From an uncultured Rivibacter sp. (GTDB taxonomy: Bacteria > Pseudomonadota > Gammaproteobacteria > Burkholderiales > Burkholderiaceae), in contig CAMLLU010000034.1 in NCBI GenBank assembly GCA_946480925.1, positions 1 to 56,816 on the forward strand: a stretch of DNA of 56,816 bases. Direction: 5' to 3'. The notes under the pieces are model-generated. The model saw only the letters and a list, made by a program, of their open reading frames with translations. It made no database searches and was not told where the DNA came from. Shown one piece after another: positions 1 through 56,816 of this stretch; the first letter of the stretch is position 1, and each line of letters starts with the position of its first letter. A program made the translations under genes and the position numbers.

Positions 1-124
1 TGGCGCTGTTGATGCGCAGGCCCGAAGACAGGCGCGAGATCGCCGTGTTCAGGTCGTTCTGCGTCTTCGACGCATTGCGCTGTGCAACCAGCGAAGCGGT
101 GTTGGTGTTGATCGTCAAGCCCAT
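1..124 (-). CDS. fliC: Flagellin, 5' end only (second copy)
   Basis: Only the first 41 codons lie in the window; the gene runs off the left edge. The start ATG is at 124-122 and the protein begins MGLTINTNTASLVAQRNASK, the conserved flagellin N-terminal D0 helix. Residues 13-41 match the neighbouring full-length flagellin downstream of codon 13, and 85 bases at 1-85 are identical to 1702-1786. It therefore arose by tandem duplication or is being kept identical by gene conversion. As a flagellin it would be exported by the flagellar type III apparatus and polymerise into the filament. Identification is secure for the visible part; its length and intactness cannot be judged. Confidence 0.93.
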   Translation of the reverse strand, partial: MGLTINTNTASLVAQRNASKTQNDLNTAISRLSSGLRINSA

Positions 125-152
125 GGTGACAAGACCTGCGTCTTATGGGCTG

Positions 153-179
153 TTTTCGGTTGTTGGCCAGCGTGTTTGA
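153..179 (-). promoter_or_regulatory. Possible weak sigma-28 promoter of second flagellin
   Basis: On the minus strand TCAAA, a 15-base spacer and CCGAAAA lie about 30 bases upstream of the flagellin start at 124. This resembles the FliA consensus (TAAAG/TCAAG, spacer, CCGATAA) but with mismatches in both boxes. It is much weaker than the sites at 2071 and 3652, so the call is tentative. Confidence 0.35.
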
Positions 180-225
180 GGGGTGCAAGACCACCGTTAC
201 AACGACAACGCATTCCCAACCAGGC

Positions 226-261
226 AAAAGAAAAGCCCCGCGACCCGAAAGGTCGCGGGGC
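226..261 (-). terminator. Rho-independent terminator of flagellin gene
   Basis: A perfect 10-bp GC-rich stem (236-245 with 251-260, CGAAA/TTTCG loop) is followed on the minus strand by CTTTTCTTTT. It lies between the two flagellin genes, just after the repeat that follows the stop codon of the full-length flagellin, so it should end that transcript. Confidence 0.85.
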
Positions 262-272
262 TGCCCAGAGTA

Positions 273-349
273 GACGCCGCGGATCCGGCTCTGCCGGTCC
301 GCCAGCGTCGCCCCCTTGAGGGGAGCACCGGGAGGCGCTACGGGGGTGG
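273..349 (+). repeat. Dispersed intergenic repeat, copy 1
   Basis: About 76 bp containing GCGGATCCGGCTCTGCCGGT, then CGCCCCCTTGAGGGG and a terminal CTACGGGGGTGG. It has internal dyads (CCGG-CCGG and CCCCTTGAGGGG). Three further copies lie at 2786-2861, 4608-4684 (both inverted relative to this one) and 16176-16251. This copy begins right at the flagellin stop codon and precedes its terminator. It behaves like a REP/BIME-type element placed at gene 3' ends. Confidence 0.85.
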
Positions 350-1825
350 TCAGCGCAGGAGGGAGAGAACGCCCTGGGGCAGCTGGTTGGCCTGGGCGAT
401 CATGGCCGTGCCGGCCTGCTGCAGGACCTGGGCACGCGACAGGGCGGCGGTTTCCTTGGCGAAGTCGGCGTCCTGGATGCGGCTGCGCGAGGCGGCCAGG
501 TTCTCGCTGGTGGTCTGCAGGTTGGCGATCGTGGTTTCGAAGCGCGACTGCAGGGCGCCCAGCTTGGCGCGTTCGCTGTTGATGAAGGTCAGCGCCGAGT
601 CCACCGTCTTCAGGGCCTCGCTGGCCTTGGAGAAGGTCGACACGTCGAGGTCCGACACCTTGTTCAGCGTGGAAGCGCCATCGGCGAACGCGTCGGTCGC
701 GACGGCCGTCGAGTTGTCGATCGCGAAGGACTTGTCGGAGTCCAGCGTGATGTAGCCGCTGGTCAGCGTGTTGTCGGCGGTCGTGTCGGCGGTCAGCGTG
801 GCGGCGGCACCGACGAAGTTGCCGTCGGCGTCGAGCTTGCGCACCGTCACGGCACCGGCGTTGGCCACGGTCGTGTCGGCCACGCGGATGTCGTTGCCGG
901 TGGCGCTGGTCAGCACCACGGCCGTGCCGGCCGTGTTCAGCGCGGCGGTCACGCCGGTCTTCGAGGTCTGCTCGTTGATGGCGGACACAGCGGCCGACAG
1001 GCCGTCGGCGGTGGCAGAGGCCGACAGCGTGAAGGCCACGGTCTGGTCGGTGCCGTTGTCCGAACGCAGGTTCAGCGAGTAGGAACCGGCAGCGCCGAAG
1101 GCCAGGTTCACCTCGGTGCGCGCGGCGGCCGTCACGCCGGTGTCGCCCTTCACCGCGTTGATGTTGGCGGCGATGTCCTTGGCGGTCTGGTTGGCGGCCA
1201 CGGTCACGGCCTTGCTGCCCAGCGCGCCGTTGATCGTCAGGGTGGCGCCGGTCACGCCGTTGGCACCCCAGGCCGCGGCGGCGGTGGCGGAGCCATCGGC
1301 CTCGATCTGGTTGTTGCCGTAGACGCTGGTGCGCACGTTGGCGGTGGTGGCGGTGATGGTCTGGTTGGCGTTGGCGCCGACCTGGAACTGCTGGGTGCCG
1401 AAGGTGCCGTCGAGCAGTTTCTGGCCGTTGAACTCGGTGGTGGTGGAGATGCGGTCGAGCTCGGAGACCAGCTGCGAGACTTCCTGCTGCAGGGCCTGGC
1501 GGTCGCTGGCGCTGTTGGAGGCGTTGGCCGACTGCACGGCCAGCTCACGCACACGCTGCAGGATGTTGCCTGCGGACTGCAGGGCGCCTTCAGCGGTCTG
1601 GGCCAGCGAGATGCCGTCGTTGGCGTTGCGCGCTGCCTGGTTCAGGCCGCGGATCTGCGAGGTGAAGCGCTCGGAAATGGCCAGGCCGGCGGCATCGTCC
1701 TTGGCGCTGTTGATGCGCAGGCCCGAAGACAGGCGCGAGATCGCCGTGTTCAGGTCGTTCTGCGTCTTCGACGCATTGCGCTGTGCCGTCAGCGACGAGA
1801 TGTTGGTGTTGATGGTCATGCTCAT
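350..1825 (-). CDS. fliC: Flagellin (filament protein), 491 aa
   Basis: Structural subunit of the flagellar filament, exported by the flagellar type III system. The N-terminal D0/D1 region (about residues 1-170: [20 protein letters not shown]... with the conserved [18 protein letters not shown] segment) and the C-terminal D1/D0 region (about 395-491, ending in [10 protein letters not shown]) are classical. The middle, about residues 175-390, is Ala/Thr/Val-rich and longer than a minimal flagellin, as expected for the variable surface domains D2/D3. ATG at 1825 matches the start of the neighbouring copy (MGLTINTN); an in-frame ATG two codons later is possible. A sigma-28 promoter lies about 245 bases upstream, leaving a long untranslated leader. 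Confidence 0.97.
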
Positions 1826-2070
1826 GATCGCGAACCTTTCAGTCTCTCTGTAGAGGGTTGACTCCCGGCAAGAGCGCCGGCATTGCCAAGCTGGTGGACA
1901 CCCGTCCTGCCAGCCATGCCCGCCAAGTTGCTGTGCGGCTCCTTGTCAGGCTGCGCCCGGCGACAGTCATGGGATGCAAGACGCGAAGTGCGAAAAAGGT
2001 AGTCACTCTGGTCGTTCATCCGCCGGCTACTCCGGACCACGGTTTCGATTGCTCGTCGCCGTTGGGAGGG

Positions 2071-2098
2071 TTATCGGGTCGCGGTTGAAAAAACTTTA
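2071..2098 (-). promoter_or_regulatory. Sigma-28 (FliA) promoter of flagellin
   Basis: On the minus strand TAAAG, then 16 bases, then CCGATAA: an essentially perfect FliA promoter. The predicted transcription start is about 240 bases upstream of the flagellin ATG at 1825. No other good reading frame lies in that interval, so it is probably a long 5' leader. Confidence 0.88.
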
Positions 2099-2454
2099 GG
2101 CCTGTTTGTCAAGCGTCAACTGCGTGAAGTAGTTGTGCTGACGGATGGCGCGGCAGGACCAACACAGTCTTATCGACCCTGCGCTGCGCAACTTGAGCGG
2201 CAGCCGTGTAACAGCGTCGTGTAACGGGCGGCCGATCCAAAGCCGTGAAATAGCTGGCATTTCCAGTGCTCCTGTAGGAATTTGCCTGACAGGGGGTGCA
2301 GGAAAAGAGGGACTCAAGGCACAGAACGCAACTGATGTTGTCAGCGTGTATCGGCTTCTAAAGTTCGCTTCACGGTGAACGCGAAAGCAGCACCGCAAAG
2401 ACGAGACAGATCTACCGAACGAAACACAACACACCGCACTAGGAGAACAGCAGC
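2099..2454 (+). other. flhDC upstream region
   Basis: A 356-bp stretch between the flagellin promoter and flhD with no convincing gene. It should hold the flhDC promoter, but I cannot assign -35/-10 boxes with confidence. A clear Shine-Dalgarno sequence AGGAG at 2440-2444 precedes the flhD ATG. Confidence 0.5.
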
Positions 2455-2778
2455 ATGAACGCCGACCAGATCCTGATGGAAATCCGCGAAGCCAATCTTT
2501 CCTACCTGATGCTCGCGCAAAGCCTGATCCGCGCCGACCGCGAACAGGCCCTGTTCCGCCTGGGTGTCTCGGAAGAGACGGCCGATCTGATCAACGTGCT
2601 GAGCCCGGCCCAGATGATGAAGGTGGCCTCCGGCAACACGCTGCTGTGCCGCATGCGCGTGGACGACGACATGGTGTGGGGCCTGCTGACCAACCACGGC
2701 AAGACCGCCTCCAACGACAGCGTCGCCCGCCTGCACGCCAGCATCCTGATGGCCGGCCGCCATCAAGAAGCGGCCTGA
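2455..2778 (+). CDS. flhD: Flagellar master regulator subunit FlhD
   Basis: One half of the FlhD4C2 activator that turns on class II flagellar genes with sigma-70. The 107-aa length is typical, and the hallmark segments EIREANLSYLMLAQ, a central FRLG and MKVAS near residue 62 are present. The start ATG has an AGGAG Shine-Dalgarno 10 bases upstream. flhC follows after a 119-bp gap that holds a dispersed repeat, so the two subunits are probably co-transcribed across the repeat. Confidence 0.97.
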   Translation: MNADQILMEIREANLSYLMLAQSLIRADREQALFRLGVSEETADLINVLSPAQMMKVASGNTLLCRMRVDDDMVWGLLTNHGKTASNDSVARLHASILMAGRHQEAA

Positions 2779-2785
2779 ATCCTCT

Positions 2786-2861
2786 CACCCCCGTAGCGCC
2801 TTCGGCGCACCCCCTCAAGGGGGCGGCGCTGGCGAACCGGCGAAGCCGGATCCGCGGCGCC
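2786..2861 (-). repeat. Dispersed intergenic repeat, copy 2 (flhD-flhC)
   Basis: Inverted copy of the element at 273-349: CACCCCCGTAGCGCC, then CCCCCTCAAGGGGG, then GGCGAAGCCGGATCCGCGGC. It begins 7 bases after the flhD stop codon. Its hairpin potential lies inside the flhDC transcript and could tune the FlhD:FlhC ratio. Confidence 0.88.
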
Positions 2862-2897
2862 CACTGGAACGCGACTTACTAGATTGTTGGAACTGAC

Positions 2898-3434
2898 ATG
2901 CGCAACAAGAGCATCCTCACCGAAGCCAAGCAGATCGAACGTGCCGTCACGCTGATCCAGCTGGGCGCCCGCTTGCAGGTGCTGGAGTCGGAAACCGATC
3001 TGTCGTACGAGCGCCTGCTGCGCCTGTACAAGGAAGTCTCCGGCAAGTCGCCGTCGAAGGGCCAACTGCCTTTCTCGACCGACTGGTTCATGACCTGGCA
3101 GCCCAACATCCACGCGTCTCTCTTCCTCAACATCCACGAATACCTGAACAAGGTGGCCGAGATGGACGAGATCGACGTGGTGATCAAGGCCTACCGCCTG
3201 TACCTCGAGCAGACCCAGGCCCAGGGCCTGGAGCCGCTGCTGTCCATCACCCGCGCCTGGCGCCTGGTGAAGTTCGTGGACAACGGCATGCTGACCATGA
3301 CCCCGTGCAACAAGTGCGGCGGCCATTTCGTCACGCATCCGCACGAAACCGCCAAGCACTTCACCTGCGGCCTGTGCAACCCCCCGGCTCGTGCCGGCAA
3401 GGGCAAGGCGGCCGGTGCGATCCAGATGCATTGA
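2898..3434 (+). CDS. flhC: Flagellar master regulator subunit FlhC
   Basis: DNA-binding partner of FlhD in the FlhD4C2 class II flagellar activator. The 178-aa protein starts MRNKSILTEAKQIERAV and carries the FlhC zinc site near residues 138-161 (CNKCGG...HFTCGLC, four Cys). The basic C-terminal tail is usual in betaproteobacterial FlhC. It is followed by a strong terminator at 3555. Together with flhD this is the top of the flagellar hierarchy that controls fliA and hence the sigma-28 promoters in this window. Confidence 0.97.
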   Translation: MRNKSILTEAKQIERAVTLIQLGARLQVLESETDLSYERLLRLYKEVSGKSPSKGQLPFSTDWFMTWQPNIHASLFLNIHEYLNKVAEMDEIDVVIKAYRLYLEQTQAQGLEPLLSITRAWRLVKFVDNGMLTMTPCNKCGGHFVTHPHETAKHFTCGLCNPPARAGKGKAAGAIQMH

Positions 3435-3554
3435 ACGAACCAATTTCAGTTTTCCGCGGCCCGTCCGAAGACGAGGCCAGCGACAGGAATGTTTTCTCCG
3501 GCTGTTGTTTGCTTGTAGTCTCCTCCTGGCACACCAAGATGGTGAGTGCTTTTG

Positions 3555-3583
3555 AACGGGTCCTTCGGGGCCCGTTTTCTTTT
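3555..3583 (+). terminator. Rho-independent terminator after flhDC
   Basis: Stem ACGGGTCC (3556-3563) pairs with GGGCCCGT (3568-3575) around a TTCG tetraloop and runs into TTTCTTTT. It separates the flhDC transcript from the sigma-28-driven motA transcript. Confidence 0.9.
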
Positions 3584-3651
3584 GCGTGCCGGGTTTGGGT
3601 GGGCACAGCCCCGCTGTTTCGCCGATCGCACGCGCAGCTTCCGTTCGACAC

Positions 3652-3679
3652 TCAAGTCGCTTGGGCCCCGCGCCGATAA
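3652..3679 (+). promoter_or_regulatory. Sigma-28 (FliA) promoter of motAB
   Basis: TCAAG, a 16-base spacer and CCGATAA, a near-perfect FliA promoter, 68 bases upstream of the motA ATG. It makes motA-motB, and probably cheY-cheZ, class III flagellar genes. Confidence 0.9.
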
Positions 3680-3746
3680 GAGCAGCAAACTTTGGCGGCC
3701 GGCCTGACCCGGCTGCATTCCCCGGCAGGGAACGGAAAGAACTCAG

Positions 3747-4607
3747 ATGTTCGTCATCATTGGATTCGTTGTGGCGCTCGGTTGCGTGTTCGGCGTGTTC
3801 GTCGTGCACGGGGGCAACATCAGCGTGGTGCTGAAGGCATTGCCGTTCGAGATGATCACCATCATGGGCGCGGCCGTCGGCGCTTTCATCGCGACCAACC
3901 AGCCCAAGGTGCTGAAGGCCGCGATCGGCGGCCTGGCTTCGTGCTTCAAGGGCTCCAAGTACAGCAAGGCGCGCTACATGGAACTCATGGCGCTGCTGTA
4001 CGACCTGCTGCAGAAGGCACGCAAGGAAGGCCTCATGTCCATCGAGAAGGACGTGGAGGAGCCGCACAACTCGTCGCTCTTCAAGAAGTACGCCACCGTG
4101 GGCAGCGACCACCACGTGGTCGAGTTCATCACCGACTACCTGCGCATGATGGTCTCGGGCAACCTCAACGCCCACGAGATCGAAAGCCTCATGGACAGCG
4201 AGATCGACACGCACCACCACGAGGCCCATGCGCCCGCGGCGGCGCTGCAGCGCCTGGCGGGCGGCCTGCCGGCCTTCGGCATCGTGGCGGCCGTGCTGGG
4301 CGTGGTCAACACCATGGGTTCGGTGGGCCAGCCGCCCGCCGTGCTGGGCGGCATGATCGGCTCGGCGCTCGTGGGCACCTTCCTCGGCATCCTGCTGTCC
4401 TACGGCATCTTCGAGCCGCTGGCCGGCCTGCTGGAGCAGAAGATCGACGAAGGCACGAAGGAGCTGCAGTGCATCAAGACCACGCTGCTGGCTTCGATGC
4501 AGGGCTATGCGCCGCAGATCGCGGTGGAGTTCGGCCGCAAGGTGCTGTATTCGACCGAGCGTCCGAGCTTCAGCGAGCTCGAAGGCCACGTCAAAGGCAA
4601 GAAATGA
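3747..4607 (+). CDS. motA: Flagellar stator protein MotA
   Basis: Inner-membrane stator subunit that, with MotB, forms the proton channel driving flagellar rotation. The 286-aa length fits MotA. Two N-terminal membrane segments (MFVIIGFVVALGCVFGVFVV and about 30-55) are followed by a large cytoplasmic loop with charged residues. Two C-terminal segments follow (around LAGGLPAFGIVAAVLGVVNT and GTFLGILLSYGIFEPL), the latter holding the conserved Pro of the channel. A dispersed repeat starts at the base after the stop codon and separates it from motB. Confidence 0.96.
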   Translation: MFVIIGFVVALGCVFGVFVVHGGNISVVLKALPFEMITIMGAAVGAFIATNQPKVLKAAIGGLASCFKGSKYSKARYMELMALLYDLLQKARKEGLMSIEKDVEEPHNSSLFKKYATVGSDHHVVEFITDYLRMMVSGNLNAHEIESLMDSEIDTHHHEAHAPAAALQRLAGGLPAFGIVAAVLGVVNTMGSVGQPPAVLGGMIGSALVGTFLGILLSYGIFEPLAGLLEQKIDEGTKELQCIKTTLLASMQGYAPQIAVEFGRKVLYSTERPSFSELEGHVKGKK

Positions 4608-4684
4608 CCCACCCCCGTAGCGCCTTCGGCGCTCCCCCTCAAGGGGGCGCCGCCAGCGGACCGGCGAAGCCGGATCCGCGGCGT
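4608..4684 (-). repeat. Dispersed intergenic repeat, copy 3 (motA-motB)
   Basis: Same element and orientation as the copy at 2786. It starts at the base after the motA stop: CACCCCCGTAGCGCC, CCCCCTCAAGGGGG, GGCGAAGCCGGATCCGCGGC. It lies 70 bp before motB, inside what should be a single motAB transcript. Confidence 0.88.
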
Positions 4685-4753
4685 CTGCCTGGCAATGCCT
4701 TTTGCATGCGTCGCCTCCCTCGCGATGGCGGCGCAAAGCACTAGGAGGCAGCC

Positions 4754-5686
4754 ATGGCCGGTGACGCGAAGAAGCTCCAACCGATCATCGTCAAGAAGAT
4801 CAAGAAGGGCGGCCATGCCCACCATGGCGGCGCCTGGAAGATCGCCTATGCCGACTTCGTGACGGCGATGATGGCCTTCTTCCTGCTGATGTGGCTGCTG
4901 GGCTCCACCACCGACGGCGACCGCAAGGGCATCCAGGACTACTTCAACAGCCCGCTGAAGGTGGGCATGTTCGGCGGTACGGGCGCGGGCGACGCGTCGT
5001 CCATCGTCAAGGGCGGCGGCACCGACCTCACCAAGAGCTCGGGGCAGATGAAGCGTGCCACCAACGAGTCCGACAAGAACAAGCCTTACGACCCCAACGA
5101 GGTGCGCAAGCTGCAGGCGGCCGCCGAGGCCGAGCGGCTGAAGGCGCTCAAGAACAAGGTCGAGATGGTGCTGGCAGCCGACCCGCGCTGGAAGGAGATG
5201 CAGTCGCAAGTGCGACTGGACCTCACCCGCGACGGCCTGCGCATCCAGATCGTCGACGACCAGAACCGGCCGATGTTCGACAGCGGCTCGGCCGTGGTGA
5301 AGCCCTACATGCGAGACCTGTTGCGCACCATTGGCAACATGCTCACCGAAGTGCCCAACAAGCTCACGCTCGAGGGCCACACCGATGCACAGCCCTTCAG
5401 CTCGGGCGAGCGCGGCTACAGCAACTGGGAGCTGTCGGCCGACCGCGCCAATGCCTCGCGCCGCGAGCTGCTGGCCGGCGGCCTGGCCGATGCCAAGGTA
5501 TTGCGTGTGCAGGGCCTGGCCGCCAGCGTGCCGTTCGACAAGAACGACCCGCTGAGCCAGGTGAACCGCCGCATCAGCATCATCGTGATGAACCGCGAGG
5601 CCGAAGACCGCTTCTTTGGCACCATGCCCGAAGTCACGGTCGGCAGCGAGGCAGCTGCCTCAAGTCCGGTCGGTGCCGTCCGATAA
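4754..5686 (+). CDS. motB: Flagellar stator protein MotB
   Basis: Stator partner of MotA that anchors the proton channel to peptidoglycan. The 310-aa protein starts with a basic cytoplasmic tail (residues 1-25, KKIKKGGHAHHGG) and a single membrane helix (about 30-52). That helix contains the proton-accepting Asp34 in AYADFVTAMMAFF. The C-terminal OmpA/MotB domain (about 150-285) has LTLEGHTDAQPF and a basic QVNRRISIIV segment for peptidoglycan binding. An AGGAGG Shine-Dalgarno lies at 4743-4748. cheY follows after 54 bp. Confidence 0.97.
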   Translation: MAGDAKKLQPIIVKKIKKGGHAHHGGAWKIAYADFVTAMMAFFLLMWLLGSTTDGDRKGIQDYFNSPLKVGMFGGTGAGDASSIVKGGGTDLTKSSGQMKRATNESDKNKPYDPNEVRKLQAAAEAERLKALKNKVEMVLAADPRWKEMQSQVRLDLTRDGLRIQIVDDQNRPMFDSGSAVVKPYMRDLLRTIGNMLTEVPNKLTLEGHTDAQPFSSGERGYSNWELSADRANASRRELLAGGLADAKVLRVQGLAASVPFDKNDPLSQVNRRISIIVMNREAEDRFFGTMPEVTVGSEAAASSPVGAVR

Positions 5687-5740
5687 AGCACCAGATTCCT
5701 TTTCAACCTTCTGCCTGCCTGCCAACGAGGTTTAACCAAC

Positions 5741-6130
5741 ATGAGCACAGCTGACCTCAAGTTCCTGATCGTCGACGACTTTTCCACGATGCGCCGCATC
5801 GTGCGCGGCCTGCTCAAGGAAATGGGCTGCAACAACGCCGAAGAGGCCGAAGACGGTGTGGTCGCGCTGAACATGCTGCGCACCACCAAGTTCGACTTCG
5901 TGGTGAGCGACATCAACATGCCCAACATGAACGGCTTCGAGCTGCTCAAGAGCATCAAGGCCGACGAAAGCCTGAAGCACCTGCCGGTGCTCATGGTCAC
6001 CGCCGAAGCCCGCAAGGAAGACATCGTGCTCGCGGCCCAGTCGGGCGCGGCCGGCTACATCGTCAAGCCCTTCACGAAAGCGACGCTGGAAGAGAAGGTG
6101 CAGAAGATCATGCAGAAGATCGCTGCATGA
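5741..6130 (+). CDS. cheY: Chemotaxis response regulator CheY
   Basis: Single-domain receiver that, when phosphorylated by CheA, binds the flagellar switch (FliM) and changes rotation. All canonical residues are visible at the enterobacterial numbering: acidic pair D12/D13, phospho-acceptor Asp57 in VVSDINMPN, Thr87 in LMVTAEARK and Lys109 in YIVKPFT. The 129-aa length is typical. It is followed 28 bp later by its phosphatase gene cheZ. Confidence 0.97.
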
Positions 6131-6158
6131 AGGCCAAGGACGACGGAAGGCAAACGAC

Positions 6159-6791
6159 ATGAAGATGGATGAACTCGCCGGCCTCACGCCGCAGATGGCC
6201 GCACAAGCGTCACCGGAAATCTTTCAGCAGCTGGGCACCATCACGCGCCAGCTGCACGACACGCTGGAGCAACTGGGCGTGATGCCCAAGCTTCAGGTCG
6301 CGGCAGACAACCTGCCCGACGCGCGCAGCCGCCTCAACTACATCGCCATCAAGACGGCCGATGCCGCCAACAAGGTGCTCAACCTGGTGGACTCGGCCAA
6401 GGCCGAACACCGGTACATCGCCGACGAGACCCGCCGCATGGCCGCTGCCATCGTGGCCGACCCGGTGAAGGCCGTGGCCTCGGGTTCGGTGATGAACTTC
6501 GTGGGTGACGTGGAAGAGCGCACCAAGCGCATCGACACCCACCTCACCGACATCATGATGGCGCAGGACTTCCACGACCTCACCGGTCAGGTGGTCGCCA
6601 AGGTGGTGACGCTGGCCACCGAGCTGGAAGACAGCCTCGTGAAGCTGCTGGTGCAGGCTGCGCCGCCCGAGCAGGCACACAAGGTGGAAGCCCAGTTGCT
6701 CAACGGCCCCGTGGTCAATCCCGAAGGTCGCACTGATGTCGTGACGAACCAGGGCGAGGTGGACGACCTGCTCGCCAGCCTCGGCTTCTAG
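6159..6791 (+). CDS. cheZ: CheY-P phosphatase CheZ
   Basis: Removes phosphate from CheY and so resets the flagellar switch. The 210-aa protein is largely helical. It contains the CheZ active-site segment MMAQDFHDLTGQVVAKVV (catalytic Gln in LTGQV, acidic residues before it) and ends in the CheY-binding peptide VDDLLASLGF. It directly follows cheY in the same operon. A terminator at 6818 closes the unit. Confidence 0.96.
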   Translation: MKMDELAGLTPQMAAQASPEIFQQLGTITRQLHDTLEQLGVMPKLQVAADNLPDARSRLNYIAIKTADAANKVLNLVDSAKAEHRYIADETRRMAAAIVADPVKAVASGSVMNFVGDVEERTKRIDTHLTDIMMAQDFHDLTGQVVAKVVTLATELEDSLVKLLVQAAPPEQAHKVEAQLLNGPVVNPEGRTDVVTNQGEVDDLLASLGF

Positions 6792-6817
6792 GCCGATAGG
6801 CGGCACAACCCCAGAAC

Positions 6818-6851
6818 GAAACGGCGACCGCAAGGTTGCCGTTTGTTTTTC
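6818..6851 (+). terminator. Rho-independent terminator after cheZ
   Basis: AAACGGCGACC pairs with GGTTGCCGTTT (one G-T pair) across a GCAA tetraloop and is followed by GTTTTT. It begins about 26 bases after the cheZ stop codon. Confidence 0.88.
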
Positions 6852-6995
6852 CTCGCCGTCTGTCGTTTCTGCTTGTGCGCTGCACTGACGGCTGACGGCT
6901 GACGCACCGCTTCGCGTTCGTGCGGGCGCCTTCGCATTCCTGAGGCTCGTCCAGCCCCTGGCTTCCACACTGGTGTCCATAGCCAGGAGAACGCA

Positions 6996-7508
6996 ATGGT
7001 GCTCAACGAGGTCCTGATGATTGCCGGCGGCAGCGCAGCGGTCGCTGCCACAGCCCAGTGGTGGGTCGGCCGCGGTATTCACCGCAGTGCGGTGGCGGCC
7101 TTGAAGAAACGCCATGCGCAGGCGCAGCAGGAAGCGGCCGAGTTGCTCGGGCAGTGCCGTCAGCAGATCACCCAGCTCAAGGGCGAACTGGCCTCCTCGG
7201 CCGAAAAGACCAAGCAGGTCCGCGAAGCCGCATTGAAGGTGATCGCGAACCGCCCCGCCCGGGAGGCCGACGAGTCACCAAGGGCGCGTGGCTGGCGAGA
7301 TACCGACGGCTTCGTCGCCACGCAGCAGCACGAAGACGTGTACCCCCGCCATGGGTTTGCTCGCACCACCGTGATGGAAGACATTCCCCCGGCTTACGGC
7401 CGCGGCTTTGCGGAGACCGTGGCAGAAGAGTGGCACCGACTGCCGCTGGGCCGGCCCGGCCTGGCCCCAGCGCGCAGAGCCTTTGCCTGGGAAGGCGTGA
7501 ACGTTTGA
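6996..7508 (+). CDS. Hypothetical membrane-anchored coiled-coil protein
   Basis: The 170-aa product has a clear AGGAG Shine-Dalgarno 8 bases before its ATG. A hydrophobic N-terminus (residues 3-24, NEVLMIAGGSAAVAATAQWW) could anchor it in the membrane. Residues 30-85 are Ala/Gln/Glu/Lys-rich with heptad spacing, suggesting a coiled coil. The rest is low-complexity, rich in Arg, Pro and Glu. I recognise no family. It sits after the chemotaxis terminator and before the minus-strand accessory genes. A role near the flagellar base is possible but only from position. Confidence 0.7.
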   Translation: MVLNEVLMIAGGSAAVAATAQWWVGRGIHRSAVAALKKRHAQAQQEAAELLGQCRQQITQLKGELASSAEKTKQVREAALKVIANRPAREADESPRARGWRDTDGFVATQQHEDVYPRHGFARTTVMEDIPPAYGRGFAETVAEEWHRLPLGRPGLAPARRAFAWEGVNV

Positions 7509-7546
7509 GCGGGCCCTGGCCTGCCGCGCATCAGAGAACAAACAAG

Positions 7547-8077
7547 TCAGGCTGTGGCGTACAGCTGCAGCGGCTCGTCGGAATGGGGCAGCGTGATCGT
7601 GCGCTCGAAGCGCAGCCCGATCTTCTCGAGCAGGCGAATCGACGGGTGGTTGTGTGCCACCGTGATGGCCACCACCCGAGGCAGCCGCAGTACTTCGCGC
7701 GCATGTGCCATGCAGGCTGATGCGGCCTCGTGCGCATAGCCCTGAGAGCCATGCCGCGCCAGGAAGGCGAAGCCGATGTCCACGTCGTCGAGCTCGTCGC
7801 GCTTGATGAGCCCGCAAATGCCCAGCGGCTCCTCGTCGGCCCTGCGCTGCACCAGCCATAACCCGAAGCCCACACGCTCGTACATCGCCATGGGGCCCTG
7901 CACGATGTAGCGCCGCGCGTCTTCGAGCGAGCGCACGCCCTTGTCGCCAATGAAGCGCAGCCAACCGGGCTCGTTCAGCAACTCGAGGATGAAGGCATCG
8001 TCGCCCTCGGTCAGCCGGCGCAGCGACAGGCGCGCGGTGTCGAGCTCCCTGGCTGCAGCTTCAATGGGTGTAGACAT
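7547..8077 (-). CDS. GNAT N-acetyltransferase (RimJ/RimL type)
   Basis: A 176-aa acetyltransferase of the ribosomal-protein-alanine acetyltransferase fold. The N-terminal LDTARLSLRRLTEGDDAFIL is the typical opening. The acetyl-CoA site appears as FAFLARHGSQGYAHEAASA (residues about 100-120), and the late HNHPSIRLLEKIGLRFE strand-helix is diagnostic. Its substrate cannot be told. It overlaps the upstream DUF1993-like gene by 17 bases, so the two are translated together. Confidence 0.88.
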   Translation of the reverse strand: MSTPIEAAARELDTARLSLRRLTEGDDAFILELLNEPGWLRFIGDKGVRSLEDARRYIVQGPMAMYERVGFGLWLVQRRADEEPLGICGLIKRDELDDVDIGFAFLARHGSQGYAHEAASACMAHAREVLRLPRVVAITVAHNHPSIRLLEKIGLRFERTITLPHSDEPLQLYATA

Positions 8078-8582
8078 GGAAGCCGTCGTAGTCGCCCTTG
8101 CCCAGCCCCACGCCCAGGTGCCGCAGGATCGCGTAGGCCGTGGTCACGTGGAAGAAGAAATTGGGCAGCGCGTATTGCATGAGGAACGCGCGACCGGGCA
8201 GCTCAACCGCCTCCAGCCCCGCCTGGCTGGTGAGCGGCCGATCTTCGGCACCCTGCATGCGTTCGGGCGTGAGGTCACGCAAGAACGTGAGCGTGTCGGC
8301 GATGCGTGCCCGCAGCCCTTCGAAGCTCTCTTCTGGGTCGCCCCAGTCCGGCACCGGCAGGCCCGCCAGCGGCGCGCAGGCGCGCAAGGCAAAGCCGGCG
8401 GCGATCTGCACCTGCTTGAACAGCGGGTACATCGTGGGTGACAGCCGCGCCTGCAGCACGGCGCTTGGGTGCAGGCCGTGGCCGGCGGCATGGCGCTCGC
8501 CCAGTTCCAGCATCGAAGACAGCTGGCCGAGATACCGCGTGAACACCGGCACCGAGGCTTCATGGAGGGTGAGCTGGCTCAT
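8061..8582 (-). CDS. DUF1993-family protein
   Basis: About 173 aa, starting MSQLTLHEASVPVFTRYL, the usual beginning of DUF1993 proteins, a DinB-like four-helix bundle family of unknown function. The sequence is mostly helical, with a conserved FFFHVTTAYAILRHLGVGLGKGDY near the C-terminus. I take the ATG at 8582 because AAAGGA lies 8 bases upstream; an in-frame ATG at 8588 is the alternative. It is co-transcribed with the GNAT gene downstream and probably with the GFA gene 19 bases upstream. Confidence 0.82.
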   Translation of the reverse strand: MSQLTLHEASVPVFTRYLGQLSSMLELGERHAAGHGLHPSAVLQARLSPTMYPLFKQVQIAAGFALRACAPLAGLPVPDWGDPEESFEGLRARIADTLTFLRDLTPERMQGAEDRPLTSQAGLEAVELPGRAFLMQYALPNFFFHVTTAYAILRHLGVGLGKGDYDGFHVYTH

Positions 8583-8601
8583 CGGCATGTTCCTTTCCCG
8601 T

Positions 8602-8952
8602 CTACGGCATCGACCGCCCGTCGAACTGCGTGATGGGCACGCTGGCGAGGTCGATGCCTTCGATGCTGCGAACGTTGATCGCCGCCATGCGGTTGCCTTT
8701 CGGGTCGATGCCTTCGCCGAACGGGTGGATGCCGCACACCGGGCAGAAGCGGTGCTTGATCACGTGCTTGTTGAAGGTGTAGGTGCTCGCGTCTTCGTCG
8801 GGCGTGAGCAGCTGCAGCGCCTCACGCGGCACGAACCACATCAGCGACCCCTTGCGCTGGCAGATCGAGCAGTTGCACGACATGGCCGAATCGATACGGC
8901 CTTCGACCGTGAAGCGGATGCGCCCGCAATGGCAGCTTCCTTGGTAGCTCAT
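8602..8952 (-). CDS. GFA-family zinc-binding protein (1 of 3)
   Basis: Family of glutathione-dependent formaldehyde-activating enzyme-like proteins (CENP-V/GFA fold). The 116-aa product starts MSYQGSCHCGRIRFTVEG and has the expected zinc cysteines CHCG, CNCSICQRKG and FCPVCGIHPFG. ATG at 8952 is preceded by AGGAG, 8 bases away; longer readings add unrelated residues. The biochemical activity of most GFA members is unproven. Two paralogues follow within 3 kb (9846 and 11129), each associated with the cassette array. Confidence 0.9.
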   Translation of the reverse strand: MSYQGSCHCGRIRFTVEGRIDSAMSCNCSICQRKGSLMWFVPREALQLLTPDEDASTYTFNKHVIKHRFCPVCGIHPFGEGIDPKGNRMAAINVRSIEGIDLASVPITQFDGRSMP

Positions 8953-9084
8953 GGGTGTCTCCTGTCGGTGTGGGGCCTCTGTTGTGGGCATGCCGGTTTC
9001 ATACCGGAGCCTTTGCCGCCGCACATTGGACAAGAAGCCGGGTGGCACATCGACAACGAGGATAAGAATGCCCCCACCCTCCGA

Positions 9085-9597
9085 TCACGGCATGGGTGCG
9101 ACTTCGAACTCCCTGGTGGCGATGAGCTTTCCATTGACGTGCAGCTCCACACGGCAAATGCCAGGCCCTAACGCCGTGCCGGATGTCGACGAAGCCAGGT
9201 AGAAGGGCGACTTCGTGACCAGCATGCGCTTGGATTGCCTGGAAACCAGCCGGTCTGCGTTGAACCACCGGACCTCCAACTCCGGGCGCCCGCCATGCCT
9301 GCCGGGCTCGGCCGTGAGCGTGGCATGTGCATAGACGCGTCCCTCGAACGTGAACGCGTTGGAGATCTGACGAACGTCGCCCAAGCGAGGTACCTGCTTG
9401 GCAGTCACCAGCACGACCTGCCAGTCCTCCAGCGGTACCAGATGGCCTTCTGCCCTGGCCACCTCGACCAGCGCCTCTTCAGCGGCGGCTCTGGCCGCGG
9501 AGGCGGCTTCGGCTGCGGGCACCGGCTGAGCAGCGGCACCCAATACAAGACTCGCGGAGAAAACAAAGAACGAGAGCGACTTCAGGCTGTAACCCAT
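9085..9597 (-). CDS. Hypothetical secreted protein
   Basis: A 170-aa product with an N-terminal signal peptide (residues 1-23, hydrophobic FFVFSASLVLGAAA then QP). An Ala/Glu-rich helix and a beta-rich domain follow, containing EVRWFNADRLVSRQ and CRVELHVNGKLIATREF. The single late Cys and the strand pattern suggest an immunoglobulin-like periplasmic domain. I know no named family. Its start lies 14 bases after a core-site-like sequence at 9611-9617, so it may be the last cassette of the array. Confidence 0.72.
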   Translation of the reverse strand: MGYSLKSLSFFVFSASLVLGAAAQPVPAAEAASAARAAAEEALVEVARAEGHLVPLEDWQVVLVTAKQVPRLGDVRQISNAFTFEGRVYAHATLTAEPGRHGGRPELEVRWFNADRLVSRQSKRMLVTKSPFYLASSTSGTALGPGICRVELHVNGKLIATREFEVAPMP

Positions 9598-9610
9598 ATC
9601 AGGCTTTGCG

Positions 9611-9850
9611 GTTCAACGTTTGAATGCGAGCGGCCTGTTGCTTCATTGAGGGCACCTCCTCGCGTCGATGGGGCTGCTTGCGGGTCTTGTATTGCCACAC
9701 GTGCGGTGCAGCCAGCATGCATGGCCCGTCCAGCGATGTGAATCCCACTCTCGGGGGCCGTGTGAATGAGATGAGTGGCGAGCCTTACTTCAAGTGACCC
9801 GGCTTGCCTCAGCGAGTCTGGTGGAACGGCATGCCGGGTTCTGGGTTACG
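9611..9850 (-). other. Possible attC-like site (low confidence)
   Basis: On the minus strand a core-like TCAAAC-GTTGAAC lies at 9621-9611, 14 bases before the downstream gene. The upstream GFA stop codon lies in GCGTAACCC (9850-9844), as in other cassettes here where the stop overlaps the inverse core. The implied 240-bp length is longer than usual and the inner arms are not obvious, so this is only suggestive. Confidence 0.35.
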
Positions 9851-10241
9851 CCATGTGCTCGATGTCAGCCGGCATCGACACCCAGGAATGCATGCGCTCC
9901 TCGTAGACCGAGAAGGTTGGGCTCGGGAACGCTAGATCGGCGAAGGCACCCACTGGGATGGCAATGGCTCCTTGCAAGCCTTGCGCCGTGTAGTAGACCG
10001 TGGCGCCGCACTCGGGGCAGAAGTGGAACGTGGTTGTGCCACCCTCGTCGCCGACGCGAACGAAGTCCTTGCTGCGGCCTGAGATGGTGACCGAGTCCGC
10101 AGGGAAACGAGCCTGCGCTCCGAATACGCTTCCGGTTCGCTTTTGGCATGCAAGGCAGTGGCACACGGAGACTCTGATGGGATCCGATGTGACGACGGCC
10201 TGGAGCTGGCCGCAACTGCAAGAGGCGGTTCTGGTGGTCAT
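9846..10241 (-). CDS. GFA-family zinc-binding protein (2 of 3)
   Basis: A 131-aa member of the GFA/CENP-V family. It has CSCGQLQAVV near the start, CHCLACQKRTGSVFG around residues 27-41 and FHFCPECGATVYY around 73-85: the full set of zinc ligands. The ATG at 10241 is chosen over an upstream in-frame TTG. Its stop codon TAA lies in GCGTAACCC, the candidate inverse core of an attC-like site. It is clearly diverged from the paralogues at 8602 and 11129, so these are separate acquisitions rather than a recent tandem copy. Confidence 0.9.
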   Translation of the reverse strand: MTTRTASCSCGQLQAVVTSDPIRVSVCHCLACQKRTGSVFGAQARFPADSVTISGRSKDFVRVGDEGGTTTFHFCPECGATVYYTAQGLQGAIAIPVGAFADLAFPSPTFSVYEERMHSWVSMPADIEHMA

Positions 10242-10289
10242 GAGAGGCAAAGTGGGTTGAGGTTGCGGCGACCCTGGAGAGACAGTGGG

Positions 10290-10667
10290 TCAGGCCTCAG
10301 GCTTGTGGCAAACCGCTTCGATGTTGTGCCCGTCCGGTCCAATGACGAACGCAGCGTAGTAGTTTGCGTGGTAGTGCGGGCGTAGACCAGGAGGACCGTT
10401 GTCTCTGCCGCCTGCCTCCAGGGCCGCGCGATAGAAAGCTTCGACTTGCTGGCGACTCTGGGCCGAAAACGCCAGGTGAAGATGCGCCGGCTTCTCCTGG
10501 GTTTGGTACAGGCACAACGAAGTGTTGTTGCCCATTGCGCTGAGCTCGACACCGTAAGTCGGCGCCCCTTCCGAGACAACCGCTACGCCGAGCGGCTCGA
10601 GCGCCTTGAGAAAGAACGCCTTGCTCGCTGCATAGTCGCTGACTCCGAATTTGACGTGGTCAAACAT
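10290..10667 (-). CDS. VOC-family glyoxalase/dioxygenase-like protein
   Basis: A 125-aa single-module vicinal-oxygen-chelate protein starting MFDHVKFGVSDYAASKAFFL, the standard beta-alpha opening with a metal-ligand His at position 4. Further family segments are HLHLAFSAQSRQQVEAFYRA and the C-terminal YYAAFVIGPDGHNIEAVCH carrying the last metal ligand (Glu). A strong AGGAG Shine-Dalgarno precedes the ATG at 10667. Substrate unknown. Small VOC proteins of this type are common cargo of integron cassettes. Confidence 0.88.
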   Translation of the reverse strand: MFDHVKFGVSDYAASKAFFLKALEPLGVAVVSEGAPTYGVELSAMGNNTSLCLYQTQEKPAHLHLAFSAQSRQQVEAFYRAALEAGGRDNGPPGLRPHYHANYYAAFVIGPDGHNIEAVCHKPEA

Positions 10668-10704
10668 GAGTTCTCCTGAAGTGCGTGGGCTTTGCCTTTG
10701 GGGC

Positions 10705-11025
10705 TCATAGGGACGCGATGCGTCGAATGTAGGAAAGCTTCGCTTCTGCCAGGCCATCCAACTGAGCCTCCTGTATGCGACCTTCTCGGAGCAGCCTGCC
10801 GAACACCAGAGTCAACTGCGAGTACCGGTAGTCGTATTTCTCGTCGATCTCGCGCCGCTTGCGATATAGGTGCTCTTGTATAGACCACATGTCGTCCGGC
10901 TGCGTTGCAGCAGCGGCTCGCGCCTTGAACTCCGCCATGACTTCTGCCAGCTCAGCCGCGAGCGCCGCCTCGAACACGCGGCGCGCGAGCTTCTTTTCTG
11001 ACTCAGACCACTTGAGGTCGTACAC
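10705..11025 (-). CDS. Conserved hypothetical helical protein
   Basis: A 106-aa protein read from a GTG at 11025, which has AGGAG 6 bases upstream; longer in-frame readings lack a ribosome site and look non-coding. It begins YDLKWSESEKKLARRVFEAA and is almost entirely charged helix, with DDMWSIQEHLYRKRREIDEKYDYRYSQ in the middle. I recall similar short proteins in proteobacteria but know no function. There is no membrane segment. It sits between the VOC and the third GFA gene in the same direction. Confidence 0.75.
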   Translation of the reverse strand: MYDLKWSESEKKLARRVFEAALAAELAEVMAEFKARAAAATQPDDMWSIQEHLYRKRREIDEKYDYRYSQLTLVFGRLLREGRIQEAQLDGLAEAKLSYIRRIASL

Positions 11026-11128
11026 CGCGGCTCCTGGTGGGCTCAACGCATGCCGATGGAGGTTCGCTCGGGGGGAAGGGGAGAGGTCGCACTCGCGGCA
11101 GGACGACCATAGTGGTTGGGGCTGGTTT

Positions 11129-11545
11129 TCATTCGTCGATGAACTTCCAAGTGTCGGCTCCATCGAATTTGCGGACTCGCACTGACGCTATGAGCTTGGG
11201 ATCGAAGTTTCCCAGGTTGATGCCGTGCTTGCAGCCAGGAGTTGGTTGCAACGGTTCCCAGTGAGTGACGCAGCCACAGGTTCTGCAATGGATGGTTCGA
11301 AGAGTCTTGTCGCCCCAGATGTATTCGGCGGTAGCCTCTGGATGCCCTTCAATCTCGACAGCGCCGAACTCGAAGTAGACCCAAGGCCCGCCAATGCGGC
11401 GACAGAGCGAGCAATTGCAATCGGTCGCCACTTCCGGCGTTGTCGGAAGCTTCAATCGAACTGCCCCGCAGTGGCACGAGCCCTCATGCCAGGTCCGCTC
11501 GAGCGAAGGGTTAGCAACTGTCTTCAAAGTCAAGTTCTTGATCAA
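11129..11545 (-). CDS. GFA-family protein with attC-derived N-terminus (3 of 3)
   Basis: GFA/CENP-V fold protein with GSCHCGAVRLKL, CNCSLCRRIGG and IHCRTCGCVTHWE zinc motifs. In place of a normal short N-terminus the frame reads ANPSLERTWHE, the peptide produced by reading through an attC R''-L'' half. The first in-frame start I can find is a TTG at 11545, giving 138 aa; no ATG is available close to the GFA core. The gene thus appears fused to a broken recombination site, and whether it is translated well is doubtful. Confidence 0.8.
   Translation of the reverse strand: MIKNLTLKTVANPSLERTWHEGSCHCGAVRLKLPTTPEVATDCNCSLCRRIGGPWVYFEFGAVEIEGHPEATAEYIWGDKTLRTIHCRTCGCVTHWEPLQPTPGCKHGINLGNFDPKLIASVRVRKFDGADTWKFIDE
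11495..11515 (-). other. Half attC site (R''-L'') inside GFA gene
   Basis: These 21 bases are identical to 12329-12349, the R''-L'' arm of the complete attC at 12241. The L'-R' partner is missing: the GFA reading frame begins where it should be. Only 77 bp separate this half from the preceding core site (11593), leaving room for at most a 14-codon frame in between. Confidence 0.75.
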
Positions 11546-11592
11546 GAACGATCATTGCGCATTCCCTTGGATAACTCGCAGCGCATGCAGGG

Positions 11593-11808
11593 CTCTAACG
11601 TTTGGCTTAACAGGCTGCTGAAATACTGGTTCGAGGTTGGTCAGCGAAAAAGCTAGACCGCACAGACCCCTCTACAAGCGATCTTTTGAGACCTACCAAG
11701 GGGTGAGGCACCCCTGAAAAGGCCTCCACCGGCACCTGAAAAACAGTATTTCAGCAGCCTGTTAAGCGGCATGCCGTAGGCATGTCCGCTTGAAGGAATG
11801 GGTTAAGC
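11593..11808 (-). other. attC site split by a MITE
   Basis: On the minus strand GCTTAACCC (inverse core, directly after the stop codon at 11810) is followed by CATTCCTTCAAGCGGACATG and GCATGCCGC. After the insertion come GCCAAAC and the core GTTAGAG (11599-11593). Removing the 151-bp element and one TTAA leaves a compact attC of about 60 bp. Confidence 0.75.
11611..11761. mobile_element. 151-bp MITE with 18-bp inverted repeats
   Basis: Perfect terminal inverted repeats CAGGCTGCTGAAATACTG at 11611-11628 and its complement at 11744-11761, flanked by TTAA at 11607-11610 and 11762-11765 as the target duplication. There is no coding capacity. The ends resemble those of transposons with 4-bp palindromic targets (IS1182/IS5-like; family assignment is from memory). 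Related ends recur at 56744-56783. Confidence 0.85.
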
Positions 11809-11809
11809 C

Positions 11810-12235
11810 TCAGCTCCACTTGCAGTTGATTTCCGCATAGGCTCCGTTGTCTTGTGAGAACTCGACTTCCTTGCCGGTGCGGTAGTTCTTGTAGACGAAG
11901 CCGTAGATGTTGGTGCCCTGGCTGGTAACGGTGTACTCGCCGGAGATCTTTCCAGCAATCATCTCGAGCCAGATGGACTTGACCTCGAAGGGGCGGCCCG
12001 GCGCCATTTCGGTGGACTCAGTAGACCGAAGAACGAGCGGAATGACTTTCTTGGAGCCCTTGTACCTCACATAGGCAGCGGTCCAGTCCGTATCCGTCTC
12101 AGAGAAGATCCTCCACTCCAGTCGGATCGGCTTGTCGCCTTCAGTCGTGAGGCAGCGAAAATCGACTTGCACCGACTCTCGGGCAACAGCCGGGGCGTTG
12201 GCAAATACCAAGACAGCAAGGAACAATGCTCGCAT
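11810..12235 (-). CDS. Hypothetical secreted protein (cassette gene)
   Basis: A 141-aa product starting MRALFLAVLVFANAPAVARE, a clear signal peptide with cleavage near residue 18. The mature part is beta-rich with RLEWRIFSETDTDWTAAYVRYKG and a late YGFVYKNYRTGKEVEFSQDN, plus two Cys that could form a disulfide. No family recognised. The start codon is only 6 bases after the core site GTTAGGC of the upstream attC, and the stop abuts the next inverse core. This is exactly how a gene cassette is packed. A longer upstream reading only translates the attC. Confidence 0.8.
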   Translation of the reverse strand: MRALFLAVLVFANAPAVARESVQVDFRCLTTEGDKPIRLEWRIFSETDTDWTAAYVRYKGSKKVIPLVLRSTESTEMAPGRPFEVKSIWLEMIAGKISGEYTVTSQGTNIYGFVYKNYRTGKEVEFSQDNGAYAEINCKWS

Positions 12236-12240
12236 CTGAG

Positions 12241-12350
12241 GCCTAACGTTTGAGCCGAGCAGCAGACGCCGGCGAGGCGCAGGATAAGCCACAGCGCCCT
12301 GCGGCCCAAGCGCCTTGTCGGTGGCCGTCCGCTCGAGCGAAGGGTTAGCG
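12241..12350 (-). other. Complete attC recombination site
   Basis: On the minus strand CGCTAACCCTTCGCTCGAGC (inverse core plus L'') is matched 110 bp later by GCTCAAACGTTAGGC (L' plus core GTTAGGC). The arms are complementary and the interior can fold. The upstream gene's stop TAA lies in the inverse core and the downstream ATG is 6 bases past the core. Read-through gives NPSLERT, the signature I know from betaproteobacterial cassette arrays. Confidence 0.88.
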
Positions 12351-12713
12351 AAGGGAGGCGGCACCTTCGGTTCCTCGCGCGCGCTGCTGCTCGTCTGGAT
12401 GCACCGACGTGAGTTGCTCGGGCTTTGTGCTTGCACCTTCCGCAATAGTCTTGTGATTGCGAACGACCTCTGCGATGACTTCCTGGAAGATGCCGAGGAC
12501 GAGAGACTCCTTCAACCCGTTCTGGGCTGCGAGCGCGGCGAAGCGCTGCTTCTGCTGTATCTCGCGAGAAGGGTCTGTGGCTGTGAGGTTGTACTTGGCC
12601 TTCAGTGCTCCAATTTCGTTCGTGGCCTGAAAGCGCCGCGCCAGGAGTTCGAGCAGCTTGGCATCGATCTCGTCAATCACCTGACGGAGGGCGAGGAGTT
12701 GAGTAGGTAGCAT
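12345..12713 (-). CDS. Stand-alone chorismate-mutase-like (AroQ) domain
   Basis: A 122-aa helical protein with the AroQ pattern: LRQVIDEIDAKLLELLARRF, then NEIGALKAKYNL (the Lys that binds chorismate) and a downstream helix with QKQRFAALAAQNGL. Such enzymes convert chorismate to prephenate. The C-terminal 25 residues are extra. ATG at 12713 is chosen; an in-frame ATG at 12743 is possible and neither has a strong ribosome site. The stop TAA is inside the attC inverse core, so this is a cassette gene far from other aromatic biosynthesis genes. It could act on a related substrate such as isochorismate. Confidence 0.82.
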   Translation of the reverse strand: MLPTQLLALRQVIDEIDAKLLELLARRFQATNEIGALKAKYNLTATDPSREIQQKQRFAALAAQNGLKESLVLGIFQEVIAEVVRNHKTIAEGASTKPEQLTSVHPDEQQRARGTEGAASLR

Positions 12714-12800
12714 TCGGACGTTCCGAGGCGAAGAAGGCCGCATAGTGCGCGCGATGCGTCAGACTGCCCGATCCTGGGTTGCGGCATCCGGGGTTGTGCC

Positions 12801-12872
12801 GTCTAACGAATGAAAGGGACTTCCCCGTCCGAGGCCGACCGCACGAGGCGGTGTTCGGCAACGAAGTGCCAC
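12801..12872 (-). other. attC site, distal arm damaged, next to IS110 remnant
   Basis: GTCTAACGAATGAAAGGGAC with the following CTTCCCCGTCC matches the complete attC at 56083-56157 base for base over most of its left half; the core on the minus strand is GTTAGAC. The right arm, which should read like AAAGTTAGCTGCC, is reduced to GAAGTGCC. The IS110-type transposase remnant begins within 50 bp. IS1111/IS110 elements that target attC sites are known. Confidence 0.7.
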
Positions 12873-12918
12873 GATGGGACGTGCGTCTGTTCCATCAACT
12901 GCTTGGAAGGGGAAGTCC

Positions 12919-13570
12919 ATGGCCATTGTCTTCGTCGGCATCGATCTCGCCAAGAACGTGTTCGCCGTGCACAGGGTGGATGACACGGCAAGCTTGCGCT
13001 GGTGCGCCCCAGCGTGCCTCGCGCCAAGCTGCACGCCCTGATCGCCTCGCTGCCACCGTGCACCATCGGCATGGTGGCGTGCTCGGGTGCGCACCACTGG
13101 GCGCTGCTGTTCATCGCCGCCGGCCACCGAGTGCGCCTGATGGCGCCGAAGTTCGTCGCGCCTTACCGCCTGTCGGGCAAGCGCGGCAAGACCGATGCGG
13201 CCGACGCCGCGGCGATCTGCGAGGCGATGCAACGCCCCGCCATGCGCTTCGTGCCCGTCAAATCCGTCGAGCAGCAGGCGCTGATCAACCGCATCCGCGG
13301 GCTGCTGGCCGAGTTCGGCATCGTGCTGCCGTTGAAGGCCGGCACCGTGCGTTTGCAGGCCCTGCCGCGCTCGAGGACCTGCCCGGCGCGGCAAACCTGG
13401 CCATCGGTGACTGCCTGAGCGAGCTGTACCGGCTCGACGAGCGCATCGCCCAGCACGACCGGCACCTGGCCGCCCAGGCCCGCGACGACGTGCGCGCCCG
13501 ACAGCTCATGCCGCTGCGCGGCATCGGCGAAACCACCGCCACCGCCTTGGTGGCCAGCGTGGGCAACGCG
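12919..13570 (+). pseudogene. Decayed IS110-family transposase
   Basis: DEDD-type transposase in pieces. It starts MAIVFVGIDLAKNVFAVH (frame 1) and continues in frame 3 as RAKLHALIASLPPCTIGM and APYRLSGKRGKTDAADAA. It resumes in frame 2 as LEDLPGAANLAIGDCLSEL through LMPLRGIGETTATALVASVG, the IS116/IS110/IS902 helix-hairpin region. There is a frameshift near 12990, an apparent deletion of about 19 codons near 13275 (the usual HLTVHRVRQGYVEQ region), a second frameshift near 13370, and a truncated C-terminus after 13570. It cannot encode an active enzyme. It lies between the cassette array and flhB. Confidence 0.85.
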
Positions 13571-13741
13571 CACTATGCCGCTGACCGTCGTCCTGTCCAT
13601 CACAACAAAGGGGGTGAAGACGCGCGCCTCAATGTGCAGAGCCCCCGCTTCCACCAAAAAGCCCTGCCGTTCCCGCTCTTATCCCGTTAAAGCCTTCCGC
13701 TCGGCTAGGAAGAATCGCCCACAAAGCGTCATTCCCTGCCC

Positions 13742-14926
13742 ATGGCCGATTCGTCGTCATCGCAAGACAAGAACCTACCCGCCTCACAGCGCAAGCTCGA
13801 GAAAGCGCGCGAAGAAGGGCAGGTCGTCCGGTCGCGGGACCTGGGGCACTTTGCCGCCATTGCCACCGGTGTGGGGCTGATGGTGGCCGTGGCGCCCAAG
13901 GTGACGGGCTGGTTGAAGGACGGGCTGGCTTCGGCGTTGCGCTTCGACGCGCAGACGCTGGCTTCCACCGCCACGATGGGTGAACGCCTGGGCGTGGCGG
14001 CGGTGCAGTTGCTGTGGGTGGTGTTGCCGCTGGGCCTGATGGTGATGGTGATCGCCTCGCTGAGTGCGGTGCTGGCCGGCGGCTGGAACTGGACGACCAA
14101 GGCGATTGCGCCGCAGTTTTCTCGCATCAACCCGATTGCCGGACTGCCGCGGCTGTTGTCGAAGCAGCAGCTGGTCGACGCGCTCAAGAGTTGTGCGCTG
14201 GCTGCCGTGCTGGGCACGATCGGCGGCTTCTACCTCAAGGGCAACCTCGACGGCTTCGCCTCCACGCTGGGGCTGCCGTTGCCGGCCGCGTTGTCGACGG
14301 TGGGCGACCAGTTGCTGGGTGGCATTGGGCTGCTGGTGCTGGCGCTGTTTGCCTTTGCGCTGATCGACGTGCCGCTGCAGCGCTTCTTGCATGCCTCTCG
14401 CCTGAAGATGAGCCACCAGGAAATGAAGGAGGAGTTCAAGCAGCTCGAGGGCAACCAGGAAGTGAAGGTGAAGATGAAGGCCCGCATGCGCGAGATCGTG
14501 AAGCGCCGCATGATGGCCGAGGTGCCCAAGGCGAGCCTGGTGGTGATGAACCCGACGCACTATGCGGTGGCGCTGAAGTACGACGAGACGATGAGTGCGC
14601 CTAGGGTGGTGGCCAAGGGGGCGGACCTGCTGGCGATGAAGATTCGCGACGTGGCGAAGGGCGCGCAGGTGCCGGTGTTGCAGGCGCCTGTGCTGGCGCG
14701 TGCCTTGTATGCGCATGCGGAGCTGGATCGGGAGATTCCTGCCACTTTGTTCAGTGCTGTGGCGCAGGTGCTGGCTTATGTCTATCAGCTGCGGGCGGCT
14801 TTGAGTGGGAAGGCGCCTATGCCGGGGGATCTGCCGGAGTTGATGGTGCCGGCGGAGTTGGATCCGCATAACGATCCGAAGAGGAGGGCGGTTTTGGGGG
14901 AGCAGGCGGCTGATGAGGGGGGTTGA
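13742..14926 (+). CDS. flhB: Flagellar type III export protein FlhB
   Basis: Export-gate component and substrate-specificity switch of the flagellar secretion system. The 394-aa protein has the N-terminal QDKNLPASQRKLEKAREEGQ, four membrane helices between residues about 30 and 215, a charged linker MSHQEMKEEFKQLEGNQEVK, and the autocleavage motif NPTH at Asn270. It then carries the FlhB C-terminal domain and a longer-than-usual tail. The last 30 or so codons are lower in GC than the rest. flhA, flhF and fleN, usually next, are absent: a minus-strand ABC operon follows instead. No strong ribosome site precedes the ATG. Confidence 0.96.
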   Translation: MADSSSSQDKNLPASQRKLEKAREEGQVVRSRDLGHFAAIATGVGLMVAVAPKVTGWLKDGLASALRFDAQTLASTATMGERLGVAAVQLLWVVLPLGLMVMVIASLSAVLAGGWNWTTKAIAPQFSRINPIAGLPRLLSKQQLVDALKSCALAAVLGTIGGFYLKGNLDGFASTLGLPLPAALSTVGDQLLGGIGLLVLALFAFALIDVPLQRFLHASRLKMSHQEMKEEFKQLEGNQEVKVKMKARMREIVKRRMMAEVPKASLVVMNPTHYAVALKYDETMSAPRVVAKGADLLAMKIRDVAKGAQVPVLQAPVLARALYAHAELDREIPATLFSAVAQVLAYVYQLRAALSGKAPMPGDLPELMVPAELDPHNDPKRRAVLGEQAADEGG

Positions 14927-15028
14927 TTTGCCTTCGTGCTGATTCAGCTTGTCGATGAGATGGTTCGTTGGGTTGGTTGCTTTTGTGTTGGGTTGCTTTT
15001 GGGCGGGTTCATTTTGTCGTTCGTGATA

Positions 15029-15114
15029 GCCCGCCGGGAGTCCGCCCCGGCAGGCGGGTAACTTTCTTCTGCGGGCCCAGAAGAAAGTCACCAAAGAAGA
15101 GGGCCTGAAACCGC
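15029..15114 (+). repeat. Stem-loop repeat in the flhB-ABC gap
   Basis: GCCCGCCGGGAG...CCGGCAGGCGGG is followed by ACTTTCTTCTG, six bases, and CAGAAGAAAGT (perfect 11-bp stem, 15061-15088) and then CACCAAAGAAGAGGGC. I recognise this arrangement as a repeat common in Burkholderiales and Xanthomonadales genomes, often read as VTFF...KKVT. The 465-bp gap 14930-15394 holds no gene I can support. Confidence 0.65.
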
Positions 15115-15394
15115 ATTCGGCCCTTTGCTTCTCTTGAGACCCCGCCCGACATTCACTGCGGTGCGCCTCGGCGCTCTCGCCCAAGGTACCGTCGTTCCGC
15201 TGGCTTCTCAGTAGCACTGCTGGTGCCGGCCTCCCAGGCCGGCGCGTGGGGCTTCCTGTTCTTGGCGATGCGAGCCGCAGTTGACGAACGCGCTGATGGT
15301 TCGGGGTGGCACAGCCTCACCAAGTGGCCCGCTGGACCGTGGGGCCACTTCGAACGGTGAGAGTGCATGGTGTTGTATTCAGGCCGACAAGGCA

Positions 15395-16147
15395 TCAAGC
15401 CGACGGCCCCCGTCGATGCGCCCACCCCGTAGTCCTCCTCTCCACCACCGAAAAGAACTCATACATCCCCATCGCCATCACCCCAATCACCACCAACCCT
15501 GCAAACGCCAACGGCATCCGCATCGCCGACCCCGCCGACACCAGCAGGTACCCGATGCCTTCGTTCGAAGCATTCATCTCCGAGACCGTGGTCCCCACGA
15601 ACGCCAGCGTGATCGCTACCTTCAGCGAAGCAAAGAAATAAGGCATAGACCGCGGCAACCCCACCTTCACCAGCACGTCCCACCGCCGCGCCCCCAACAC
15701 CCGCAGCACGTCTTCCAGCTCAGGCTCGAGAGTCGCCAACCCGGTCGCGATATTGACCGTGATCGGGAAGAACGAGATCAGGAAGGCCGTCAGCACTGCC
15801 GGCCCGGCGCCGATGCCGAACCACACCACGAGGATGGGCACGAACGCCGCCTTGGGCAGCGCGTTGAATGCCGTCATCAGCGGATACACCGCCGCATACG
15901 CCAGCCGCGAAGAGCCGATCACAAAGCCCAGCAGCACGCCCACCACGATGGAGATGGCAAACCCCACCATCGTGGTCCAGAAGGTCTGCCACGCATGTTT
16001 GGCGATCTCCCCGCGGAACTCGATCAGGTTCTCGGCGATCTGCAGCGGGCTCGGGAAGATGAATTCGCTCACCTTGAACGCGCTGCACACGACCTGCCAC
16101 AGCACGACGATCGAGAGCAGGAGCAGCCATGGAGCCAGGCGCCTCAT
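15395..16147 (-). CDS. ABC importer permease (NitT/TauT/SsuC type)
   Basis: A 250-aa inner-membrane permease with six predicted helices. The cytoplasmic coupling motif is visible around LRVLGARRWDVLVKVGLPRS (the EAA-like loop of the SsuC/TauC family), and MTAFNALPKAAFVPILVVWFG is the conserved upstream segment. It overlaps the ATPase gene by 4 bases. With the ATPase and binding protein it forms a complete importer for an organic nitrogen, sulfur or pyrimidine-like compound. Its position next to urate genes favours a nitrogenous substrate, but that is inference. Confidence 0.9.
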   Translation of the reverse strand: MRRLAPWLLLLSIVVLWQVVCSAFKVSEFIFPSPLQIAENLIEFRGEIAKHAWQTFWTTMVGFAISIVVGVLLGFVIGSSRLAYAAVYPLMTAFNALPKAAFVPILVVWFGIGAGPAVLTAFLISFFPITVNIATGLATLEPELEDVLRVLGARRWDVLVKVGLPRSMPYFFASLKVAITLAFVGTTVSEMNASNEGIGYLLVSAGSAMRMPLAFAGLVVIGVMAMGMYEFFSVVERRTTGWAHRRGPSA

Positions 16148-17037
16148 GCAGCGTTCTCCTTGGACGGCCGCAGTGGACGCAGCGGATCCGGCTCTGCCGG
16201 TCCGCCAGCGTCGCCCCCTTGAGGGGGCGGCCGAAGGCCGTAGGGGGTGGTTCTGTGCATGCCGATGTGCCCGCGCAGCTCATGCACGATGTCGGTGAAC
16301 CGGGGCGTGTAGGTGATCTCGAGGTCTCGCGGTCGCGGCAGGTCGATCTCCCGGCGCGCGATGAAGCGGCCGGGGCTCCTGCCCATCACGTACACCGTGT
16401 CGGCCAGGTAGGTGGCTTCACGCAGGTCGTGCGTCACCAGGATGACGTTGAAGCGCCGTGCGGTCCACAGGTCGCGTAGCGTGTTCCACAACTCCTCGCG
16501 CGTGAAGGCGTCGAGCGCGCCGAAGGGCTCGTCGAGCAGCAGCATCTTCGGCTCATGCACCAGCGCGCGGCAGATGCTGGCGCGTTGCTGCATGCCGCCG
16601 GAAAGCTGCCACGGGAACTTGTCTTCATACCCCGCGAGCCCCACGCTTTGCAGCAGCGAGCGTGCACGCGCCTCGTACTCGGCCCGCCGGGCCTTGAAGC
16701 TGGAACGGTAGGGCTCCACGATCTCCAGCGGCAGCAGCACGTTGCCCACCGTGGTGCGCCACGGCAGCAGCGAAGGGGCCTGGAAAGCCATGCCGCTGAT
16801 CTTGAGCGGGCCGTTCACCGGCTGGCCGCCGATGGCGATGCTGCCCTTCGAGGGCTTCTTCAGCCCCGTGGCCAGCTTCATGAAGGTGGACTTGCCGCAA
16901 CCCGACGGGCCCACGATGGCGATGAACTCGCCTTCGCGGACCTGCAGGTTGATGTCTTCGACGGCGTATTGGCCGGCCGCCAGCAGTTCGTCGTTGTAGG
17001 CGAGCCAGACGTTGCGAAAGTCGATGAAGGCGCTCAC
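16144..17037 (-). CDS. ABC importer ATPase with repeat-encoded C-terminus
   Basis: A 297-aa ATP-binding subunit of the NitT/TauT/SsuB class. It has Walker A GPSGCGKST near residue 43, signature LSGGMQQRASICRAL near 144, Walker B MLLLDEPFGALD and switch His in VTHDLREA. The last 40 or so residues (TTPYGLRPPPQGGDAGGPAE and on) are translated from a copy of the dispersed intergenic repeat at 16176-16251, so the native C-terminus was probably shorter and ended near ELRGHIGMHR. It overlaps the genes on both sides by 4 bases. Confidence 0.93.
   Translation of the reverse strand: MSAFIDFRNVWLAYNDELLAAGQYAVEDINLQVREGEFIAIVGPSGCGKSTFMKLATGLKKPSKGSIAIGGQPVNGPLKISGMAFQAPSLLPWRTTVGNVLLPLEIVEPYRSSFKARRAEYEARARSLLQSVGLAGYEDKFPWQLSGGMQQRASICRALVHEPKMLLLDEPFGALDAFTREELWNTLRDLWTARRFNVILVTHDLREATYLADTVYVMGRSPGRFIARREIDLPRPRDLEITYTPRFTDIVHELRGHIGMHRTTPYGLRPPPQGGDAGGPAEPDPLRPLRPSKENAA
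16176..16251 (+). repeat. Dispersed repeat, copy 4, inside a coding sequence
   Basis: GCGGATCCGGCTCTGCCGGT, CGCCCCCTTGAGGGGG, CGAAGGCCGTAGGGGGTGG: same family and orientation as copy 1. Unlike the other three copies it lies within a reading frame, adding codons to the end of the ABC ATPase while keeping the frame open into the next overlapping gene. Confidence 0.85.
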
Positions 17038-18083
17038 TTCTTCGCCGCCGCGAAGATGTTGCGGTCTGCGGCTGGTGGCAGGAAGGCCGGGTTGAACAGC
17101 GCATCGGGGTTGATGCGCCCCTTGGTGTTGAAGGCATCGGCCACCTGGCTGGCCATGAGCGCGAGGCGAGGGCCTTTCACTTCACCGAAACCTTCGGCCT
17201 TGGCATCGGCCGTGGCGATGGCAGTGTCGATCGCGAGCCTCAGGCGCCGCTCTTCAAGGGCGGAGTTGATGATGCCGTCGCGTTCCTTCACCACGGCCAC
17301 GGCGGCCTTCGGGTCGGCGATCACGTCCTTGGCGCCCTTGGTGAAGGCACGCAGGAAGGCTTTCACGCTCTCGGGGTTCTTCTTCAGGAAGTCTTCGGAC
17401 GCGATGACCACGTTGCCGTAGAGCTTCACGCCATATTGCGGGTAGGGCAGCACCACCACGTCCTTCATGTCGACGCCGCGTGCCTCGAGGTTGAGCAGCG
17501 AGGTGAAGGTGAAGCCGGTGATGGCGTCGACGTCACCCCTGGCCAGCATGGTCTCGCGCAGCGGCGGGTCCATGCTGATCCAGTTCACCGCGCCGATGTT
17601 GTTGGCCTTCTGGAAGATGGGGAAGGCCCGGCGGCCGGCGTCGAACACCGGGGCGCCCATCTTCTTGCCCGCCAGGTCGGCCGGGGCCTTGATGCCGCTC
17701 TTCTTGAGCGCCAGCACGGCGGCGGGCGTGTTGTTGTAGACCATCATTACCGCCACGGGCTTGTTGGGGGCGGTGGGGTTGTTGGCGTGGAACTCCATCA
17801 ATGCGGCCAGGTCTGCGAAGCCCATGTCGTAGGTGCCCGAGGCCACGCGGTTGACGGCATTGCCCGAGCCGCTGCCGGCGTCGATGCTCACGTTGAGCTT
17901 CTCGGCCTTGAAGTAGCCCTTGGCGGCCGGCCACAGGAAGAAGGCACTGGGCCCTTCGAAACGCCAGTCGAGCTGGAACTTGATGTTGGTGTCTTGTGCG
18001 TGGGCAGCGGGCAGGGCAACGGCGCTCAACAAGGCCGCTGCGACCGCGGTGAACCAGCGGCGGCGAAAGGGGAAGCTGTGCAT
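17034..18083 (-). CDS. NMT1/THI5-type ABC substrate-binding protein
   Basis: Periplasmic binding protein that feeds the permease and ATPase downstream. The 349-aa protein starts MHSFPFRRRWFTAVAAALLS with a signal peptide cleaved after AHA. The mature protein begins QDTNIKFQLDWRFEGPSAFF, typical of the NMT1 family (binding of pyrimidine precursors, nitrate, taurine, aliphatic sulfonates). The internal GSGSGNAVNRVASGTYDMGF is the ligand-loop signature of the family. ATG at 18083 is chosen because it starts the signal peptide and is preceded by GAGGAG. It overlaps the ATPase gene by 4 bases. Confidence 0.92.
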   Translation of the reverse strand: MHSFPFRRRWFTAVAAALLSAVALPAAHAQDTNIKFQLDWRFEGPSAFFLWPAAKGYFKAEKLNVSIDAGSGSGNAVNRVASGTYDMGFADLAALMEFHANNPTAPNKPVAVMMVYNNTPAAVLALKKSGIKAPADLAGKKMGAPVFDAGRRAFPIFQKANNIGAVNWISMDPPLRETMLARGDVDAITGFTFTSLLNLEARGVDMKDVVVLPYPQYGVKLYGNVVIASEDFLKKNPESVKAFLRAFTKGAKDVIADPKAAVAVVKERDGIINSALEERRLRLAIDTAIATADAKAEGFGEVKGPRLALMASQVADAFNTKGRINPDALFNPAFLPPAADRNIFAAAKK

Positions 18084-18236
18084 CACGGAAGGCTCCTCGG
18101 TATTTTGTTGGATGAATGAATGCGTTGATGCAAGAAGCATGCAGTGTGCATGCGTTCGTGACGGATGAACCCTGCGGTGGATGGCCTCTGAAACAGCTCA
18201 CCGAGCTTCGCTTTCAGATGCAAACTTCCTGTTTTG

Positions 18237-18258
18237 TGGAATTTGGTTCCAGTATGAT
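18237..18258 (+). promoter_or_regulatory. Inverted repeat and -10 box in front of XRE-cupin gene
   Basis: TGGAA-TTTGG-TTCCA (18237-18251) is a perfect 5-bp dyad that touches a good -10 box TATGAT (18253-18258). With a start 6-7 bases later, transcription would begin at or next to the A of the ATG at 18265, implying a leaderless message. The dyad is a natural operator for the XRE protein itself (autoregulation, inferred). Confidence 0.5.
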
Positions 18259-18264
18259 GGATTC

Positions 18265-18849
18265 ATGGATGTCGATGTACACCTCTCCACGCGCATCCGC
18301 GAGTTGCGGAAGGCGCGCGATTTCACCTTGGAGCACTTGGCGGAACTCAGCGGCGTCAGCCGCTCGATGATCTCGCTCATCGAGCGGGGAGAGACCAGCC
18401 CTACTGCTGCGGTGCTGAACAAGTTGGCAGACGCATTGGGGGTCACGATGGCCTCGTTGTTCTCGGCCGAGGAGCGCAGCACGATGGAGGCACCGCTCTC
18501 GCGCTTTGCGCAACAACAGGTCTGGACGGACCCTGCCTCGGGCTACGTTCGACGTCACGTGTCGCCGAGTGGATACGCGTCACCCATGGAAATTGCCGAA
18601 GTCACTTTTCCGCCGGGGGAAAGCGTGGCCTTCGAGAACGTGGTGCGCAGCGTAACGACGCACCAGCAGATCTGGATGCTGGAGGGCGAGATGGACGTCA
18701 CCGTGGGCGACAAGACCTGGCGCCTGCGCAGCGGTGACTGCCTGGCCATGGTGCTCGACCAGCACATCGCCTTTCACAACCCGACGCGCAAGCGGTCGCG
18801 ATATGCCGTCGTGATCACTTCGGTCCCGTTTCCGTTGAGGAGAACATGA
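18265..18849 (+). CDS. XRE-family regulator with cupin domain
   Basis: A 194-aa one-component regulator. The N-terminal helix-turn-helix (residues 7-62: IRELRKARDFTLEHLAELSG, SRSMISLIERGETSPTAAVL) is followed by a cupin sensor domain (about 110-190, with PGESVAFENVV and LRSGDCLAMVLDQHIAFHNP). Such regulators usually repress amino-acid or polyamine/purine use and bind a small ligand in the cupin. It is divergent from the ABC importer and overlaps the following acetyltransferase by 4 bases. It probably controls one or both. ATG at 18265 is chosen because the HTH starts there. Confidence 0.9.
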   Translation: MDVDVHLSTRIRELRKARDFTLEHLAELSGVSRSMISLIERGETSPTAAVLNKLADALGVTMASLFSAEERSTMEAPLSRFAQQQVWTDPASGYVRRHVSPSGYASPMEIAEVTFPPGESVAFENVVRSVTTHQQIWMLEGEMDVTVGDKTWRLRSGDCLAMVLDQHIAFHNPTRKRSRYAVVITSVPFPLRRT

Positions 18850-19379
18850 TGAGCGGGCACACCATCGTGCAATGCACCTTCGAGCGACATGCCGGTGCGA
18901 TCCTGGAGATCTTCAACGAAGCGATATCGACCTCCACGGCGCTGTATGACTACAAGCCCAGGCCGCCGGAAAGCATGTCCGCGTGGTTCGACACCAAGCA
19001 AAAAGGGGGCTTCCCGGTCATCGGCATCGAGGGCGGCGAAGGGGCGCTCCTGGCGTTCGGCAGCTATGGCTCGTTTCGGGCATGGCCGGCCTACAAGTAC
19101 ACCGTGGAGCACTCGGTCTACGTGCATCGGGACCATCGCGGCCGAGGCCTTGGCCGCGTGGTCATGCAGGAGCTGATTGCGGCGGCACGCCACAACGGCC
19201 TGCACGCCATGATCGGCGGCATCGACGCGACGAACGCCGGAAGCATCGCATTGCACGAGCAACTGGGGTTCCGCCGCGTGGGCACGCTGCCGCAGGTCGG
19301 CTTCAAGTTCGGCCGCTGGCTCGACCTGGCTTTCTACCAACTGCTGCTCGACACGCCCGCCCAGCCGGTGGACGGCTGA
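18846..19379 (+). CDS. GNAT acetyltransferase (phosphinothricin/methionine-sulfoximine type)
   Basis: A 177-aa GNAT of the Pat/MddA class. TVEHSVYVHRDHRGRGLGRV contains the acetyl-CoA loop (RGRGLG), and GGIDATNAGSIALHEQLGFR is the diagnostic C-terminal segment. FNEAISTSTALYDYKPRPPE near residues 23-42 is also typical. Members acetylate amino-acid analogues such as methionine sulfoximine and phosphinothricin. It is translationally coupled to the XRE-cupin gene (ATGA overlap), so regulator and enzyme form a small operon. Native substrate not determinable. Confidence 0.9.
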   Translation: MMSGHTIVQCTFERHAGAILEIFNEAISTSTALYDYKPRPPESMSAWFDTKQKGGFPVIGIEGGEGALLAFGSYGSFRAWPAYKYTVEHSVYVHRDHRGRGLGRVVMQELIAAARHNGLHAMIGGIDATNAGSIALHEQLGFRRVGTLPQVGFKFGRWLDLAFYQLLLDTPAQPVDG

Positions 19380-19400
19380 CCTGCCCCCTTCTCTGCAGCG

Positions 19401-19431
19401 ACCGGTGACGTCGGCTTCGCAAGTCACCGGT
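19401..19431. terminator. Hairpin between convergent genes
   Basis: ACCGGTGAC (19401-19409) and GTCACCGGT (19423-19431) form a perfect 9-bp stem, followed by more CCAGTCACTGG dyads. It lies in the 72-bp gap between the converging GNAT and M20 genes. There is no T-run, so it may be a rho-assisted or bidirectional terminator. Confidence 0.5.
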
Positions 19432-19451
19432 CACCAGTCACTGGTCACAAG

Positions 19452-20681
19452 CTACTGCAAGAGATCGAGCAACGAGCGCGCGATCACCTTGGTGGCACGC
19501 CGCAGGTCTTCGAGCACCAGGTGTTCGTCGGCGCGTTTGGCGTTGCTCTCGAGCACGGTGCGAGGGCCTGCGCCATAGATCACGGCCGGGATGCCTCGCT
19601 CGCAGTACAGCCGCACGTCGGTGTACAGCGGCGTGCCCATGGTGGGAATGGCCTCGCCGAAGACGATCTCGCCGTGCTTCTGCAGTGCGTTGACCAGCGG
19701 TGCATTGCCGGGCAGCGGCTTCAGCGAGTTGGCCAGCAGCAGGCGCTTGATCTCGACCGTGGTGCCGGGCAGCCCGGCCACGGCTTCATTGATCACGCGG
19801 CGGATGTCGGCTTCGACCTCGGCCGGGTTCTCTTCGGGGATCATGCGGCGGTCGAGCTTGAGCACCACCTTGCCGGGCACCACGTTGGTGTTGGTGCCGC
19901 CTTCGATGCGACCCACGTTCAGGTACGGGTGCTTGATGCCCGCCACCTTGGACGTGACCTGCTTGTACTGCTCGTTCTGCGCATACAGCGCATTGAGCAG
20001 CTTCACCGCGCCTTGCAGCGCGTCGACGCCGGTGTGCGGAATGGCGGCATGCGCCATCTTGCCGTGCACGGTGACTTCCATCTGCAGGCAGCCGTTGTGC
20101 GCGGTGACCACCTCGTAGCTGAAGCCGGCGGCGATCAGCAGGTCGGGCTTGGTGAGGCCCTGCTTCAACAGCCAGCCGGGGCCCAGCTCGCCGCCGAATT
20201 CCTCGTCATACGTGAAGTGCAGTTCGACGCCGCCCTTGAGCAGCGCGCCCAGCGATTCGAGCGCGCGCACCGCGAAGGTGAAGGTCGCGAAGTCGCTCTT
20301 GCTCACGGCCGAGGCGCGGCCGTAGAGCCTGCCGTCTTGCACTTCACCACCGTAGGGGGCGTGCGTCCAACCTTCGCCGGGGGGCACCACGTCGCCGTGG
20401 GCATTGAGCGCCACGGTTCGGCCTTCGCCGTACTTGCGGCGCACGATCAGGTTGGTGATGGATTCGAGCCCATAGTCCTTCACCTCCTGTGCCGGCACCG
20501 GGTGTTTTTCGGCCTCGAAGCCAAAGGCCTTGATGAGCTCTGCGGTGCGCTCGGCGTGGGGCGCGTTGTTGCCCGGTGGCGTGTCGGTGGGCACGCGCAC
20601 CATTTCCTGCAGGAAGCGCACTTGTTCGTCGAAGTGCGCGTCGATCCAGGCGTCAAGTTGTTGATATGAAGTGGTGCTCAT
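19452..20681 (-). CDS. M20-family metallohydrolase in urate operon
   Basis: A 409-aa zinc amidohydrolase/peptidase of the ArgE/DapE group. Visible are the metal region VALNAHGDVVPPGEGWTHAP (His-Gly-Asp), the catalytic acidic pair in HFTYDEEFGGELGPG and a dimerisation domain from about residue 195. The start ATG at 20681 overlaps the upstream UraD-AllC stop (ATGA). Its place at the end of a urate/allantoin operon suggests it cleaves a carbamoyl or ureido compound or a peptide-like nitrogen source. The exact substrate is not evident from sequence. Confidence 0.88.
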   Translation of the reverse strand: MSTTSYQQLDAWIDAHFDEQVRFLQEMVRVPTDTPPGNNAPHAERTAELIKAFGFEAEKHPVPAQEVKDYGLESITNLIVRRKYGEGRTVALNAHGDVVPPGEGWTHAPYGGEVQDGRLYGRASAVSKSDFATFTFAVRALESLGALLKGGVELHFTYDEEFGGELGPGWLLKQGLTKPDLLIAAGFSYEVVTAHNGCLQMEVTVHGKMAHAAIPHTGVDALQGAVKLLNALYAQNEQYKQVTSKVAGIKHPYLNVGRIEGGTNTNVVPGKVVLKLDRRMIPEENPAEVEADIRRVINEAVAGLPGTTVEIKRLLLANSLKPLPGNAPLVNALQKHGEIVFGEAIPTMGTPLYTDVRLYCERGIPAVIYGAGPRTVLESNAKRADEHLVLEDLRRATKVIARSLLDLLQ

Positions 20682-22450
20682 GCGAGTTCCGAAGCGAGTT
20701 GATCGAGTAGGTGTTGAAAGGCCTGGACGCACAGCTGCGTGTCGTCGTTGGTGATGATTTCCAGTGGGTTGTGGCTGATGCCCGAGTTGCCGCCGCGCAG
20801 GAACAGCATGGCCTGCGGCATGACCTCGTGCATCTTCATCGCGTCGTGGCCGGCGCCGCTGGGCATGCGGTAGACGGGCAAGCCCTGCGCCTGCACCGCG
20901 TGCTCCCAGCGCTGCTGCCATTCGGGCGCGCTGGGTGCGGCCGAGGCGCGCATGGTTTCTTCGAGCGTGTAGTGCACGCCGCGGCGTTCGCAGATGGCTT
21001 TCAGCCTGGCGAGCACGTCGCCGGCCAGCGCATCGCGCTGTGCGTCGGTGGGGGCACGCAGGTCGAGGCTGAACTGGCAGCGGCCGGGCACCACGTTGAT
21101 GGAGCCGTTGGGCACGTTGAGCATGCCGATGGTGCCCACCGAGTCGCCGTCGGCCGTGGCACGTTGCTCGACGTACAGCGCAAGCTCGGCCACCGCCGTG
21201 GCCGCGTCGCGCCGCCGGTCCATCGGCGTGGTGCCCGCATGGCTGGCCATGCCGATCACTTCACCCACGTAGCGCACGCTGCCGTTGATGGAGGTCACCA
21301 CGCCCAGCGGCAGGTCGAGTTCGTTGAGCACCGGGCCCTGCTCGATGTGGGTCTCGATGAAACCCAGGTAGTCGGCCGGGTTGCGCTCGAGCCTGGGAAT
21401 GTCGTCGATGCACAGGCCTGCGTGCTTCATCGCCTCGCGCATCGTCACGCCGTCGGCATCGGCCTGGTCGAGCCAGGTGGGGTCGAACTGGCCGATCACC
21501 GCACCGGAGCCGAGGAAGGTGGCCTTGTAGCGCTGGCCTTCTTCTTCGGCGAAGCCGATGACTTCGAGCGTGTACGGCAGCCGCCGGCCGGCCTTGTGCA
21601 GGGCCTGCACGCAAGCCATCGGGGCCAGGATGCCCAGGCGCCCGTCGTACTTGCCGCCGTTGCGCACGGTGTCGTAGTGGCTGCCGGTGAGCAGGGCCTT
21701 GGCCTTCGGGTTGCTGCCCAGGTAGCGGCCCACCACATTGCCCACCGCGTCGACGTGCACCTCGTCGAAGCCGCACTCGCGCATCCAGTTCGACAGGCGT
21801 TGCGCACAGGCGCGGTGGGCGTCGGTGAGGTAGGTGACCGTGAGCTGCCCCTGCTCGGCATAGCCCGGGTCGCTGTGTTGCGCGAGCTTCTCGGCCCAGT
21901 CCCACACCATGTTGCCGAGTTCGGGTGTCACGCCGAACTTGTCGTTCAGGCGGATCTCGGCGATGCGGTGGATGTTGCGCACGCACTCGGCAAGTTCGAA
22001 GTCGGGGTGGTTGTGCAAGCGCCGCGCGAAGGAGTCGATGATCTCCTGCCGTGGCAGGCCGAGCCCACGGGGCCCGCGCACCGCCAGGATGAACGGCCAA
22101 CCGAACTTCGCGTTGTAGTCGGCATTGAGCTGCTGGATGTGCGCGAACTCCTGCGGCGAACAGTCGGTGAGGCCAGCCTTCGATTGCTCGTGGGTGGACT
22201 CGGCGGTGAGCGTCTTGCTCACCATGGCCTTGCCGGCGAGCTCGGGGTGCGCGCGCACCAGTGCGATCTGCGCGTCGCGGCCGGCTTCGCGCAGCGTTTC
22301 CACCAGCGCGAACTTCAATGCCGCCAGCGAGTTGAACGGCCGGCGGGCCCAGGCTTTCTCGGCGATCCACGGCGAGTGTTCGTACACGCCGTCGAGCGCG
22401 GCCGTGAACTCGGCCTGCGATGCGCTGTTGAGTTGGGTGAGGGTCAGCAT
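20678..22450 (-). CDS. UraD-AllC fusion: OHCU decarboxylase / allantoate amidohydrolase
   Basis: Two enzymes of urate breakdown in one 590-aa chain. Residues 1 to about 170 are 2-oxo-4-hydroxy-4-carboxy-5-ureidoimidazoline decarboxylase (RAHPELAGKAM with the catalytic His, FGWPFILAVRG, and the basic R-A-R-R-L-H-N helix), which yields S-allantoin. Residues about 185-590 are an M20 allantoate amidohydrolase (GSHYDTVRNGGKYDGRLG, FAEEEGQRYKATFLGSGAV, FIETHIEQGPVL). PuuE, encoded just upstream, carries out the step between them. Such fusions are known in some Burkholderiales. Confidence 0.93.
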   Translation of the reverse strand: MLTLTQLNSASQAEFTAALDGVYEHSPWIAEKAWARRPFNSLAALKFALVETLREAGRDAQIALVRAHPELAGKAMVSKTLTAESTHEQSKAGLTDCSPQEFAHIQQLNADYNAKFGWPFILAVRGPRGLGLPRQEIIDSFARRLHNHPDFELAECVRNIHRIAEIRLNDKFGVTPELGNMVWDWAEKLAQHSDPGYAEQGQLTVTYLTDAHRACAQRLSNWMRECGFDEVHVDAVGNVVGRYLGSNPKAKALLTGSHYDTVRNGGKYDGRLGILAPMACVQALHKAGRRLPYTLEVIGFAEEEGQRYKATFLGSGAVIGQFDPTWLDQADADGVTMREAMKHAGLCIDDIPRLERNPADYLGFIETHIEQGPVLNELDLPLGVVTSINGSVRYVGEVIGMASHAGTTPMDRRRDAATAVAELALYVEQRATADGDSVGTIGMLNVPNGSINVVPGRCQFSLDLRAPTDAQRDALAGDVLARLKAICERRGVHYTLEETMRASAAPSAPEWQQRWEHAVQAQGLPVYRMPSGAGHDAMKMHEVMPQAMLFLRGGNSGISHNPLEIITNDDTQLCVQAFQHLLDQLASELA

Positions 22451-22457
22451 CGCGGTC

Positions 22458-23426
22458 TCACTTCCAGACGAAAGCCGTCTCGGCGTTGAAGGGGTGCACC
22501 TGCTTCCAGTGGCGGGCTATGTCGATGCGGCGAGTGACCCACACGCGGTCGTGCTTCTCGATGTGGTCGAGGAACTTCTGCAGCGCACGCATGCGCCCCG
22601 GGCGGCCGAGCAGGCGGCAGTGCATGCCGATGGACATCATCTTGGGCGACTCGTCGCCTTCGGCATACAGCACGTCGAAGCTGTCGCGCAGGTAGGTGAA
22701 GAAGTCTTCGCCCTGCGAATAGCCTTGCGGCAGCGCGAAGCGCATGTCGTTCACGTCGAGCGTGTAGGGCACCACCAGGTGCGGCGCCAGCGAGCCGTCG
22801 GTCTTCTTCACCTGCAGCCAGAAGGGCAGGTCGTCGCCGTAGTAGTCGCTGTCGTATTCGAAGCCGCCGTGGTCGGCCACCAGCCGGCGCGTGTTGGGGC
22901 TGTCGCGGCCGGTGTACCAGCCCAGCGGGCGTTCGCCGGTGAGCCGCTGGATGATCGCCATGCCGCGCTCGAGGTGCTCACGCTCGATGGCTTCGTCCAT
23001 GTTCTGGTAGTGGATCCAGCGCCAGCCGTGGCAGGCGATCTCGTGGCCGAGTTCGACGAAGGCCTTCGTGAGCTCGGGGTGGCGCTCCAGCGCCATCGAC
23101 ACGCCGAACACGGTGAGCGGCAGCTTGCGCTTCTCGAACTCGTCGAGCAGGCGCCAAACGCCCACGCGCGAGCCGTATTCGTAGACGCCTTCCATCGACA
23201 GGTGGCGCGCCGGGTAGGCGATGGGGTTGAACATCTCCGAGAGGAACTGCTCGCTGCCGGCGTCGCCATGCAGCACGGAGTTCTCGCCGCCTTCTTCGTA
23301 GTTCAGCACGAACTGCACGGCCACGCGGGCGCGGCCGGGCCATTGCGCATGCGGCGGGTTGCGGCCGTAGCCGACGAGGTCGCGCGGGTAGTCGTTGGAG
23401 CCGTTGGTATGGGTCATGGCATTCAC
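22458..23426 (-). CDS. puuE: Cofactor-independent allantoinase PuuE
   Basis: Polysaccharide-deacetylase-like allantoinase that hydrolyses allantoin to allantoate without metal. The 322-aa protein has YPRDLVGYGRNPPHAQWPGR at the start, VQFVLNYEEGGENS, and EIACHGWRWIHYQNM with the conserved His-Gly. GWYTGRDSPNTRRLV and DSDYYGDDLPFW are also there. All are PuuE-type segments. The first start is a GTG at 23426 that overlaps the GntR stop codon (GTGA); ATG at 23417 is the alternative. 7 bp separate it from the UraD-AllC gene. Confidence 0.95.
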   Translation of the reverse strand: MNAMTHTNGSNDYPRDLVGYGRNPPHAQWPGRARVAVQFVLNYEEGGENSVLHGDAGSEQFLSEMFNPIAYPARHLSMEGVYEYGSRVGVWRLLDEFEKRKLPLTVFGVSMALERHPELTKAFVELGHEIACHGWRWIHYQNMDEAIEREHLERGMAIIQRLTGERPLGWYTGRDSPNTRRLVADHGGFEYDSDYYGDDLPFWLQVKKTDGSLAPHLVVPYTLDVNDMRFALPQGYSQGEDFFTYLRDSFDVLYAEGDESPKMMSIGMHCRLLGRPGRMRALQKFLDHIEKHDRVWVTRRIDIARHWKQVHPFNAETAFVWK

Positions 23427-24169
23427 TTTGCTGAAGCGGGGAAGAGCGCGGCCTCGAGATCGGGCACGCGAGGGTCGAGCCGCAGGTTGCGCTCGACGTT
23501 GCCGAGGTGGTCGTCCATCAGGCGCACCGCGGCGCGGGCATCGCGCTTTTCGAGCGCATCGACGATGGCGACGTGTTCTTCGAAGGAGTGCTCGGCCGAG
23601 TGCGACGACTGGTACATGAGCGAGATCAGCGAGCAGCGCGACACGAGGTCCTGCAGCATTTCGGCCAGCGTGTCGTTGCCCAGCATGCGGGCCAGCACCA
23701 CGTGGAAGTCGGCGAGCAGCCTCGTGCGGCCGGAGACGTCGGTGCGTTGCACAGCCGCCTGCTCGTCGCGCAGGTGGGCGCGCAGCTCGGCCACTTGTGC
23801 CGGCGTGATCTCGGCGGCCAGCCGCCTGATCATGGCCGTCTCGAGCATGTTGCGCACCTCGAAGACCTGGCGCGCCTCTTCGACGCTGGGCTCGGCCACG
23901 TAGGCGCCGCGCGCCGGCGTGAGGGTGACGAGTTTGTCGCGGCTCAGCTGGTTGAGCGCCTGCCGCACCACGGTGCGCGAAACGGCAAAGATGTCGGCGA
24001 TCTTCTGCTCGGCCAGCTTGGTGCCCGGCATGAGCCGGCGCTCGACGATGGCGGTGGTGATGGAGTCGACGATGCGCTGCGTGGTGGTGGCCGGCGGCGC
24101 GGAGGCAGACTTGGCCGTCTTGGCGACCACCTTCAGGTGACGAGGCGAGCGGGCATTGGCTGCTGGCAT
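23423..24169 (-). CDS. GntR-family (FCD) regulator of urate catabolism
   Basis: A 248-aa transcription factor. The winged helix (residues about 28-95: TTQRIVDSITTAIVERRLMP, SRTVVRQALNQLSRDKLVTL) is followed by an all-helical FCD effector domain with metal-ligand-like residues (HVVLARMLGN, HVAIVDAL, HLGNVERNL). ATG at 24169 is chosen because the DNA-binding domain starts soon after. The nearby TGTATACACTTT sites match the usual GntR palindromic half-site style, one in the divergent gap with uraH. The ligand may be urate or allantoin (inferred). Confidence 0.92.
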   Translation of the reverse strand: MPAANARSPRHLKVVAKTAKSASAPPATTTQRIVDSITTAIVERRLMPGTKLAEQKIADIFAVSRTVVRQALNQLSRDKLVTLTPARGAYVAEPSVEEARQVFEVRNMLETAMIRRLAAEITPAQVAELRAHLRDEQAAVQRTDVSGRTRLLADFHVVLARMLGNDTLAEMLQDLVSRCSLISLMYQSSHSAEHSFEEHVAIVDALEKRDARAAVRLMDDHLGNVERNLRLDPRVPDLEAALFPASAK

Positions 24170-24198
24170 TGCGAGGCGGTTGTCGGCTTGATCTGTAC

Positions 24199-24220
24199 CC
24201 AAAACTGTATACACTTTTGA
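24199..24220 (+). promoter_or_regulatory. Putative GntR operator 1 (gntR-uraH gap)
   Basis: AAAACTGTATACACTTTT contains the palindrome TGTATACA (24206-24213) followed by CTTTT. The same 12-base core TGTATACACTTT recurs at 24699-24710 in front of puuD. It lies 37 bases upstream of gntR and 75 bases upstream of uraH, placed to control both divergent units. Confidence 0.7.
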
Positions 24221-24287
24221 GAAGCTTTCAAGCCCGGCGTGCATTCGCCGACGCCCGGGCCTCCCCGCAACCCCCGCTGGAGCCCTC

Positions 24288-24641
24288 ATGGGAAAACTCA
24301 CGACCCACGTTCTCGACACCGTGCATGGCGGCCCGGCCGCGGGCATGCAGGTGTCGCTGTACCGCATGCAAGGCGGTGCGGCCACGCTCGTCAAGCGCAT
24401 CGAACTCAACCACGACGGCCGGGCCGACGCGCCATTGCTGGAAGGCGCGGCGCTCGAGCAGGCCCAATACCGCCTGGTGTTCGGCGTGGCAGCCTATTTC
24501 CGTGGCCGCGGCGTGGCGCTGCCCGAACCGGCCTTCCTCGACGAAGTGCCGCTCGACTTCGGCATTGCCGACACCGGCTCGCACTACCACGTGCCGCTGC
24601 TGTGCAGCCCCTGGTCCTACTCGACCTATCGCGGCAGCTGA
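24288..24641 (+). CDS. uraH: 5-hydroxyisourate hydrolase (transthyretin-like)
   Basis: Hydrolyses 5-hydroxyisourate, the product of urate hydroxylase, to OHCU. The 117-aa length and motifs are diagnostic: N-terminal [17 protein letters not shown] with the catalytic His, a central Arg strand, [19 protein letters not shown] with the final YRGS. It has no signal peptide, so it is cytoplasmic. It is divergent from gntR and followed by puuD after a gap that contains the second operator. Confidence 0.96.
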
Positions 24642-24680
24642 GAACAGTTTTGACCGAGGCGCATGCAATCCAGATCCGGA

Positions 24681-24710
24681 TTGACACAGCGCCAGCCGTG
24701 TATACACTTT
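24681..24710 (+). promoter_or_regulatory. puuD promoter with GntR operator 2
   Basis: TTGACA (24681-24686) looks like a -35 box. The TGTATACACTTT element (24699-24710) overlaps where the -10 should be, so a bound GntR protein would block RNA polymerase. The puuD ATG is about 115 bases further on. Confidence 0.6.
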
Positions 24711-24824
24711 GCGGACGTCGCCGCGGAGCCCCAGGGCATGCCCCTGAGGATTGCGACGTTGACACCCTCACAGAGCCCGCCGTGGTGAGGTGACCCTCCT
24801 GACTCGACACAAGAGGTCATCTTC

Positions 24825-26030
24825 ATGGACGCCTATTTGCTCGACTGGGCCAACCTGCTGCTGCGCTGGGCTCACGTCATCACCGCCATCGCCTGGATCG
24901 GCTCCTCCTTCTACTTCGTCTTCCTCGACAACAGCCTCACGCCGCCGGTCGACGCCGACCTGAAGGAAAAGGGCGTCAACGGCGAACTCTGGGCCGTGCA
25001 CGGCGGCGGCTTCTACCACCCGCAGAAGTACCTCGTCTCACCCAAGAAGCTGCCCGAGCACCTGCACTGGTTCTACTGGGAGAGCTATTCCACCTGGCTC
25101 ACCGGCTTCGGCCTCTTCACGGTGCTGTACCTCTTCAACGCGGGCAGCTTCCTGGTGGACAAGAGCGTGCACGACTGGTCGGCCGGCGCGGCCATCGCCG
25201 CGGCCCTGGGCTTCCTGGTGGCCTTCTGGTTCGTCTACGACGCCATCTGCCGCCTCTTCGGGCAGAAGAAGAACGGCGACCTCGTCGTGGGCCTGGGCGT
25301 CACGGCCTTCATCGTGTTCGCGTCGTGGCTGGCCTGCCAGCTCTTCGCGGGCCGTGCCGCCTTCCTGCTGGTGGGCGCCATGATCGCCACGGCCATGAGC
25401 GCCAACGTGTTCTTCTGGATCATCCCGGGCCAGCGCAAGGTGATCGCGCAGATGAAGGCCGGGCAGCCGGTGGACCCCATCCACGGCCAGCGCGGCAAGC
25501 AGCGCAGCGTGCACAACACCTACTTCACGCTGCCGGTGCTCGTGGCCATGCTGTCCAACCACTACGGCTGGCTCTACCAGGGCTCGAACAACTGGCTGGT
25601 GCTGGTGCTGCTCATGCTGGCCGGCGCGTTGATCCGCCACAGCTTCGTGGCGCGCCACAAGGCGCTGGTGCTGGGCAAGCGGCCGCCGTGGGAATACGCG
25701 GTGGTGGGCACGCTGGCACTCGCGGGCCTGGCCTTCTGGCTGGCACCCGCACCGCAGACGGTCGAGCAGAAAGCCGAAGCGGCCAGGCCCGTGAGCTTTG
25801 CCGAAGTGAAGCACGTGATCGACCAGCGCTGCGCCATGTGCCACAACGCGCAGCTGCAAAGCAAGAACGTCGCGCTGCACACGCCCGAGCTGGTGAAGCA
25901 GCATGCGCAACAGGTCTATCAGCAGGCCTCCGTGCTGAAGCTGATGCCGCTGAACAACGCCACGCAGATCACCGAGAGCGAACGCGCGTTGATCGCCCGC
26001 TGGTATGAAGGCGGCGCCAACACCCAGTAG
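24825..26030 (+). CDS. puuD: Urate hydroxylase PuuD with cytochrome c tail
   Basis: Membrane urate oxidase that produces 5-hydroxyisourate and passes electrons to the respiratory chain. The 401-aa protein starts MDAYLLDWANLLLRWAHVIT and has eight or so membrane helices with conserved His (RWAHVITAIAWIGSSFYF, EHLHWFYWES, HNTYFTLPVL). Its C-terminal periplasmic cytochrome c domain has a CAMCH haem motif at Cys336-His340. It lies upstream of a tautomerase gene in the same operon. GAGGT is a weak ribosome site. Confidence 0.96.
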   Translation: MDAYLLDWANLLLRWAHVITAIAWIGSSFYFVFLDNSLTPPVDADLKEKGVNGELWAVHGGGFYHPQKYLVSPKKLPEHLHWFYWESYSTWLTGFGLFTVLYLFNAGSFLVDKSVHDWSAGAAIAAALGFLVAFWFVYDAICRLFGQKKNGDLVVGLGVTAFIVFASWLACQLFAGRAAFLLVGAMIATAMSANVFFWIIPGQRKVIAQMKAGQPVDPIHGQRGKQRSVHNTYFTLPVLVAMLSNHYGWLYQGSNNWLVLVLLMLAGALIRHSFVARHKALVLGKRPPWEYAVVGTLALAGLAFWLAPAPQTVEQKAEAARPVSFAEVKHVIDQRCAMCHNAQLQSKNVALHTPELVKQHAQQVYQQASVLKLMPLNNATQITESERALIARWYEGGANTQ

Positions 26031-26062
26031 CCCTCAGGCTCACAAAGGAAGGGACGAGCCAG

Positions 26063-26266
26063 ATGCCCACCATCCGTATCGAGCTGTTTGAAGGTCGCAC
26101 GCCGCAGCAGAAGGCCGAGCTGGCCAAGGAAGTGACCGAAGCCTGCGTGCGCGTGCTGGGCGGCAGCCCCGACTCCGTCGACGTGCTGTTCTTCGACGTT
26201 CGCCGTGAAGACTGGGCCACCGGCGGCGTGATGTGGAGCGAGAAGGCGCCCAAGGCGTCGCGCTAG
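26063..26266 (+). CDS. 4-oxalocrotonate tautomerase-family protein
   Basis: A 67-aa tautomerase-fold subunit whose second codon gives the catalytic Pro1 after Met removal (MPTIRIELFEGRTPQQKAEL). The rest has the usual VTEACVRVLGGSPDSVDVLF. Two such chains form the active unit. Similar small genes are often found with puuD. It may tautomerise a urate-derived intermediate, but no activity can be read from the sequence. It is followed by a terminator at 26278. Confidence 0.92.
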   Translation: MPTIRIELFEGRTPQQKAELAKEVTEACVRVLGGSPDSVDVLFFDVRREDWATGGVMWSEKAPKASR

Positions 26267-26277
26267 CACCACCGTGA

Positions 26278-26313
26278 AGGCCTTCGACACGCCCCCCCGC
26301 GATCGAAGGCTTT
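26278..26313 (+). terminator. Terminator of uraH-puuD operon
   Basis: AAGGCCTTCGA pairs with TCGAAGGCTTT around a C-rich loop (perfect GCCTTCGA/TCGAAGGC core), ending in TTT. It begins 12 bases after the tautomerase stop codon. Confidence 0.75.
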
Positions 26314-26738
26314 GGGTGAAATGCCCACCCCGCGTTGTCGGTTCGCTACGGGCCGGGCTGGCGGCACGGCTCGTCCTGCGTGGGCTGCACCGTGATCAGC
26401 CGCGTGCGTCGCTCCATTCGAGTGAGCGGCCGCTAGCGCCGGCCCACGCATCGCCACATGGCCAAAGCGTCGCGGCGAGCACGCAGTGTTCCCGAGCAAC
26501 GCTTGCTGCACCGGTGCGAATTGATAGTGCCTAAGCACAAGGCCGGTCAACGGTCTGCCGTTACATCTGAGACGGCTTGTAAGCCTGCGGCAATTTGCCA
26601 ACTTGTCACGTTTTCTGGGCCGTTGAAGGCCTGAAGATGCGCCCCGAACACGCGAAAGCGTGCTTGGCGTGCCAGGACTCCCGTGGGTCACATTCATACA
26701 GAGAGGAGCCGGCCGCCCAAACCCACTGGAGGGATCCA
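26314..26738 (+). other. Gap upstream of the ApbE operon
   Basis: 425 bp with no gene I can support. It separates the urate operon from the 17-kb operon and must contain the latter's promoter, but I cannot assign boxes. The minus strand reads through in part as QQALLGNTACSP, loosely like read-through of a cassette recombination site; no paired core sites were found, so this is not called. A GGAGG ribosome site lies at 26728-26732. Confidence 0.4.
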
Positions 26739-27743
26739 ATGAGTTCTGGCGCCTTGCCGTTGACAAGCGCAGAGCCGGGGGCCGTTTGCGGCCCCTGGGG
26801 CTCGGCTGCGCTCGGCGGCTGGTATCGACGCGAAGAAGCCGTCATGGGCACGGCCATCAGCGTCGAGCTGTGGGCGCACGAAGGCGGCACGGCCGAAGCG
26901 GCCATGGCGGCCGTCATCGACGAGATGCACCGTATCGACCGCACGATGAGTCCGTTCAAGCCCGACTCGGAGCTCTCGCGCATCAACCGCGACGCGGCCT
27001 TGGCGCCTGTGCCGGTGAGCCGCGAGATGGCGGCGCTCATCGCCCGTTCGGTCGAGTTCTCGTGCCTGTCCCACGGTGCGTTCGACATCACCTACGCCAG
27101 CGCGGGCGCGCTGTACGACTACCGCGAAGGCATTGCACCCAGCGACGAGGCGCTGGCCGAAGCGCGGGCGGCCATCGGCTGGCAGCTGCTCGAAGTGGAC
27201 CTGCAGGCCTGCACCGTGCGCTTCCTGCGCCCTGGCATGCGCATCGACCTCGGCGGTTTCGCCAAGGGCCATGCGGTGGACAACGCGGTGGTGACCCTCA
27301 GGGAGCATGGCATCACCAATGCCTTCGTGGCTGCCGGCGGCGACAGCCGCGTGCTCGGCGACCGCCGCGGCCGCCCGTGGACCGTCGGCGTGCGCGACCC
27401 GCGCCGGCCCGGCGAAGTGGTGGCCGTGCTGCCGCTCGAAGACGCGGCGATCTCGACCTCGGGCGACTACGAGCGCTACTTCGAACGTGACGGCGTGCGC
27501 TGCCACCACGTCATCGACCCGAAGACCGGCCGGTCGCCCGACGGCGTGCGCAGCGTGACCATCCTGGCCGATGACGGGCTCACCGCCGAGGCCTTGTCGA
27601 AAAGCGTGTTCGTGCTGGGCCTCGAAAGAGGCCTGCAGCTCGTCGAATCCCAACGCGGCGTCGACGCCATCGTGGTCGATGCCGCGGGTTCCTTGCATTA
27701 CTCGTCGGGGCTGCTCGGTGCAGCGCCGGCGACTCCGCAGTAA
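26739..27743 (+). CDS. ApbE-family flavin transferase
   Basis: Attaches FMN from FAD to Ser/Thr of periplasmic redox proteins. The 334-aa protein has the ApbE landmarks MSPFKPDSELSRINRD (residues about 69-84), IDLGGFAKGHAVDNAV, the FAD-binding AAISTSGDYERYF and HHVIDPKTGRSPDGVRSVTI, and the late LSKSVFVLGLERG. Translation starts at ATG 26739 with GGAGG 6 bases ahead. No signal peptide or lipobox is visible, unlike typical periplasmic ApbE. It opens the operon of haem lipoproteins, barrels, TPR proteins and an ExbBD motor. No FMN-binding target motif is obvious in the operon. Confidence 0.9.
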   Translation: MSSGALPLTSAEPGAVCGPWGSAALGGWYRREEAVMGTAISVELWAHEGGTAEAAMAAVIDEMHRIDRTMSPFKPDSELSRINRDAALAPVPVSREMAALIARSVEFSCLSHGAFDITYASAGALYDYREGIAPSDEALAEARAAIGWQLLEVDLQACTVRFLRPGMRIDLGGFAKGHAVDNAVVTLREHGITNAFVAAGGDSRVLGDRRGRPWTVGVRDPRRPGEVVAVLPLEDAAISTSGDYERYFERDGVRCHHVIDPKTGRSPDGVRSVTILADDGLTAEALSKSVFVLGLERGLQLVESQRGVDAIVVDAAGSLHYSSGLLGAAPATPQ

Positions 27744-27814
27744 GCAGAAGACAAAGAAGACAGAAGAGCCAGAAGTACTCGCTCGCCCCAACCGAAGCGA
27801 CCGGAGAGAGGAAG

Positions 27815-30811
27815 ATGAAGAAACTCACGATGACCACCGCGCTTGCCTCAACAGCAACCGCAGCGTTGACCCTTGGGCTCGCCGGCTGCGGCAGCGGTGA
27901 TTCGGGCGTCACGGTCGAGGGCGACGTGCCCATCGCCTACGTGAAGCGCTCCACCAGCATCTCCATCAACCCGACCGACGGTGCCCCGTCTGCGGCTGGC
28001 GGCGACCTGATGATCCGCGAGAAGTCCTCGCCGAGCGCGCCCGAGCACAACGTCACCGCGAGCTTCACGCGCGGGCAGGGCGACGCCTCCGACCCCGAGG
28101 TGTCGTACGACGGCAAGAAGATCGTGTTCGCGATGCGCTGCCCGGTGAACGGCAGCCCCACCGTCAACGGCCAGGTGGCCTGCACGGGCCGCTGGAACAT
28201 CTGGGAATACGACATGAGCGCCGGCGGTTTCACCGGCGGCAGCTTCCGTCGCGTCACCAGCAGCACCGAGCACGACGACGTGGACCCGGCCTACCTGCCG
28301 GCCGGCCGCGGCTTCGTGTTCGCGTCGAACCGCCAGGCCAAGTCGAGCCAGAACCAGGCGCTGGGCCAGAAGTATTTCGCGCTCGACGAATACGAGCGCG
28401 AGCGCGTGCTGAACCTGCACACGATGGACGTCGACGGCAACGGCATCACGCAGATCACCTTCAACCAGAGCCACGACCGCAACCCGGTGGTGCGCCCCAA
28501 CGGCGACATCATGTTCGCGCGCTGGGAGCACGTGGCCGACCGCAACCGCTTCGCGATCTTCCGCACCAAGCCCGACGGCACCGACATGTTCGTGCTGTAC
28601 GGCGCGCAAAGCCCGGGCAACAGCTTCCTGCACCCGCGCGACATGGACCCGTCGGGGGCCTACAAGGGCAAGCTCACGTCTTCGCTGATGCCGCTGTCGC
28701 GCACGCAGGAAGGCGGCGCGCTGATGGTCGTGGACGCGGCCAACTACTCCGAATACAACACCCCGGCCAACTCCACCATCCCCGCGCAGGGCGGCCAGGT
28801 GCAGTCCACCGCCGAAACGCTGAACGACGGCATGGGCCTGTCGCTCAACGGCCGCGTCACCACGCCGTACCCGCTGTGGGACGGCACCGACCGCGTGCTG
28901 GTGGCCTACCGCCCGTGCGAGGTCACGCGTGACGGCGTCGTCGTACCGTGTTCCACGTTGACCTTGGATGAGCGGGCGCGCGTCTCGAACCGCAACCGCA
29001 CGATGGCCGAGGCGGCTGCCGACTCGCTGCAGGACAACGCTCCCGCGGCCTATGCCATCTACATGTTCAACCCGAAGAAGCAGACCTGGCTGAACGTGGC
29101 CGCGCCGCCTGCGGGCTTCATGTACACCGACCCGATCGCGCTGCAGGCCCGCACCGAGCCCAACGCCACCGACCCGACCAACGTGGACCCGGCGCTGGCC
29201 GCGCAGGACATGGCGCTCATCGAAGTGCGCTCGGTGTACGACACCGACAGCCTGAACCGCATGTCGGACCCGATGCTTACCGCGGCCGACCTGCCTGCAG
29301 GTTGCACCACGGCCATCGCCAAGACCGCGCCTACCGACGCGCTGGACACGCGCACCCAGGTGGCCGACCTCCTGCGCATCAAGAACCCGGCCGACGAGGC
29401 CTACCGCTGCGCCCCGGCCCGCTTCGTGCGCGCCGTGCGGGCCATCGCGCCGCCTTCGAGCACCATGGGCCTGCGCTCGGCCATCGGCGAAACCGAGTTC
29501 GAGCAGCAGCAGATCCTGGGCTACGCCGTCGTGGAGCCCGATGGCTCGTTCAAGCTCAAGGTGCCGGCCGACATTCCGCTGGGCCTGCAGATCATCGACG
29601 CCAAGGGCCGCGCCTTCCAGACGCACACCAACTGGATCCAGGTGCGCCCCGGTGAACGCCGCACCTGCGACGGTTGCCACAGCCCGCGCCGTGGCGCCTC
29701 CATGAACTCCGGCACCGTGGTCAACACCATGCCCGCGGCACTGGTGCAGGCGCTGGCCGGTGCTCACCAGTCCGGCGAAACCATGGCCTCCACGCGCACC
29801 CGCCTCGACGCCAACCTGCTCAACCTGGTGCCCGACCTCGACTACACCGACGTGTGGGCCGACACCACGCAGACCGGCGTGACGGCGCGCCCGAGCGTCC
29901 TGGTGCGCTACACCGGCAACGCCAACTCGGCCGACGACCTGGCCACCAAGGTGCCTACCAGCGGCGTCATCAATTACCCGCAGCACATCGCTCCGCTGTG
30001 GACCCGCTCGCGGGGTACGGGTGGTGCCAACACCTGCACCAACTGCCATGCCGATCCGGCCAAGCTCGACCTGCGCAGCACCACGGCAGGCACCGGTCGT
30101 GTGGTGTCGTATGAAGAGCTGCTGCTGGGCGACCCGGTGCTTGGCGCCAACGGCCAGCCGGTGACTCGCATCCGCGACGGCGTGCCCGAGATCGAGCGCG
30201 GCCCCGCGCTGGTGGAAACGAGCTCCAGCGCTTCCAACACCGCAGGCCAGGCCCGCAAGAGCCGCCTCACCGAGATCATGTTCGGCGAAACGCTGCTGGC
30301 CGGTGCCGCTGCACGCACGGCCTTCCCTGGCCCCACCGCCGGCGCGCCCGACCATTCGACGCTGCTCAACGCGGCCGAGAAGCGCCTGCTGGTGGAGTGG
30401 ATCGACCTGGGTGGCCAGTACTACAACGACCCGTTCGGTGCCGGCAGCGGCGTGCGCACCGTCAACACGCTGAGCCAGGCCACCTTCGAGGCGCAGGTGT
30501 GGCCGGTGCTGCGTTCCACCTGTGCGTCGGCCTGCCACCAGGCCATCGGCACCGACCCCAGCATCGTGGGCGGCGGCCAGTTCCGCGGCAACCGCTTCGT
30601 GCTCACCGGCAGCGCCGAGGGCGACTACAACGTCACGCTGTCGATGATCTCGGACACCTGCAACGCGGCGCAGAACTTCCTGCTCTCGCGCCCGTCCACG
30701 GTGCCGCACCCGGCCGGCGCCACCACGCAGACCGCCGCGGTGCTGCCGGCGGGCAGCGCGGGCTACACCGCCATCGCGAACTGGATCACCTCGGGCTGCG
30801 GAGCACCATGA
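27815..30811 (+). CDS. Large multihaem lipoprotein (PD40/HzsA-like)
   Basis: A 998-aa lipoprotein: signal peptide with lipobox LAGC at residue 25. Residues about 35-330 have WD40/PD40-like beta-propeller repeats (DPEVSYDGKKIVFAM, VDPAYLPAGRGFVFASN, NPVVRPNGDIMFAR). A middle region ends with IDAKGRAFQTHTNWIQVRPG. Haem attachment motifs are C618xxC621H, C741xxC744H and an unusual C903xxxC907H. The design (propeller plus cytochrome domains) resembles hydrazine-synthase alpha-subunit-like proteins. Predicted location is the outer membrane, function electron transfer or an oxidative reaction. It overlaps the next gene by 4 bases. Confidence 0.85.
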   Translation: MKKLTMTTALASTATAALTLGLAGCGSGDSGVTVEGDVPIAYVKRSTSISINPTDGAPSAAGGDLMIREKSSPSAPEHNVTASFTRGQGDASDPEVSYDGKKIVFAMRCPVNGSPTVNGQVACTGRWNIWEYDMSAGGFTGGSFRRVTSSTEHDDVDPAYLPAGRGFVFASNRQAKSSQNQALGQKYFALDEYERERVLNLHTMDVDGNGITQITFNQSHDRNPVVRPNGDIMFARWEHVADRNRFAIFRTKPDGTDMFVLYGAQSPGNSFLHPRDMDPSGAYKGKLTSSLMPLSRTQEGGALMVVDAANYSEYNTPANSTIPAQGGQVQSTAETLNDGMGLSLNGRVTTPYPLWDGTDRVLVAYRPCEVTRDGVVVPCSTLTLDERARVSNRNRTMAEAAADSLQDNAPAAYAIYMFNPKKQTWLNVAAPPAGFMYTDPIALQARTEPNATDPTNVDPALAAQDMALIEVRSVYDTDSLNRMSDPMLTAADLPAGCTTAIAKTAPTDALDTRTQVADLLRIKNPADEAYRCAPARFVRAVRAIAPPSSTMGLRSAIGETEFEQQQILGYAVVEPDGSFKLKVPADIPLGLQIIDAKGRAFQTHTNWIQVRPGERRTCDGCHSPRRGASMNSGTVVNTMPAALVQALAGAHQSGETMASTRTRLDANLLNLVPDLDYTDVWADTTQTGVTARPSVLVRYTGNANSADDLATKVPTSGVINYPQHIAPLWTRSRGTGGANTCTNCHADPAKLDLRSTTAGTGRVVSYEELLLGDPVLGANGQPVTRIRDGVPEIERGPALVETSSSASNTAGQARKSRLTEIMFGETLLAGAAARTAFPGPTAGAPDHSTLLNAAEKRLLVEWIDLGGQYYNDPFGAGSGVRTVNTLSQATFEAQVWPVLRSTCASACHQAIGTDPSIVGGGQFRGNRFVLTGSAEGDYNVTLSMISDTCNAAQNFLLSRPSTVPHPAGATTQTAAVLPAGSAGYTAIANWITSGCGAP

Positions 30812-31446
30812 CGGTCGAGTTTCAACACGCAACCTCGCGGGGCGCGGCGCGCCTCGCGGCGGCCACGTTCATGGTCGCCGCCGCCTTGCTGGCCAGCTGC
30901 GGCGGCGGCTCCAACCCGCTGGACAACCCCCCCGAGGTCGAAAACCCCGGCGGCACGGGCGGGCAGAAGCTTTCGTTCGCCTACTTCCAGCGCTGCATCA
31001 ACCCCATCTTCCTGGCGCAGCTGCAGATCAACCAGAACGGCGTGATCTCCACCAACACCTGCGCGGCCTCCGGCTGCCACGACAACACCGTCGGCACGGG
31101 CGGTGCGTTCCGCGTGGTGCAGTCGGCGCAGGCCGTGGACCTTTCGAATGCGGCCAACACGCCCGACGTGGTGCGCACCAGCGACATGTACAAGAACTAC
31201 TACTCGGCCGCGGGCGAGGTGTTCATCAGCTCGCCCGCGCAGAGCCGCCTGCTCACCAAGCCCATGGTCAACGGCGTGCTGCACGGCGGCGGCCTCATCT
31301 TCGAGAACCTGCAGGACCCGAACGCGCGGCTCATCCAGTATTGGATGAGCCGCCCCATGCCAGCAGGGCAAGACGAATTCAGCACCGCGGCGGCCAACAT
31401 GTTCACGCCGGCGGACATCAACACCGGGGCCTGCAACACGCAATGA
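30808..31446 (+). CDS. Lipoprotein with CX4CH haem-like motif
   Basis: A 212-aa lipoprotein with signal peptide and lipobox LLASC near residue 31 followed by a Gly/Pro linker (SNPLDNPPEVENPGGTGG). The single cytochrome-like site is C85-AASG-C90-H91, spacing CX4CH rather than CX2CH. A further motif set is SPAQSRLLTKPMVNGVLHGG, as in cytochrome c/PSCyt domains where a saccharide-like or haem cleft is formed. It overlaps both neighbours by 4 bases, so it is expressed as partner of the large haem lipoprotein. Whether haem is really attached at CX4CH is untested. Confidence 0.82.
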   Translation: MTVEFQHATSRGAARLAAATFMVAAALLASCGGGSNPLDNPPEVENPGGTGGQKLSFAYFQRCINPIFLAQLQINQNGVISTNTCAASGCHDNTVGTGGAFRVVQSAQAVDLSNAANTPDVVRTSDMYKNYYSAAGEVFISSPAQSRLLTKPMVNGVLHGGGLIFENLQDPNARLIQYWMSRPMPAGQDEFSTAAANMFTPADINTGACNTQ

Positions 31447-32237
31447 GAAATCTGGTGTTCCGGGCGGCCCGGCGTTTCCTCGAAGGCAGCAGGTTCCTTG
31501 TCATCACGGCGGTGTGCTGCACCGCAGTGGCTTCCATGCCGGCGCATGCGGCCGACCAAGACAAGACCGAGCGCGTGCAGATCACCGACCCCTACATCGA
31601 GCTGCACACCGGCCCGGGCCGCGGCTTCCCGGTGTTCTTCGTCGCGCCGCGCGGCGAATGGATCGGCATCACGCTGCGCCACACCGACTGGTACAAGGTG
31701 CGCACCGAAGGCGGCAAGGAAGGCTGGGTGCACCGCCGCCAGCTCGAGACCACGCTCACCGAAGCAGGCGGACAGAAGACCTTCCGCGATCTCGTGGTCG
31801 ACGACTACCTCCTGCGTAAGCTGGAGCTGGGCGGCGGCTGGGGCCGCTTCGACAAGGAGCCCATGCTCAAGATCTGGAGCAGCTACCGCCTGTCGGACAC
31901 GCTGTCGATCGAGGGCACGGTGGGGCAGGTGCAGGGCGTGTTCTCGGGCACCGACTTCTGGCACGTCAACCTCAACGTCGAGCCCTGGTCCGACCGGCGC
32001 CTGTCGCCCTTCTTCGGCGTGGGCTTCGGCCGCTTCAAGAACGTGCCGAACCAGAGCCTCGTGTCTTCCATCCCCACCGACGCCAAGCTCGCCAACATGG
32101 GCCTGGGCGTGCGCTACTACATCACCGACCGGTTCGTGCTGCGCGCGGACTACTCCATCTACACCGCCTTCGTGGCCGACACGCGCTCCACCGAGTACCG
32201 CGCCATCGCGGCAGGCCTGTCGTTCTTCTTCCAGTAA
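31443..32237 (+). CDS. Outer-membrane barrel protein with SH3-like domain
   Basis: 264 aa with a signal peptide (VITAVCCTAVASMPAHA, cleavage near residue 37). A bacterial SH3 domain follows (about 45-105: ITDPYIELHTGPGRGFPVFF, EGWVHRRQLET) that could bind peptidoglycan or protein. Then comes a beta-barrel of about eight strands ending in aromatic FFFQ, as outer-membrane assembly requires. It resembles the OMP_myx_plus barrel family known from Myxococcales. It begins in the stop codon of the previous gene and ends directly before the next barrel gene. Confidence 0.82.
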   Translation: MRNLVFRAARRFLEGSRFLVITAVCCTAVASMPAHAADQDKTERVQITDPYIELHTGPGRGFPVFFVAPRGEWIGITLRHTDWYKVRTEGGKEGWVHRRQLETTLTEAGGQKTFRDLVVDDYLLRKLELGGGWGRFDKEPMLKIWSSYRLSDTLSIEGTVGQVQGVFSGTDFWHVNLNVEPWSDRRLSPFFGVGFGRFKNVPNQSLVSSIPTDAKLANMGLGVRYYITDRFVLRADYSIYTAFVADTRSTEYRAIAAGLSFFFQ

Positions 32238-32909
32238 ATGAGCATGCGCCTACATCACTTCACCGCCTCGATGCTGCTGGCCGCCGGCGCCCTGGCGAGC
32301 CCCTTCGCCGCGGCGCAGAGCACGCCGGCCCAGCCCGGCGCGCAGCAGCCCGCCAACGAACAGGTCATCGAGCCGCAGGTGGACCGACGCGACGTGAAGC
32401 TGCCGCGCTTCCCGTCGAAGGACTTCGAGATCGGCCTGTTCGCCGGCACCTACCAGACCGAGAACTTCGGCTCCAACACGGTGGCCGGGCTGCGCCTGGG
32501 CTACCACATCACCGAGGACTTCTTCGTCCAGGCCGCCTACGCGCAGACGAAGGTGAGCGACGAATCGTTCCGCCAGATCCTGCCCGGCGGCGTGTTCGGC
32601 CAGCCTGAGGAAAAGCTCACCTACTACAACCTCTCGGTGGGCTACAACCTGCTGCCCGGCGAGGTGTTCATCGGCAAGAACATCGCCAAGGCCAACGCCA
32701 TCTACCTGATCGCCGGCATCGGCAGCACCGACTTCAACCAGAAGAAGAGCCAGACCTACAACTTCGGCCTGGGCACGCGCCTCATGCTGAAGGACTGGGC
32801 CGCCGTGCAGGTGGACCTGCGCGACCACATCTTCTCGATGGACCTGCTGGGCCAGCGCAAGAGCACGCAGAACCTCGAGCTCACCGCCGGCCTCACCTTC
32901 TTCTTCTGA
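32238..32909 (+). CDS. Outer-membrane beta-barrel protein
   Basis: A 223-aa secreted barrel. The signal peptide MRLHHFTASMLLAAGALASP is preceded by an in-frame ATG two codons earlier; cleavage is after FAAAQ. A Pro/Gln linker and VIEPQVDRRDVKLPRFPSKD precede eight amphipathic strands (FEIGLFAGTYQTENFGSNTV through LELTAGLTFFF). The C-terminal Phe triple is the outer-membrane insertion signal. Same family as the barrel just upstream but without the SH3 domain. Start and preceding stop codon are adjacent with no gap. Confidence 0.84.
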   Translation: MSMRLHHFTASMLLAAGALASPFAAAQSTPAQPGAQQPANEQVIEPQVDRRDVKLPRFPSKDFEIGLFAGTYQTENFGSNTVAGLRLGYHITEDFFVQAAYAQTKVSDESFRQILPGGVFGQPEEKLTYYNLSVGYNLLPGEVFIGKNIAKANAIYLIAGIGSTDFNQKKSQTYNFGLGTRLMLKDWAAVQVDLRDHIFSMDLLGQRKSTQNLELTAGLTFFF

Positions 32910-32928
32910 GCAACCCAGAGCAGTAACG

Positions 32929-33443
<515 letters not shown>

Positions 33444-33447
<4 letters not shown>

Positions 33448-33689
33448 ACGCCACACTGCGCCTCGCTTCGCTGGCCGTGCCGTGCCTGCTGTGCGTTTGC
33501 ACCGGGCTTGCGGGCTGCGGCTCCATCGAGCCCTGGGTCAAGCCTTACGAACGCGAGAAGCTCGCCGACCCGGTGATGCAGTTCTCACGCGACGGCCTGC
33601 CCGACAGGCACCGCGAACACGTGCGCGTGGTGCGTGAAGGCGCACGCGGCGCCACCGGCGTGCAAGGGGGCGGCTGTGGCTGCAACTGA
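33444..33689 (+). CDS. DUF4266 lipoprotein with Cys-rich tail
   Basis: An 81-aa lipoprotein: lipobox LAGC with Cys25, then SIEPWVKPYEREKLADPVMQ, the family signature, and a C-terminal GGGCGCN. The last seven residues with two Cys separated by Gly look like a metal-binding or thiol motif. DUF4266 is regularly found with DUF3570, TlpA and ApbE. No function is known to me. It overlaps the TlpA stop by 4 bases and the DUF3570 start by 14. Confidence 0.85.
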
Positions 33690-34854
33690 CGACAACAGCA
33701 GGAAAGCCACTCGAGCAAACGCCGGGTCGCCCCAGGTTTCCTTGACCGCCGCGGGGGGCGGGCGGGGCGCAGCCCAGCCCTGGGCGCGCTCGGCAGCGCT
33801 GATCGGTGGTGCCGTCGCCTCCGGCGCCGCGGGCGCGGCCACGCTGCCAGAAGACAAGGCCGAGGCCATGTACCACCTCTACGACGGCGGCGGCGTCAAG
33901 GCCAGCGGCCCGGCGCTGCTGGTGCGCAAGAGCCTGGCCGACAAGGTGTCGCTGTCGGCCTCGTACTACCTCGACGCGGTGAGCAATGCCTCGATCGACG
34001 TGATGACCACGGCCAGCCCTTTCAAGGAAAAGCGCAATGCCTACGCCGTGGGCGCCGACTACCTGGTGCGCGACTCGCTGCTCTCGATCTCGGCCGAGAC
34101 CAGCAAGGAGCCCGACTACAAGGCCGACGCCGTGACGCTGGGCGTGTCGCAGGAGGTGTTCGGCGGCATGACCACCGTGAGCCTGGGCTACACGCGCGGC
34201 TCCGACAAGGTGGGCAAGAAGGACGAAGGCTTCTTCGACTACGCGCGCCACTGGCAGTACCGCCTGGGCGTCACGCAGATCCTCACGCCGCGCCTGCTGG
34301 CGAGCCTGAACTTCGAGGCCGTGTCCGACGACGGCTACCTGGGCAACCCCTACCGCGCGGCGCGCGTGTTCGGCGCCGCGGTGCCCGAGCGCAACCCGCG
34401 CACGCGCTCCAGCCGCGCCATCAAGGCCAGCGTGATCGGTGACCTCGGCTCGCGCAATTCGTTGCGCGGCGAGTACCGCTACTTCTGGGACACCTGGGCC
34501 ATCAAGGCGCACACCTTCGACCTGGCGTACAGCCGCTGGTTCGGCGACCAATGGCTGGCCGACGCGACGCTGCGCTACTACACGCAGGACAAGGCGCTGT
34601 TCTACAGCGACAACGCCGCCACCGAAACGTTCTACGTCTCGCGCAACCGGCAGCTCGCCACCTACAACAGCGTGGGCCTGGGTGCCAAGCTGGCCTACAC
34701 GTGGAAGAAGGTGCCCGGCCAGTACGAGATCAAGCTCAACGGGGCGTACGAGTTCGTGCGCTTCAAGTTCAAGGACTTCACCGACATCCGCAACGGCAGC
34801 CTGTATTCGTACGACGCCAGCGTGTTGCAGCTTTTCGTGTCGGCCACTTTCTGA
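33676..34854 (+). CDS. DUF3570 outer-membrane barrel protein
   Basis: About 392 aa read from a GTG at 33676 that overlaps the previous gene; GGGGG lies 7 bases ahead. The N-terminus is Ala/Gly/Arg-rich, with ARSAALIGGAVASGAAGAAT as a possible signal sequence. The rest is the DUF3570 barrel: MYHLYDGGGVKASGPALLVR, SYYLDAVSNASIDVMTTASP, FDYARHWQYRLGVTQILTPR and a C-terminal LQLFVSATF, typical of outer-membrane strands. It is the natural partner of DUF4266 and ApbE in other genomes. It may be a porin-like channel or scaffold. Confidence 0.87.
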   Translation: MAATDDNSRKATRANAGSPQVSLTAAGGGRGAAQPWARSAALIGGAVASGAAGAATLPEDKAEAMYHLYDGGGVKASGPALLVRKSLADKVSLSASYYLDAVSNASIDVMTTASPFKEKRNAYAVGADYLVRDSLLSISAETSKEPDYKADAVTLGVSQEVFGGMTTVSLGYTRGSDKVGKKDEGFFDYARHWQYRLGVTQILTPRLLASLNFEAVSDDGYLGNPYRAARVFGAAVPERNPRTRSSRAIKASVIGDLGSRNSLRGEYRYFWDTWAIKAHTFDLAYSRWFGDQWLADATLRYYTQDKALFYSDNAATETFYVSRNRQLATYNSVGLGAKLAYTWKKVPGQYEIKLNGAYEFVRFKFKDFTDIRNGSLYSYDASVLQLFVSATF

Positions 34855-34861
34855 GGGCAGC

Positions 34862-35443
34862 ATGTTTTTCCATCGTCTTTGCCGCGCGTTTGCAGTTGCC
34901 TTGCTCGCCTGCTGTTCTTTTGCCTGGGCGGCCGATGCCGCGCAACCGGCCGCTGCTGCCAGTGCCCCAGAGGCCGCTGCGTCGGCTCCTGCCGCGCCCG
35001 CCAGCCTGGACGCACGCATTCAAGACGTGAAGGGCGACGTCATTCGCCTCAACCGCGACCTGTTGGTGCTGGAAGAAGAGCTGCTGTTCCCGGCCAACAC
35101 GCAGGTGGCGCTCTTCGTGTCGATGGACGTGGGCAAGCTCTTCGAGCTGGAATCGGTGCAGATCAAGCTCGACGACAAGGTGGTCGCCAACTACCTGTAC
35201 ACCCCGCTGGAGGTTCAGGCCCTGCACCGCGGCGGCGTGCAGCGCGTGCACGTGGGCAACCTGAAGACGGGCGACCACGAGATCGTGGCCTTCTTCACCG
35301 GCAAGGGTCCGCACGAGCGCGACTACAAGCGCGGCACCACCATCAAGTTCGACAAGGGCACCGACGCGAAGTACATCGAGCTGCGCATCAAGGACTCCAC
35401 CGGCAAGCTCCAGCCCGAGTTCGAAGTGAAGCTTTGGCAGTGA
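34862..35443 (+). CDS. Conserved periplasmic protein of the operon
   Basis: 193 aa with a signal peptide (MFFHRLCRAFAVALLACCSF, cleaved near AWA-AD), then an Ala/Pro spacer and a globular domain from about residue 50. That domain carries DARIQDVKGDVIRLNRDLLVLEEELLFP, a helix like a coiled coil, and beta strands containing VALFVSMDVGKLFELESVQI. I know this kind of protein only as a conserved hypothetical encoded beside TPR and ExbBD genes. Its stop overlaps the next ATG by 1 base. Confidence 0.8.
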   Translation: MFFHRLCRAFAVALLACCSFAWAADAAQPAAAASAPEAAASAPAAPASLDARIQDVKGDVIRLNRDLLVLEEELLFPANTQVALFVSMDVGKLFELESVQIKLDDKVVANYLYTPLEVQALHRGGVQRVHVGNLKTGDHEIVAFFTGKGPHERDYKRGTTIKFDKGTDAKYIELRIKDSTGKLQPEFEVKLWQ

Positions 35444-37338
35444 TGTTCTTGCGCCGCTTCCCTCGTTCAAAAGCGCTGCGGCGGCTTGCCGTGACTGCGG
35501 CGCTTGCATCGGTCGTGTGTGCCGTCACCGCGGCCGACAAGCCCTCGCCGCACGTCGTGCAGGACCCCCACTACGGCGACACGCTGTTCCACTTCTTCCA
35601 GGACCGCTACTTCACCTCGATCACCACGCTGATGGTGTCGCAGCACTTCAACCGCGTGTCGCAGCATGCCGACGAGGCCGAGCTGTTGCGCGGCGGGATG
35701 CTGCTGTCTTACGGGCTGCACCGCGAGGCGGGGGAGATCTTCGCGCAGCTCATCGACAAGAGCGCCACCCCGGCGGTGCGCGACCGTGCGTGGTTCTATG
35801 TCGCCAAGATCCGCTACCAGCGCGGCTTCCTGCCAGAGGCGCAGGAGGCGATGGCGCGCATCGAGAAGAACCTGCCGCCCGCGCTCGAAGAAGAGCGGGC
35901 GCTGCTGCAGGCCAACCTGCTGCTGGCGCGCGGCGACTACGCCGCCGCTGCCGAAGCGCTGAAGGGCCCGGCTGCGAAGGCCGAGGCCGGGCAGTACGCG
36001 CGCTTCAACCTGGGCGTGGCGCTGGTGAAGGGCGGTGATGCCAAGGCCGGCTCCGCCATGCTCGACGAGCTGGGCAAGGCGCCGGCCCCCACTGAAGAAT
36101 TCCGCAGCCTGCGCGACAAAGCCAACGTGGCGCTGGGCTTCACCGCATTGCAGAACCAGGAGCCGCAGGCAGCACGTGGCTACCTCGAGCGCGTGCGCCT
36201 GAGCAGCCCGCACGCCAACAAGGCGCTGCTCGGCTTCGGCTGGGCTGCCGCCGAGATGAAGAACGCGAAGCTCGCGCTCGTGCCGTGGACCGAGCTCGCC
36301 ACGCGCGACCCGAGCGATTCGGCCGTGCTCGAAGCGCGCATCGCCGTGCCTTATGCCTATGCCGAGCTGGGCGCCTATGGCCAGGCGCTGGAGCGCTACA
36401 ACGAAGCCATTGCCGAGTTCGAACGCGAGGAGCGTGCGCTCGACGAAACCATTGCCGCCATCCGCGCCGGCAAGCTGGTGCAAGGCCTGGCCGAAAGCAA
36501 CCCGGGCGACGAGATGGGCTGGTTCTGGAACATCCGCGAACTGCCCGAAATGCCGCACAGCCGCCATCTCGCGCAAGTGATGTCGCAGCACGAGTTCCAG
36601 GAAGCCTTCAAGAACTGGCGCGACCTGCAGTTCCTGCAGCGCAACCTGCAGCGCTGGCAAGACAACCTGGGCGTCTTCAACGACATGCTCGACAACCGCC
36701 GCAAGGCCTTCGCCGAGCGGCTGCCGCAGGTGCGCGCCAAGGCCAGCGAAAACGGGCTGGCGCAGCTGAAGCAGCAGGCCGATGCATTGGCCAGGGAGTT
36801 GGCGGGAGTGGAGGCGAATGCCGACGCGAAGGCCTTTGCCGACGAACGCGAGCGCGCGCTGATCGAGCGGCTCGACCGCGCACGCGCCACGCTGGAACAG
36901 CTGGGTCAGGACGAAGAAGCCGCCAAGGCGCGCGAGCGCTATCGCCTCGCCGCTGGCGCCATGACCTGGCAGCTTGCGCAGCAGTACCCCAGCCGCCTGT
37001 GGGAAGCGAAGAAGGGCCAGAAGACGCTCGAAACCCAGCTGGCCGAAGCCCAACGCCGCGACGCCGCGCTGGCACAGGCGCAGAAGGACGAGCCGGTGCG
37101 CTTCGACAAGTTCGCCGAGCGCATCGCGACGCTCAACCCGCGCATCGCCGCGCTGCTGCCGCGCGTGGTGGTGCTCAGCACCGAGCAGCAGCAACAGGTG
37201 CAGGACATCGCGGTGGCCGAGCTGTCGCGCCAGAAGGACCGCCTGGCCGCCTATGCGATGCAGGCGCGTTTTGCGGTGGCGCAGCTGTATGACCGCGCCA
37301 TCGCCACGAGGAGTGCGAATGACACGCCCAAGCAGTAG
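35443..37338 (+). CDS. Large secreted TPR protein (1)
   Basis: A 631-aa protein with a signal peptide (RRLAVTAALASVVCAVTAAD). Tetratricopeptide-like helical repeats run from about residue 60 to 330 (HREAGEIFAQLIDKSATPAV, RGFLPEAQEAMARIEKNLPP and others). A long coiled-coil region follows, about 400-620, with Lys/Glu/Gln-rich LKQQADALARELAGVEANAD. It belongs to the periplasmic scaffolds next to the ExbB-type motor, like those seen near myxococcal gliding genes. The next gene begins 20 bases before its end. Confidence 0.83.
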   Translation: MFLRRFPRSKALRRLAVTAALASVVCAVTAADKPSPHVVQDPHYGDTLFHFFQDRYFTSITTLMVSQHFNRVSQHADEAELLRGGMLLSYGLHREAGEIFAQLIDKSATPAVRDRAWFYVAKIRYQRGFLPEAQEAMARIEKNLPPALEEERALLQANLLLARGDYAAAAEALKGPAAKAEAGQYARFNLGVALVKGGDAKAGSAMLDELGKAPAPTEEFRSLRDKANVALGFTALQNQEPQAARGYLERVRLSSPHANKALLGFGWAAAEMKNAKLALVPWTELATRDPSDSAVLEARIAVPYAYAELGAYGQALERYNEAIAEFEREERALDETIAAIRAGKLVQGLAESNPGDEMGWFWNIRELPEMPHSRHLAQVMSQHEFQEAFKNWRDLQFLQRNLQRWQDNLGVFNDMLDNRRKAFAERLPQVRAKASENGLAQLKQQADALARELAGVEANADAKAFADERERALIERLDRARATLEQLGQDEEAAKARERYRLAAGAMTWQLAQQYPSRLWEAKKGQKTLETQLAEAQRRDAALAQAQKDEPVRFDKFAERIATLNPRIAALLPRVVVLSTEQQQQVQDIAVAELSRQKDRLAAYAMQARFAVAQLYDRAIATRSANDTPKQ

Positions 37339-40195
37339 CCTGGCGGTGCTCATCGCCTGCGGCGTGCTCGCGGCCTGTGCCGGCAAGCGCACCGGCAAGC
37401 TCGAAGACGAAGTCACGCTCAAGAGCCTGGCCGGCCGTACCGTGGCGGTGGCCGAAGACAAGGGCATCCAGGCCACCGAAGAGCAGGCCATCGCCGCCTA
37501 CAAGAAGTTCCTCGAAGTGGCGCCCAATGCGCCGCAGCGCGCCGAGGCCATTCGCCGCCTGGGCGACCTGGAGATGGACAACGCCGACAGCCGTTTCGCC
37601 AACGGTGAACCCGTGGCCAGCCCGGTGGCGGCTGCTTCGCCGGGCGCTGCGGCTTCGGGCGTGCAGCCCGGCGACGGCCCCGACTACCGCTCGGCCGTGG
37701 CGCACTACCAGCGCTACCTGAAGGACTACCCGAACGACCCCAACAACGACCGCGTGCTCTACCAGTTGGCCCGCGCGCAGGAACAGGCCGGTGACCTGGA
37801 AGCCTCGCTCAAGACGCTGGACAAGCTGGCGATCGAAGCGCCCAAGACCATCTACCGCGACGAGGCCAACTTCCGCCGCGGCGAGCTGCTCTTTTCGCTG
37901 CGCGAATACGTGAAGGCCGAGCAGGCCTACGCCACCGTGCTGAAGGGCGACTCGGCCAACCCGTATCGCGAACGCGCGCTCTACATGCAAGGCTGGGCAC
38001 AGTTCAAGCAGGGCCGGCTCGAAGAGTCGCTGCATTCCTTCTTCGGCGTGCTCGACCTCAAGGTGGCCAACAAGGGCGACGAAGGCGGGCTGGAGAACAT
38101 CCCCAGCCTCACGCGAGCCGACCGCGAGCTGGTGGAAGACACCTTCCGCGTGGCCAGCATCAGCCTGGCCAACCTGCAGGGCGCGGAGTCGATTCCGGCC
38201 TACATGAACACGCCCGAGCGCAAGAGCTACGAGTTCCGCGTGTACGAGCAGCTCGGCGCGCTGTACCTCAAGCAGGAACGCGTGAAGGACGCCGCCGACA
38301 CCCTGGGCCTCTTCGCGCGCCGCGACCCGCTGCATGCACAGGCGCCGCAGCTGCAGGCGCAGGTGATCGACATCTACCAGGACAACGGCTTCGGCACGCT
38401 GGCGCTCGAAGCCAAGAAGGACTACGTGTCGCGCTACGGCATCGACAGCGAGTTCCGCCGCGCCAACCCGGCCGGCTGGGAGCGCGCGCAGCCGTTGGTG
38501 AAGACGCACCTCACCGAGCTGGCGCGCCACCACCATGCGCTGGCGCAAAAGAGCAAGGCGAGCGCGGACTATCAGGAAGCGGTGCGCTGGTACCGCGCCT
38601 ACATCGCGTCCTTCCCCAACGACCCCGACACCGCGCAGAACAACTTCCTGCTGGCCGAGCTGCTGTACGAAGACAAGCAGTACGCCGCGGCCGCGGTCGA
38701 GTACGAGAAGGCCGCCTACCAGTACCCGCAGCACGCCAAGAGCGCCGATGCCGGCTATGCCGCGCTGCTGGCCTATGCCGAGCAGGAAAAACGCGTGTCC
38801 GCGGCCGAGCTGCCCGCACTGCAGCGCACCAGCGTCGACAGCGCCTTGCGCTTCGCTCAGGCCTTCAAGAGCGACACGCGCACCGGCCCCGTGCTCACCA
38901 ACGCGGCCGAGAAGCTCTTCAACCTGCGTGAGGGCGAGCAGGCCGCCAAGGTGGCCCAGCAGGTGCTCGACCTGGCCCCGCCCGCCTCGGCAGCCAACCG
39001 CCGCGTGGCCTGGACGGTGATCGCGCACACCGCGTTCGACCGCGCGACCTACGACGTGGCCGAACGCGCCTATGGCGAAGTGCTGGCGCTCACGCCCGAA
39101 AAGGAGACCGGCCGCAACGAGCTGGTCGAGCGCGTGGCCGCGTCGATCTACAAGCAAGGCGAGCTGGCGCGCGATGCCGGCGATCTGCGCAAAGCGGTAG
39201 GCCACTTCGAACGCGTGGCGATCACCGCGCCGCAATCGACCATCCGCGCCACGGCGCAGTACGACGCCGCGGCCGCGCTCATCACGCTGAAGGACTGGGA
39301 CGCCGCCACCCGCACGTTGGAAGACTTCCGCCAGCGTTACCCCAACCACGCGCTGCAGGCCGAGGTGGGCAACAAGCTCGCGGTGGCTTACGTCGAGAAG
39401 GGCCAGTGGGCGCAGGCTGCGGGCGAATTCGAGCGCGTGGCCAACACGAGCAAGGACCCGCAGCTCGCACGCCAGGCGCTGTGGCAGGCCGCCGAACTGC
39501 ACGAGAAGGGCGCCGAAAAGGGCGGCTCGCGTGCTGCCGCGGTGAAGACCTGGGAGCGCTACGTCAAGCAGTACCCGCAGCCCTTCGAACCCGCCATGGA
39601 AGCGCGCTGGCGCCTCGCCAAGCTGGCCAAGGCCGACGGCAACGCCACGCGCGAACTGGCGCTCATGAAAGAGATCTTCCAGGCCGACAAGTCCGCCGGT
39701 AGCGCGCGCACCGAACGCACGCGCTACCTCGGTGCCACCGCCGCGCTGGCACTGGCCGAGCCGGTGTATGCCGACTACCGCAAGGTCGCGCTGGTGGAGC
39801 CGCTGGCGAAACAGCTCAAGCTGAAGAAGGCCAGGATGGAAGAGGTGCTGAAGGCCTATGCCGTGGCCACCGACTACGGCGTGGCCGACGTGACCACCGC
39901 CGCCACCTACCACGTGGCCGCGCTGTACCAGGACTTCGGCAAGGCGCTCATGACCTCGCAGCGACCCAAGAAGCTCTCGAAGCTGGAGCTCGAGCAATAC
40001 AACGTGATGCTCGAGGAGCAGGCCTTCCCGTTCGAAGAAAAGGCCTTCGAGCTGCACGAGGTGAACGCGAGGCGCGCCAGCGAAGGCATCTACGACCAGT
40101 GGGTGAAGAACAGCTTCAAGGCGCTGGGCGAGTTGCGGCCGGTGCGTTACGGCAAGGTCGAACGCAGCGAAGGAGCGGTCAATGAGATCCGCTAG
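37319..40195 (+). CDS. Very large TPR lipoprotein (2)
   Basis: 958 aa. MTRPSSSLAVLIACGVLAAC is a lipoprotein signal with Cys20 as the acylated residue. The remainder consists of many TPR-type helix pairs from about residue 110 to the end (KDYPNDPNNDRVLYQLARAQ, EYVKAEQAYATVLKGDSANP, NNFLLAELLYEDKQYAAAAV, FRQRYPNHALQAEVGNKLAV). Such solenoids act as assembly platforms. It overlaps the genes on both sides by 20 and 14 bases, supporting fixed stoichiometry. The start was chosen for the lipobox; longer readings lie inside the previous gene. Confidence 0.85.
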   Translation: MTRPSSSLAVLIACGVLAACAGKRTGKLEDEVTLKSLAGRTVAVAEDKGIQATEEQAIAAYKKFLEVAPNAPQRAEAIRRLGDLEMDNADSRFANGEPVASPVAAASPGAAASGVQPGDGPDYRSAVAHYQRYLKDYPNDPNNDRVLYQLARAQEQAGDLEASLKTLDKLAIEAPKTIYRDEANFRRGELLFSLREYVKAEQAYATVLKGDSANPYRERALYMQGWAQFKQGRLEESLHSFFGVLDLKVANKGDEGGLENIPSLTRADRELVEDTFRVASISLANLQGAESIPAYMNTPERKSYEFRVYEQLGALYLKQERVKDAADTLGLFARRDPLHAQAPQLQAQVIDIYQDNGFGTLALEAKKDYVSRYGIDSEFRRANPAGWERAQPLVKTHLTELARHHHALAQKSKASADYQEAVRWYRAYIASFPNDPDTAQNNFLLAELLYEDKQYAAAAVEYEKAAYQYPQHAKSADAGYAALLAYAEQEKRVSAAELPALQRTSVDSALRFAQAFKSDTRTGPVLTNAAEKLFNLREGEQAAKVAQQVLDLAPPASAANRRVAWTVIAHTAFDRATYDVAERAYGEVLALTPEKETGRNELVERVAASIYKQGELARDAGDLRKAVGHFERVAITAPQSTIRATAQYDAAAALITLKDWDAATRTLEDFRQRYPNHALQAEVGNKLAVAYVEKGQWAQAAGEFERVANTSKDPQLARQALWQAAELHEKGAEKGGSRAAAVKTWERYVKQYPQPFEPAMEARWRLAKLAKADGNATRELALMKEIFQADKSAGSARTERTRYLGATAALALAEPVYADYRKVALVEPLAKQLKLKKARMEEVLKAYAVATDYGVADVTTAATYHVAALYQDFGKALMTSQRPKKLSKLELEQYNVMLEEQAFPFEEKAFELHEVNARRASEGIYDQWVKNSFKALGELRPVRYGKVERSEGAVNEIR

Positions 40196-40931
40196 TTCGT
40201 CGCGCTGCTGCGGCCTGCTGCTGGCGTTTGCCTGCGTTGCGAGCGGCTGTTCTTCGGTGGCGCAGAGCTTGCCGGCTTCGGTGCAGGCGGCGGCGAAGTC
40301 GGTGGTCGATGCGGTCACGCCGTCCACTGCGGCTGCGTCTGCGAGTGCGCCCGCGGCGGTGCCGATCGCCAAGCCCGCGCCCGAAGTGCCCGTGAGCCCC
40401 GCGGCGCAACGCGCTTTCGACGAGGCCCTGCGAGCCCTGCGTGCCGGTCGCGTGGACGAAGCCGAACGCGGTTTCGTGGCGCTTACCCAGTCCAACCCCG
40501 AGCTGGGCGGCTCCTTCGCCAACCTCGGCGTCATCTACCGCCAGGCCGGCAAGCTGCCCGAGTCGGCCAAGGCGCTGGAAGAGGCGGTGCGCGTGAGCCC
40601 ACGGCAGCCGGTGTACTTCAACCACCTGGGCATCACCTACCGCCACCAGGGCCAGTTCACCAAGGCACGCGGGGCCTACGAGCAGGCCATCGCGCTCGAT
40701 GCCAACTACGCAGCGCCGCACCTCAACCTCGGCATCCTGCACGACCTCTACCTCGGCGACGCCAAGCGGGCGCTCGAGCTCTACGACCGCTATCTCGCGC
40801 TGTCGCCGCAAGGTGATGCAACGGTAACCAAGTGGATCGCAGACCTGAAGAATCGCAAGCCGGCGCCGATCACCGTGAGTCAGACGGGCAGCAACGGCAG
40901 CACCGCCGGCAGTGCGAAGGAGAAGGAATGA
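40182..40931 (+). CDS. TPR lipoprotein (3)
   Basis: 249 aa with a lipoprotein signal (LLLAFACVASGC, Cys at 23). An Ala/Pro-rich low-complexity spacer (residues 30-70) follows, then three clear TPRs with the canonical positions: AEALRALRAGRVDEAERGF-type, GGSFANLGVIYRQAGKLPES and VYFNHLGITYRHQGQFTKAR, NYAAPHLNLGILHDLYLGDA. It probably docks outer- or inner-membrane parts of the complex. It overlaps the next gene by 4 bases. Confidence 0.87.
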   Translation: MRSASSSRCCGLLLAFACVASGCSSVAQSLPASVQAAAKSVVDAVTPSTAAASASAPAAVPIAKPAPEVPVSPAAQRAFDEALRALRAGRVDEAERGFVALTQSNPELGGSFANLGVIYRQAGKLPESAKALEEAVRVSPRQPVYFNHLGITYRHQGQFTKARGAYEQAIALDANYAAPHLNLGILHDLYLGDAKRALELYDRYLALSPQGDATVTKWIADLKNRKPAPITVSQTGSNGSTAGSAKEKE

Positions 40932-41236
40932 AGCACATCTTCTTGACGTTGACGATCCTGGTGATCGCCGCGGCGGCTCTCTTCGTGGCGCCGGCCTTCG
41001 CGCAAGACCGTGCCGACATCGACCGCACGCAGATCATCGGCAACCGCGAGCTGCCCAAGGTGCTCTACATCGTGCCGTGGAAGAAGCCGCTGCCGGGCGA
41101 GCTGGCGGGCCGCCCGGTGCAAAGCGTGCTCGACGAGGCGCTCGCGCCGGTCGATCGCGACGTGTTCCGCCGCCAGGTGCAGTACGACGCGCAACTCACC
41201 GCGCGCGAAGCCGCTGCACCGAAGCAAACCAAGTGA
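40928..41236 (+). CDS. Small secreted protein of the operon
   Basis: 102 aa with a signal peptide (MKHIFLTLTILVIAAAALFV, cleavage after AFA). The mature part is short: DRADIDRTQIIGNRELPKVL, YIVPWKKPLPGELAGRPVQS, then a charged helix. Very similar small proteins occur just before ExbB-type genes in related operons in other proteobacteria (recalled, not searched). Function unknown. A 52-bp gap with AGGAG follows before the ExbB-like gene. Confidence 0.8.
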   Translation: MKHIFLTLTILVIAAAALFVAPAFAQDRADIDRTQIIGNRELPKVLYIVPWKKPLPGELAGRPVQSVLDEALAPVDRDVFRRQVQYDAQLTAREAAAPKQTK

Positions 41237-41288
41237 TTTCCGTTTTCCCTTTTGTTCGAGCAGACGAGAGAGACGTCTTAGGAGAGTG

Positions 41289-41951
41289 ATGATGACTGCC
41301 TTCCAGACCGCCGTGAAGTTCTTCCAGGACAGCGGCTTGTTCATCTACCCCAGCATCCTGATCATGGCGCTGGGCCTGTCGATCGCGATCGAGCGCTTCA
41401 TCTTCCTGAACCGTTCGCGCAGCGAAAACCGCAAGCTGTGGGCCAAGGTGCTGCCCATGCTGCAGAACGGGCGTTTCAAGGAAGTGCTCAGCATCACCTC
41501 CGAGTCCGACGCCGCCATCGGCAAGATCATGACCAACGGCCTGCTGCGCATGCAGAGCCCCGGCCGCCGCGAAGACCTCGACGCCGCGATGGAGGAGGGC
41601 ATGATGGAAATCGTGCCGCGCCTGGAGAAGCGCACCCACTACATCGCCACCTTCGCCAACGTGATCACGCTGGTGGGCCTGCTGGGCACCATCATCGGCC
41701 TCATCAAGGGCTTCACCGCTGTGGCGCAGGTGAACCCGGCCGAAAAGGCCGAGCTGCTGTCGGCCTCGATCTCCATCGCGATGAACAACACCGCGTTCGC
41801 GCTCATGGTGGCCATTCCGTTCCTGCTGATCCACGCCTTCCTGCAGGCCCGCACGAGCGAGATCGTCGACGGCCTGGAAGCCGCCAAGATCAGCTTCCTG
41901 AACCTGGTGCAGCGCCTGAAGGCCGAGCAGGGCGCTCCGGCTTCCCGTTGA
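41289..41951 (+). CDS. MotA/TolQ/ExbB-family proton-channel protein
   Basis: Inner-membrane motor subunit of 220 aa. Three membrane helices: about 16-36 (GLFIYPSILIMALGLSIAIE), about 120-145 (THYIATFANVITLVGLLGTI), and about 160-185 (NNTAFALMVAIPFLLIHAFL). LVGLLGTIIGLIKGF and the Thr/Ala-rich second helix are the ExbB/TolQ signatures; a large cytoplasmic loop separates helices 1 and 2. With the two ExbD-like proteins it would convert proton flow into movement of the TonB-like protein encoded downstream. An AGGAG site lies 5-8 bases before a double ATG; 41289 is taken. Confidence 0.92.
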   Translation: MMTAFQTAVKFFQDSGLFIYPSILIMALGLSIAIERFIFLNRSRSENRKLWAKVLPMLQNGRFKEVLSITSESDAAIGKIMTNGLLRMQSPGRREDLDAAMEEGMMEIVPRLEKRTHYIATFANVITLVGLLGTIIGLIKGFTAVAQVNPAEKAELLSASISIAMNNTAFALMVAIPFLLIHAFLQARTSEIVDGLEAAKISFLNLVQRLKAEQGAPASR

Positions 41952-42006
41952 GCCGCTCCCTGAAGACCTCGTTGTTGCCAACCCCAGTCGAGGAGAGGGG
42001 CCGACC

Positions 42007-42510
42007 ATGCGTGTAAGACGTCTGCGCAAACAGGTGGCGGAGCTCGAAGTCACCGCCTTCATCAACCTCATCGTCGTGCTCGTGCCGTTCCTGCTCTCCA
42101 CGGCCGTGTTCACGCGCCTGGCGGTGATGGACCTTTCGCTGCCCGCCCAGTCATCGGGCGGCGCCGAGCAGCTGAAGGAAAACAACCTCAAGCTCGAAGT
42201 CGTGATCCGGCCCGACGCGCTCGAGGTCGGCGACCGCATCGGCGGCCTCATCCAGCGCATCCCGAACACCGACAAGGGCTACGACATCAAGGCCTTGTCG
42301 GCGCTCATCCAGATGCTCAAGGGCAAGTTCCCCAACCAGACCGATGCGACCGTGCTGGCCCAACCCAACACCTCGTACGACGCGCTGGTGCAGGTGATGG
42401 ACGCCGTGCGTGAAAGCCAGGTGGTGCAGGGGCCCAAGGTCACCCGCACCGAACTCTTCCCCGACATCTCCATCGGCGACGCGCCGGTCAGCCAGGGCAG
42501 CAAGCCATGA
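42007..42510 (+). CDS. ExbD/TolR-family protein, channel Asp replaced by Asn
   Basis: 167 aa: short cytoplasmic tail, one membrane helix (VTAFINLIVVLVPFLLSTAV) and a periplasmic domain from about 40. In ExbD, TolR and MotB the helix carries an essential Asp in a context like FIDVMLVLL; here the position reads FINLIVVLV with Asn20. It is therefore unlikely to carry protons itself and may pair with the second ExbD, which keeps the Asp. It overlaps that gene by 4 bases. Confidence 0.88.
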   Translation: MRVRRLRKQVAELEVTAFINLIVVLVPFLLSTAVFTRLAVMDLSLPAQSSGGAEQLKENNLKLEVVIRPDALEVGDRIGGLIQRIPNTDKGYDIKALSALIQMLKGKFPNQTDATVLAQPNTSYDALVQVMDAVRESQVVQGPKVTRTELFPDISIGDAPVSQGSKP

Positions 42511-43001
42511 CGCTCACCCCCTTGCAGAAGCGCGCCGAGCGCAAGGCGCGCAACCACCAGGGCCTCGACATGAACCTGGTGTCGCTGATCGACATCTTCA
42601 CGATCCTGATCTTCTTCCTGCTCTCCAGTGCCACCGGCGTCGAGACGCTGCCCAGCCCCAAGGCGGTGAAGCTGCCCGAGTCGTTTGCCGACAAGAGCCC
42701 GAAGGAAACCATCATCGTGGCGGTGAATGCCGAAGAGATCATCGTCGACGGCCGCAAGGTCGCTTCGGTGGCCGAGGTGATGGCCGCGAAGGACGACCTC
42801 ATCCCCGCGCTCAAGGCCGAGCTGGACCTGCTCAGCAACACCCGCCAGGTGGTGCTCGAGAAGAACAAGGAGCAGTCCAAGGCCATCACGATCATGGGCG
42901 ACAAGGACATCCCCTACCAGCTGCTGCGCAAGGTCATGTACACGAGCGCACGCGCGAACTTCAGCGACGTGTCGTTCGCGGTTCGCAGGAAGGACGCATG
43001 A
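42507..43001 (+). CDS. ExbD/TolR-family protein with channel Asp
   Basis: 164 aa with the pattern NHQGLDMNLVSLIDIFTILIFF: the membrane helix contains Asp29, the proton-accepting residue of the family. A periplasmic domain with PSPKAVKLPESFADKSPKET and a C-terminal ITIMGDKDIPYQLLRKVMYT matches TolR/ExbD dimerisation domains. It forms the active proton path with the ExbB-like protein. ATGA overlap with the AgmX-like gene. Confidence 0.92.
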   Translation: MTLTPLQKRAERKARNHQGLDMNLVSLIDIFTILIFFLLSSATGVETLPSPKAVKLPESFADKSPKETIIVAVNAEEIIVDGRKVASVAEVMAAKDDLIPALKAELDLLSNTRQVVLEKNKEQSKAITIMGDKDIPYQLLRKVMYTSARANFSDVSFAVRRKDA

Positions 43002-44116
43002 CAGCCGTCGCCGTGTCGTTCCGTGCTCCGGTACTGCCATGGGCCGTATCGGAAGACGACGAAAAGCGCTTCAAGCGCATCCTCAACCGGGTGCTCATCG
43101 CAGCGGTGCTGCTGTGCCTGTTGATGCTGCTGTGGCCCAGGCCGCAGGTCGATCGCGCGCAGCCGCAGGAGCTGCCGCCGCGGCTGGCCAAGCTGCTCAT
43201 CGACAAGGAGCCGCCACCGGTGCCGGTGGCGCCGCCCAAGCCCGCCGCCAACCCCAAGCCCGAGCAGCAGGCCAAGGACGCCAAGCCCGAGCCCAGCACC
43301 AACAAGCCCGACCCGGCCAGGCCCGAGCCGCCCAAGGCGGCCGTCGCACCGGAAGCTCGCCGCCCCATCGCCGGGCTGCCGCCTGGTGAAAAGAGCGTGG
43401 ACAACGCGCGCCGCAAGGCCGCGGGTGTGGGCTTGCTGGCCATGAGCGACCAGCTCGCCGAACTGCGCGGCGCACCGGCGGCCGTGCAGCTGAAGCAGGA
43501 CATCAAGCAGGGCCCCGGCGTGGGCACCGGTGTCGGCGTGGGCGTGGGGGCCGGCAAGGACCCGGGCCTGCCCGATCGTTCGCTCATCACCTCCAACGCC
43601 ACCGGCGGCTCGGGCGGCATCAACACCGCCGCCTACAGCCGCAACACCGGCGGCGGCGGCCTCGCGGGCCGTGCCACCACGCTGGTCGAAGGCGTGGCCG
43701 GCGGCGGCGGTGGTGGCGGCCCGGGCGGCGGTGGCGTGCGCGGCGGCAAGGGCGACGGCACGGGCACCGGCACAGGCGGCGGCAAGGGTGCCGGCGGCAC
43801 CATGCAGCGCGACGGCAGCGGCAAGGCTTCGCGTTCGCTCGAAGAGATCAAGCTGGTGTTCGAGCGCAACAAGGGCGCCATCTACGCGATCTACAACCGC
43901 GCCCTGCGCGAAGACCCCACGCTGCAGGGCAAGGTGGTCATCGCCCTGAAGATCGCACCGGCCGGCAACGTGATCGACTGCCGCATCGTCTCGAGCGAGC
44001 TGAAGTCGCCCGAGCTCGAAAGCAAGCTGTTGGCCCGCATCCGCCAGTTCGACTTCGGCGCCAGGGACGTCAACCAGATGGACGTCAACTGGCCGGTGGA
44101 CTTCCTGCCGTCGTAA
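42998..44116 (+). CDS. TonB/AgmX-like energy-transducing protein
   Basis: 372 aa with a single N-terminal membrane helix (about 29-47, VLIAAVLLCLLMLLWP). A Pro/Lys/Ala-rich rod follows (PPPVPVAPPKPAANPKPEQQ), then a long Gly-rich stretch (about 165-275, GGGGGGGPGGGGVRGGKG). The C-terminal AgmX/PglI-type domain (about 285-372: KLVFERNKGAIYAIYNRALR, GKVVIALKIAPAGNVIDCRI) is like the TonB C-terminus. It should span the periplasm and hand motor energy to the outer-membrane parts of the apparatus. It is the last gene of the operon. Confidence 0.9.
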   Translation: MTAVAVSFRAPVLPWAVSEDDEKRFKRILNRVLIAAVLLCLLMLLWPRPQVDRAQPQELPPRLAKLLIDKEPPPVPVAPPKPAANPKPEQQAKDAKPEPSTNKPDPARPEPPKAAVAPEARRPIAGLPPGEKSVDNARRKAAGVGLLAMSDQLAELRGAPAAVQLKQDIKQGPGVGTGVGVGVGAGKDPGLPDRSLITSNATGGSGGINTAAYSRNTGGGGLAGRATTLVEGVAGGGGGGGPGGGGVRGGKGDGTGTGTGGGKGAGGTMQRDGSGKASRSLEEIKLVFERNKGAIYAIYNRALREDPTLQGKVVIALKIAPAGNVIDCRIVSSELKSPELESKLLARIRQFDFGARDVNQMDVNWPVDFLPS

Positions 44117-44128
44117 GGAAGTCGCCTG

Positions 44129-44156
44129 CGAAGGGCGCTCGAAGCGGCGTCCTTCG
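44129..44156 (+). terminator. Hairpin after the 17-kb operon
   Basis: CGAAGGGCGC (44129-44138) pairs with GCGTCCTTCG (44147-44156) with one G-T pair and an 8-base loop, 13 bases after the AgmX-like stop. No T-run follows, so efficiency is uncertain. Confidence 0.5.
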
Positions 44157-44345
44157 TATCGAGCTATTGAGGAGTATTGAGCGGTCGCGCGGCAGGAGCG
44201 CCGCCCAGTTTTGACGAAAGGCTCACCCAACCCTGGCTGCGGCCCACGCCGCTGCTTGCGCAAACGGTTTCCCGGTATTCGGTCACCCCGCGTTGCGGCC
44301 GGAACAGGTATTTTCCGAAGCGCTGCTGCAAACGGGGCTTCTCTG

Positions 44346-45674
44346 GTGTTGTTGGGTGAGGGCAAGGGCATTCGGTGGATCACGGCGGGCATCCTGCTCA
44401 CGCTGGGAGCCATTGCCGGCCGTGAACTTCTGCCCAAGCGCTCGGACGACCTCATGGTGCCGACCCGGCACGCCTACTTCATCTCCGCCGAAACCGAAGG
44501 CACCCACGCCGGCAGGGTGCAGTGGATCGACGAGCCGAGCTTCCGCTTCCGTTGTCTCTACCTCGCGGACGACCCGTCGAACTACCGGCCCTGCAGCCTG
44601 ACCTTCATGCTCGCGCGGCCGGATGACGTCACCCGGGGTCTGGACCTGCGCCGCTACCAGCAGCTGCAGCTCGAGTTGGGCTATGCGGGCACGGCACCCC
44701 ATGTGCGTGTGGCCATCCGCAACTTCGACACCCGCTTCTCGCGCACGGAAGACAGCAACAGCCCGCGCATCCACACGATCAACCTGCGCACGCGCGACAT
44801 CGCCGTCCCGCTGAGCATCGGGCTGTCGGAGCTCACCGTGCCCGAATGGTGGGTCGCGCAGTACAACCTGTCGCGCCAGTTCAACGTCCCGAACCTGGAC
44901 AACGCCATCAGCGTCACGATCGACGTGCCGGCCCACCGGCCGGGCGAGCCCCAGGAGCTGCAGCTGAAGCGGCTCATGCTGCAGGGTGAATGGATCAGCC
45001 GCGAGGTGCTGTACCTGGGCATCCTCAGCGCCTGGATGCTTTGCGGGCTGGGCGTGGTGGGCTGGCACCTGGTGCAGCTGCGCGAGCGGCACCGCCGCCA
45101 GGCGCATGAGATCGAGGCGCTGGTGGCACGCACCGCGGACCTGCGCGCCGAGCAGAGCACGCTGCGGCGCCTGGCCACGGTAGATGAACTCACCGGCGTG
45201 CTGAACCGCCGCGGCATCGAGCAGTCGGTCGCCGATGCGGGCGCGTCGTACGACGTGGCGCTCATCGTGGTGGACATCGACCATTTCAAGCGCATCAACG
45301 ACACGCACGGCCACGACGTGGGCGACCAGGTGCTGCGCCGCGTGGCGGCGGTCATGGCGCGCAACGTGCGCACCAACGACATCCTCGGGCGTTGGGGCGG
45401 AGAAGAGTTCCTGGTGGCCTGCATGAACTGCGCGCCCGAGCATGCCGTGGCCGTGGCCGACAAGATCCGCCGCCGCATCGAGAGCAGCTCCTTCGACGCG
45501 CGCCTGCGCATCGCCGTGACCGCCAGCCTCGGCGTGGCGATGATCCGCAGCGGTGAAGGCTTCGCCGATGCTTTCAAGCGTGCGGATGCCGCGCTGTACC
45601 GCGCCAAGTCAGGTGGCAGGAACCGCGTGATCTTCGACGACCCGCCGGACGACGTGCAGATGAAACAGGCCTGA
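44346..45674 (+). CDS. Membrane GGDEF diguanylate cyclase
   Basis: Makes cyclic di-GMP from two GTP. About 442 aa: a membrane helix near the start (WITAGILLTLGAIAG), a periplasmic sensor of about 200 residues (YFISAETEGTHAGRVQWIDE on), a second helix (LYLGILSAWMLCGLGVVGWH), a coiled coil, and a GGDEF domain with VVDIDHFKRINDTHGHDVGD and RWGGEEFLVA (active GGEEF). RTND five residues before GGEEF is an inhibitory I-site. The start is uncertain: GTG at 44346 is taken; a TTG at 44211 is another. Follows the trans-envelope operon in the same direction. Confidence 0.9.
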   Translation: MLLGEGKGIRWITAGILLTLGAIAGRELLPKRSDDLMVPTRHAYFISAETEGTHAGRVQWIDEPSFRFRCLYLADDPSNYRPCSLTFMLARPDDVTRGLDLRRYQQLQLELGYAGTAPHVRVAIRNFDTRFSRTEDSNSPRIHTINLRTRDIAVPLSIGLSELTVPEWWVAQYNLSRQFNVPNLDNAISVTIDVPAHRPGEPQELQLKRLMLQGEWISREVLYLGILSAWMLCGLGVVGWHLVQLRERHRRQAHEIEALVARTADLRAEQSTLRRLATVDELTGVLNRRGIEQSVADAGASYDVALIVVDIDHFKRINDTHGHDVGDQVLRRVAAVMARNVRTNDILGRWGGEEFLVACMNCAPEHAVAVADKIRRRIESSSFDARLRIAVTASLGVAMIRSGEGFADAFKRADAALYRAKSGGRNRVIFDDPPDDVQMKQA

Positions 45675-45697
45675 GCGCCCGCGGCGGGCGGTGTGTC

Positions 45698-46399
45698 TCA
45701 ACGGTGCAGTTCAGCAGCGGTCAACACCGCGTCCAGCGAACGTATCGATCGGCGCTCGCCCTGCACGTGGCAGCCTCCACGATCGAGCAGCAGCGCCTGC
45801 AGGCCCGCGCTCAACGCGGCGTCGTAGTCCAGCAGCGGTGAGTCGCCCACCATCAGCGTCTCGCCGTTGCCCACGCCGAAGCGGCCCACCACCGAGTGAA
45901 AGGCCTGCGGCAGGGGCTTGCTGAAGCCTTGCTCCTCACCGATGGCCACGTGATCCACCTGCTCGCCCAAGCCCGTGGCCTTGAGCTTGCGGCGCTGGCC
46001 GTCCGAAGGGCCGTTGGTGAGGATGGCCGTGCGGATGCCCTGCTCGCGCAGGCGCGCCAGCACGGGCTGCACGTCGTCGTAGAGCACCGGCGTGTCGTTC
46101 ACCACGTCCATGAACAGCGTGTTGAGCCGGATCACGAACTCGTCGCTGGCCACCGCGCCAATGGCGTCGAACGGTTCGCGAAAGCGCCGCGCGCGGTACT
46201 CGGCGCGGGTCAGCTTGCCCTGCTCGAACAGCGAGAACAGCGTGCGATCCACCGGCGGGCAGGCCTGCAGATAGGCCTGCGCATCGAAGCCTTCCTGTTC
46301 CAGCAGCGTGCCCATCTGCTTGTAGGCGGTCTGCCGCGTGGTCGCGAAGTCGATGAGCGTGTCGTCGAGGTCGAAGATGACGAGCCGAGTGGTGTGCAT
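45698..46399 (-). CDS. HAD-superfamily phosphatase
   Basis: 233 aa with all HAD motifs: LVIFDLDDTLIDFATTRQTA (motif I, residues 6-25), RTAILTNGPSDGQRRKLKAT (motif II, TNG), Lys in GFSKPLPQAFHSVV and GETLMVGDSPLLDYDAALSA (motif IV). Cap region from about 20 to 95 places it in the YjjG/phosphoglycolate-like subgroup. Substrate unknown; YjjG-type members remove phosphate from nucleotides. ATG at 46399; longer readings enter the neighbouring gene. Same direction as the FGE-like and sulfotransferase genes. Confidence 0.92.
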   Translation of the reverse strand: MHTTRLVIFDLDDTLIDFATTRQTAYKQMGTLLEQEGFDAQAYLQACPPVDRTLFSLFEQGKLTRAEYRARRFREPFDAIGAVASDEFVIRLNTLFMDVVNDTPVLYDDVQPVLARLREQGIRTAILTNGPSDGQRRKLKATGLGEQVDHVAIGEEQGFSKPLPQAFHSVVGRFGVGNGETLMVGDSPLLDYDAALSAGLQALLLDRGGCHVQGERRSIRSLDAVLTAAELHR

Positions 46400-46446
46400 G
46401 GTCGGTCGATCCGTGCGTAGCCGGGGCGTGTGGTGTCGGAGCCCGG

Positions 46447-47124
46447 TCAATCGTCCCACACGGGCCGCAGGCCGATGGTGGTGGTGCCCAGCCGCGCCCA
46501 CTTGCCGCGCCGCGCGGCGATCTTCAGGTGGCCGGCGTCCTTGCTCCAGGCACCGCCCTTGACCACCCGCTCGAAGCCGCCGGGGCCGCAGCGGTCTTCG
46601 CACCATTCGCTCAGGTTGCCGGCCAGGTCGTACAGGCCCAGCTCGTTGGGCGCAAAGCTGCCCACCCGCGTGGTGCCGCCGTAGTACTCGTCGTAGTTCG
46701 CCAGCGTCTTGCTCGGCTCGGCTTCGCCCCAGGGGTAGGTGCGCTGCTCGTCGTTGTTCGAAGCGAAGAGCTCCCATTCCCGTGCGGTAGGCAGCCGCGC
46801 ACCGAGCTGCGAGCACAACAGCTCGGCACCGGCCCAGTTGATGCTCCACACCGGGTGGGTGTCGAAGGTGGACACGCAGGCCCAGCGGCCCTCCTCGGCG
46901 TCGAAGAAGAGCGGGCAGCGCGGGTTGTGCACGTTGATGTAGCGGTAGGTCGCAGCGCCCTCGGCTGGCAATTGCAGTTCATTGAGCAGCTGGGTTGCCA
47001 GGCTGCAGGTGAGCAGCGTGCAGGCCACGCGCAATGGGTGGCCCATCTGCCCGTCGCCGGGCGGCCGCGGCACGAAGTGCACGGCGGTGTCGACGTAGTG
47101 CTGCACGGCGTGGGGATGGTGCAT
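46447..47124 (-). CDS. FGE-sulfatase-domain protein (SUMF1-like)
   Basis: 225 aa with the formylglycine-generating-enzyme fold: PVWSINWAGAELLCSQLGAR, RLPTAREWELFASNNDEQRT, YPWGEAEPSKTLANYDEYYG and GLYDLAGNLSEWCEDRCGPG, GGAWSKDAGHLKIAARR. True FGE enzymes use two catalytic Cys near the C-terminal GFRC region; this protein ends GLRPVWDD with no Cys, so it is probably not a formylglycine synthase. It may be related to EgtB-like or carbohydrate-modifying members. It starts 2 bp after a sulfotransferase gene, a pairing worth noting. Confidence 0.82.
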   Translation of the reverse strand: MHHPHAVQHYVDTAVHFVPRPPGDGQMGHPLRVACTLLTCSLATQLLNELQLPAEGAATYRYINVHNPRCPLFFDAEEGRWACVSTFDTHPVWSINWAGAELLCSQLGARLPTAREWELFASNNDEQRTYPWGEAEPSKTLANYDEYYGGTTRVGSFAPNELGLYDLAGNLSEWCEDRCGPGGFERVVKGGAWSKDAGHLKIAARRGKWARLGTTTIGLRPVWDD

Positions 47125-47126
47125 GG

Positions 47127-47996
47127 CTAGGCCTGTCCGTCGAGTCGGGTCTGTGCATCTGCATGGCCGGCGCTACGCAGCACGTCGGCGATCAGCTGCA
47201 GTTGTGCGCTGCTGAGGTCACGGCGCCAGCGGCTTTCGACTTCCTCGCGGGCGCGGAATGAAGAGAACGCGCCGCCGCGGCTGGTGAGCTGCCGCTCGCG
47301 CAGGAAGTCGAGCTGCTCGGGGTGGGGCTCCACGCCCAGCAGGGCCGACAGTGCCTCGAGGCTGCGTTGCGGCTCGCGCATCAGCTCGTCCAACGTGAGG
47401 ATCTCGTGTTCGAACAGGCCGAGCGTGCGGTGCGCCATTTCGTAGCGCACGGCGATGCTCATGGCCACCAGCTCGGTGGCGCGCAGCACCGGGTCGCCGC
47501 CAGGCCCCAGGCGGCTGCGGTAGCCGGGAAAGTACTGAGAGAAGGCAGCGGGCACCAGTTCGTCATAACGCCACAGGCCGATGAGCCGGCTGCGCAGCAC
47601 CGACGAGACCACCTCGCGCGCGTCGCGCTGCAGGAACACGATCTTGAGCGTGGGCATGAAGGCCTTGAGCCACTCGAGCTTGCCGAACAGCACCGTTTCC
47701 TTGAAGCCGATGACACGCTGCGCGTTCGAGTGCAGCAGGTAGCTCCGGAACTCGGCGAGAAAGTCGCGCAGCTCGGGCTCGCCGGCCAGCGAGGGGTGCA
47801 GCCGCTGTGCCTCGAATTCACCCGCCGTCCAGCGCGCGAGGTCGCAGCCCCGAAAGAAGCTGGTGTGCATCGACAGCGGCTCGTTCAGGCACTCGAGGCC
47901 CGGGTGCACCTGCAGCAGGTCGTTCACGAAGTTCGAGCCTGAGCGGTGATGCGCCAGGATCAGGAACGGCGAGCGGCGGTCGGGATGGTGGTCCAT
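47127..47996 (-). CDS. PAPS-dependent sulfotransferase
   Basis: 289 aa. Transfers sulfate from PAPS to an acceptor. The 5'-phosphosulfate loop is LILAHHRSGSNFVNDLLQVH (residues 12-31; RSGSNF like the usual RSGTT), and the 3'-phosphate site is IVFLQRDAREVVSSVLRSRL (about 125-145). The later FEHEILTLDELMREPQRSLE and LLGVE segments are as in Stf0/NodH-like enzymes. Acceptor unknown. It is co-transcribed with the FGE-like gene. An APS kinase gene, which makes PAPS, lies 5.3 kb to the right. Confidence 0.9.
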   Translation of the reverse strand: MDHHPDRRSPFLILAHHRSGSNFVNDLLQVHPGLECLNEPLSMHTSFFRGCDLARWTAGEFEAQRLHPSLAGEPELRDFLAEFRSYLLHSNAQRVIGFKETVLFGKLEWLKAFMPTLKIVFLQRDAREVVSSVLRSRLIGLWRYDELVPAAFSQYFPGYRSRLGPGGDPVLRATELVAMSIAVRYEMAHRTLGLFEHEILTLDELMREPQRSLEALSALLGVEPHPEQLDFLRERQLTSRGGAFSSFRAREEVESRWRRDLSSAQLQLIADVLRSAGHADAQTRLDGQA

Positions 47997-48317
47997 CGAA
48001 CGAACGGAGAGGCTTTGTGCGCAGCCGGGCGTGGGGCGTCATGCGCGCCGAGCAATCGGCGTGCCTCCCTCCTCCAGAGCGCCATTTGGCGCGCAGGCCG
48101 TTTTGTCCAGCCAGCGGGAGCCCCTTTCCGTGGTGGGGTCTTGTGTGGTGGCAAAGGTGCGCTGTCAGACCTTACAGGTTGCTGCCGTTCATGGCACGCC
48201 GCTACGCTTGGTTCGCATGTACTGCTCCGCGCCTCGAGGTGATGGAAGGTTTTCCGTGCGCAATACAGAATGCGGCGACGGGCGTCGTGCCCGATCGCTA
48301 CGCGGGAGGGTAGGGAC
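47997..48317 (+). other. Divergent gap, no gene seen
   Basis: A 321-bp gap between the minus-strand sulfotransferase operon and the plus-strand signalling operon. It must hold promoters for both. I see no convincing -35/-10 pair, no terminator and no RNA gene. Confidence 0.4.
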
Positions 48318-49358
48318 GTGAGCGCTCCGACCGAGGCCGACCAGAGCCGCGACAGCCGCCGTTGGGCCGTGGCGGCCGCCATGCTGGGGGCGGCGCTCTT
48401 GGCCCTCGTGCTGTGGTTGGTACTGGGGCGCGGTACGTCTGGCGGTAAGCCGCCCGAGAAGCTGACCATCGCGGTGTCGACCACGCCGCACGCCGCGCTG
48501 CTGCACTTGGCCCATGCCAAGGGCTTCTTCGCACAAGAGGGGCTGGACCTCACGCTCAAGCCGGTGAGCCACGGCAAGGCAGCCCTCGAGCTGCTGGCGC
48601 AGGGCCAGGCGGACCTGGCAGCCGCCGCCGAAGTGCCTTTCGTGATCGCGGTACTCAACGGCCAGCCGCTGGGCATTGCCGCCACGGTGCTCAGCGTGTC
48701 GAGCGAAATGACCGTCGTGGCGCGCGGCGACCGTGGCATCAACCAACCGGCCGACCTGCTGGGCAAACGCGTGGGGGTCACCTTCGGCACCAGCGGCGAA
48801 TACTTCCTGTGGGCCTTTCTCACGCACTACAAGCTCGCGCCGGAACGCGTGGAGCTGGTGGACGTGCTGCCGGGGCAGATCGCCGAGCGGCTGGCCGGCG
48901 GCGACGTCGATGCCACCGCCACCTGGGAGCCGCTGCGCACACGGGCGCGCGAGGCGCTGGGTGCAAAGGCGGTGTCGTTCAACGAATCGAACGCCTACAC
49001 CGTGACGCACGTGGTGGTGGGCCGCAATGATTTCCTGCAGCAGCGCGCAGCCGCCATCGAGAAGCTGGTGAGGGCGCTGCTCAAGGCCGAGCAGTTCGTC
49101 CGCTCGCAGCCGCAGCAGGCGCTGGCGCTGGCGGCCGAGCTGCTCAAGCTCGATGCCGCCGCGCTGCGGCCGGTGTGGGAGGCGCTGGAGTTCCGCGTCG
49201 ACCTGCGCCAGTCTCAGCTCGTCACGCTCGAGGACCAGGCACGCTGGGCCGTCGCGCGCGGCTACGCAAAGCCGCAACCGGTGCCCAACTTCCTGCCGCA
49301 CATCTACCTCGCCGCTCTGCTGAGCGTTTCGCCCGAGCGTGTGACGGTGGTGCATTGA
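48318..49358 (+). CDS. Membrane-anchored NMT1/TauA-type binding protein
   Basis: 346 aa from a GTG preceded by GGGAGGGTAGGG. A cytoplasmic start (MSAPTEADQSRDSRR) and one membrane helix (VAAAMLGAALLALVLWLVLG) without a signal-peptidase site anchor it. The rest is a NitT/TauT binding fold: LTIAVSTTPHAALLHLAHAK, GVTFGTSGEYFLWAFLTHYK, VHVLPGQIAERLAGGDVDAT-like loop, FNESNAYTVTHVVVGRNDFL. No permease or ATPase gene is nearby; a histidine kinase is next, 24 bp away. So it is likelier a sensory receptor than a transporter part. Confidence 0.86.
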   Translation: MSAPTEADQSRDSRRWAVAAAMLGAALLALVLWLVLGRGTSGGKPPEKLTIAVSTTPHAALLHLAHAKGFFAQEGLDLTLKPVSHGKAALELLAQGQADLAAAAEVPFVIAVLNGQPLGIAATVLSVSSEMTVVARGDRGINQPADLLGKRVGVTFGTSGEYFLWAFLTHYKLAPERVELVDVLPGQIAERLAGGDVDATATWEPLRTRAREALGAKAVSFNESNAYTVTHVVVGRNDFLQQRAAAIEKLVRALLKAEQFVRSQPQQALALAAELLKLDAAALRPVWEALEFRVDLRQSQLVTLEDQARWAVARGYAKPQPVPNFLPHIYLAALLSVSPERVTVVH

Positions 49359-49382
49359 GGTCATGAAGCAGATGAAGCCCGC

Positions 49383-50861
49383 ATGAAGATCGGCACCAAG
49401 GCCAAGCTCGCCAGCACCACGGCGTTCGTGGCGATCGCCCTCATCGCCGCGATGATCTGGTGGGCCGTTGCCGAAGTGCAGCACGCCGCGCAGCAGCGGC
49501 GCCTGGCCATCGAGATCGTCAAGGCGCTCGACGAGCAACGGCTGGTGACCTTCGAATTCGTGCTGCACCGGCACGAGCGGGCCCAGCTGCAGCAGCGCGG
49601 CGTGGCGCAACGCATCGACCGGCTGCTGGCCGGCGAGTCGTTCGAAGACCCCGAGCCGGCCGAGGCGCTGGCCTCGCTGCGCGAGCGCGTCGAGCAGACG
49701 CGACGCATCTTCGCTGACTTCGTGGCGCCGCCGGCGCCTGGTGGCGCCGCGCCCGTGGAGCTCCATCGCTTCGAGGCGCAGCTGGGCAGCCGGCTGCTGA
49801 TCCTGCAGCAGGAGAGCCTGGCCGACGCGTTCCGTCTCATCGACTTCTCGACCGAGCGCATCAACGCGGCGCAGGAGCGGGTGGTGATCGTGCTGGCCGC
49901 GGGGTTGGCGCTCATCGCGCTCGTCATGGGCACGGTGGCGTGGTTCATCCACCGCAGCGTGCTCGCGCCCATCGGCCGCCTCGCACAGGCCACGCGCGAA
50001 GTGGCCGCGGGCAACTGGAGCTTCAAGCTCGACAGCGGCAGCCAGGACGAGATCGGCGAGACCTCGCGCCACTTCGACGCCATGACGCAGGCGCTGCGCG
50101 AGTCGTTCGCGCAGATCGAGCGCAGCAACCAGGAACTGGCTGCGCTGAACAAGGAGATGGAGGCGTTCAGCTACTCCGTCTCGCACGACCTGCGCGGGCC
50201 GCTGCGCAGCATGGACGGCTTTTCGCTCGCGCTGCTCGAAGACTACGGCGACAAGCTCGACAGCGAAGCGAAGGACTACCTGGAGCGCATCCGCAAGGCC
50301 AGCCAGCGCATGGGGCGGCTGATCGACGAGCTGCTGGGGCTGTCGCGCGTCACGCGCGCCGAGCTGGCGGTGCGCACGGTCAACCTGAGCGCCATCGCCA
50401 GGGAGATCGCAGAGTCGCTGCAGCAGCAGCAGCCCGGGCGCCAGGTGCAGTGGGAGATCGAGGACGGCATCACGGTGCAGGCCGATGGCGCGCTGCTGCA
50501 GATCGCCCTGCAGAACCTGCTGGAGAACGCGTGGAAGTTCACCGGCAAGACCGAAAAGCCGGTCATCCGCATCGGCACCAAGACCGAGGCCGACGGCAAA
50601 AAGACCTGCTTCGTCGCCGACAACGGCGTAGGCTTCGACATGGCCTATGCCGACCGCCTGTTCGGCGCTTTCCAGCGCCTGCATCACGAAAGCGAGTTCG
50701 CCGGCACCGGCATCGGGCTGGCCATCGTGCAGCGCATCTTCCGCCGCCACGAAGGCCAGATCTGGGTCGAGGCCCAGCCGGGGCGCGGCGCGACGTTCTT
50801 CTTCAACATGAAAGAGCCGGTAGGGACCAGCCATGAACGACAAGGACATCCTGCTCGTTGA
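49383..50861 (+). CDS. Sensor histidine kinase (HAMP, HisKA, HATPase)
   Basis: 492 aa. Two membrane helices (residues 11-32 and about 164-192) frame a helical periplasmic region of about 130 residues. A HAMP linker follows (VLAPIGRLAQATREVAAGNW). The HisKA H-box is FSYSVSHDLRGPLRSMDGFS (phosphorylated His), and the ATPase has LLENAWKFTG (N-box), FVADNGVGFDMAYADRLF (G1) and GTGIGLAIVQRIFRRHEG (G2). The class resembles phytochrome-like kinases. It overlaps the following receiver gene by 29 bases. The upstream binding protein may supply the stimulus. Confidence 0.92.
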   Translation: MKIGTKAKLASTTAFVAIALIAAMIWWAVAEVQHAAQQRRLAIEIVKALDEQRLVTFEFVLHRHERAQLQQRGVAQRIDRLLAGESFEDPEPAEALASLRERVEQTRRIFADFVAPPAPGGAAPVELHRFEAQLGSRLLILQQESLADAFRLIDFSTERINAAQERVVIVLAAGLALIALVMGTVAWFIHRSVLAPIGRLAQATREVAAGNWSFKLDSGSQDEIGETSRHFDAMTQALRESFAQIERSNQELAALNKEMEAFSYSVSHDLRGPLRSMDGFSLALLEDYGDKLDSEAKDYLERIRKASQRMGRLIDELLGLSRVTRAELAVRTVNLSAIAREIAESLQQQQPGRQVQWEIEDGITVQADGALLQIALQNLLENAWKFTGKTEKPVIRIGTKTEADGKKTCFVADNGVGFDMAYADRLFGAFQRLHHESEFAGTGIGLAIVQRIFRRHEGQIWVEAQPGRGATFFFNMKEPVGTSHERQGHPAR

Positions 50862-51278
50862 GGACAGCCCGGACGACGCCGAGCTGACGCTGCGGGCGTT
50901 CAAGCGCAGCCACGTGATGAACTCCATCCACGTGGTGCGCGACGGCATCGAGGCGCTCGACTACCTGTTCGGCCGGGGCCAGTACGCCGATCGTGCGTCG
51001 TCGCAGCTGCCCACGCTGGTGATCCTGGATCTCAAGCTGCCCAAGCTCGACGGGCTGGGCGTGCTGCGCGCCATACGCGCCAACGAGCGCACCAAGCTGC
51101 TGCCGGTGGTGATCCTCACCTCGTCGAAGGAGGAGCAGGACCTCATCTCAGGCTATTCGCTCGGTGCCAACAGCTACGTGCGCAAGCCGGTGGACTTCGC
51201 CGAGTTCCTGGAAGCGGTGAAGGTGCTCGGCATCTACTGGCTGATGATGAACCAGGCACCACCGGAAAGGCCGTCGCC

Positions 51279-51282
<4 letters not shown>
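50833..51282 (+). CDS. Single-domain response regulator
   Basis: 149 aa, receiver only. Acidic pocket VEDSPDDAE, phospho-acceptor Asp in LVILDLKLPKLDGLGVLRAI, Thr in VVILTSSKEEQDLI and Lys in SYVRKPVDFAEFLEAV are all present. Similar to cyanobacterial Rcp1-like regulators that work with phytochrome-type kinases. It has no output domain, so it probably relays phosphate to another protein, perhaps the hybrid kinase encoded next (4-base overlap). Confidence 0.93.
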
Positions 51283-53284
<2,002 letters not shown>

Positions 53285-53288
<4 letters not shown>

Positions 53289-53926
53289 GCGGCCATTCCC
53301 AGCGCATCGACCGCCACCAGCGCGAGGCGCTGAACGGCCACCGCGGTGGCGTGATCTACCTCACAGGCCTGTCGGGGGCCGGCAAGACCACGCTGGCCGT
53401 GATGCTGGAGCGGCGCCTGCACGAGCTGGGCATGCGCACCTACCTGCTCGACGGTGACGAGCTGCGCCGCGGCATCACCAGCGACCTCGGCTTTTCAGAT
53501 GCCGACCGTGTGGAGAACATGCGGCGCGCCGTCGAAGTGGCGCGGTTGATGGTCGATGCAGGGCTGCTCGTCATCGTGGCGCTGATCTCGCCGTTCTGTG
53601 CCGAGCGCGAAGCCGGCCGGGCGAAGTTCACCAACGGCGAATACATGGAAGTGTTCGTCGACGCGCCGCTCGACGTGTGCGAAGCGCGCGACCCCAAAGG
53701 GCTCTACAAGAAGGCACGCAGCGGCGAGATCGCCGGCTTCACCGGCATCGACTCGCCCTACGAGCGGCCGGTGGCACCCGACATGCGCGTCGATTCGGTG
53801 CTGCTCACCCCGCAGGAAGCGGCCGGCGCGCTGCTGGCACGCATGGGCGAGCTGGGCTTCATCGTGCCGGCGGGGCATGCCCCCAGCGGCACTACCACTC
53901 CAGCAGCTCCGCCAAACGGCGGGTGA
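53285..53926 (+). CDS. cysC: Adenylylsulfate kinase CysC
   Basis: Makes PAPS from adenylylsulfate and ATP. 213 aa with P-loop [40 protein letters not shown] (substrate site DGD-R), [40 protein letters not shown] and [10 protein letters not shown]. The GTG start overlaps the hybrid kinase stop. It is not next to the usual cysDN genes, so its PAPS may serve a sulfotransferase, such as the one at 47127, rather than sulfate assimilation. Its end overlaps the converging gene by 35 bases. Confidence 0.95.
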
Positions 53927-54188
53927 CCCACAACGCCTCGGCTTCATTGAGGCCGGAAGAGGGCTCCAGAAGCCCCGCGTGCATGCGGTCGAGCACGTCG
54001 CGCTCGGCAATGCCGAGCTGCCATTGCACGGTGCGCGCGTGGTCCGTCAGCGCCATTGCGAGGTCTTCGCAGATTTCGTAGCGCTGCGCGATGTGCTCGC
54101 GCGGCGCCGAGGGTTTGATGCGCCCCGGTTCGATGAACAGCTCGATGAACGAGGGCGGGACGATGATCTGGTTTTCTTCTTCGGACAT
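53892..54188 (-). CDS. Conserved hypothetical (often called chaperone-like ATPase)
   Basis: 98 aa from ATG at 54188 (GTGAGG upstream): [40 protein letters not shown] and [13 protein letters not shown] recall the same short protein in many Burkholderiales, sometimes labelled ATPase with chaperone activity, although it has no Walker motif; that label should not be trusted. It is helical and probably cytoplasmic. It converges with cysC. Function unknown. Confidence 0.8.
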
Positions 54189-54269
54189 GGCGGCCCTCAC
54201 TTCCTCGTCCACGCGGTGGTTTGATTTGTTTCTCAAGAAATCTCGCCGAGGGATGCACAGCAAGCCCTT

Positions 54270-54890
54270 CTACTCAACCCACGGCTTGGCGACAGAGAGC
54301 GTGATGAGATAGCGCTTTTCGTTCGGATGCCTGTCATCAGAAAAGCACGCGATCGAAAGCATCGTTTGATACTTGTCGCCAGCTTGCCAATAGACGGAAC
54401 TGGCTTTGCATGCGTGCAGCATGTCGCGAACTTCCTTTGTATCGGCGTAGGCTGGCCATTCTTTGGTTCGTAGCTGCTTCCATCCGTGGTCGCGCCATTG
54501 CTGCTGCAAATCGAGTGCAACTTTTAGTGCTTCATCAAGTGAGAGCGGTTCGATTTGCGGTGACATGCGGACGCTGTTGACTAGGCCAGTCTCATCGAAG
54601 GTCACTGCAAAAAAGCGGGCGACAGGCGTGATGAAGCCATATTCGGGATCGGCAAACCGAAGCCGGGTGTCCGCCTTTGGCAGATTGCCCCAGAAATGGC
54701 CCGGTATTGCCGGATCAATCTTCGCGCTGGAGCGTTTGCGCATGTCTTCGTAAGGCTCGCCGATGACCAAAGCGATTTCTGGCATATCCGCGTGCCCAGC
54801 GGCGCAGAGGCGCACGGCTGCAATTGTTAGCAACGCCAAAACGGCGATGCCTACCCACCACCGATTCCGCGGCCACCTCAGCAAGCTCAT
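54270..54890 (-). CDS. Membrane-anchored hypothetical, partner of next gene
   Basis: 206 aa with an N-terminal membrane anchor or uncleaved signal (RWWVGIAVLALLTIAAVRLC) and a soluble part containing PGHFWGNLPKADTRLRFADP and SVYWQAGDKYQTMLSIACFS. It overlaps the upstream unknown gene by 4 bases (ATGA). GC content and codon use are clearly lower than the backbone genes. I recognise no family. The pairing of a large soluble protein with a small membrane-anchored one fits toxin/immunity or a two-part defence, but nothing in the sequence proves that. Confidence 0.75.
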   Translation of the reverse strand: MSLLRWPRNRWWVGIAVLALLTIAAVRLCAAGHADMPEIALVIGEPYEDMRKRSSAKIDPAIPGHFWGNLPKADTRLRFADPEYGFITPVARFFAVTFDETGLVNSVRMSPQIEPLSLDEALKVALDLQQQWRDHGWKQLRTKEWPAYADTKEVRDMLHACKASSVYWQAGDKYQTMLSIACFSDDRHPNEKRYLITLSVAKPWVE

Positions 54891-56038
54891 CGCACACCAC
54901 CGCCAGCGGCAATGTCGTTGAGAGATTGTTCGATGAGGCTGCGATTCGCGTTATGCAGCATTTCGTCGAAGCGAGCCGCCGCCTTGAGCACGAACGGCAT
55001 GCGTTGATTGACATCCGAAAGATCAGCAAGCGGGTTGTTGCCGAAGGCAATGGTGCGGCCATCATCCAATCGGCGACATTGGCTGGCCAGGGTCAACTCG
55101 ATGGCTTCAGCAACGCCCGATGGAAAGCCAGTTACGTACGAGGCATGGTTACTCCGTAGCAACGACACCAGCATGTCGTTGCTGTACATGGCTGGTTGCA
55201 AGATATTGACCTGCTCATGCCATGCGAGGCGGTCAACGCTGTAGGCAATCTTGCCTGCGTCGATAGCCTCAAAGGCTTGCAATATTTCAGGGTAGTCTCC
55301 ACCGAACTGAAGCTTCTCCCCGACAGGCCACAGCACAGGAAACTTTTGGTTTTCGGCGATCTTCTTCCGTGAGCCCAAGCACTGCCTGAGTTCCTTGAGC
55401 CCGCGCTTCTTGTAGAAGGCGTGCAGCGGGAACACATCAAGGAACAGCGTGGTATTGCCCAGCGCCAGCATGTCGTACACGAATTCGTACTGCTGCTGCA
55501 CCATAGACGATTGCCCATCGCGCCGCATGTCGGCGCTTGGAACGGGGTTGTTGCGACGTGCTTGCCCGTATTCGCGCTGAGCCTGTTCATCTACCTTGCT
55601 GAGGCTGAACAGACCAGGAATGCCGAAGCTCGGTTTGGCGCTATTCGCCATGCGTTGCGCGGCATCGTGCTCAGCTTGGATCTTCTTGATCGAATCAGCC
55701 GCATGCAGCAGGCCGCAGCCGACCTGCTTGGATGCAAACGCTGCCAGTGCCGCCCACTGAAAGCGATGATCGTGAAGCCACAACTTGGCATAGGCGGCAT
55801 TGATGGCGCGGTTGCGCGCCTTGGGATCGGAAATCAGCTGACCACCCGGCGCCACGATGTTTTCGGCCTCCTTCTGGTACGACTGCCAAATGCATTCGCA
55901 GCTCAGTATCGGCACCTGGGTAATCTTGACCTTGCGCCCGTTCTCTTCGGTGAAGTGGCTCTTGCATTCCGAGATTGGCTTGGTGTTCTTGTTCAGTTCC
56001 AGCCCATCGCATTCGTGGTCTTTGAAGCACTGAGTCAT
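54887..56038 (-). CDS. Hypothetical cassette protein (DUF2515-like?)
   Basis: 383 aa from ATG at 56038: MTQCFKDHECDGLELNKNTK, CECIWQSYQKEAENIVAPGG, ARNRAINAAYAKLWLHDHRF, TLFLDVFPLHAFYKKRGLKE. It reminds me loosely of the DUF2515/YppC family (NR-aYxxxY and HW-like helices), from memory only. Cys-rich N-terminus (five Cys in the first 65). No signal peptide. Lower GC than flanking genes. It lies 45 bases after the core of the attC at 56083, so it is the first gene of a cassette. The annotated longer reading translates the attC (RTGKSLSFV). Confidence 0.72.
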   Translation of the reverse strand: MTQCFKDHECDGLELNKNTKPISECKSHFTEENGRKVKITQVPILSCECIWQSYQKEAENIVAPGGQLISDPKARNRAINAAYAKLWLHDHRFQWAALAAFASKQVGCGLLHAADSIKKIQAEHDAAQRMANSAKPSFGIPGLFSLSKVDEQAQREYGQARRNNPVPSADMRRDGQSSMVQQQYEFVYDMLALGNTTLFLDVFPLHAFYKKRGLKELRQCLGSRKKIAENQKFPVLWPVGEKLQFGGDYPEILQAFEAIDAGKIAYSVDRLAWHEQVNILQPAMYSNDMLVSLLRSNHASYVTGFPSGVAEAIELTLASQCRRLDDGRTIAFGNNPLADLSDVNQRMPFVLKAAARFDEMLHNANRSLIEQSLNDIAAGGGVR

Positions 56039-56082
56039 TCGGGGTTTTCTTCTTGTGCGAGGTGCGAAAGTGTGGCCGCGAG

Positions 56083-56157
56083 GTTTAACGAATGAAAGGG
56101 ACTTCCCCGTCCTGAGCTCAGACCGCGGTGAGGCGGTGGTTGGCATCAAAGTTAGCT
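56083..56157 (-). other. Complete attC site in second cassette region
   Basis: On the minus strand AGCTAACTTTGATGCC (inverse core and L'') is followed by CCACCGCCTCACCGCGGTC. After ACGGGGAAGTCCC it ends TTTCATTCGTTAAAC (L' and core GTTAAAC). 75 bp with complementary ends and a GC-rich inner stem. The left half is the same as 12801-12830. The stop codon of the GNAT remnant is inside the inverse core. Confidence 0.85.
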
Positions 56158-56564
56158 GCCACTCTCACAAAAGTGCCTCCTCAAGCGTTGCACCAATCGA
56201 CGCGACTGCACATCGAACTTTCCGCCTGGGGTTTGGATGGGAATCGAATTGATGATGGAGCGAACGCCGTCGACCTTGAGATGCTCAGCCAGCAGATCTA
56301 CGAGTTCGCGACCATAACCTTGACCTCTGAATTCTGGCGCTAACCACCAACCCGGACCACTTGCCGGACGGCCAGAAGCTTCAGCAATGCAATTGCTGCC
56401 CCGGTCTCCTTGAGGACGAACGCGTAGAGGTACTGCTTGTATATGAACCAGACGCTCGCAGGACCGGACGCTCCCTCGACCTCGATGGACTTCTTCAACG
56501 ACCCCTCCAGTTCCTCCAACTGCTGCGGCGAGAGATCGTGCTTCTGGACAAGGCAGATGCGCAT
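56152..56564 (-). pseudogene. Frameshifted GNAT acetyltransferase (cassette gene)
   Basis: The start MRICLVQKHDLSPQQLEELE at 56564 reads to SVWFIYKQYLYAFVLKETGA and then, after one frameshift near 56395, continues as EASGRPASGPGWLAPEFRGQ, GYGRELVDLLAEHLKVDGVR and SIINSIPIQTPGG to a TAA at 56154 inside the attC. RGQGYGREL is the acetyl-CoA loop of GNATs. The two halves together give a normal length of about 136 aa. It is broken as read here unless a base is miscalled. Confidence 0.75.
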
Positions 56565-56743
56565 GCTGTGGCAGCTAGGACGACAACTATTCTGACGCGG
56601 GGGGCCGTCTACAGGGCGCCAGATGAGCGGCCCAGGCGCGCTCAACGGGGTCGAATGGGCCCAGAAACGGGCCTTCTGACCCGCGTTGCGACTGCGGCTG
56701 CCGAAATTCCATCAGCGAGATAGGCAAGGTCAGTGCCCCGGCG

Positions 56744-56783
56744 CAGTATTTCGGCAGCCTGTTAGCAGGCTGCTGAAATACCG
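56744..56783. mobile_element. Two transposon ends meeting head to head
   Basis: CAGTATTTCGGCAGCCTG (56744-56761), then TTAG, then CAGGCTGCTGAAATACC (56766-56782). These are a right end and a left end of the same family as the MITE at 11611, separated by a 4-base target-like TTAG. The right-hand element runs off the window; the left-hand one has no matching end that I can find. Confidence 0.75.
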
Positions 56784-56816
56784 CGCGTTGAGCTGGGCTT
56801 CCTGTGACGCATGAGG

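Follow-up and report, generated by a model that had tools for sequence, protein, structure and literature searches.

The closest described relatives of the locus analysed here are known from two sources. Luciano et al. (2011, PMC3169522) described an Agl/Glt “Group B core complex”, i.e. gltC, gltD, gltE, and gltG together with aglR, aglQ, and aglS, the function of which is given as unknown. The accessible parts of that paper report the core in Gammaproteobacteria, Geobacter, Fibrobacter, and one betaproteobacterium, include in it a gene that is absent from Myxococcales, and regard it as improbable that the core drives motility by itself. Wartel et al. (2013) suggested that the core is a basal transport system. 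In M. xanthus, AglQ with the replacement D28N is inactive. The second source, again in its accessible parts, is the description of ApbE-DUF3570-thioredoxin-DUF4266 flavinylation clusters by Meheust et al. (2021, PMC8238504), in which DUF4266 has a C-terminal CXC and 316 clusters are devoid of DsbD.

The window, i.e. the whole stretch of 56,816 nt that was analysed, contains a run of 17 genes between 26739 and 44116, all on the + strand. All 16 junctions are within −20 to +71 bp; 10 are overlaps of 1–20 bp, one is abutting, and five are gaps of 7, 19, 55, 55, and 71 bp. The 17-kb single-direction run of mostly overlapping genes that the preliminary description had proposed is thus present. A strong internal promoter and terminator that split the run between its halves had been named as an argument against a single unit; no such pair was detected by sequence scans, which are weak evidence in GC-rich DNA. 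A sigma-70 scan of 26–45 kb gave no promoter, and terminator-like sites in the same region were at chance level (12 versus 14.0 ± 3.7), with none at the 34854/34862 junction. Scans for Rfam families and tRNA genes gave no match.

The expected synteny was found in Burkholderiales-type relatives. HMM searches identified the full set of 17 genes in 49 of 80 loci, with zero order violations. Among the 34 loci with at least 9 kb on either side of g9, the signature gene of the motor cassette, 30 have all 17 genes, three have one gene below threshold, and one is rearranged. The gap between DUF3570 and g9 (first in-frame start) has a median of 11 bp and is ≤60 bp in 79 of 84 composites, i.e. loci with redox and motor genes. 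Gene order is preserved across dozens of species, and the conserved 17-gene arrangement is no chance product. The conservation extends to neither flank of the operon: the flanking urate oxidase and GGDEF genes were found in none of 84 distinct Burkholderiales-type loci (tblastn, E≤1e-20), while the same search detected ApbE in 63 and AgmX in 65, many of the other loci ending at contig edges. The number 84 results from 98 fetched loci, 14 of which represent the same genome twice (identical g9); the family draw of 150 genomes therefore mostly re-finds genomes of the earlier Burkholderiales-type set. Counts are given without these duplicates wherever a recount was made. Genomes with g9 numbered 1 of 250 in the order draw, 19 of 150 in the family draw, and 14 of 398 in the phylum draw, all draws being even over groups, non-random, and inclusive of the seed genome, so that these figures are no estimates of frequency.

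The redox half starts with the flavin transferase ApbE (26739..27743; PF02424, E=2.9e-83). It is followed by a lipoprotein (27815..30811; lipobox LAGC) with PD40 beta-propeller repeats (PF07676) and a hydrazine synthase alpha middle domain (PF18582, E=2.5e-20), which has three haem-like motifs, CDGCH, CTNCH, and CASACH, and matches hydrazine synthase alpha (PDB 5c2v) at residues 552–624 (E=4.9e-15). The second lipoprotein (30808..31446; lipobox LASC), which had no match in the Pfam search, carries the haem-like motif CAASGCH; of the two haem-motif lipoproteins announced earlier, this one has a CX4CH and not a CXXCH. All 67 Burkholderiales-type loci in which a match to it was obtained have one CX4CH. 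The periplasmic thioredoxin TlpA (32929..33447; PF08534, E=9.7e-34) has the motif WCGPC, and its relatives carry WCxPC; it is of the redoxin/AhpC-TSA type and does not match PF13899 at E≤0.01. The DUF4266 lipoprotein (33444..33689; PF14086, E=1.5e-21) has a lipobox and a C-terminal CGC, which is kept in all 106 distinct composite loci with a match.

DUF3570 (33676..34854; PF12094, E=1.5e-35, searched on 33634-34851) most likely starts at the GTG at 33676. Its AlphaFold2 model (pLDDT 82, pTM 0.79) predicts a 16-strand beta-barrel. An altered double flavinylation motif, DAVSNASIDVMTTAS (33973..34017), covers the end of strand 3 and the next loop, which places it in an outer loop of the predicted barrel. 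At site 1, the 75 readable Burkholderiales-type proteins (four gapped sequences omitted) have SNAS (71), TNAS (2), or SSAS (2), and the 33 other composite proteins have SGAS/TGAS (12), SSAS (11), or SAAS (10); at site 2, Gly is found in none of 108 composite sequences. A pair of [S/T]GA[S/T] motifs is therefore absent, with none in Burkholderiales-type proteins and at most one in the other composites. The motif is present in 11 of 11 stand-alone DUF3570 proteins. DUF3570 is the probable substrate of ApbE.

Two further outer-membrane beta-barrels lie between the haem-motif lipoproteins and TlpA, one with an SH3 domain (31443..32237; PF08239, PF13505) and one of the OMP_myx_plus family (32238..32909; TIGR04565, E=2.8e-45), which reaches 154.2 bits at a curated cut-off of 60. 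Strong TIGR04565 matches (142–174 bits) occur in 11 of 398 genomes, all of them within the 14 that carry g9; ten of these barrels are at the motor locus and one is in a split-off redox half. The hypergeometric probability of this co-occurrence is 4e-19, with the seed genome counted and kinship uncorrected. Weaker barrels over the cut-off were found in genome G176 (62.1 bits, away from its motor loci) and in G072 (62.6 bits), which is devoid of g9. The analysis uses only the 12 above the cut-off, below which weak matches (E≤0.001) occur in 108 of the 398 genomes.

The motor half begins with g9 (34862..35443), modelled as a helix plus a beta-sandwich; its NCBI label “AraC family” finds no support in this analysis. 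The periplasmic TPR1 (35443..37338) and the large lipoprotein TPR2 (37319..40195) occupy the positions of GltC and GltD, respectively, by order only. The lipoprotein TPR3 (40182..40931) has GltE as its best NCBIfam match (E=2.3e-14; 53 bits, below the cut-off of 225). Three large TPR proteins had been announced; the TPR genes are there, but TPR3 has only 249 aa. TPR2 (958 aa) passes the models of both YbgF (108.4 bits, cut-off 90.1) and BamD/YfiO (85.2, cut-off 81.4), and together with its length this indicates that the YbgF match is probably a TPR cross-match. A small secreted protein (40928..41236), to which Pfam and NCBIfam searches assigned no family, has an HMM match in 67 of 80 loci.

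The ExbB-like channel, two ExbD-like proteins, and AgmX/TonB-like shaft of the preliminary description were found in one run, i.e. an ExbB/TolQ/AglR-like proton channel (41292..41951; PF01618, E=9.5e-25), ExbD1 (42007..42510; PF02472), ExbD2 (42507..43001; PF02472), and a TonB-like shaft with an AgmX/PglI C-terminal domain (42998..44116). The shaft passes NF033768 (60.2 bits, cut-off 40) and TIGR01352 tonB_Cterm (30.5, cut-off 27.1). ExbD1 has an Asn codon (42064-42066) at the proton-binding Asp position of ExbD/TolR, and ExbD2 retains the Asp (codon 42591-42593); Asn is found in 119 of 120 distinct loci for the former and Asp in 119 of 119 for the latter. The shafts of two motor-only relatives match GltG below its cut-off. 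Unlike M. xanthus GltG, the operon shaft has no FHA domain, TonB_C being the only Pfam match at E≤0.01. Kinship to the GltE, GltG, GltJ, and AgmX models, together with the OMP_myx_plus-family barrel, would be compatible with adhesion or gliding as in Myxococcus, the redox genes serving to sense or to protect by thiol/flavin quality control of envelope proteins. However, the conserved partners are haem- and flavin-type proteins, and motility driven by the core alone has been judged unlikely (see above), so that we regard this explanation as improbable.

Both halves are found together well beyond the window. Of the 20 g9 loci examined in each of two sampled families, 18 are fused to the redox half in the first and all 20 in the second. 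All 20 loci of the second family share the core order; the CX4CH lipoprotein was not found in the scan, and ApbE lies 12–14 kb upstream in the three genomes inspected. The draw from this second family has five genomes in common with the phylum draw. In the family of G176, 66 of 81 genomes together gave more than 100 places with g9. Twenty higher-scoring and four lower-scoring loci were fetched from the G176 family and joined by two G176 loci, a choice that favours composites; 12 of these 26 loci have the redox set (two of them in G783 and G775, see below), nine are of type A, and five are motor-only. Type-A loci (n=9) have no DUF3570, yet both barrels and a PD40 haem protein adjoin the motor. 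In G188 both halves are retained although they are 100 kb apart, and ApbE is next to the motor half.

Judged by the sequence trees, the redox genes of the composites form a clade of their own, and DUF3570, DUF4266, and TlpA are separated from the stand-alone versions with supports of 1.0, 0.999, and 0.915, respectively. Redox and motor distances in 84 composites correlate with r=0.98 (0.78 for Burkholderiales-type loci, 0.98 for the others); such congruence of the trees of the two halves is also expected under vertical descent. A single ancestral composite clade was not recovered in the motor tree, which covers 43 loci (L067 and L150 come from the same genome) and has several deep supports of 0.25–0.62. 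In this respect the motor genes differ from the redox genes.

Stand-alone redox modules account for 12 of 13 DUF4266 matches, and six of 17 g9 loci in the phylum draw are motor-only. The sequence of L146 (G709), scored by the script as motor-only, stops about 150 bases past g9, and this locus was omitted. Predominantly independent occurrence of the halves, which had been named as a refutation of their unity, is therefore true for the generic families at large, each generic module being also found alone, but not for these subfamilies. In two genomes, the composite starts with the PD40 gene and ends with the small gene or TPR3, and the stretches fetched contain neither ExbB nor ExbD nor AgmX downstream; a second g9 cassette lies 25 kb off in one (G783), and a second g9 lies 1.2 Mb off in the other (G775). 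These two genomes, the separate existence of both modules, and a congruence that may be due to vertical descent would be compatible with two independent functions that share an operon by history and are co-regulated without physical coupling. Against this, the association occurs in at least three sampled families, the same partners recur in rearranged forms (type A and G188), and the redox genes belong to dedicated clades, which makes mere shared history a rather remote prospect.

Two further loci had at first looked like exceptions. In G642 (L039/L140), which had seemed to be a redox half without a motor, a break within TPR1 interrupts the operon. The remainder of TPR1 lies 0.47 Mb off together with TPR2, TPR3, the small gene, ExbB, and ExbD1; next to this displaced part, neither ExbD2 nor AgmX was detected. 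This layout is a rearrangement or a mis-assembly, with ExbD2 and AgmX unaccounted for. The other locus, L076, has g9, TPR1, and TPR2, followed by the contig end, in a different layout. It also encodes a two-CXXCH protein, the end of which resembles, by eye, one in non-Burkholderiales composites.

Taken together, gene order, barrel-motor co-occurrence, the redox clade, and G188 support the conclusion that the two halves are inherited as a unit in this lineage. To this extent the single apparatus of the preliminary description is upheld; its action on an outer-membrane cytochrome complex is something that we infer. We give somewhat better than even credence to the proposal that the 17 genes encode one proton-driven trans-envelope machine, the target of which would be a redox assembly in the outer membrane. 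Several observations speak against it: motor-only cassettes and stand-alone redox modules are both common, ExbB to AgmX do not follow the TPR genes in G783 and G775, the operon of G642 is broken, the composites are not all joined in the motor tree, Gly is missing at both flavinylation sites of the Burkholderiales-type form and at site 2 in every composite read, and the two weaker barrels over the cut-off are either away from the motor or in a genome devoid of g9. ExbB with an ExbD1-Asn/ExbD2-Asp heterodimer would form an inner-membrane motor, presumably of the 5:2 type, that moves the AgmX-tailed shaft, and the TPR proteins, in part periplasmic and in part lipid-anchored, would transmit force over the periplasm together with g9. 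The redox assembly, a putative physical complex, would consist of the OMP_myx_plus barrel, the SH3-barrel, the DUF3570 barrel, and the hydrazine-synthase-alpha-related haem lipoproteins. DUF3570 is probably flavinylated by periplasmic ApbE, a modification that would affect the altered motif, and TlpA and the DUF4266 CXC lipoprotein are probably a thiol relay that reduces DUF3570 or matures either DUF3570 or the haem proteins. Any direction assigned to the electron flow would be conjectural; the force would most likely serve to assemble, gate, or turn over an outer-membrane complex that transfers electrons.

Alternatively, motor, TPR proteins, and barrels could be a basal transport system that moves its own haem and flavin lipoproteins to or along the surface, the redox proteins being cargo and maturation enzymes and surface electron transfer being separate. 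The lipoboxes on the PD40 protein, the second lipoprotein, and DUF4266 are compatible with secretion or display of this kind, as are giant surface-type proteins that adjoin motor cassettes in two genomes (L156 and L129, judged by eye). However, these are the only two among the loci inspected gene by gene, and Pfam finds no secretion-type pore in the operon; we therefore consider this possible but doubtful. The proton-driven machine can also be framed in a bolder form, which we put forward tentatively and with clearly less confidence: the proton-motive-force motor, with one Asp and one Asn, might open, load, or cycle a flavin/haem barrel complex at the cell surface, so that inner-membrane energy would control electron exchange across the outer membrane. 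Such a task, or a comparable one with envelope cargo, might be the original role of the machinery from which Myxococcus gliding later arose. The operon offers a first concrete candidate job for a gliding-type motor of unknown purpose, and the fusion of both halves, to which dedicated barrels and haem lipoproteins belong, brings both within reach of tests in named genera (Methylibium, Piscinibacter, Rhizobacter, and Rubrivivax relatives). Should force and electron transfer be coupled at the outer membrane, envelope energetics would gain a new principle; should the motor rather display or assemble the redox proteins, its cargo would still be identified.

Several known systems share single features with the operon. 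MtrCAB resembles it in combining an outer-membrane barrel with c-type cytochromes, but MtrCAB itself is absent from the window. In G176, a motor cassette and barrels adjoin MtrC/OmcA-, DmsE/MtrA-, and MtrB/PioB-type genes; this adjacency is probably incidental, because no ORF with at least four CXXCH was found in 20-kb stretches of eight related type-A loci, and it was rejected as support for electron export. Like hydrazine synthase alpha, the PD40 protein combines beta-propeller repeats with a PF18582 middle domain that carries a haem motif; unlike it, it is a lipoprotein, matches only in the region given above, and stays far below the equivalog NF052339 (67.5 bits, cut-off 800). Motor and shaft are of the same families as in Ton and Tol-Pal, and the shaft scores above the cut-off of the general tonB_Cterm model. 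The channel and both ExbD proteins stay below the NCBIfam equivalogs of TolQ (51.9/221 bits), ExbB (32/206), TolR (31.6/127), and ExbD (22.9/123). In contrast to Ton and Tol-Pal, the operon has two dissimilar ExbD proteins, one without the Asp, and the Pfam matches of the 17 genes include neither a TonB-dependent receptor nor Pal.

The claim that no described system has this set does not hold for its parts, at least as far as the accessible texts of the two papers show. The motor half, with g9 included, has its counterpart in the Agl/Glt core complex (PMC3169522), and a part of the redox half corresponds to the DUF3570/DUF4266/ApbE module (PMC8238504); a description of their union was not found in the literature searched, which was accessible in part. 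As in the accessible description of the Agl/Glt core, one locus encodes an ExbB-like channel, two ExbD-like proteins, three TPR proteins, and a TonB-like protein with an AgmX/PglI tail, along with a gene that Myxococcales lack. The operon adds ApbE, TlpA, DUF4266, DUF3570, haem lipoproteins, and barrels; the accessible text makes no mention of ApbE, DUF3570, DUF4266, or haem genes. With the clusters of Meheust et al., as far as their description is accessible, the operon shares ApbE, DUF3570, a thioredoxin-like protein, and DUF4266 with CXC. It differs from them in its operon-specific clade, the altered [S/T]GA[S/T], and a redoxin-type TlpA instead of PF13899. A motor is not mentioned in the accessible parts of PMC8238504, whereas the operon version of the module is coupled to a motor, barrels, and haem lipoproteins.

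The operon occupies the plus strand with 17 genes, from the ApbE start at 26739 to the stop of the AgmX-tailed protein at 44116, i.e. exactly the coordinates of the preliminary description. The 16 gene junctions span −20 to +71 bp and comprise 10 overlaps, one abutting pair, and five gaps (7, 19, 55, 55, and 71 bp). Gene families were assigned with Pfam and NCBIfam. In the redox half, ApbE (gene 1) is followed by a PD40 protein that contains the hydrazine synthase alpha middle domain as well as three haem-like motifs (gene 2), a CX4CH lipoprotein (gene 3, 30808–31446), an SH3 plus barrel protein (gene 4), a second barrel, which belongs to the curated OMP_myx_plus family (gene 5, TIGR04565, 154.2 bits versus a cut-off of 60), a TlpA-type thioredoxin (gene 6), DUF4266 (gene 7), and DUF3570 (gene 8). 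The motor half consists of g9 (gene 9, 34862–35443), which like gene 3 has no Pfam or NCBIfam family, three TPR proteins (genes 10–12), a small secreted protein (gene 13), ExbB (gene 14), two ExbDs (genes 15 and 16, 42007–42510 and 42507–43001), and a TonB-like shaft (gene 17) with a C-terminal domain above the AgmX/PglI cut-off. The best NCBIfam match of the third TPR protein is GltE, under the cut-off of that model, and the second exceeds the cut-offs of both YbgF and BamD, which are probably TPR cross-matches.

Named genomes were scanned with an alignment of g9, the marker of the motor cassette; 325 stretches matched and 80 loci were kept. Their titles are mostly Burkholderiales or Betaproteobacteria (genera include Methylibium, Piscinibacter, Ideonella, Rhizobacter, Rubrivivax, Aquabacterium, and Sapientia), and a few just Proteobacteria or Pseudomonadota. 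All 17 genes are present in identical order in 49 of the 80 loci. Among the 34 loci with at least 9 kb on either side, 30 have the full set, a single gene is missing from each of three at the threshold used, and one is rearranged. An even draw of 150 genomes from one family yielded g9 in 19 genomes (20 loci), mostly genomes already covered by the named-genome scan. Of these loci, 18 are composites of both halves (one of them rearranged, another truncated by a contig end); the other two are a locus that stops at the edge of its contig and a motor-only second copy. In another family, g9 was found in 20 of 59 genomes, and 20 of 20 loci are composites. The flanking urate oxidase and GGDEF genes have no relatives among 84 distinct loci; in the same loci, ApbE relatives occur in 63 and AgmX relatives in 65.

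The CX4CH lipoprotein was not detected in a scan of the non-Burkholderiales composite loci. In three of these composites viewed further upstream, ApbE lies 12–14 kb from g9, and in locus L131, read gene by gene, three divergent genes, two with haem motifs, separate PD40 from ApbE. Such a divergent set adjoins PD40 in L131 (7210–12437) and L169 (16427–20000). Its genes encode a CXXCH protein that matches PSD2/DUF1585 below the threshold, a LamG-type lipoprotein bearing haem motifs and, in L131, a Tat-type secreted protein.

The preliminary description had regarded independent occurrence of the halves in most genomes as evidence against a single apparatus, an objection that holds for the generic families. 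A draw across the order (120 genomes) contained DUF4266 matches at 13 places in 11 genomes, 12 of them without a motor in the cluster. DUF3570 is present in all 11 motor-less DUF4266 loci, ApbE in 9, and TlpA in 9; g9 is absent from all ten DUF4266 genomes besides G001. A draw across the phylum (398 genomes) contained g9 in 14 genomes and 17 loci, namely nine composites (two cut by contig ends), one motor with ApbE only (G188), one type A locus (G176), in which the motor is accompanied by divergent barrels and PD40, and six motor-only loci.

The operon's own redox subfamily, unlike the generic families, is bound to the motor. In the converse test, the curated TIGR04565 model exceeded its cut-off in 12 of the 398 genomes, 11 of them with strong matches (142–174 bits). 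Every one of these 11 comes from a genome with g9: ten lie at the motor locus, and the remaining one belongs to the split half of G188. The chance that 11 of 11 fall among 14 of 398 genomes is 4e-19, before correction for kinship. The twelfth genome (G072, 62.6 bits) has no g9, G176 has an extra match of 62.1 bits off its motor loci, and the three remaining g9 genomes, which have no strong barrel match, are motor-only. G188 carries PD40, both barrels, TlpA, DUF4266, and DUF3570 at about 494–500 kb and ApbE with the motor at about 390 kb; its halves are split, yet both are retained. The nine type A loci seen lack DUF3570; they keep both barrels, which are divergent, and have a PD40 haem protein located after the shaft.

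In trees of 33 composite and 11–13 stand-alone sequences, the two kinds are separated with supports of 1.0 (DUF3570), 0.999 (DUF4266), and 0.915 (TlpA). Redox and motor distances of 84 complete composites correlate at 0.976, or 0.78 for the 54 Burkholderiales-type and 0.98 for the 30 others; neither of these two subset values was reached in any of 999 permutations. The redox and motor trees share 49 of 81 splits. Conflict with a supported split of the other tree affects 9 of 59 supported redox splits and 6 of 47 supported motor splits. Vertical descent alone would also yield such congruence.

Burkholderiales-type composites do not group with the other composites in the motor tree (43 loci); motor-only copies lie between the groups and also within them, and several deep supports are 0.25–0.62. 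This result speaks against a simple history and would imply either a fused ancestor with repeated loss or duplication of the halves, or block transfer of the redox cassette. In a third family, the composites of two large genomes, G783 and G775, stop at the small gene or TPR3, and ExbB, ExbD, and AgmX were not found downstream within the stretches fetched (L181 and L233; L182 and L234); a second g9 cassette of G783 is 25 kb from its composite. In the MAG chromosome G642 (L140, L198, L235), the operon is broken within TPR1 by rearrangement or mis-assembly; its parts are separated by 0.47 Mb, and neither ExbD2 nor AgmX was found next to the displaced one. These cases leave the odds of the readings unchanged, because in Myxococcus itself the motor genes sit at a separate locus.

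Further neighbours were noted at relatives' loci. In G176 (L132, 2873–9892), NapC-like, small c-type cytochrome, MtrC/OmcA-, DmsE/MtrA-, and MtrB/PioB-type genes adjoin the divergent barrels of the motor, a neighbourhood not seen in eight relatives. Motor cassettes adjoin giant surface-type proteins in the second copy of G001 (L156, 4438–18269; 1710 and 2894 aa) and in G188 (L129, 6264–14684; 2807 aa with repeated segments), possible candidates for motor cargo.

DUF3570 is predicted to form a 16-strand barrel (pLDDT 82, pTM 0.79). In such barrels, both ends are usually periplasmic and the even-numbered turns short. This rule puts the motif region (mature residues 45–59) where strand 3 ends and in the second outer loop, a part that the model shows as poorly ordered. 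Two copies of [S/T]GA[S/T] are found in the published ApbE substrates of this family, according to the accessible text of PMC8238504, and at least one such motif is present in 11 of 11 stand-alone proteins. Glycine occurs at neither site in 75 readable Burkholderiales-type composite sequences (site one: SNAS 71, TNAS 2, SSAS 2; site two: TTAS 68 plus close variants). In 33 other composites, site one is SGAS/TGAS (12), SSAS (11), or SAAS (10), and site two has no glycine in any. The rigid conservation suggests that the altered motif may still be in use, perhaps by a co-adapted ApbE. Also conserved are the C-terminal CGC of DUF4266 (106/106), the C-terminal Phe of barrel 2 (104/105), the CX4CH motif of the lipoprotein (67/67 Burkholderiales-type sequences), and the haem-like motifs of PD40 (three in 66/68 Burkholderiales-type, two in 33/33 others).

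The ExbD pair is asymmetric. At the proton-carrying position, ExbD1 has Asn in 119 of 120 distinct loci (Ser in one) and ExbD2 has Asp in 119 of 119, counts that also cover motor-only cassettes; the Myxococcus AglQ D28N mutant is described as inactive in the accessible text of PMC3858216. For g9, a helix and an eight-strand beta-sandwich are predicted with moderate confidence (pLDDT 73, against 43–55 for the four further models). Because of this predicted fold and a signal-peptide-like N-terminus, the public label of g9 as "AraC family transcriptional regulator" looks like a propagated error.

We propose that the motor acts on the barrels and haem lipoproteins, assembled at the outer membrane. 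An electron-transfer or maturation function was probably added by the flavin/thiol genes, since type A loci retain the barrels and PD40 in their absence. The force may open a conduit, assemble it, or expose it at the cell surface; the sequence is compatible with each of these.

No description of the fused redox-motor operon was found in the literature searched, which omits most subscription papers. In the accessible parts of the respective papers, a DUF3570 module is described by Meheust et al. 2021, other motor families with TPR genes by Williams-Jones et al. 2025, and an ExbB-ExbD-ExbD-TonB operon of four genes, including one that responds to rubredoxin deletion, in a Marinobacter electrode study (PMC8233155); this operon may be a motor cassette. 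Luciano et al. 2011 describe, in the accessible text, a seven-gene Agl/Glt core that the motor half matches; they present it as a complex of unknown function, accompanied by one extra gene absent from Myxococcales, which may be g9 or the small gene. Wartel et al. 2013, in the portion available, regard this core as a possible basal transport machinery.
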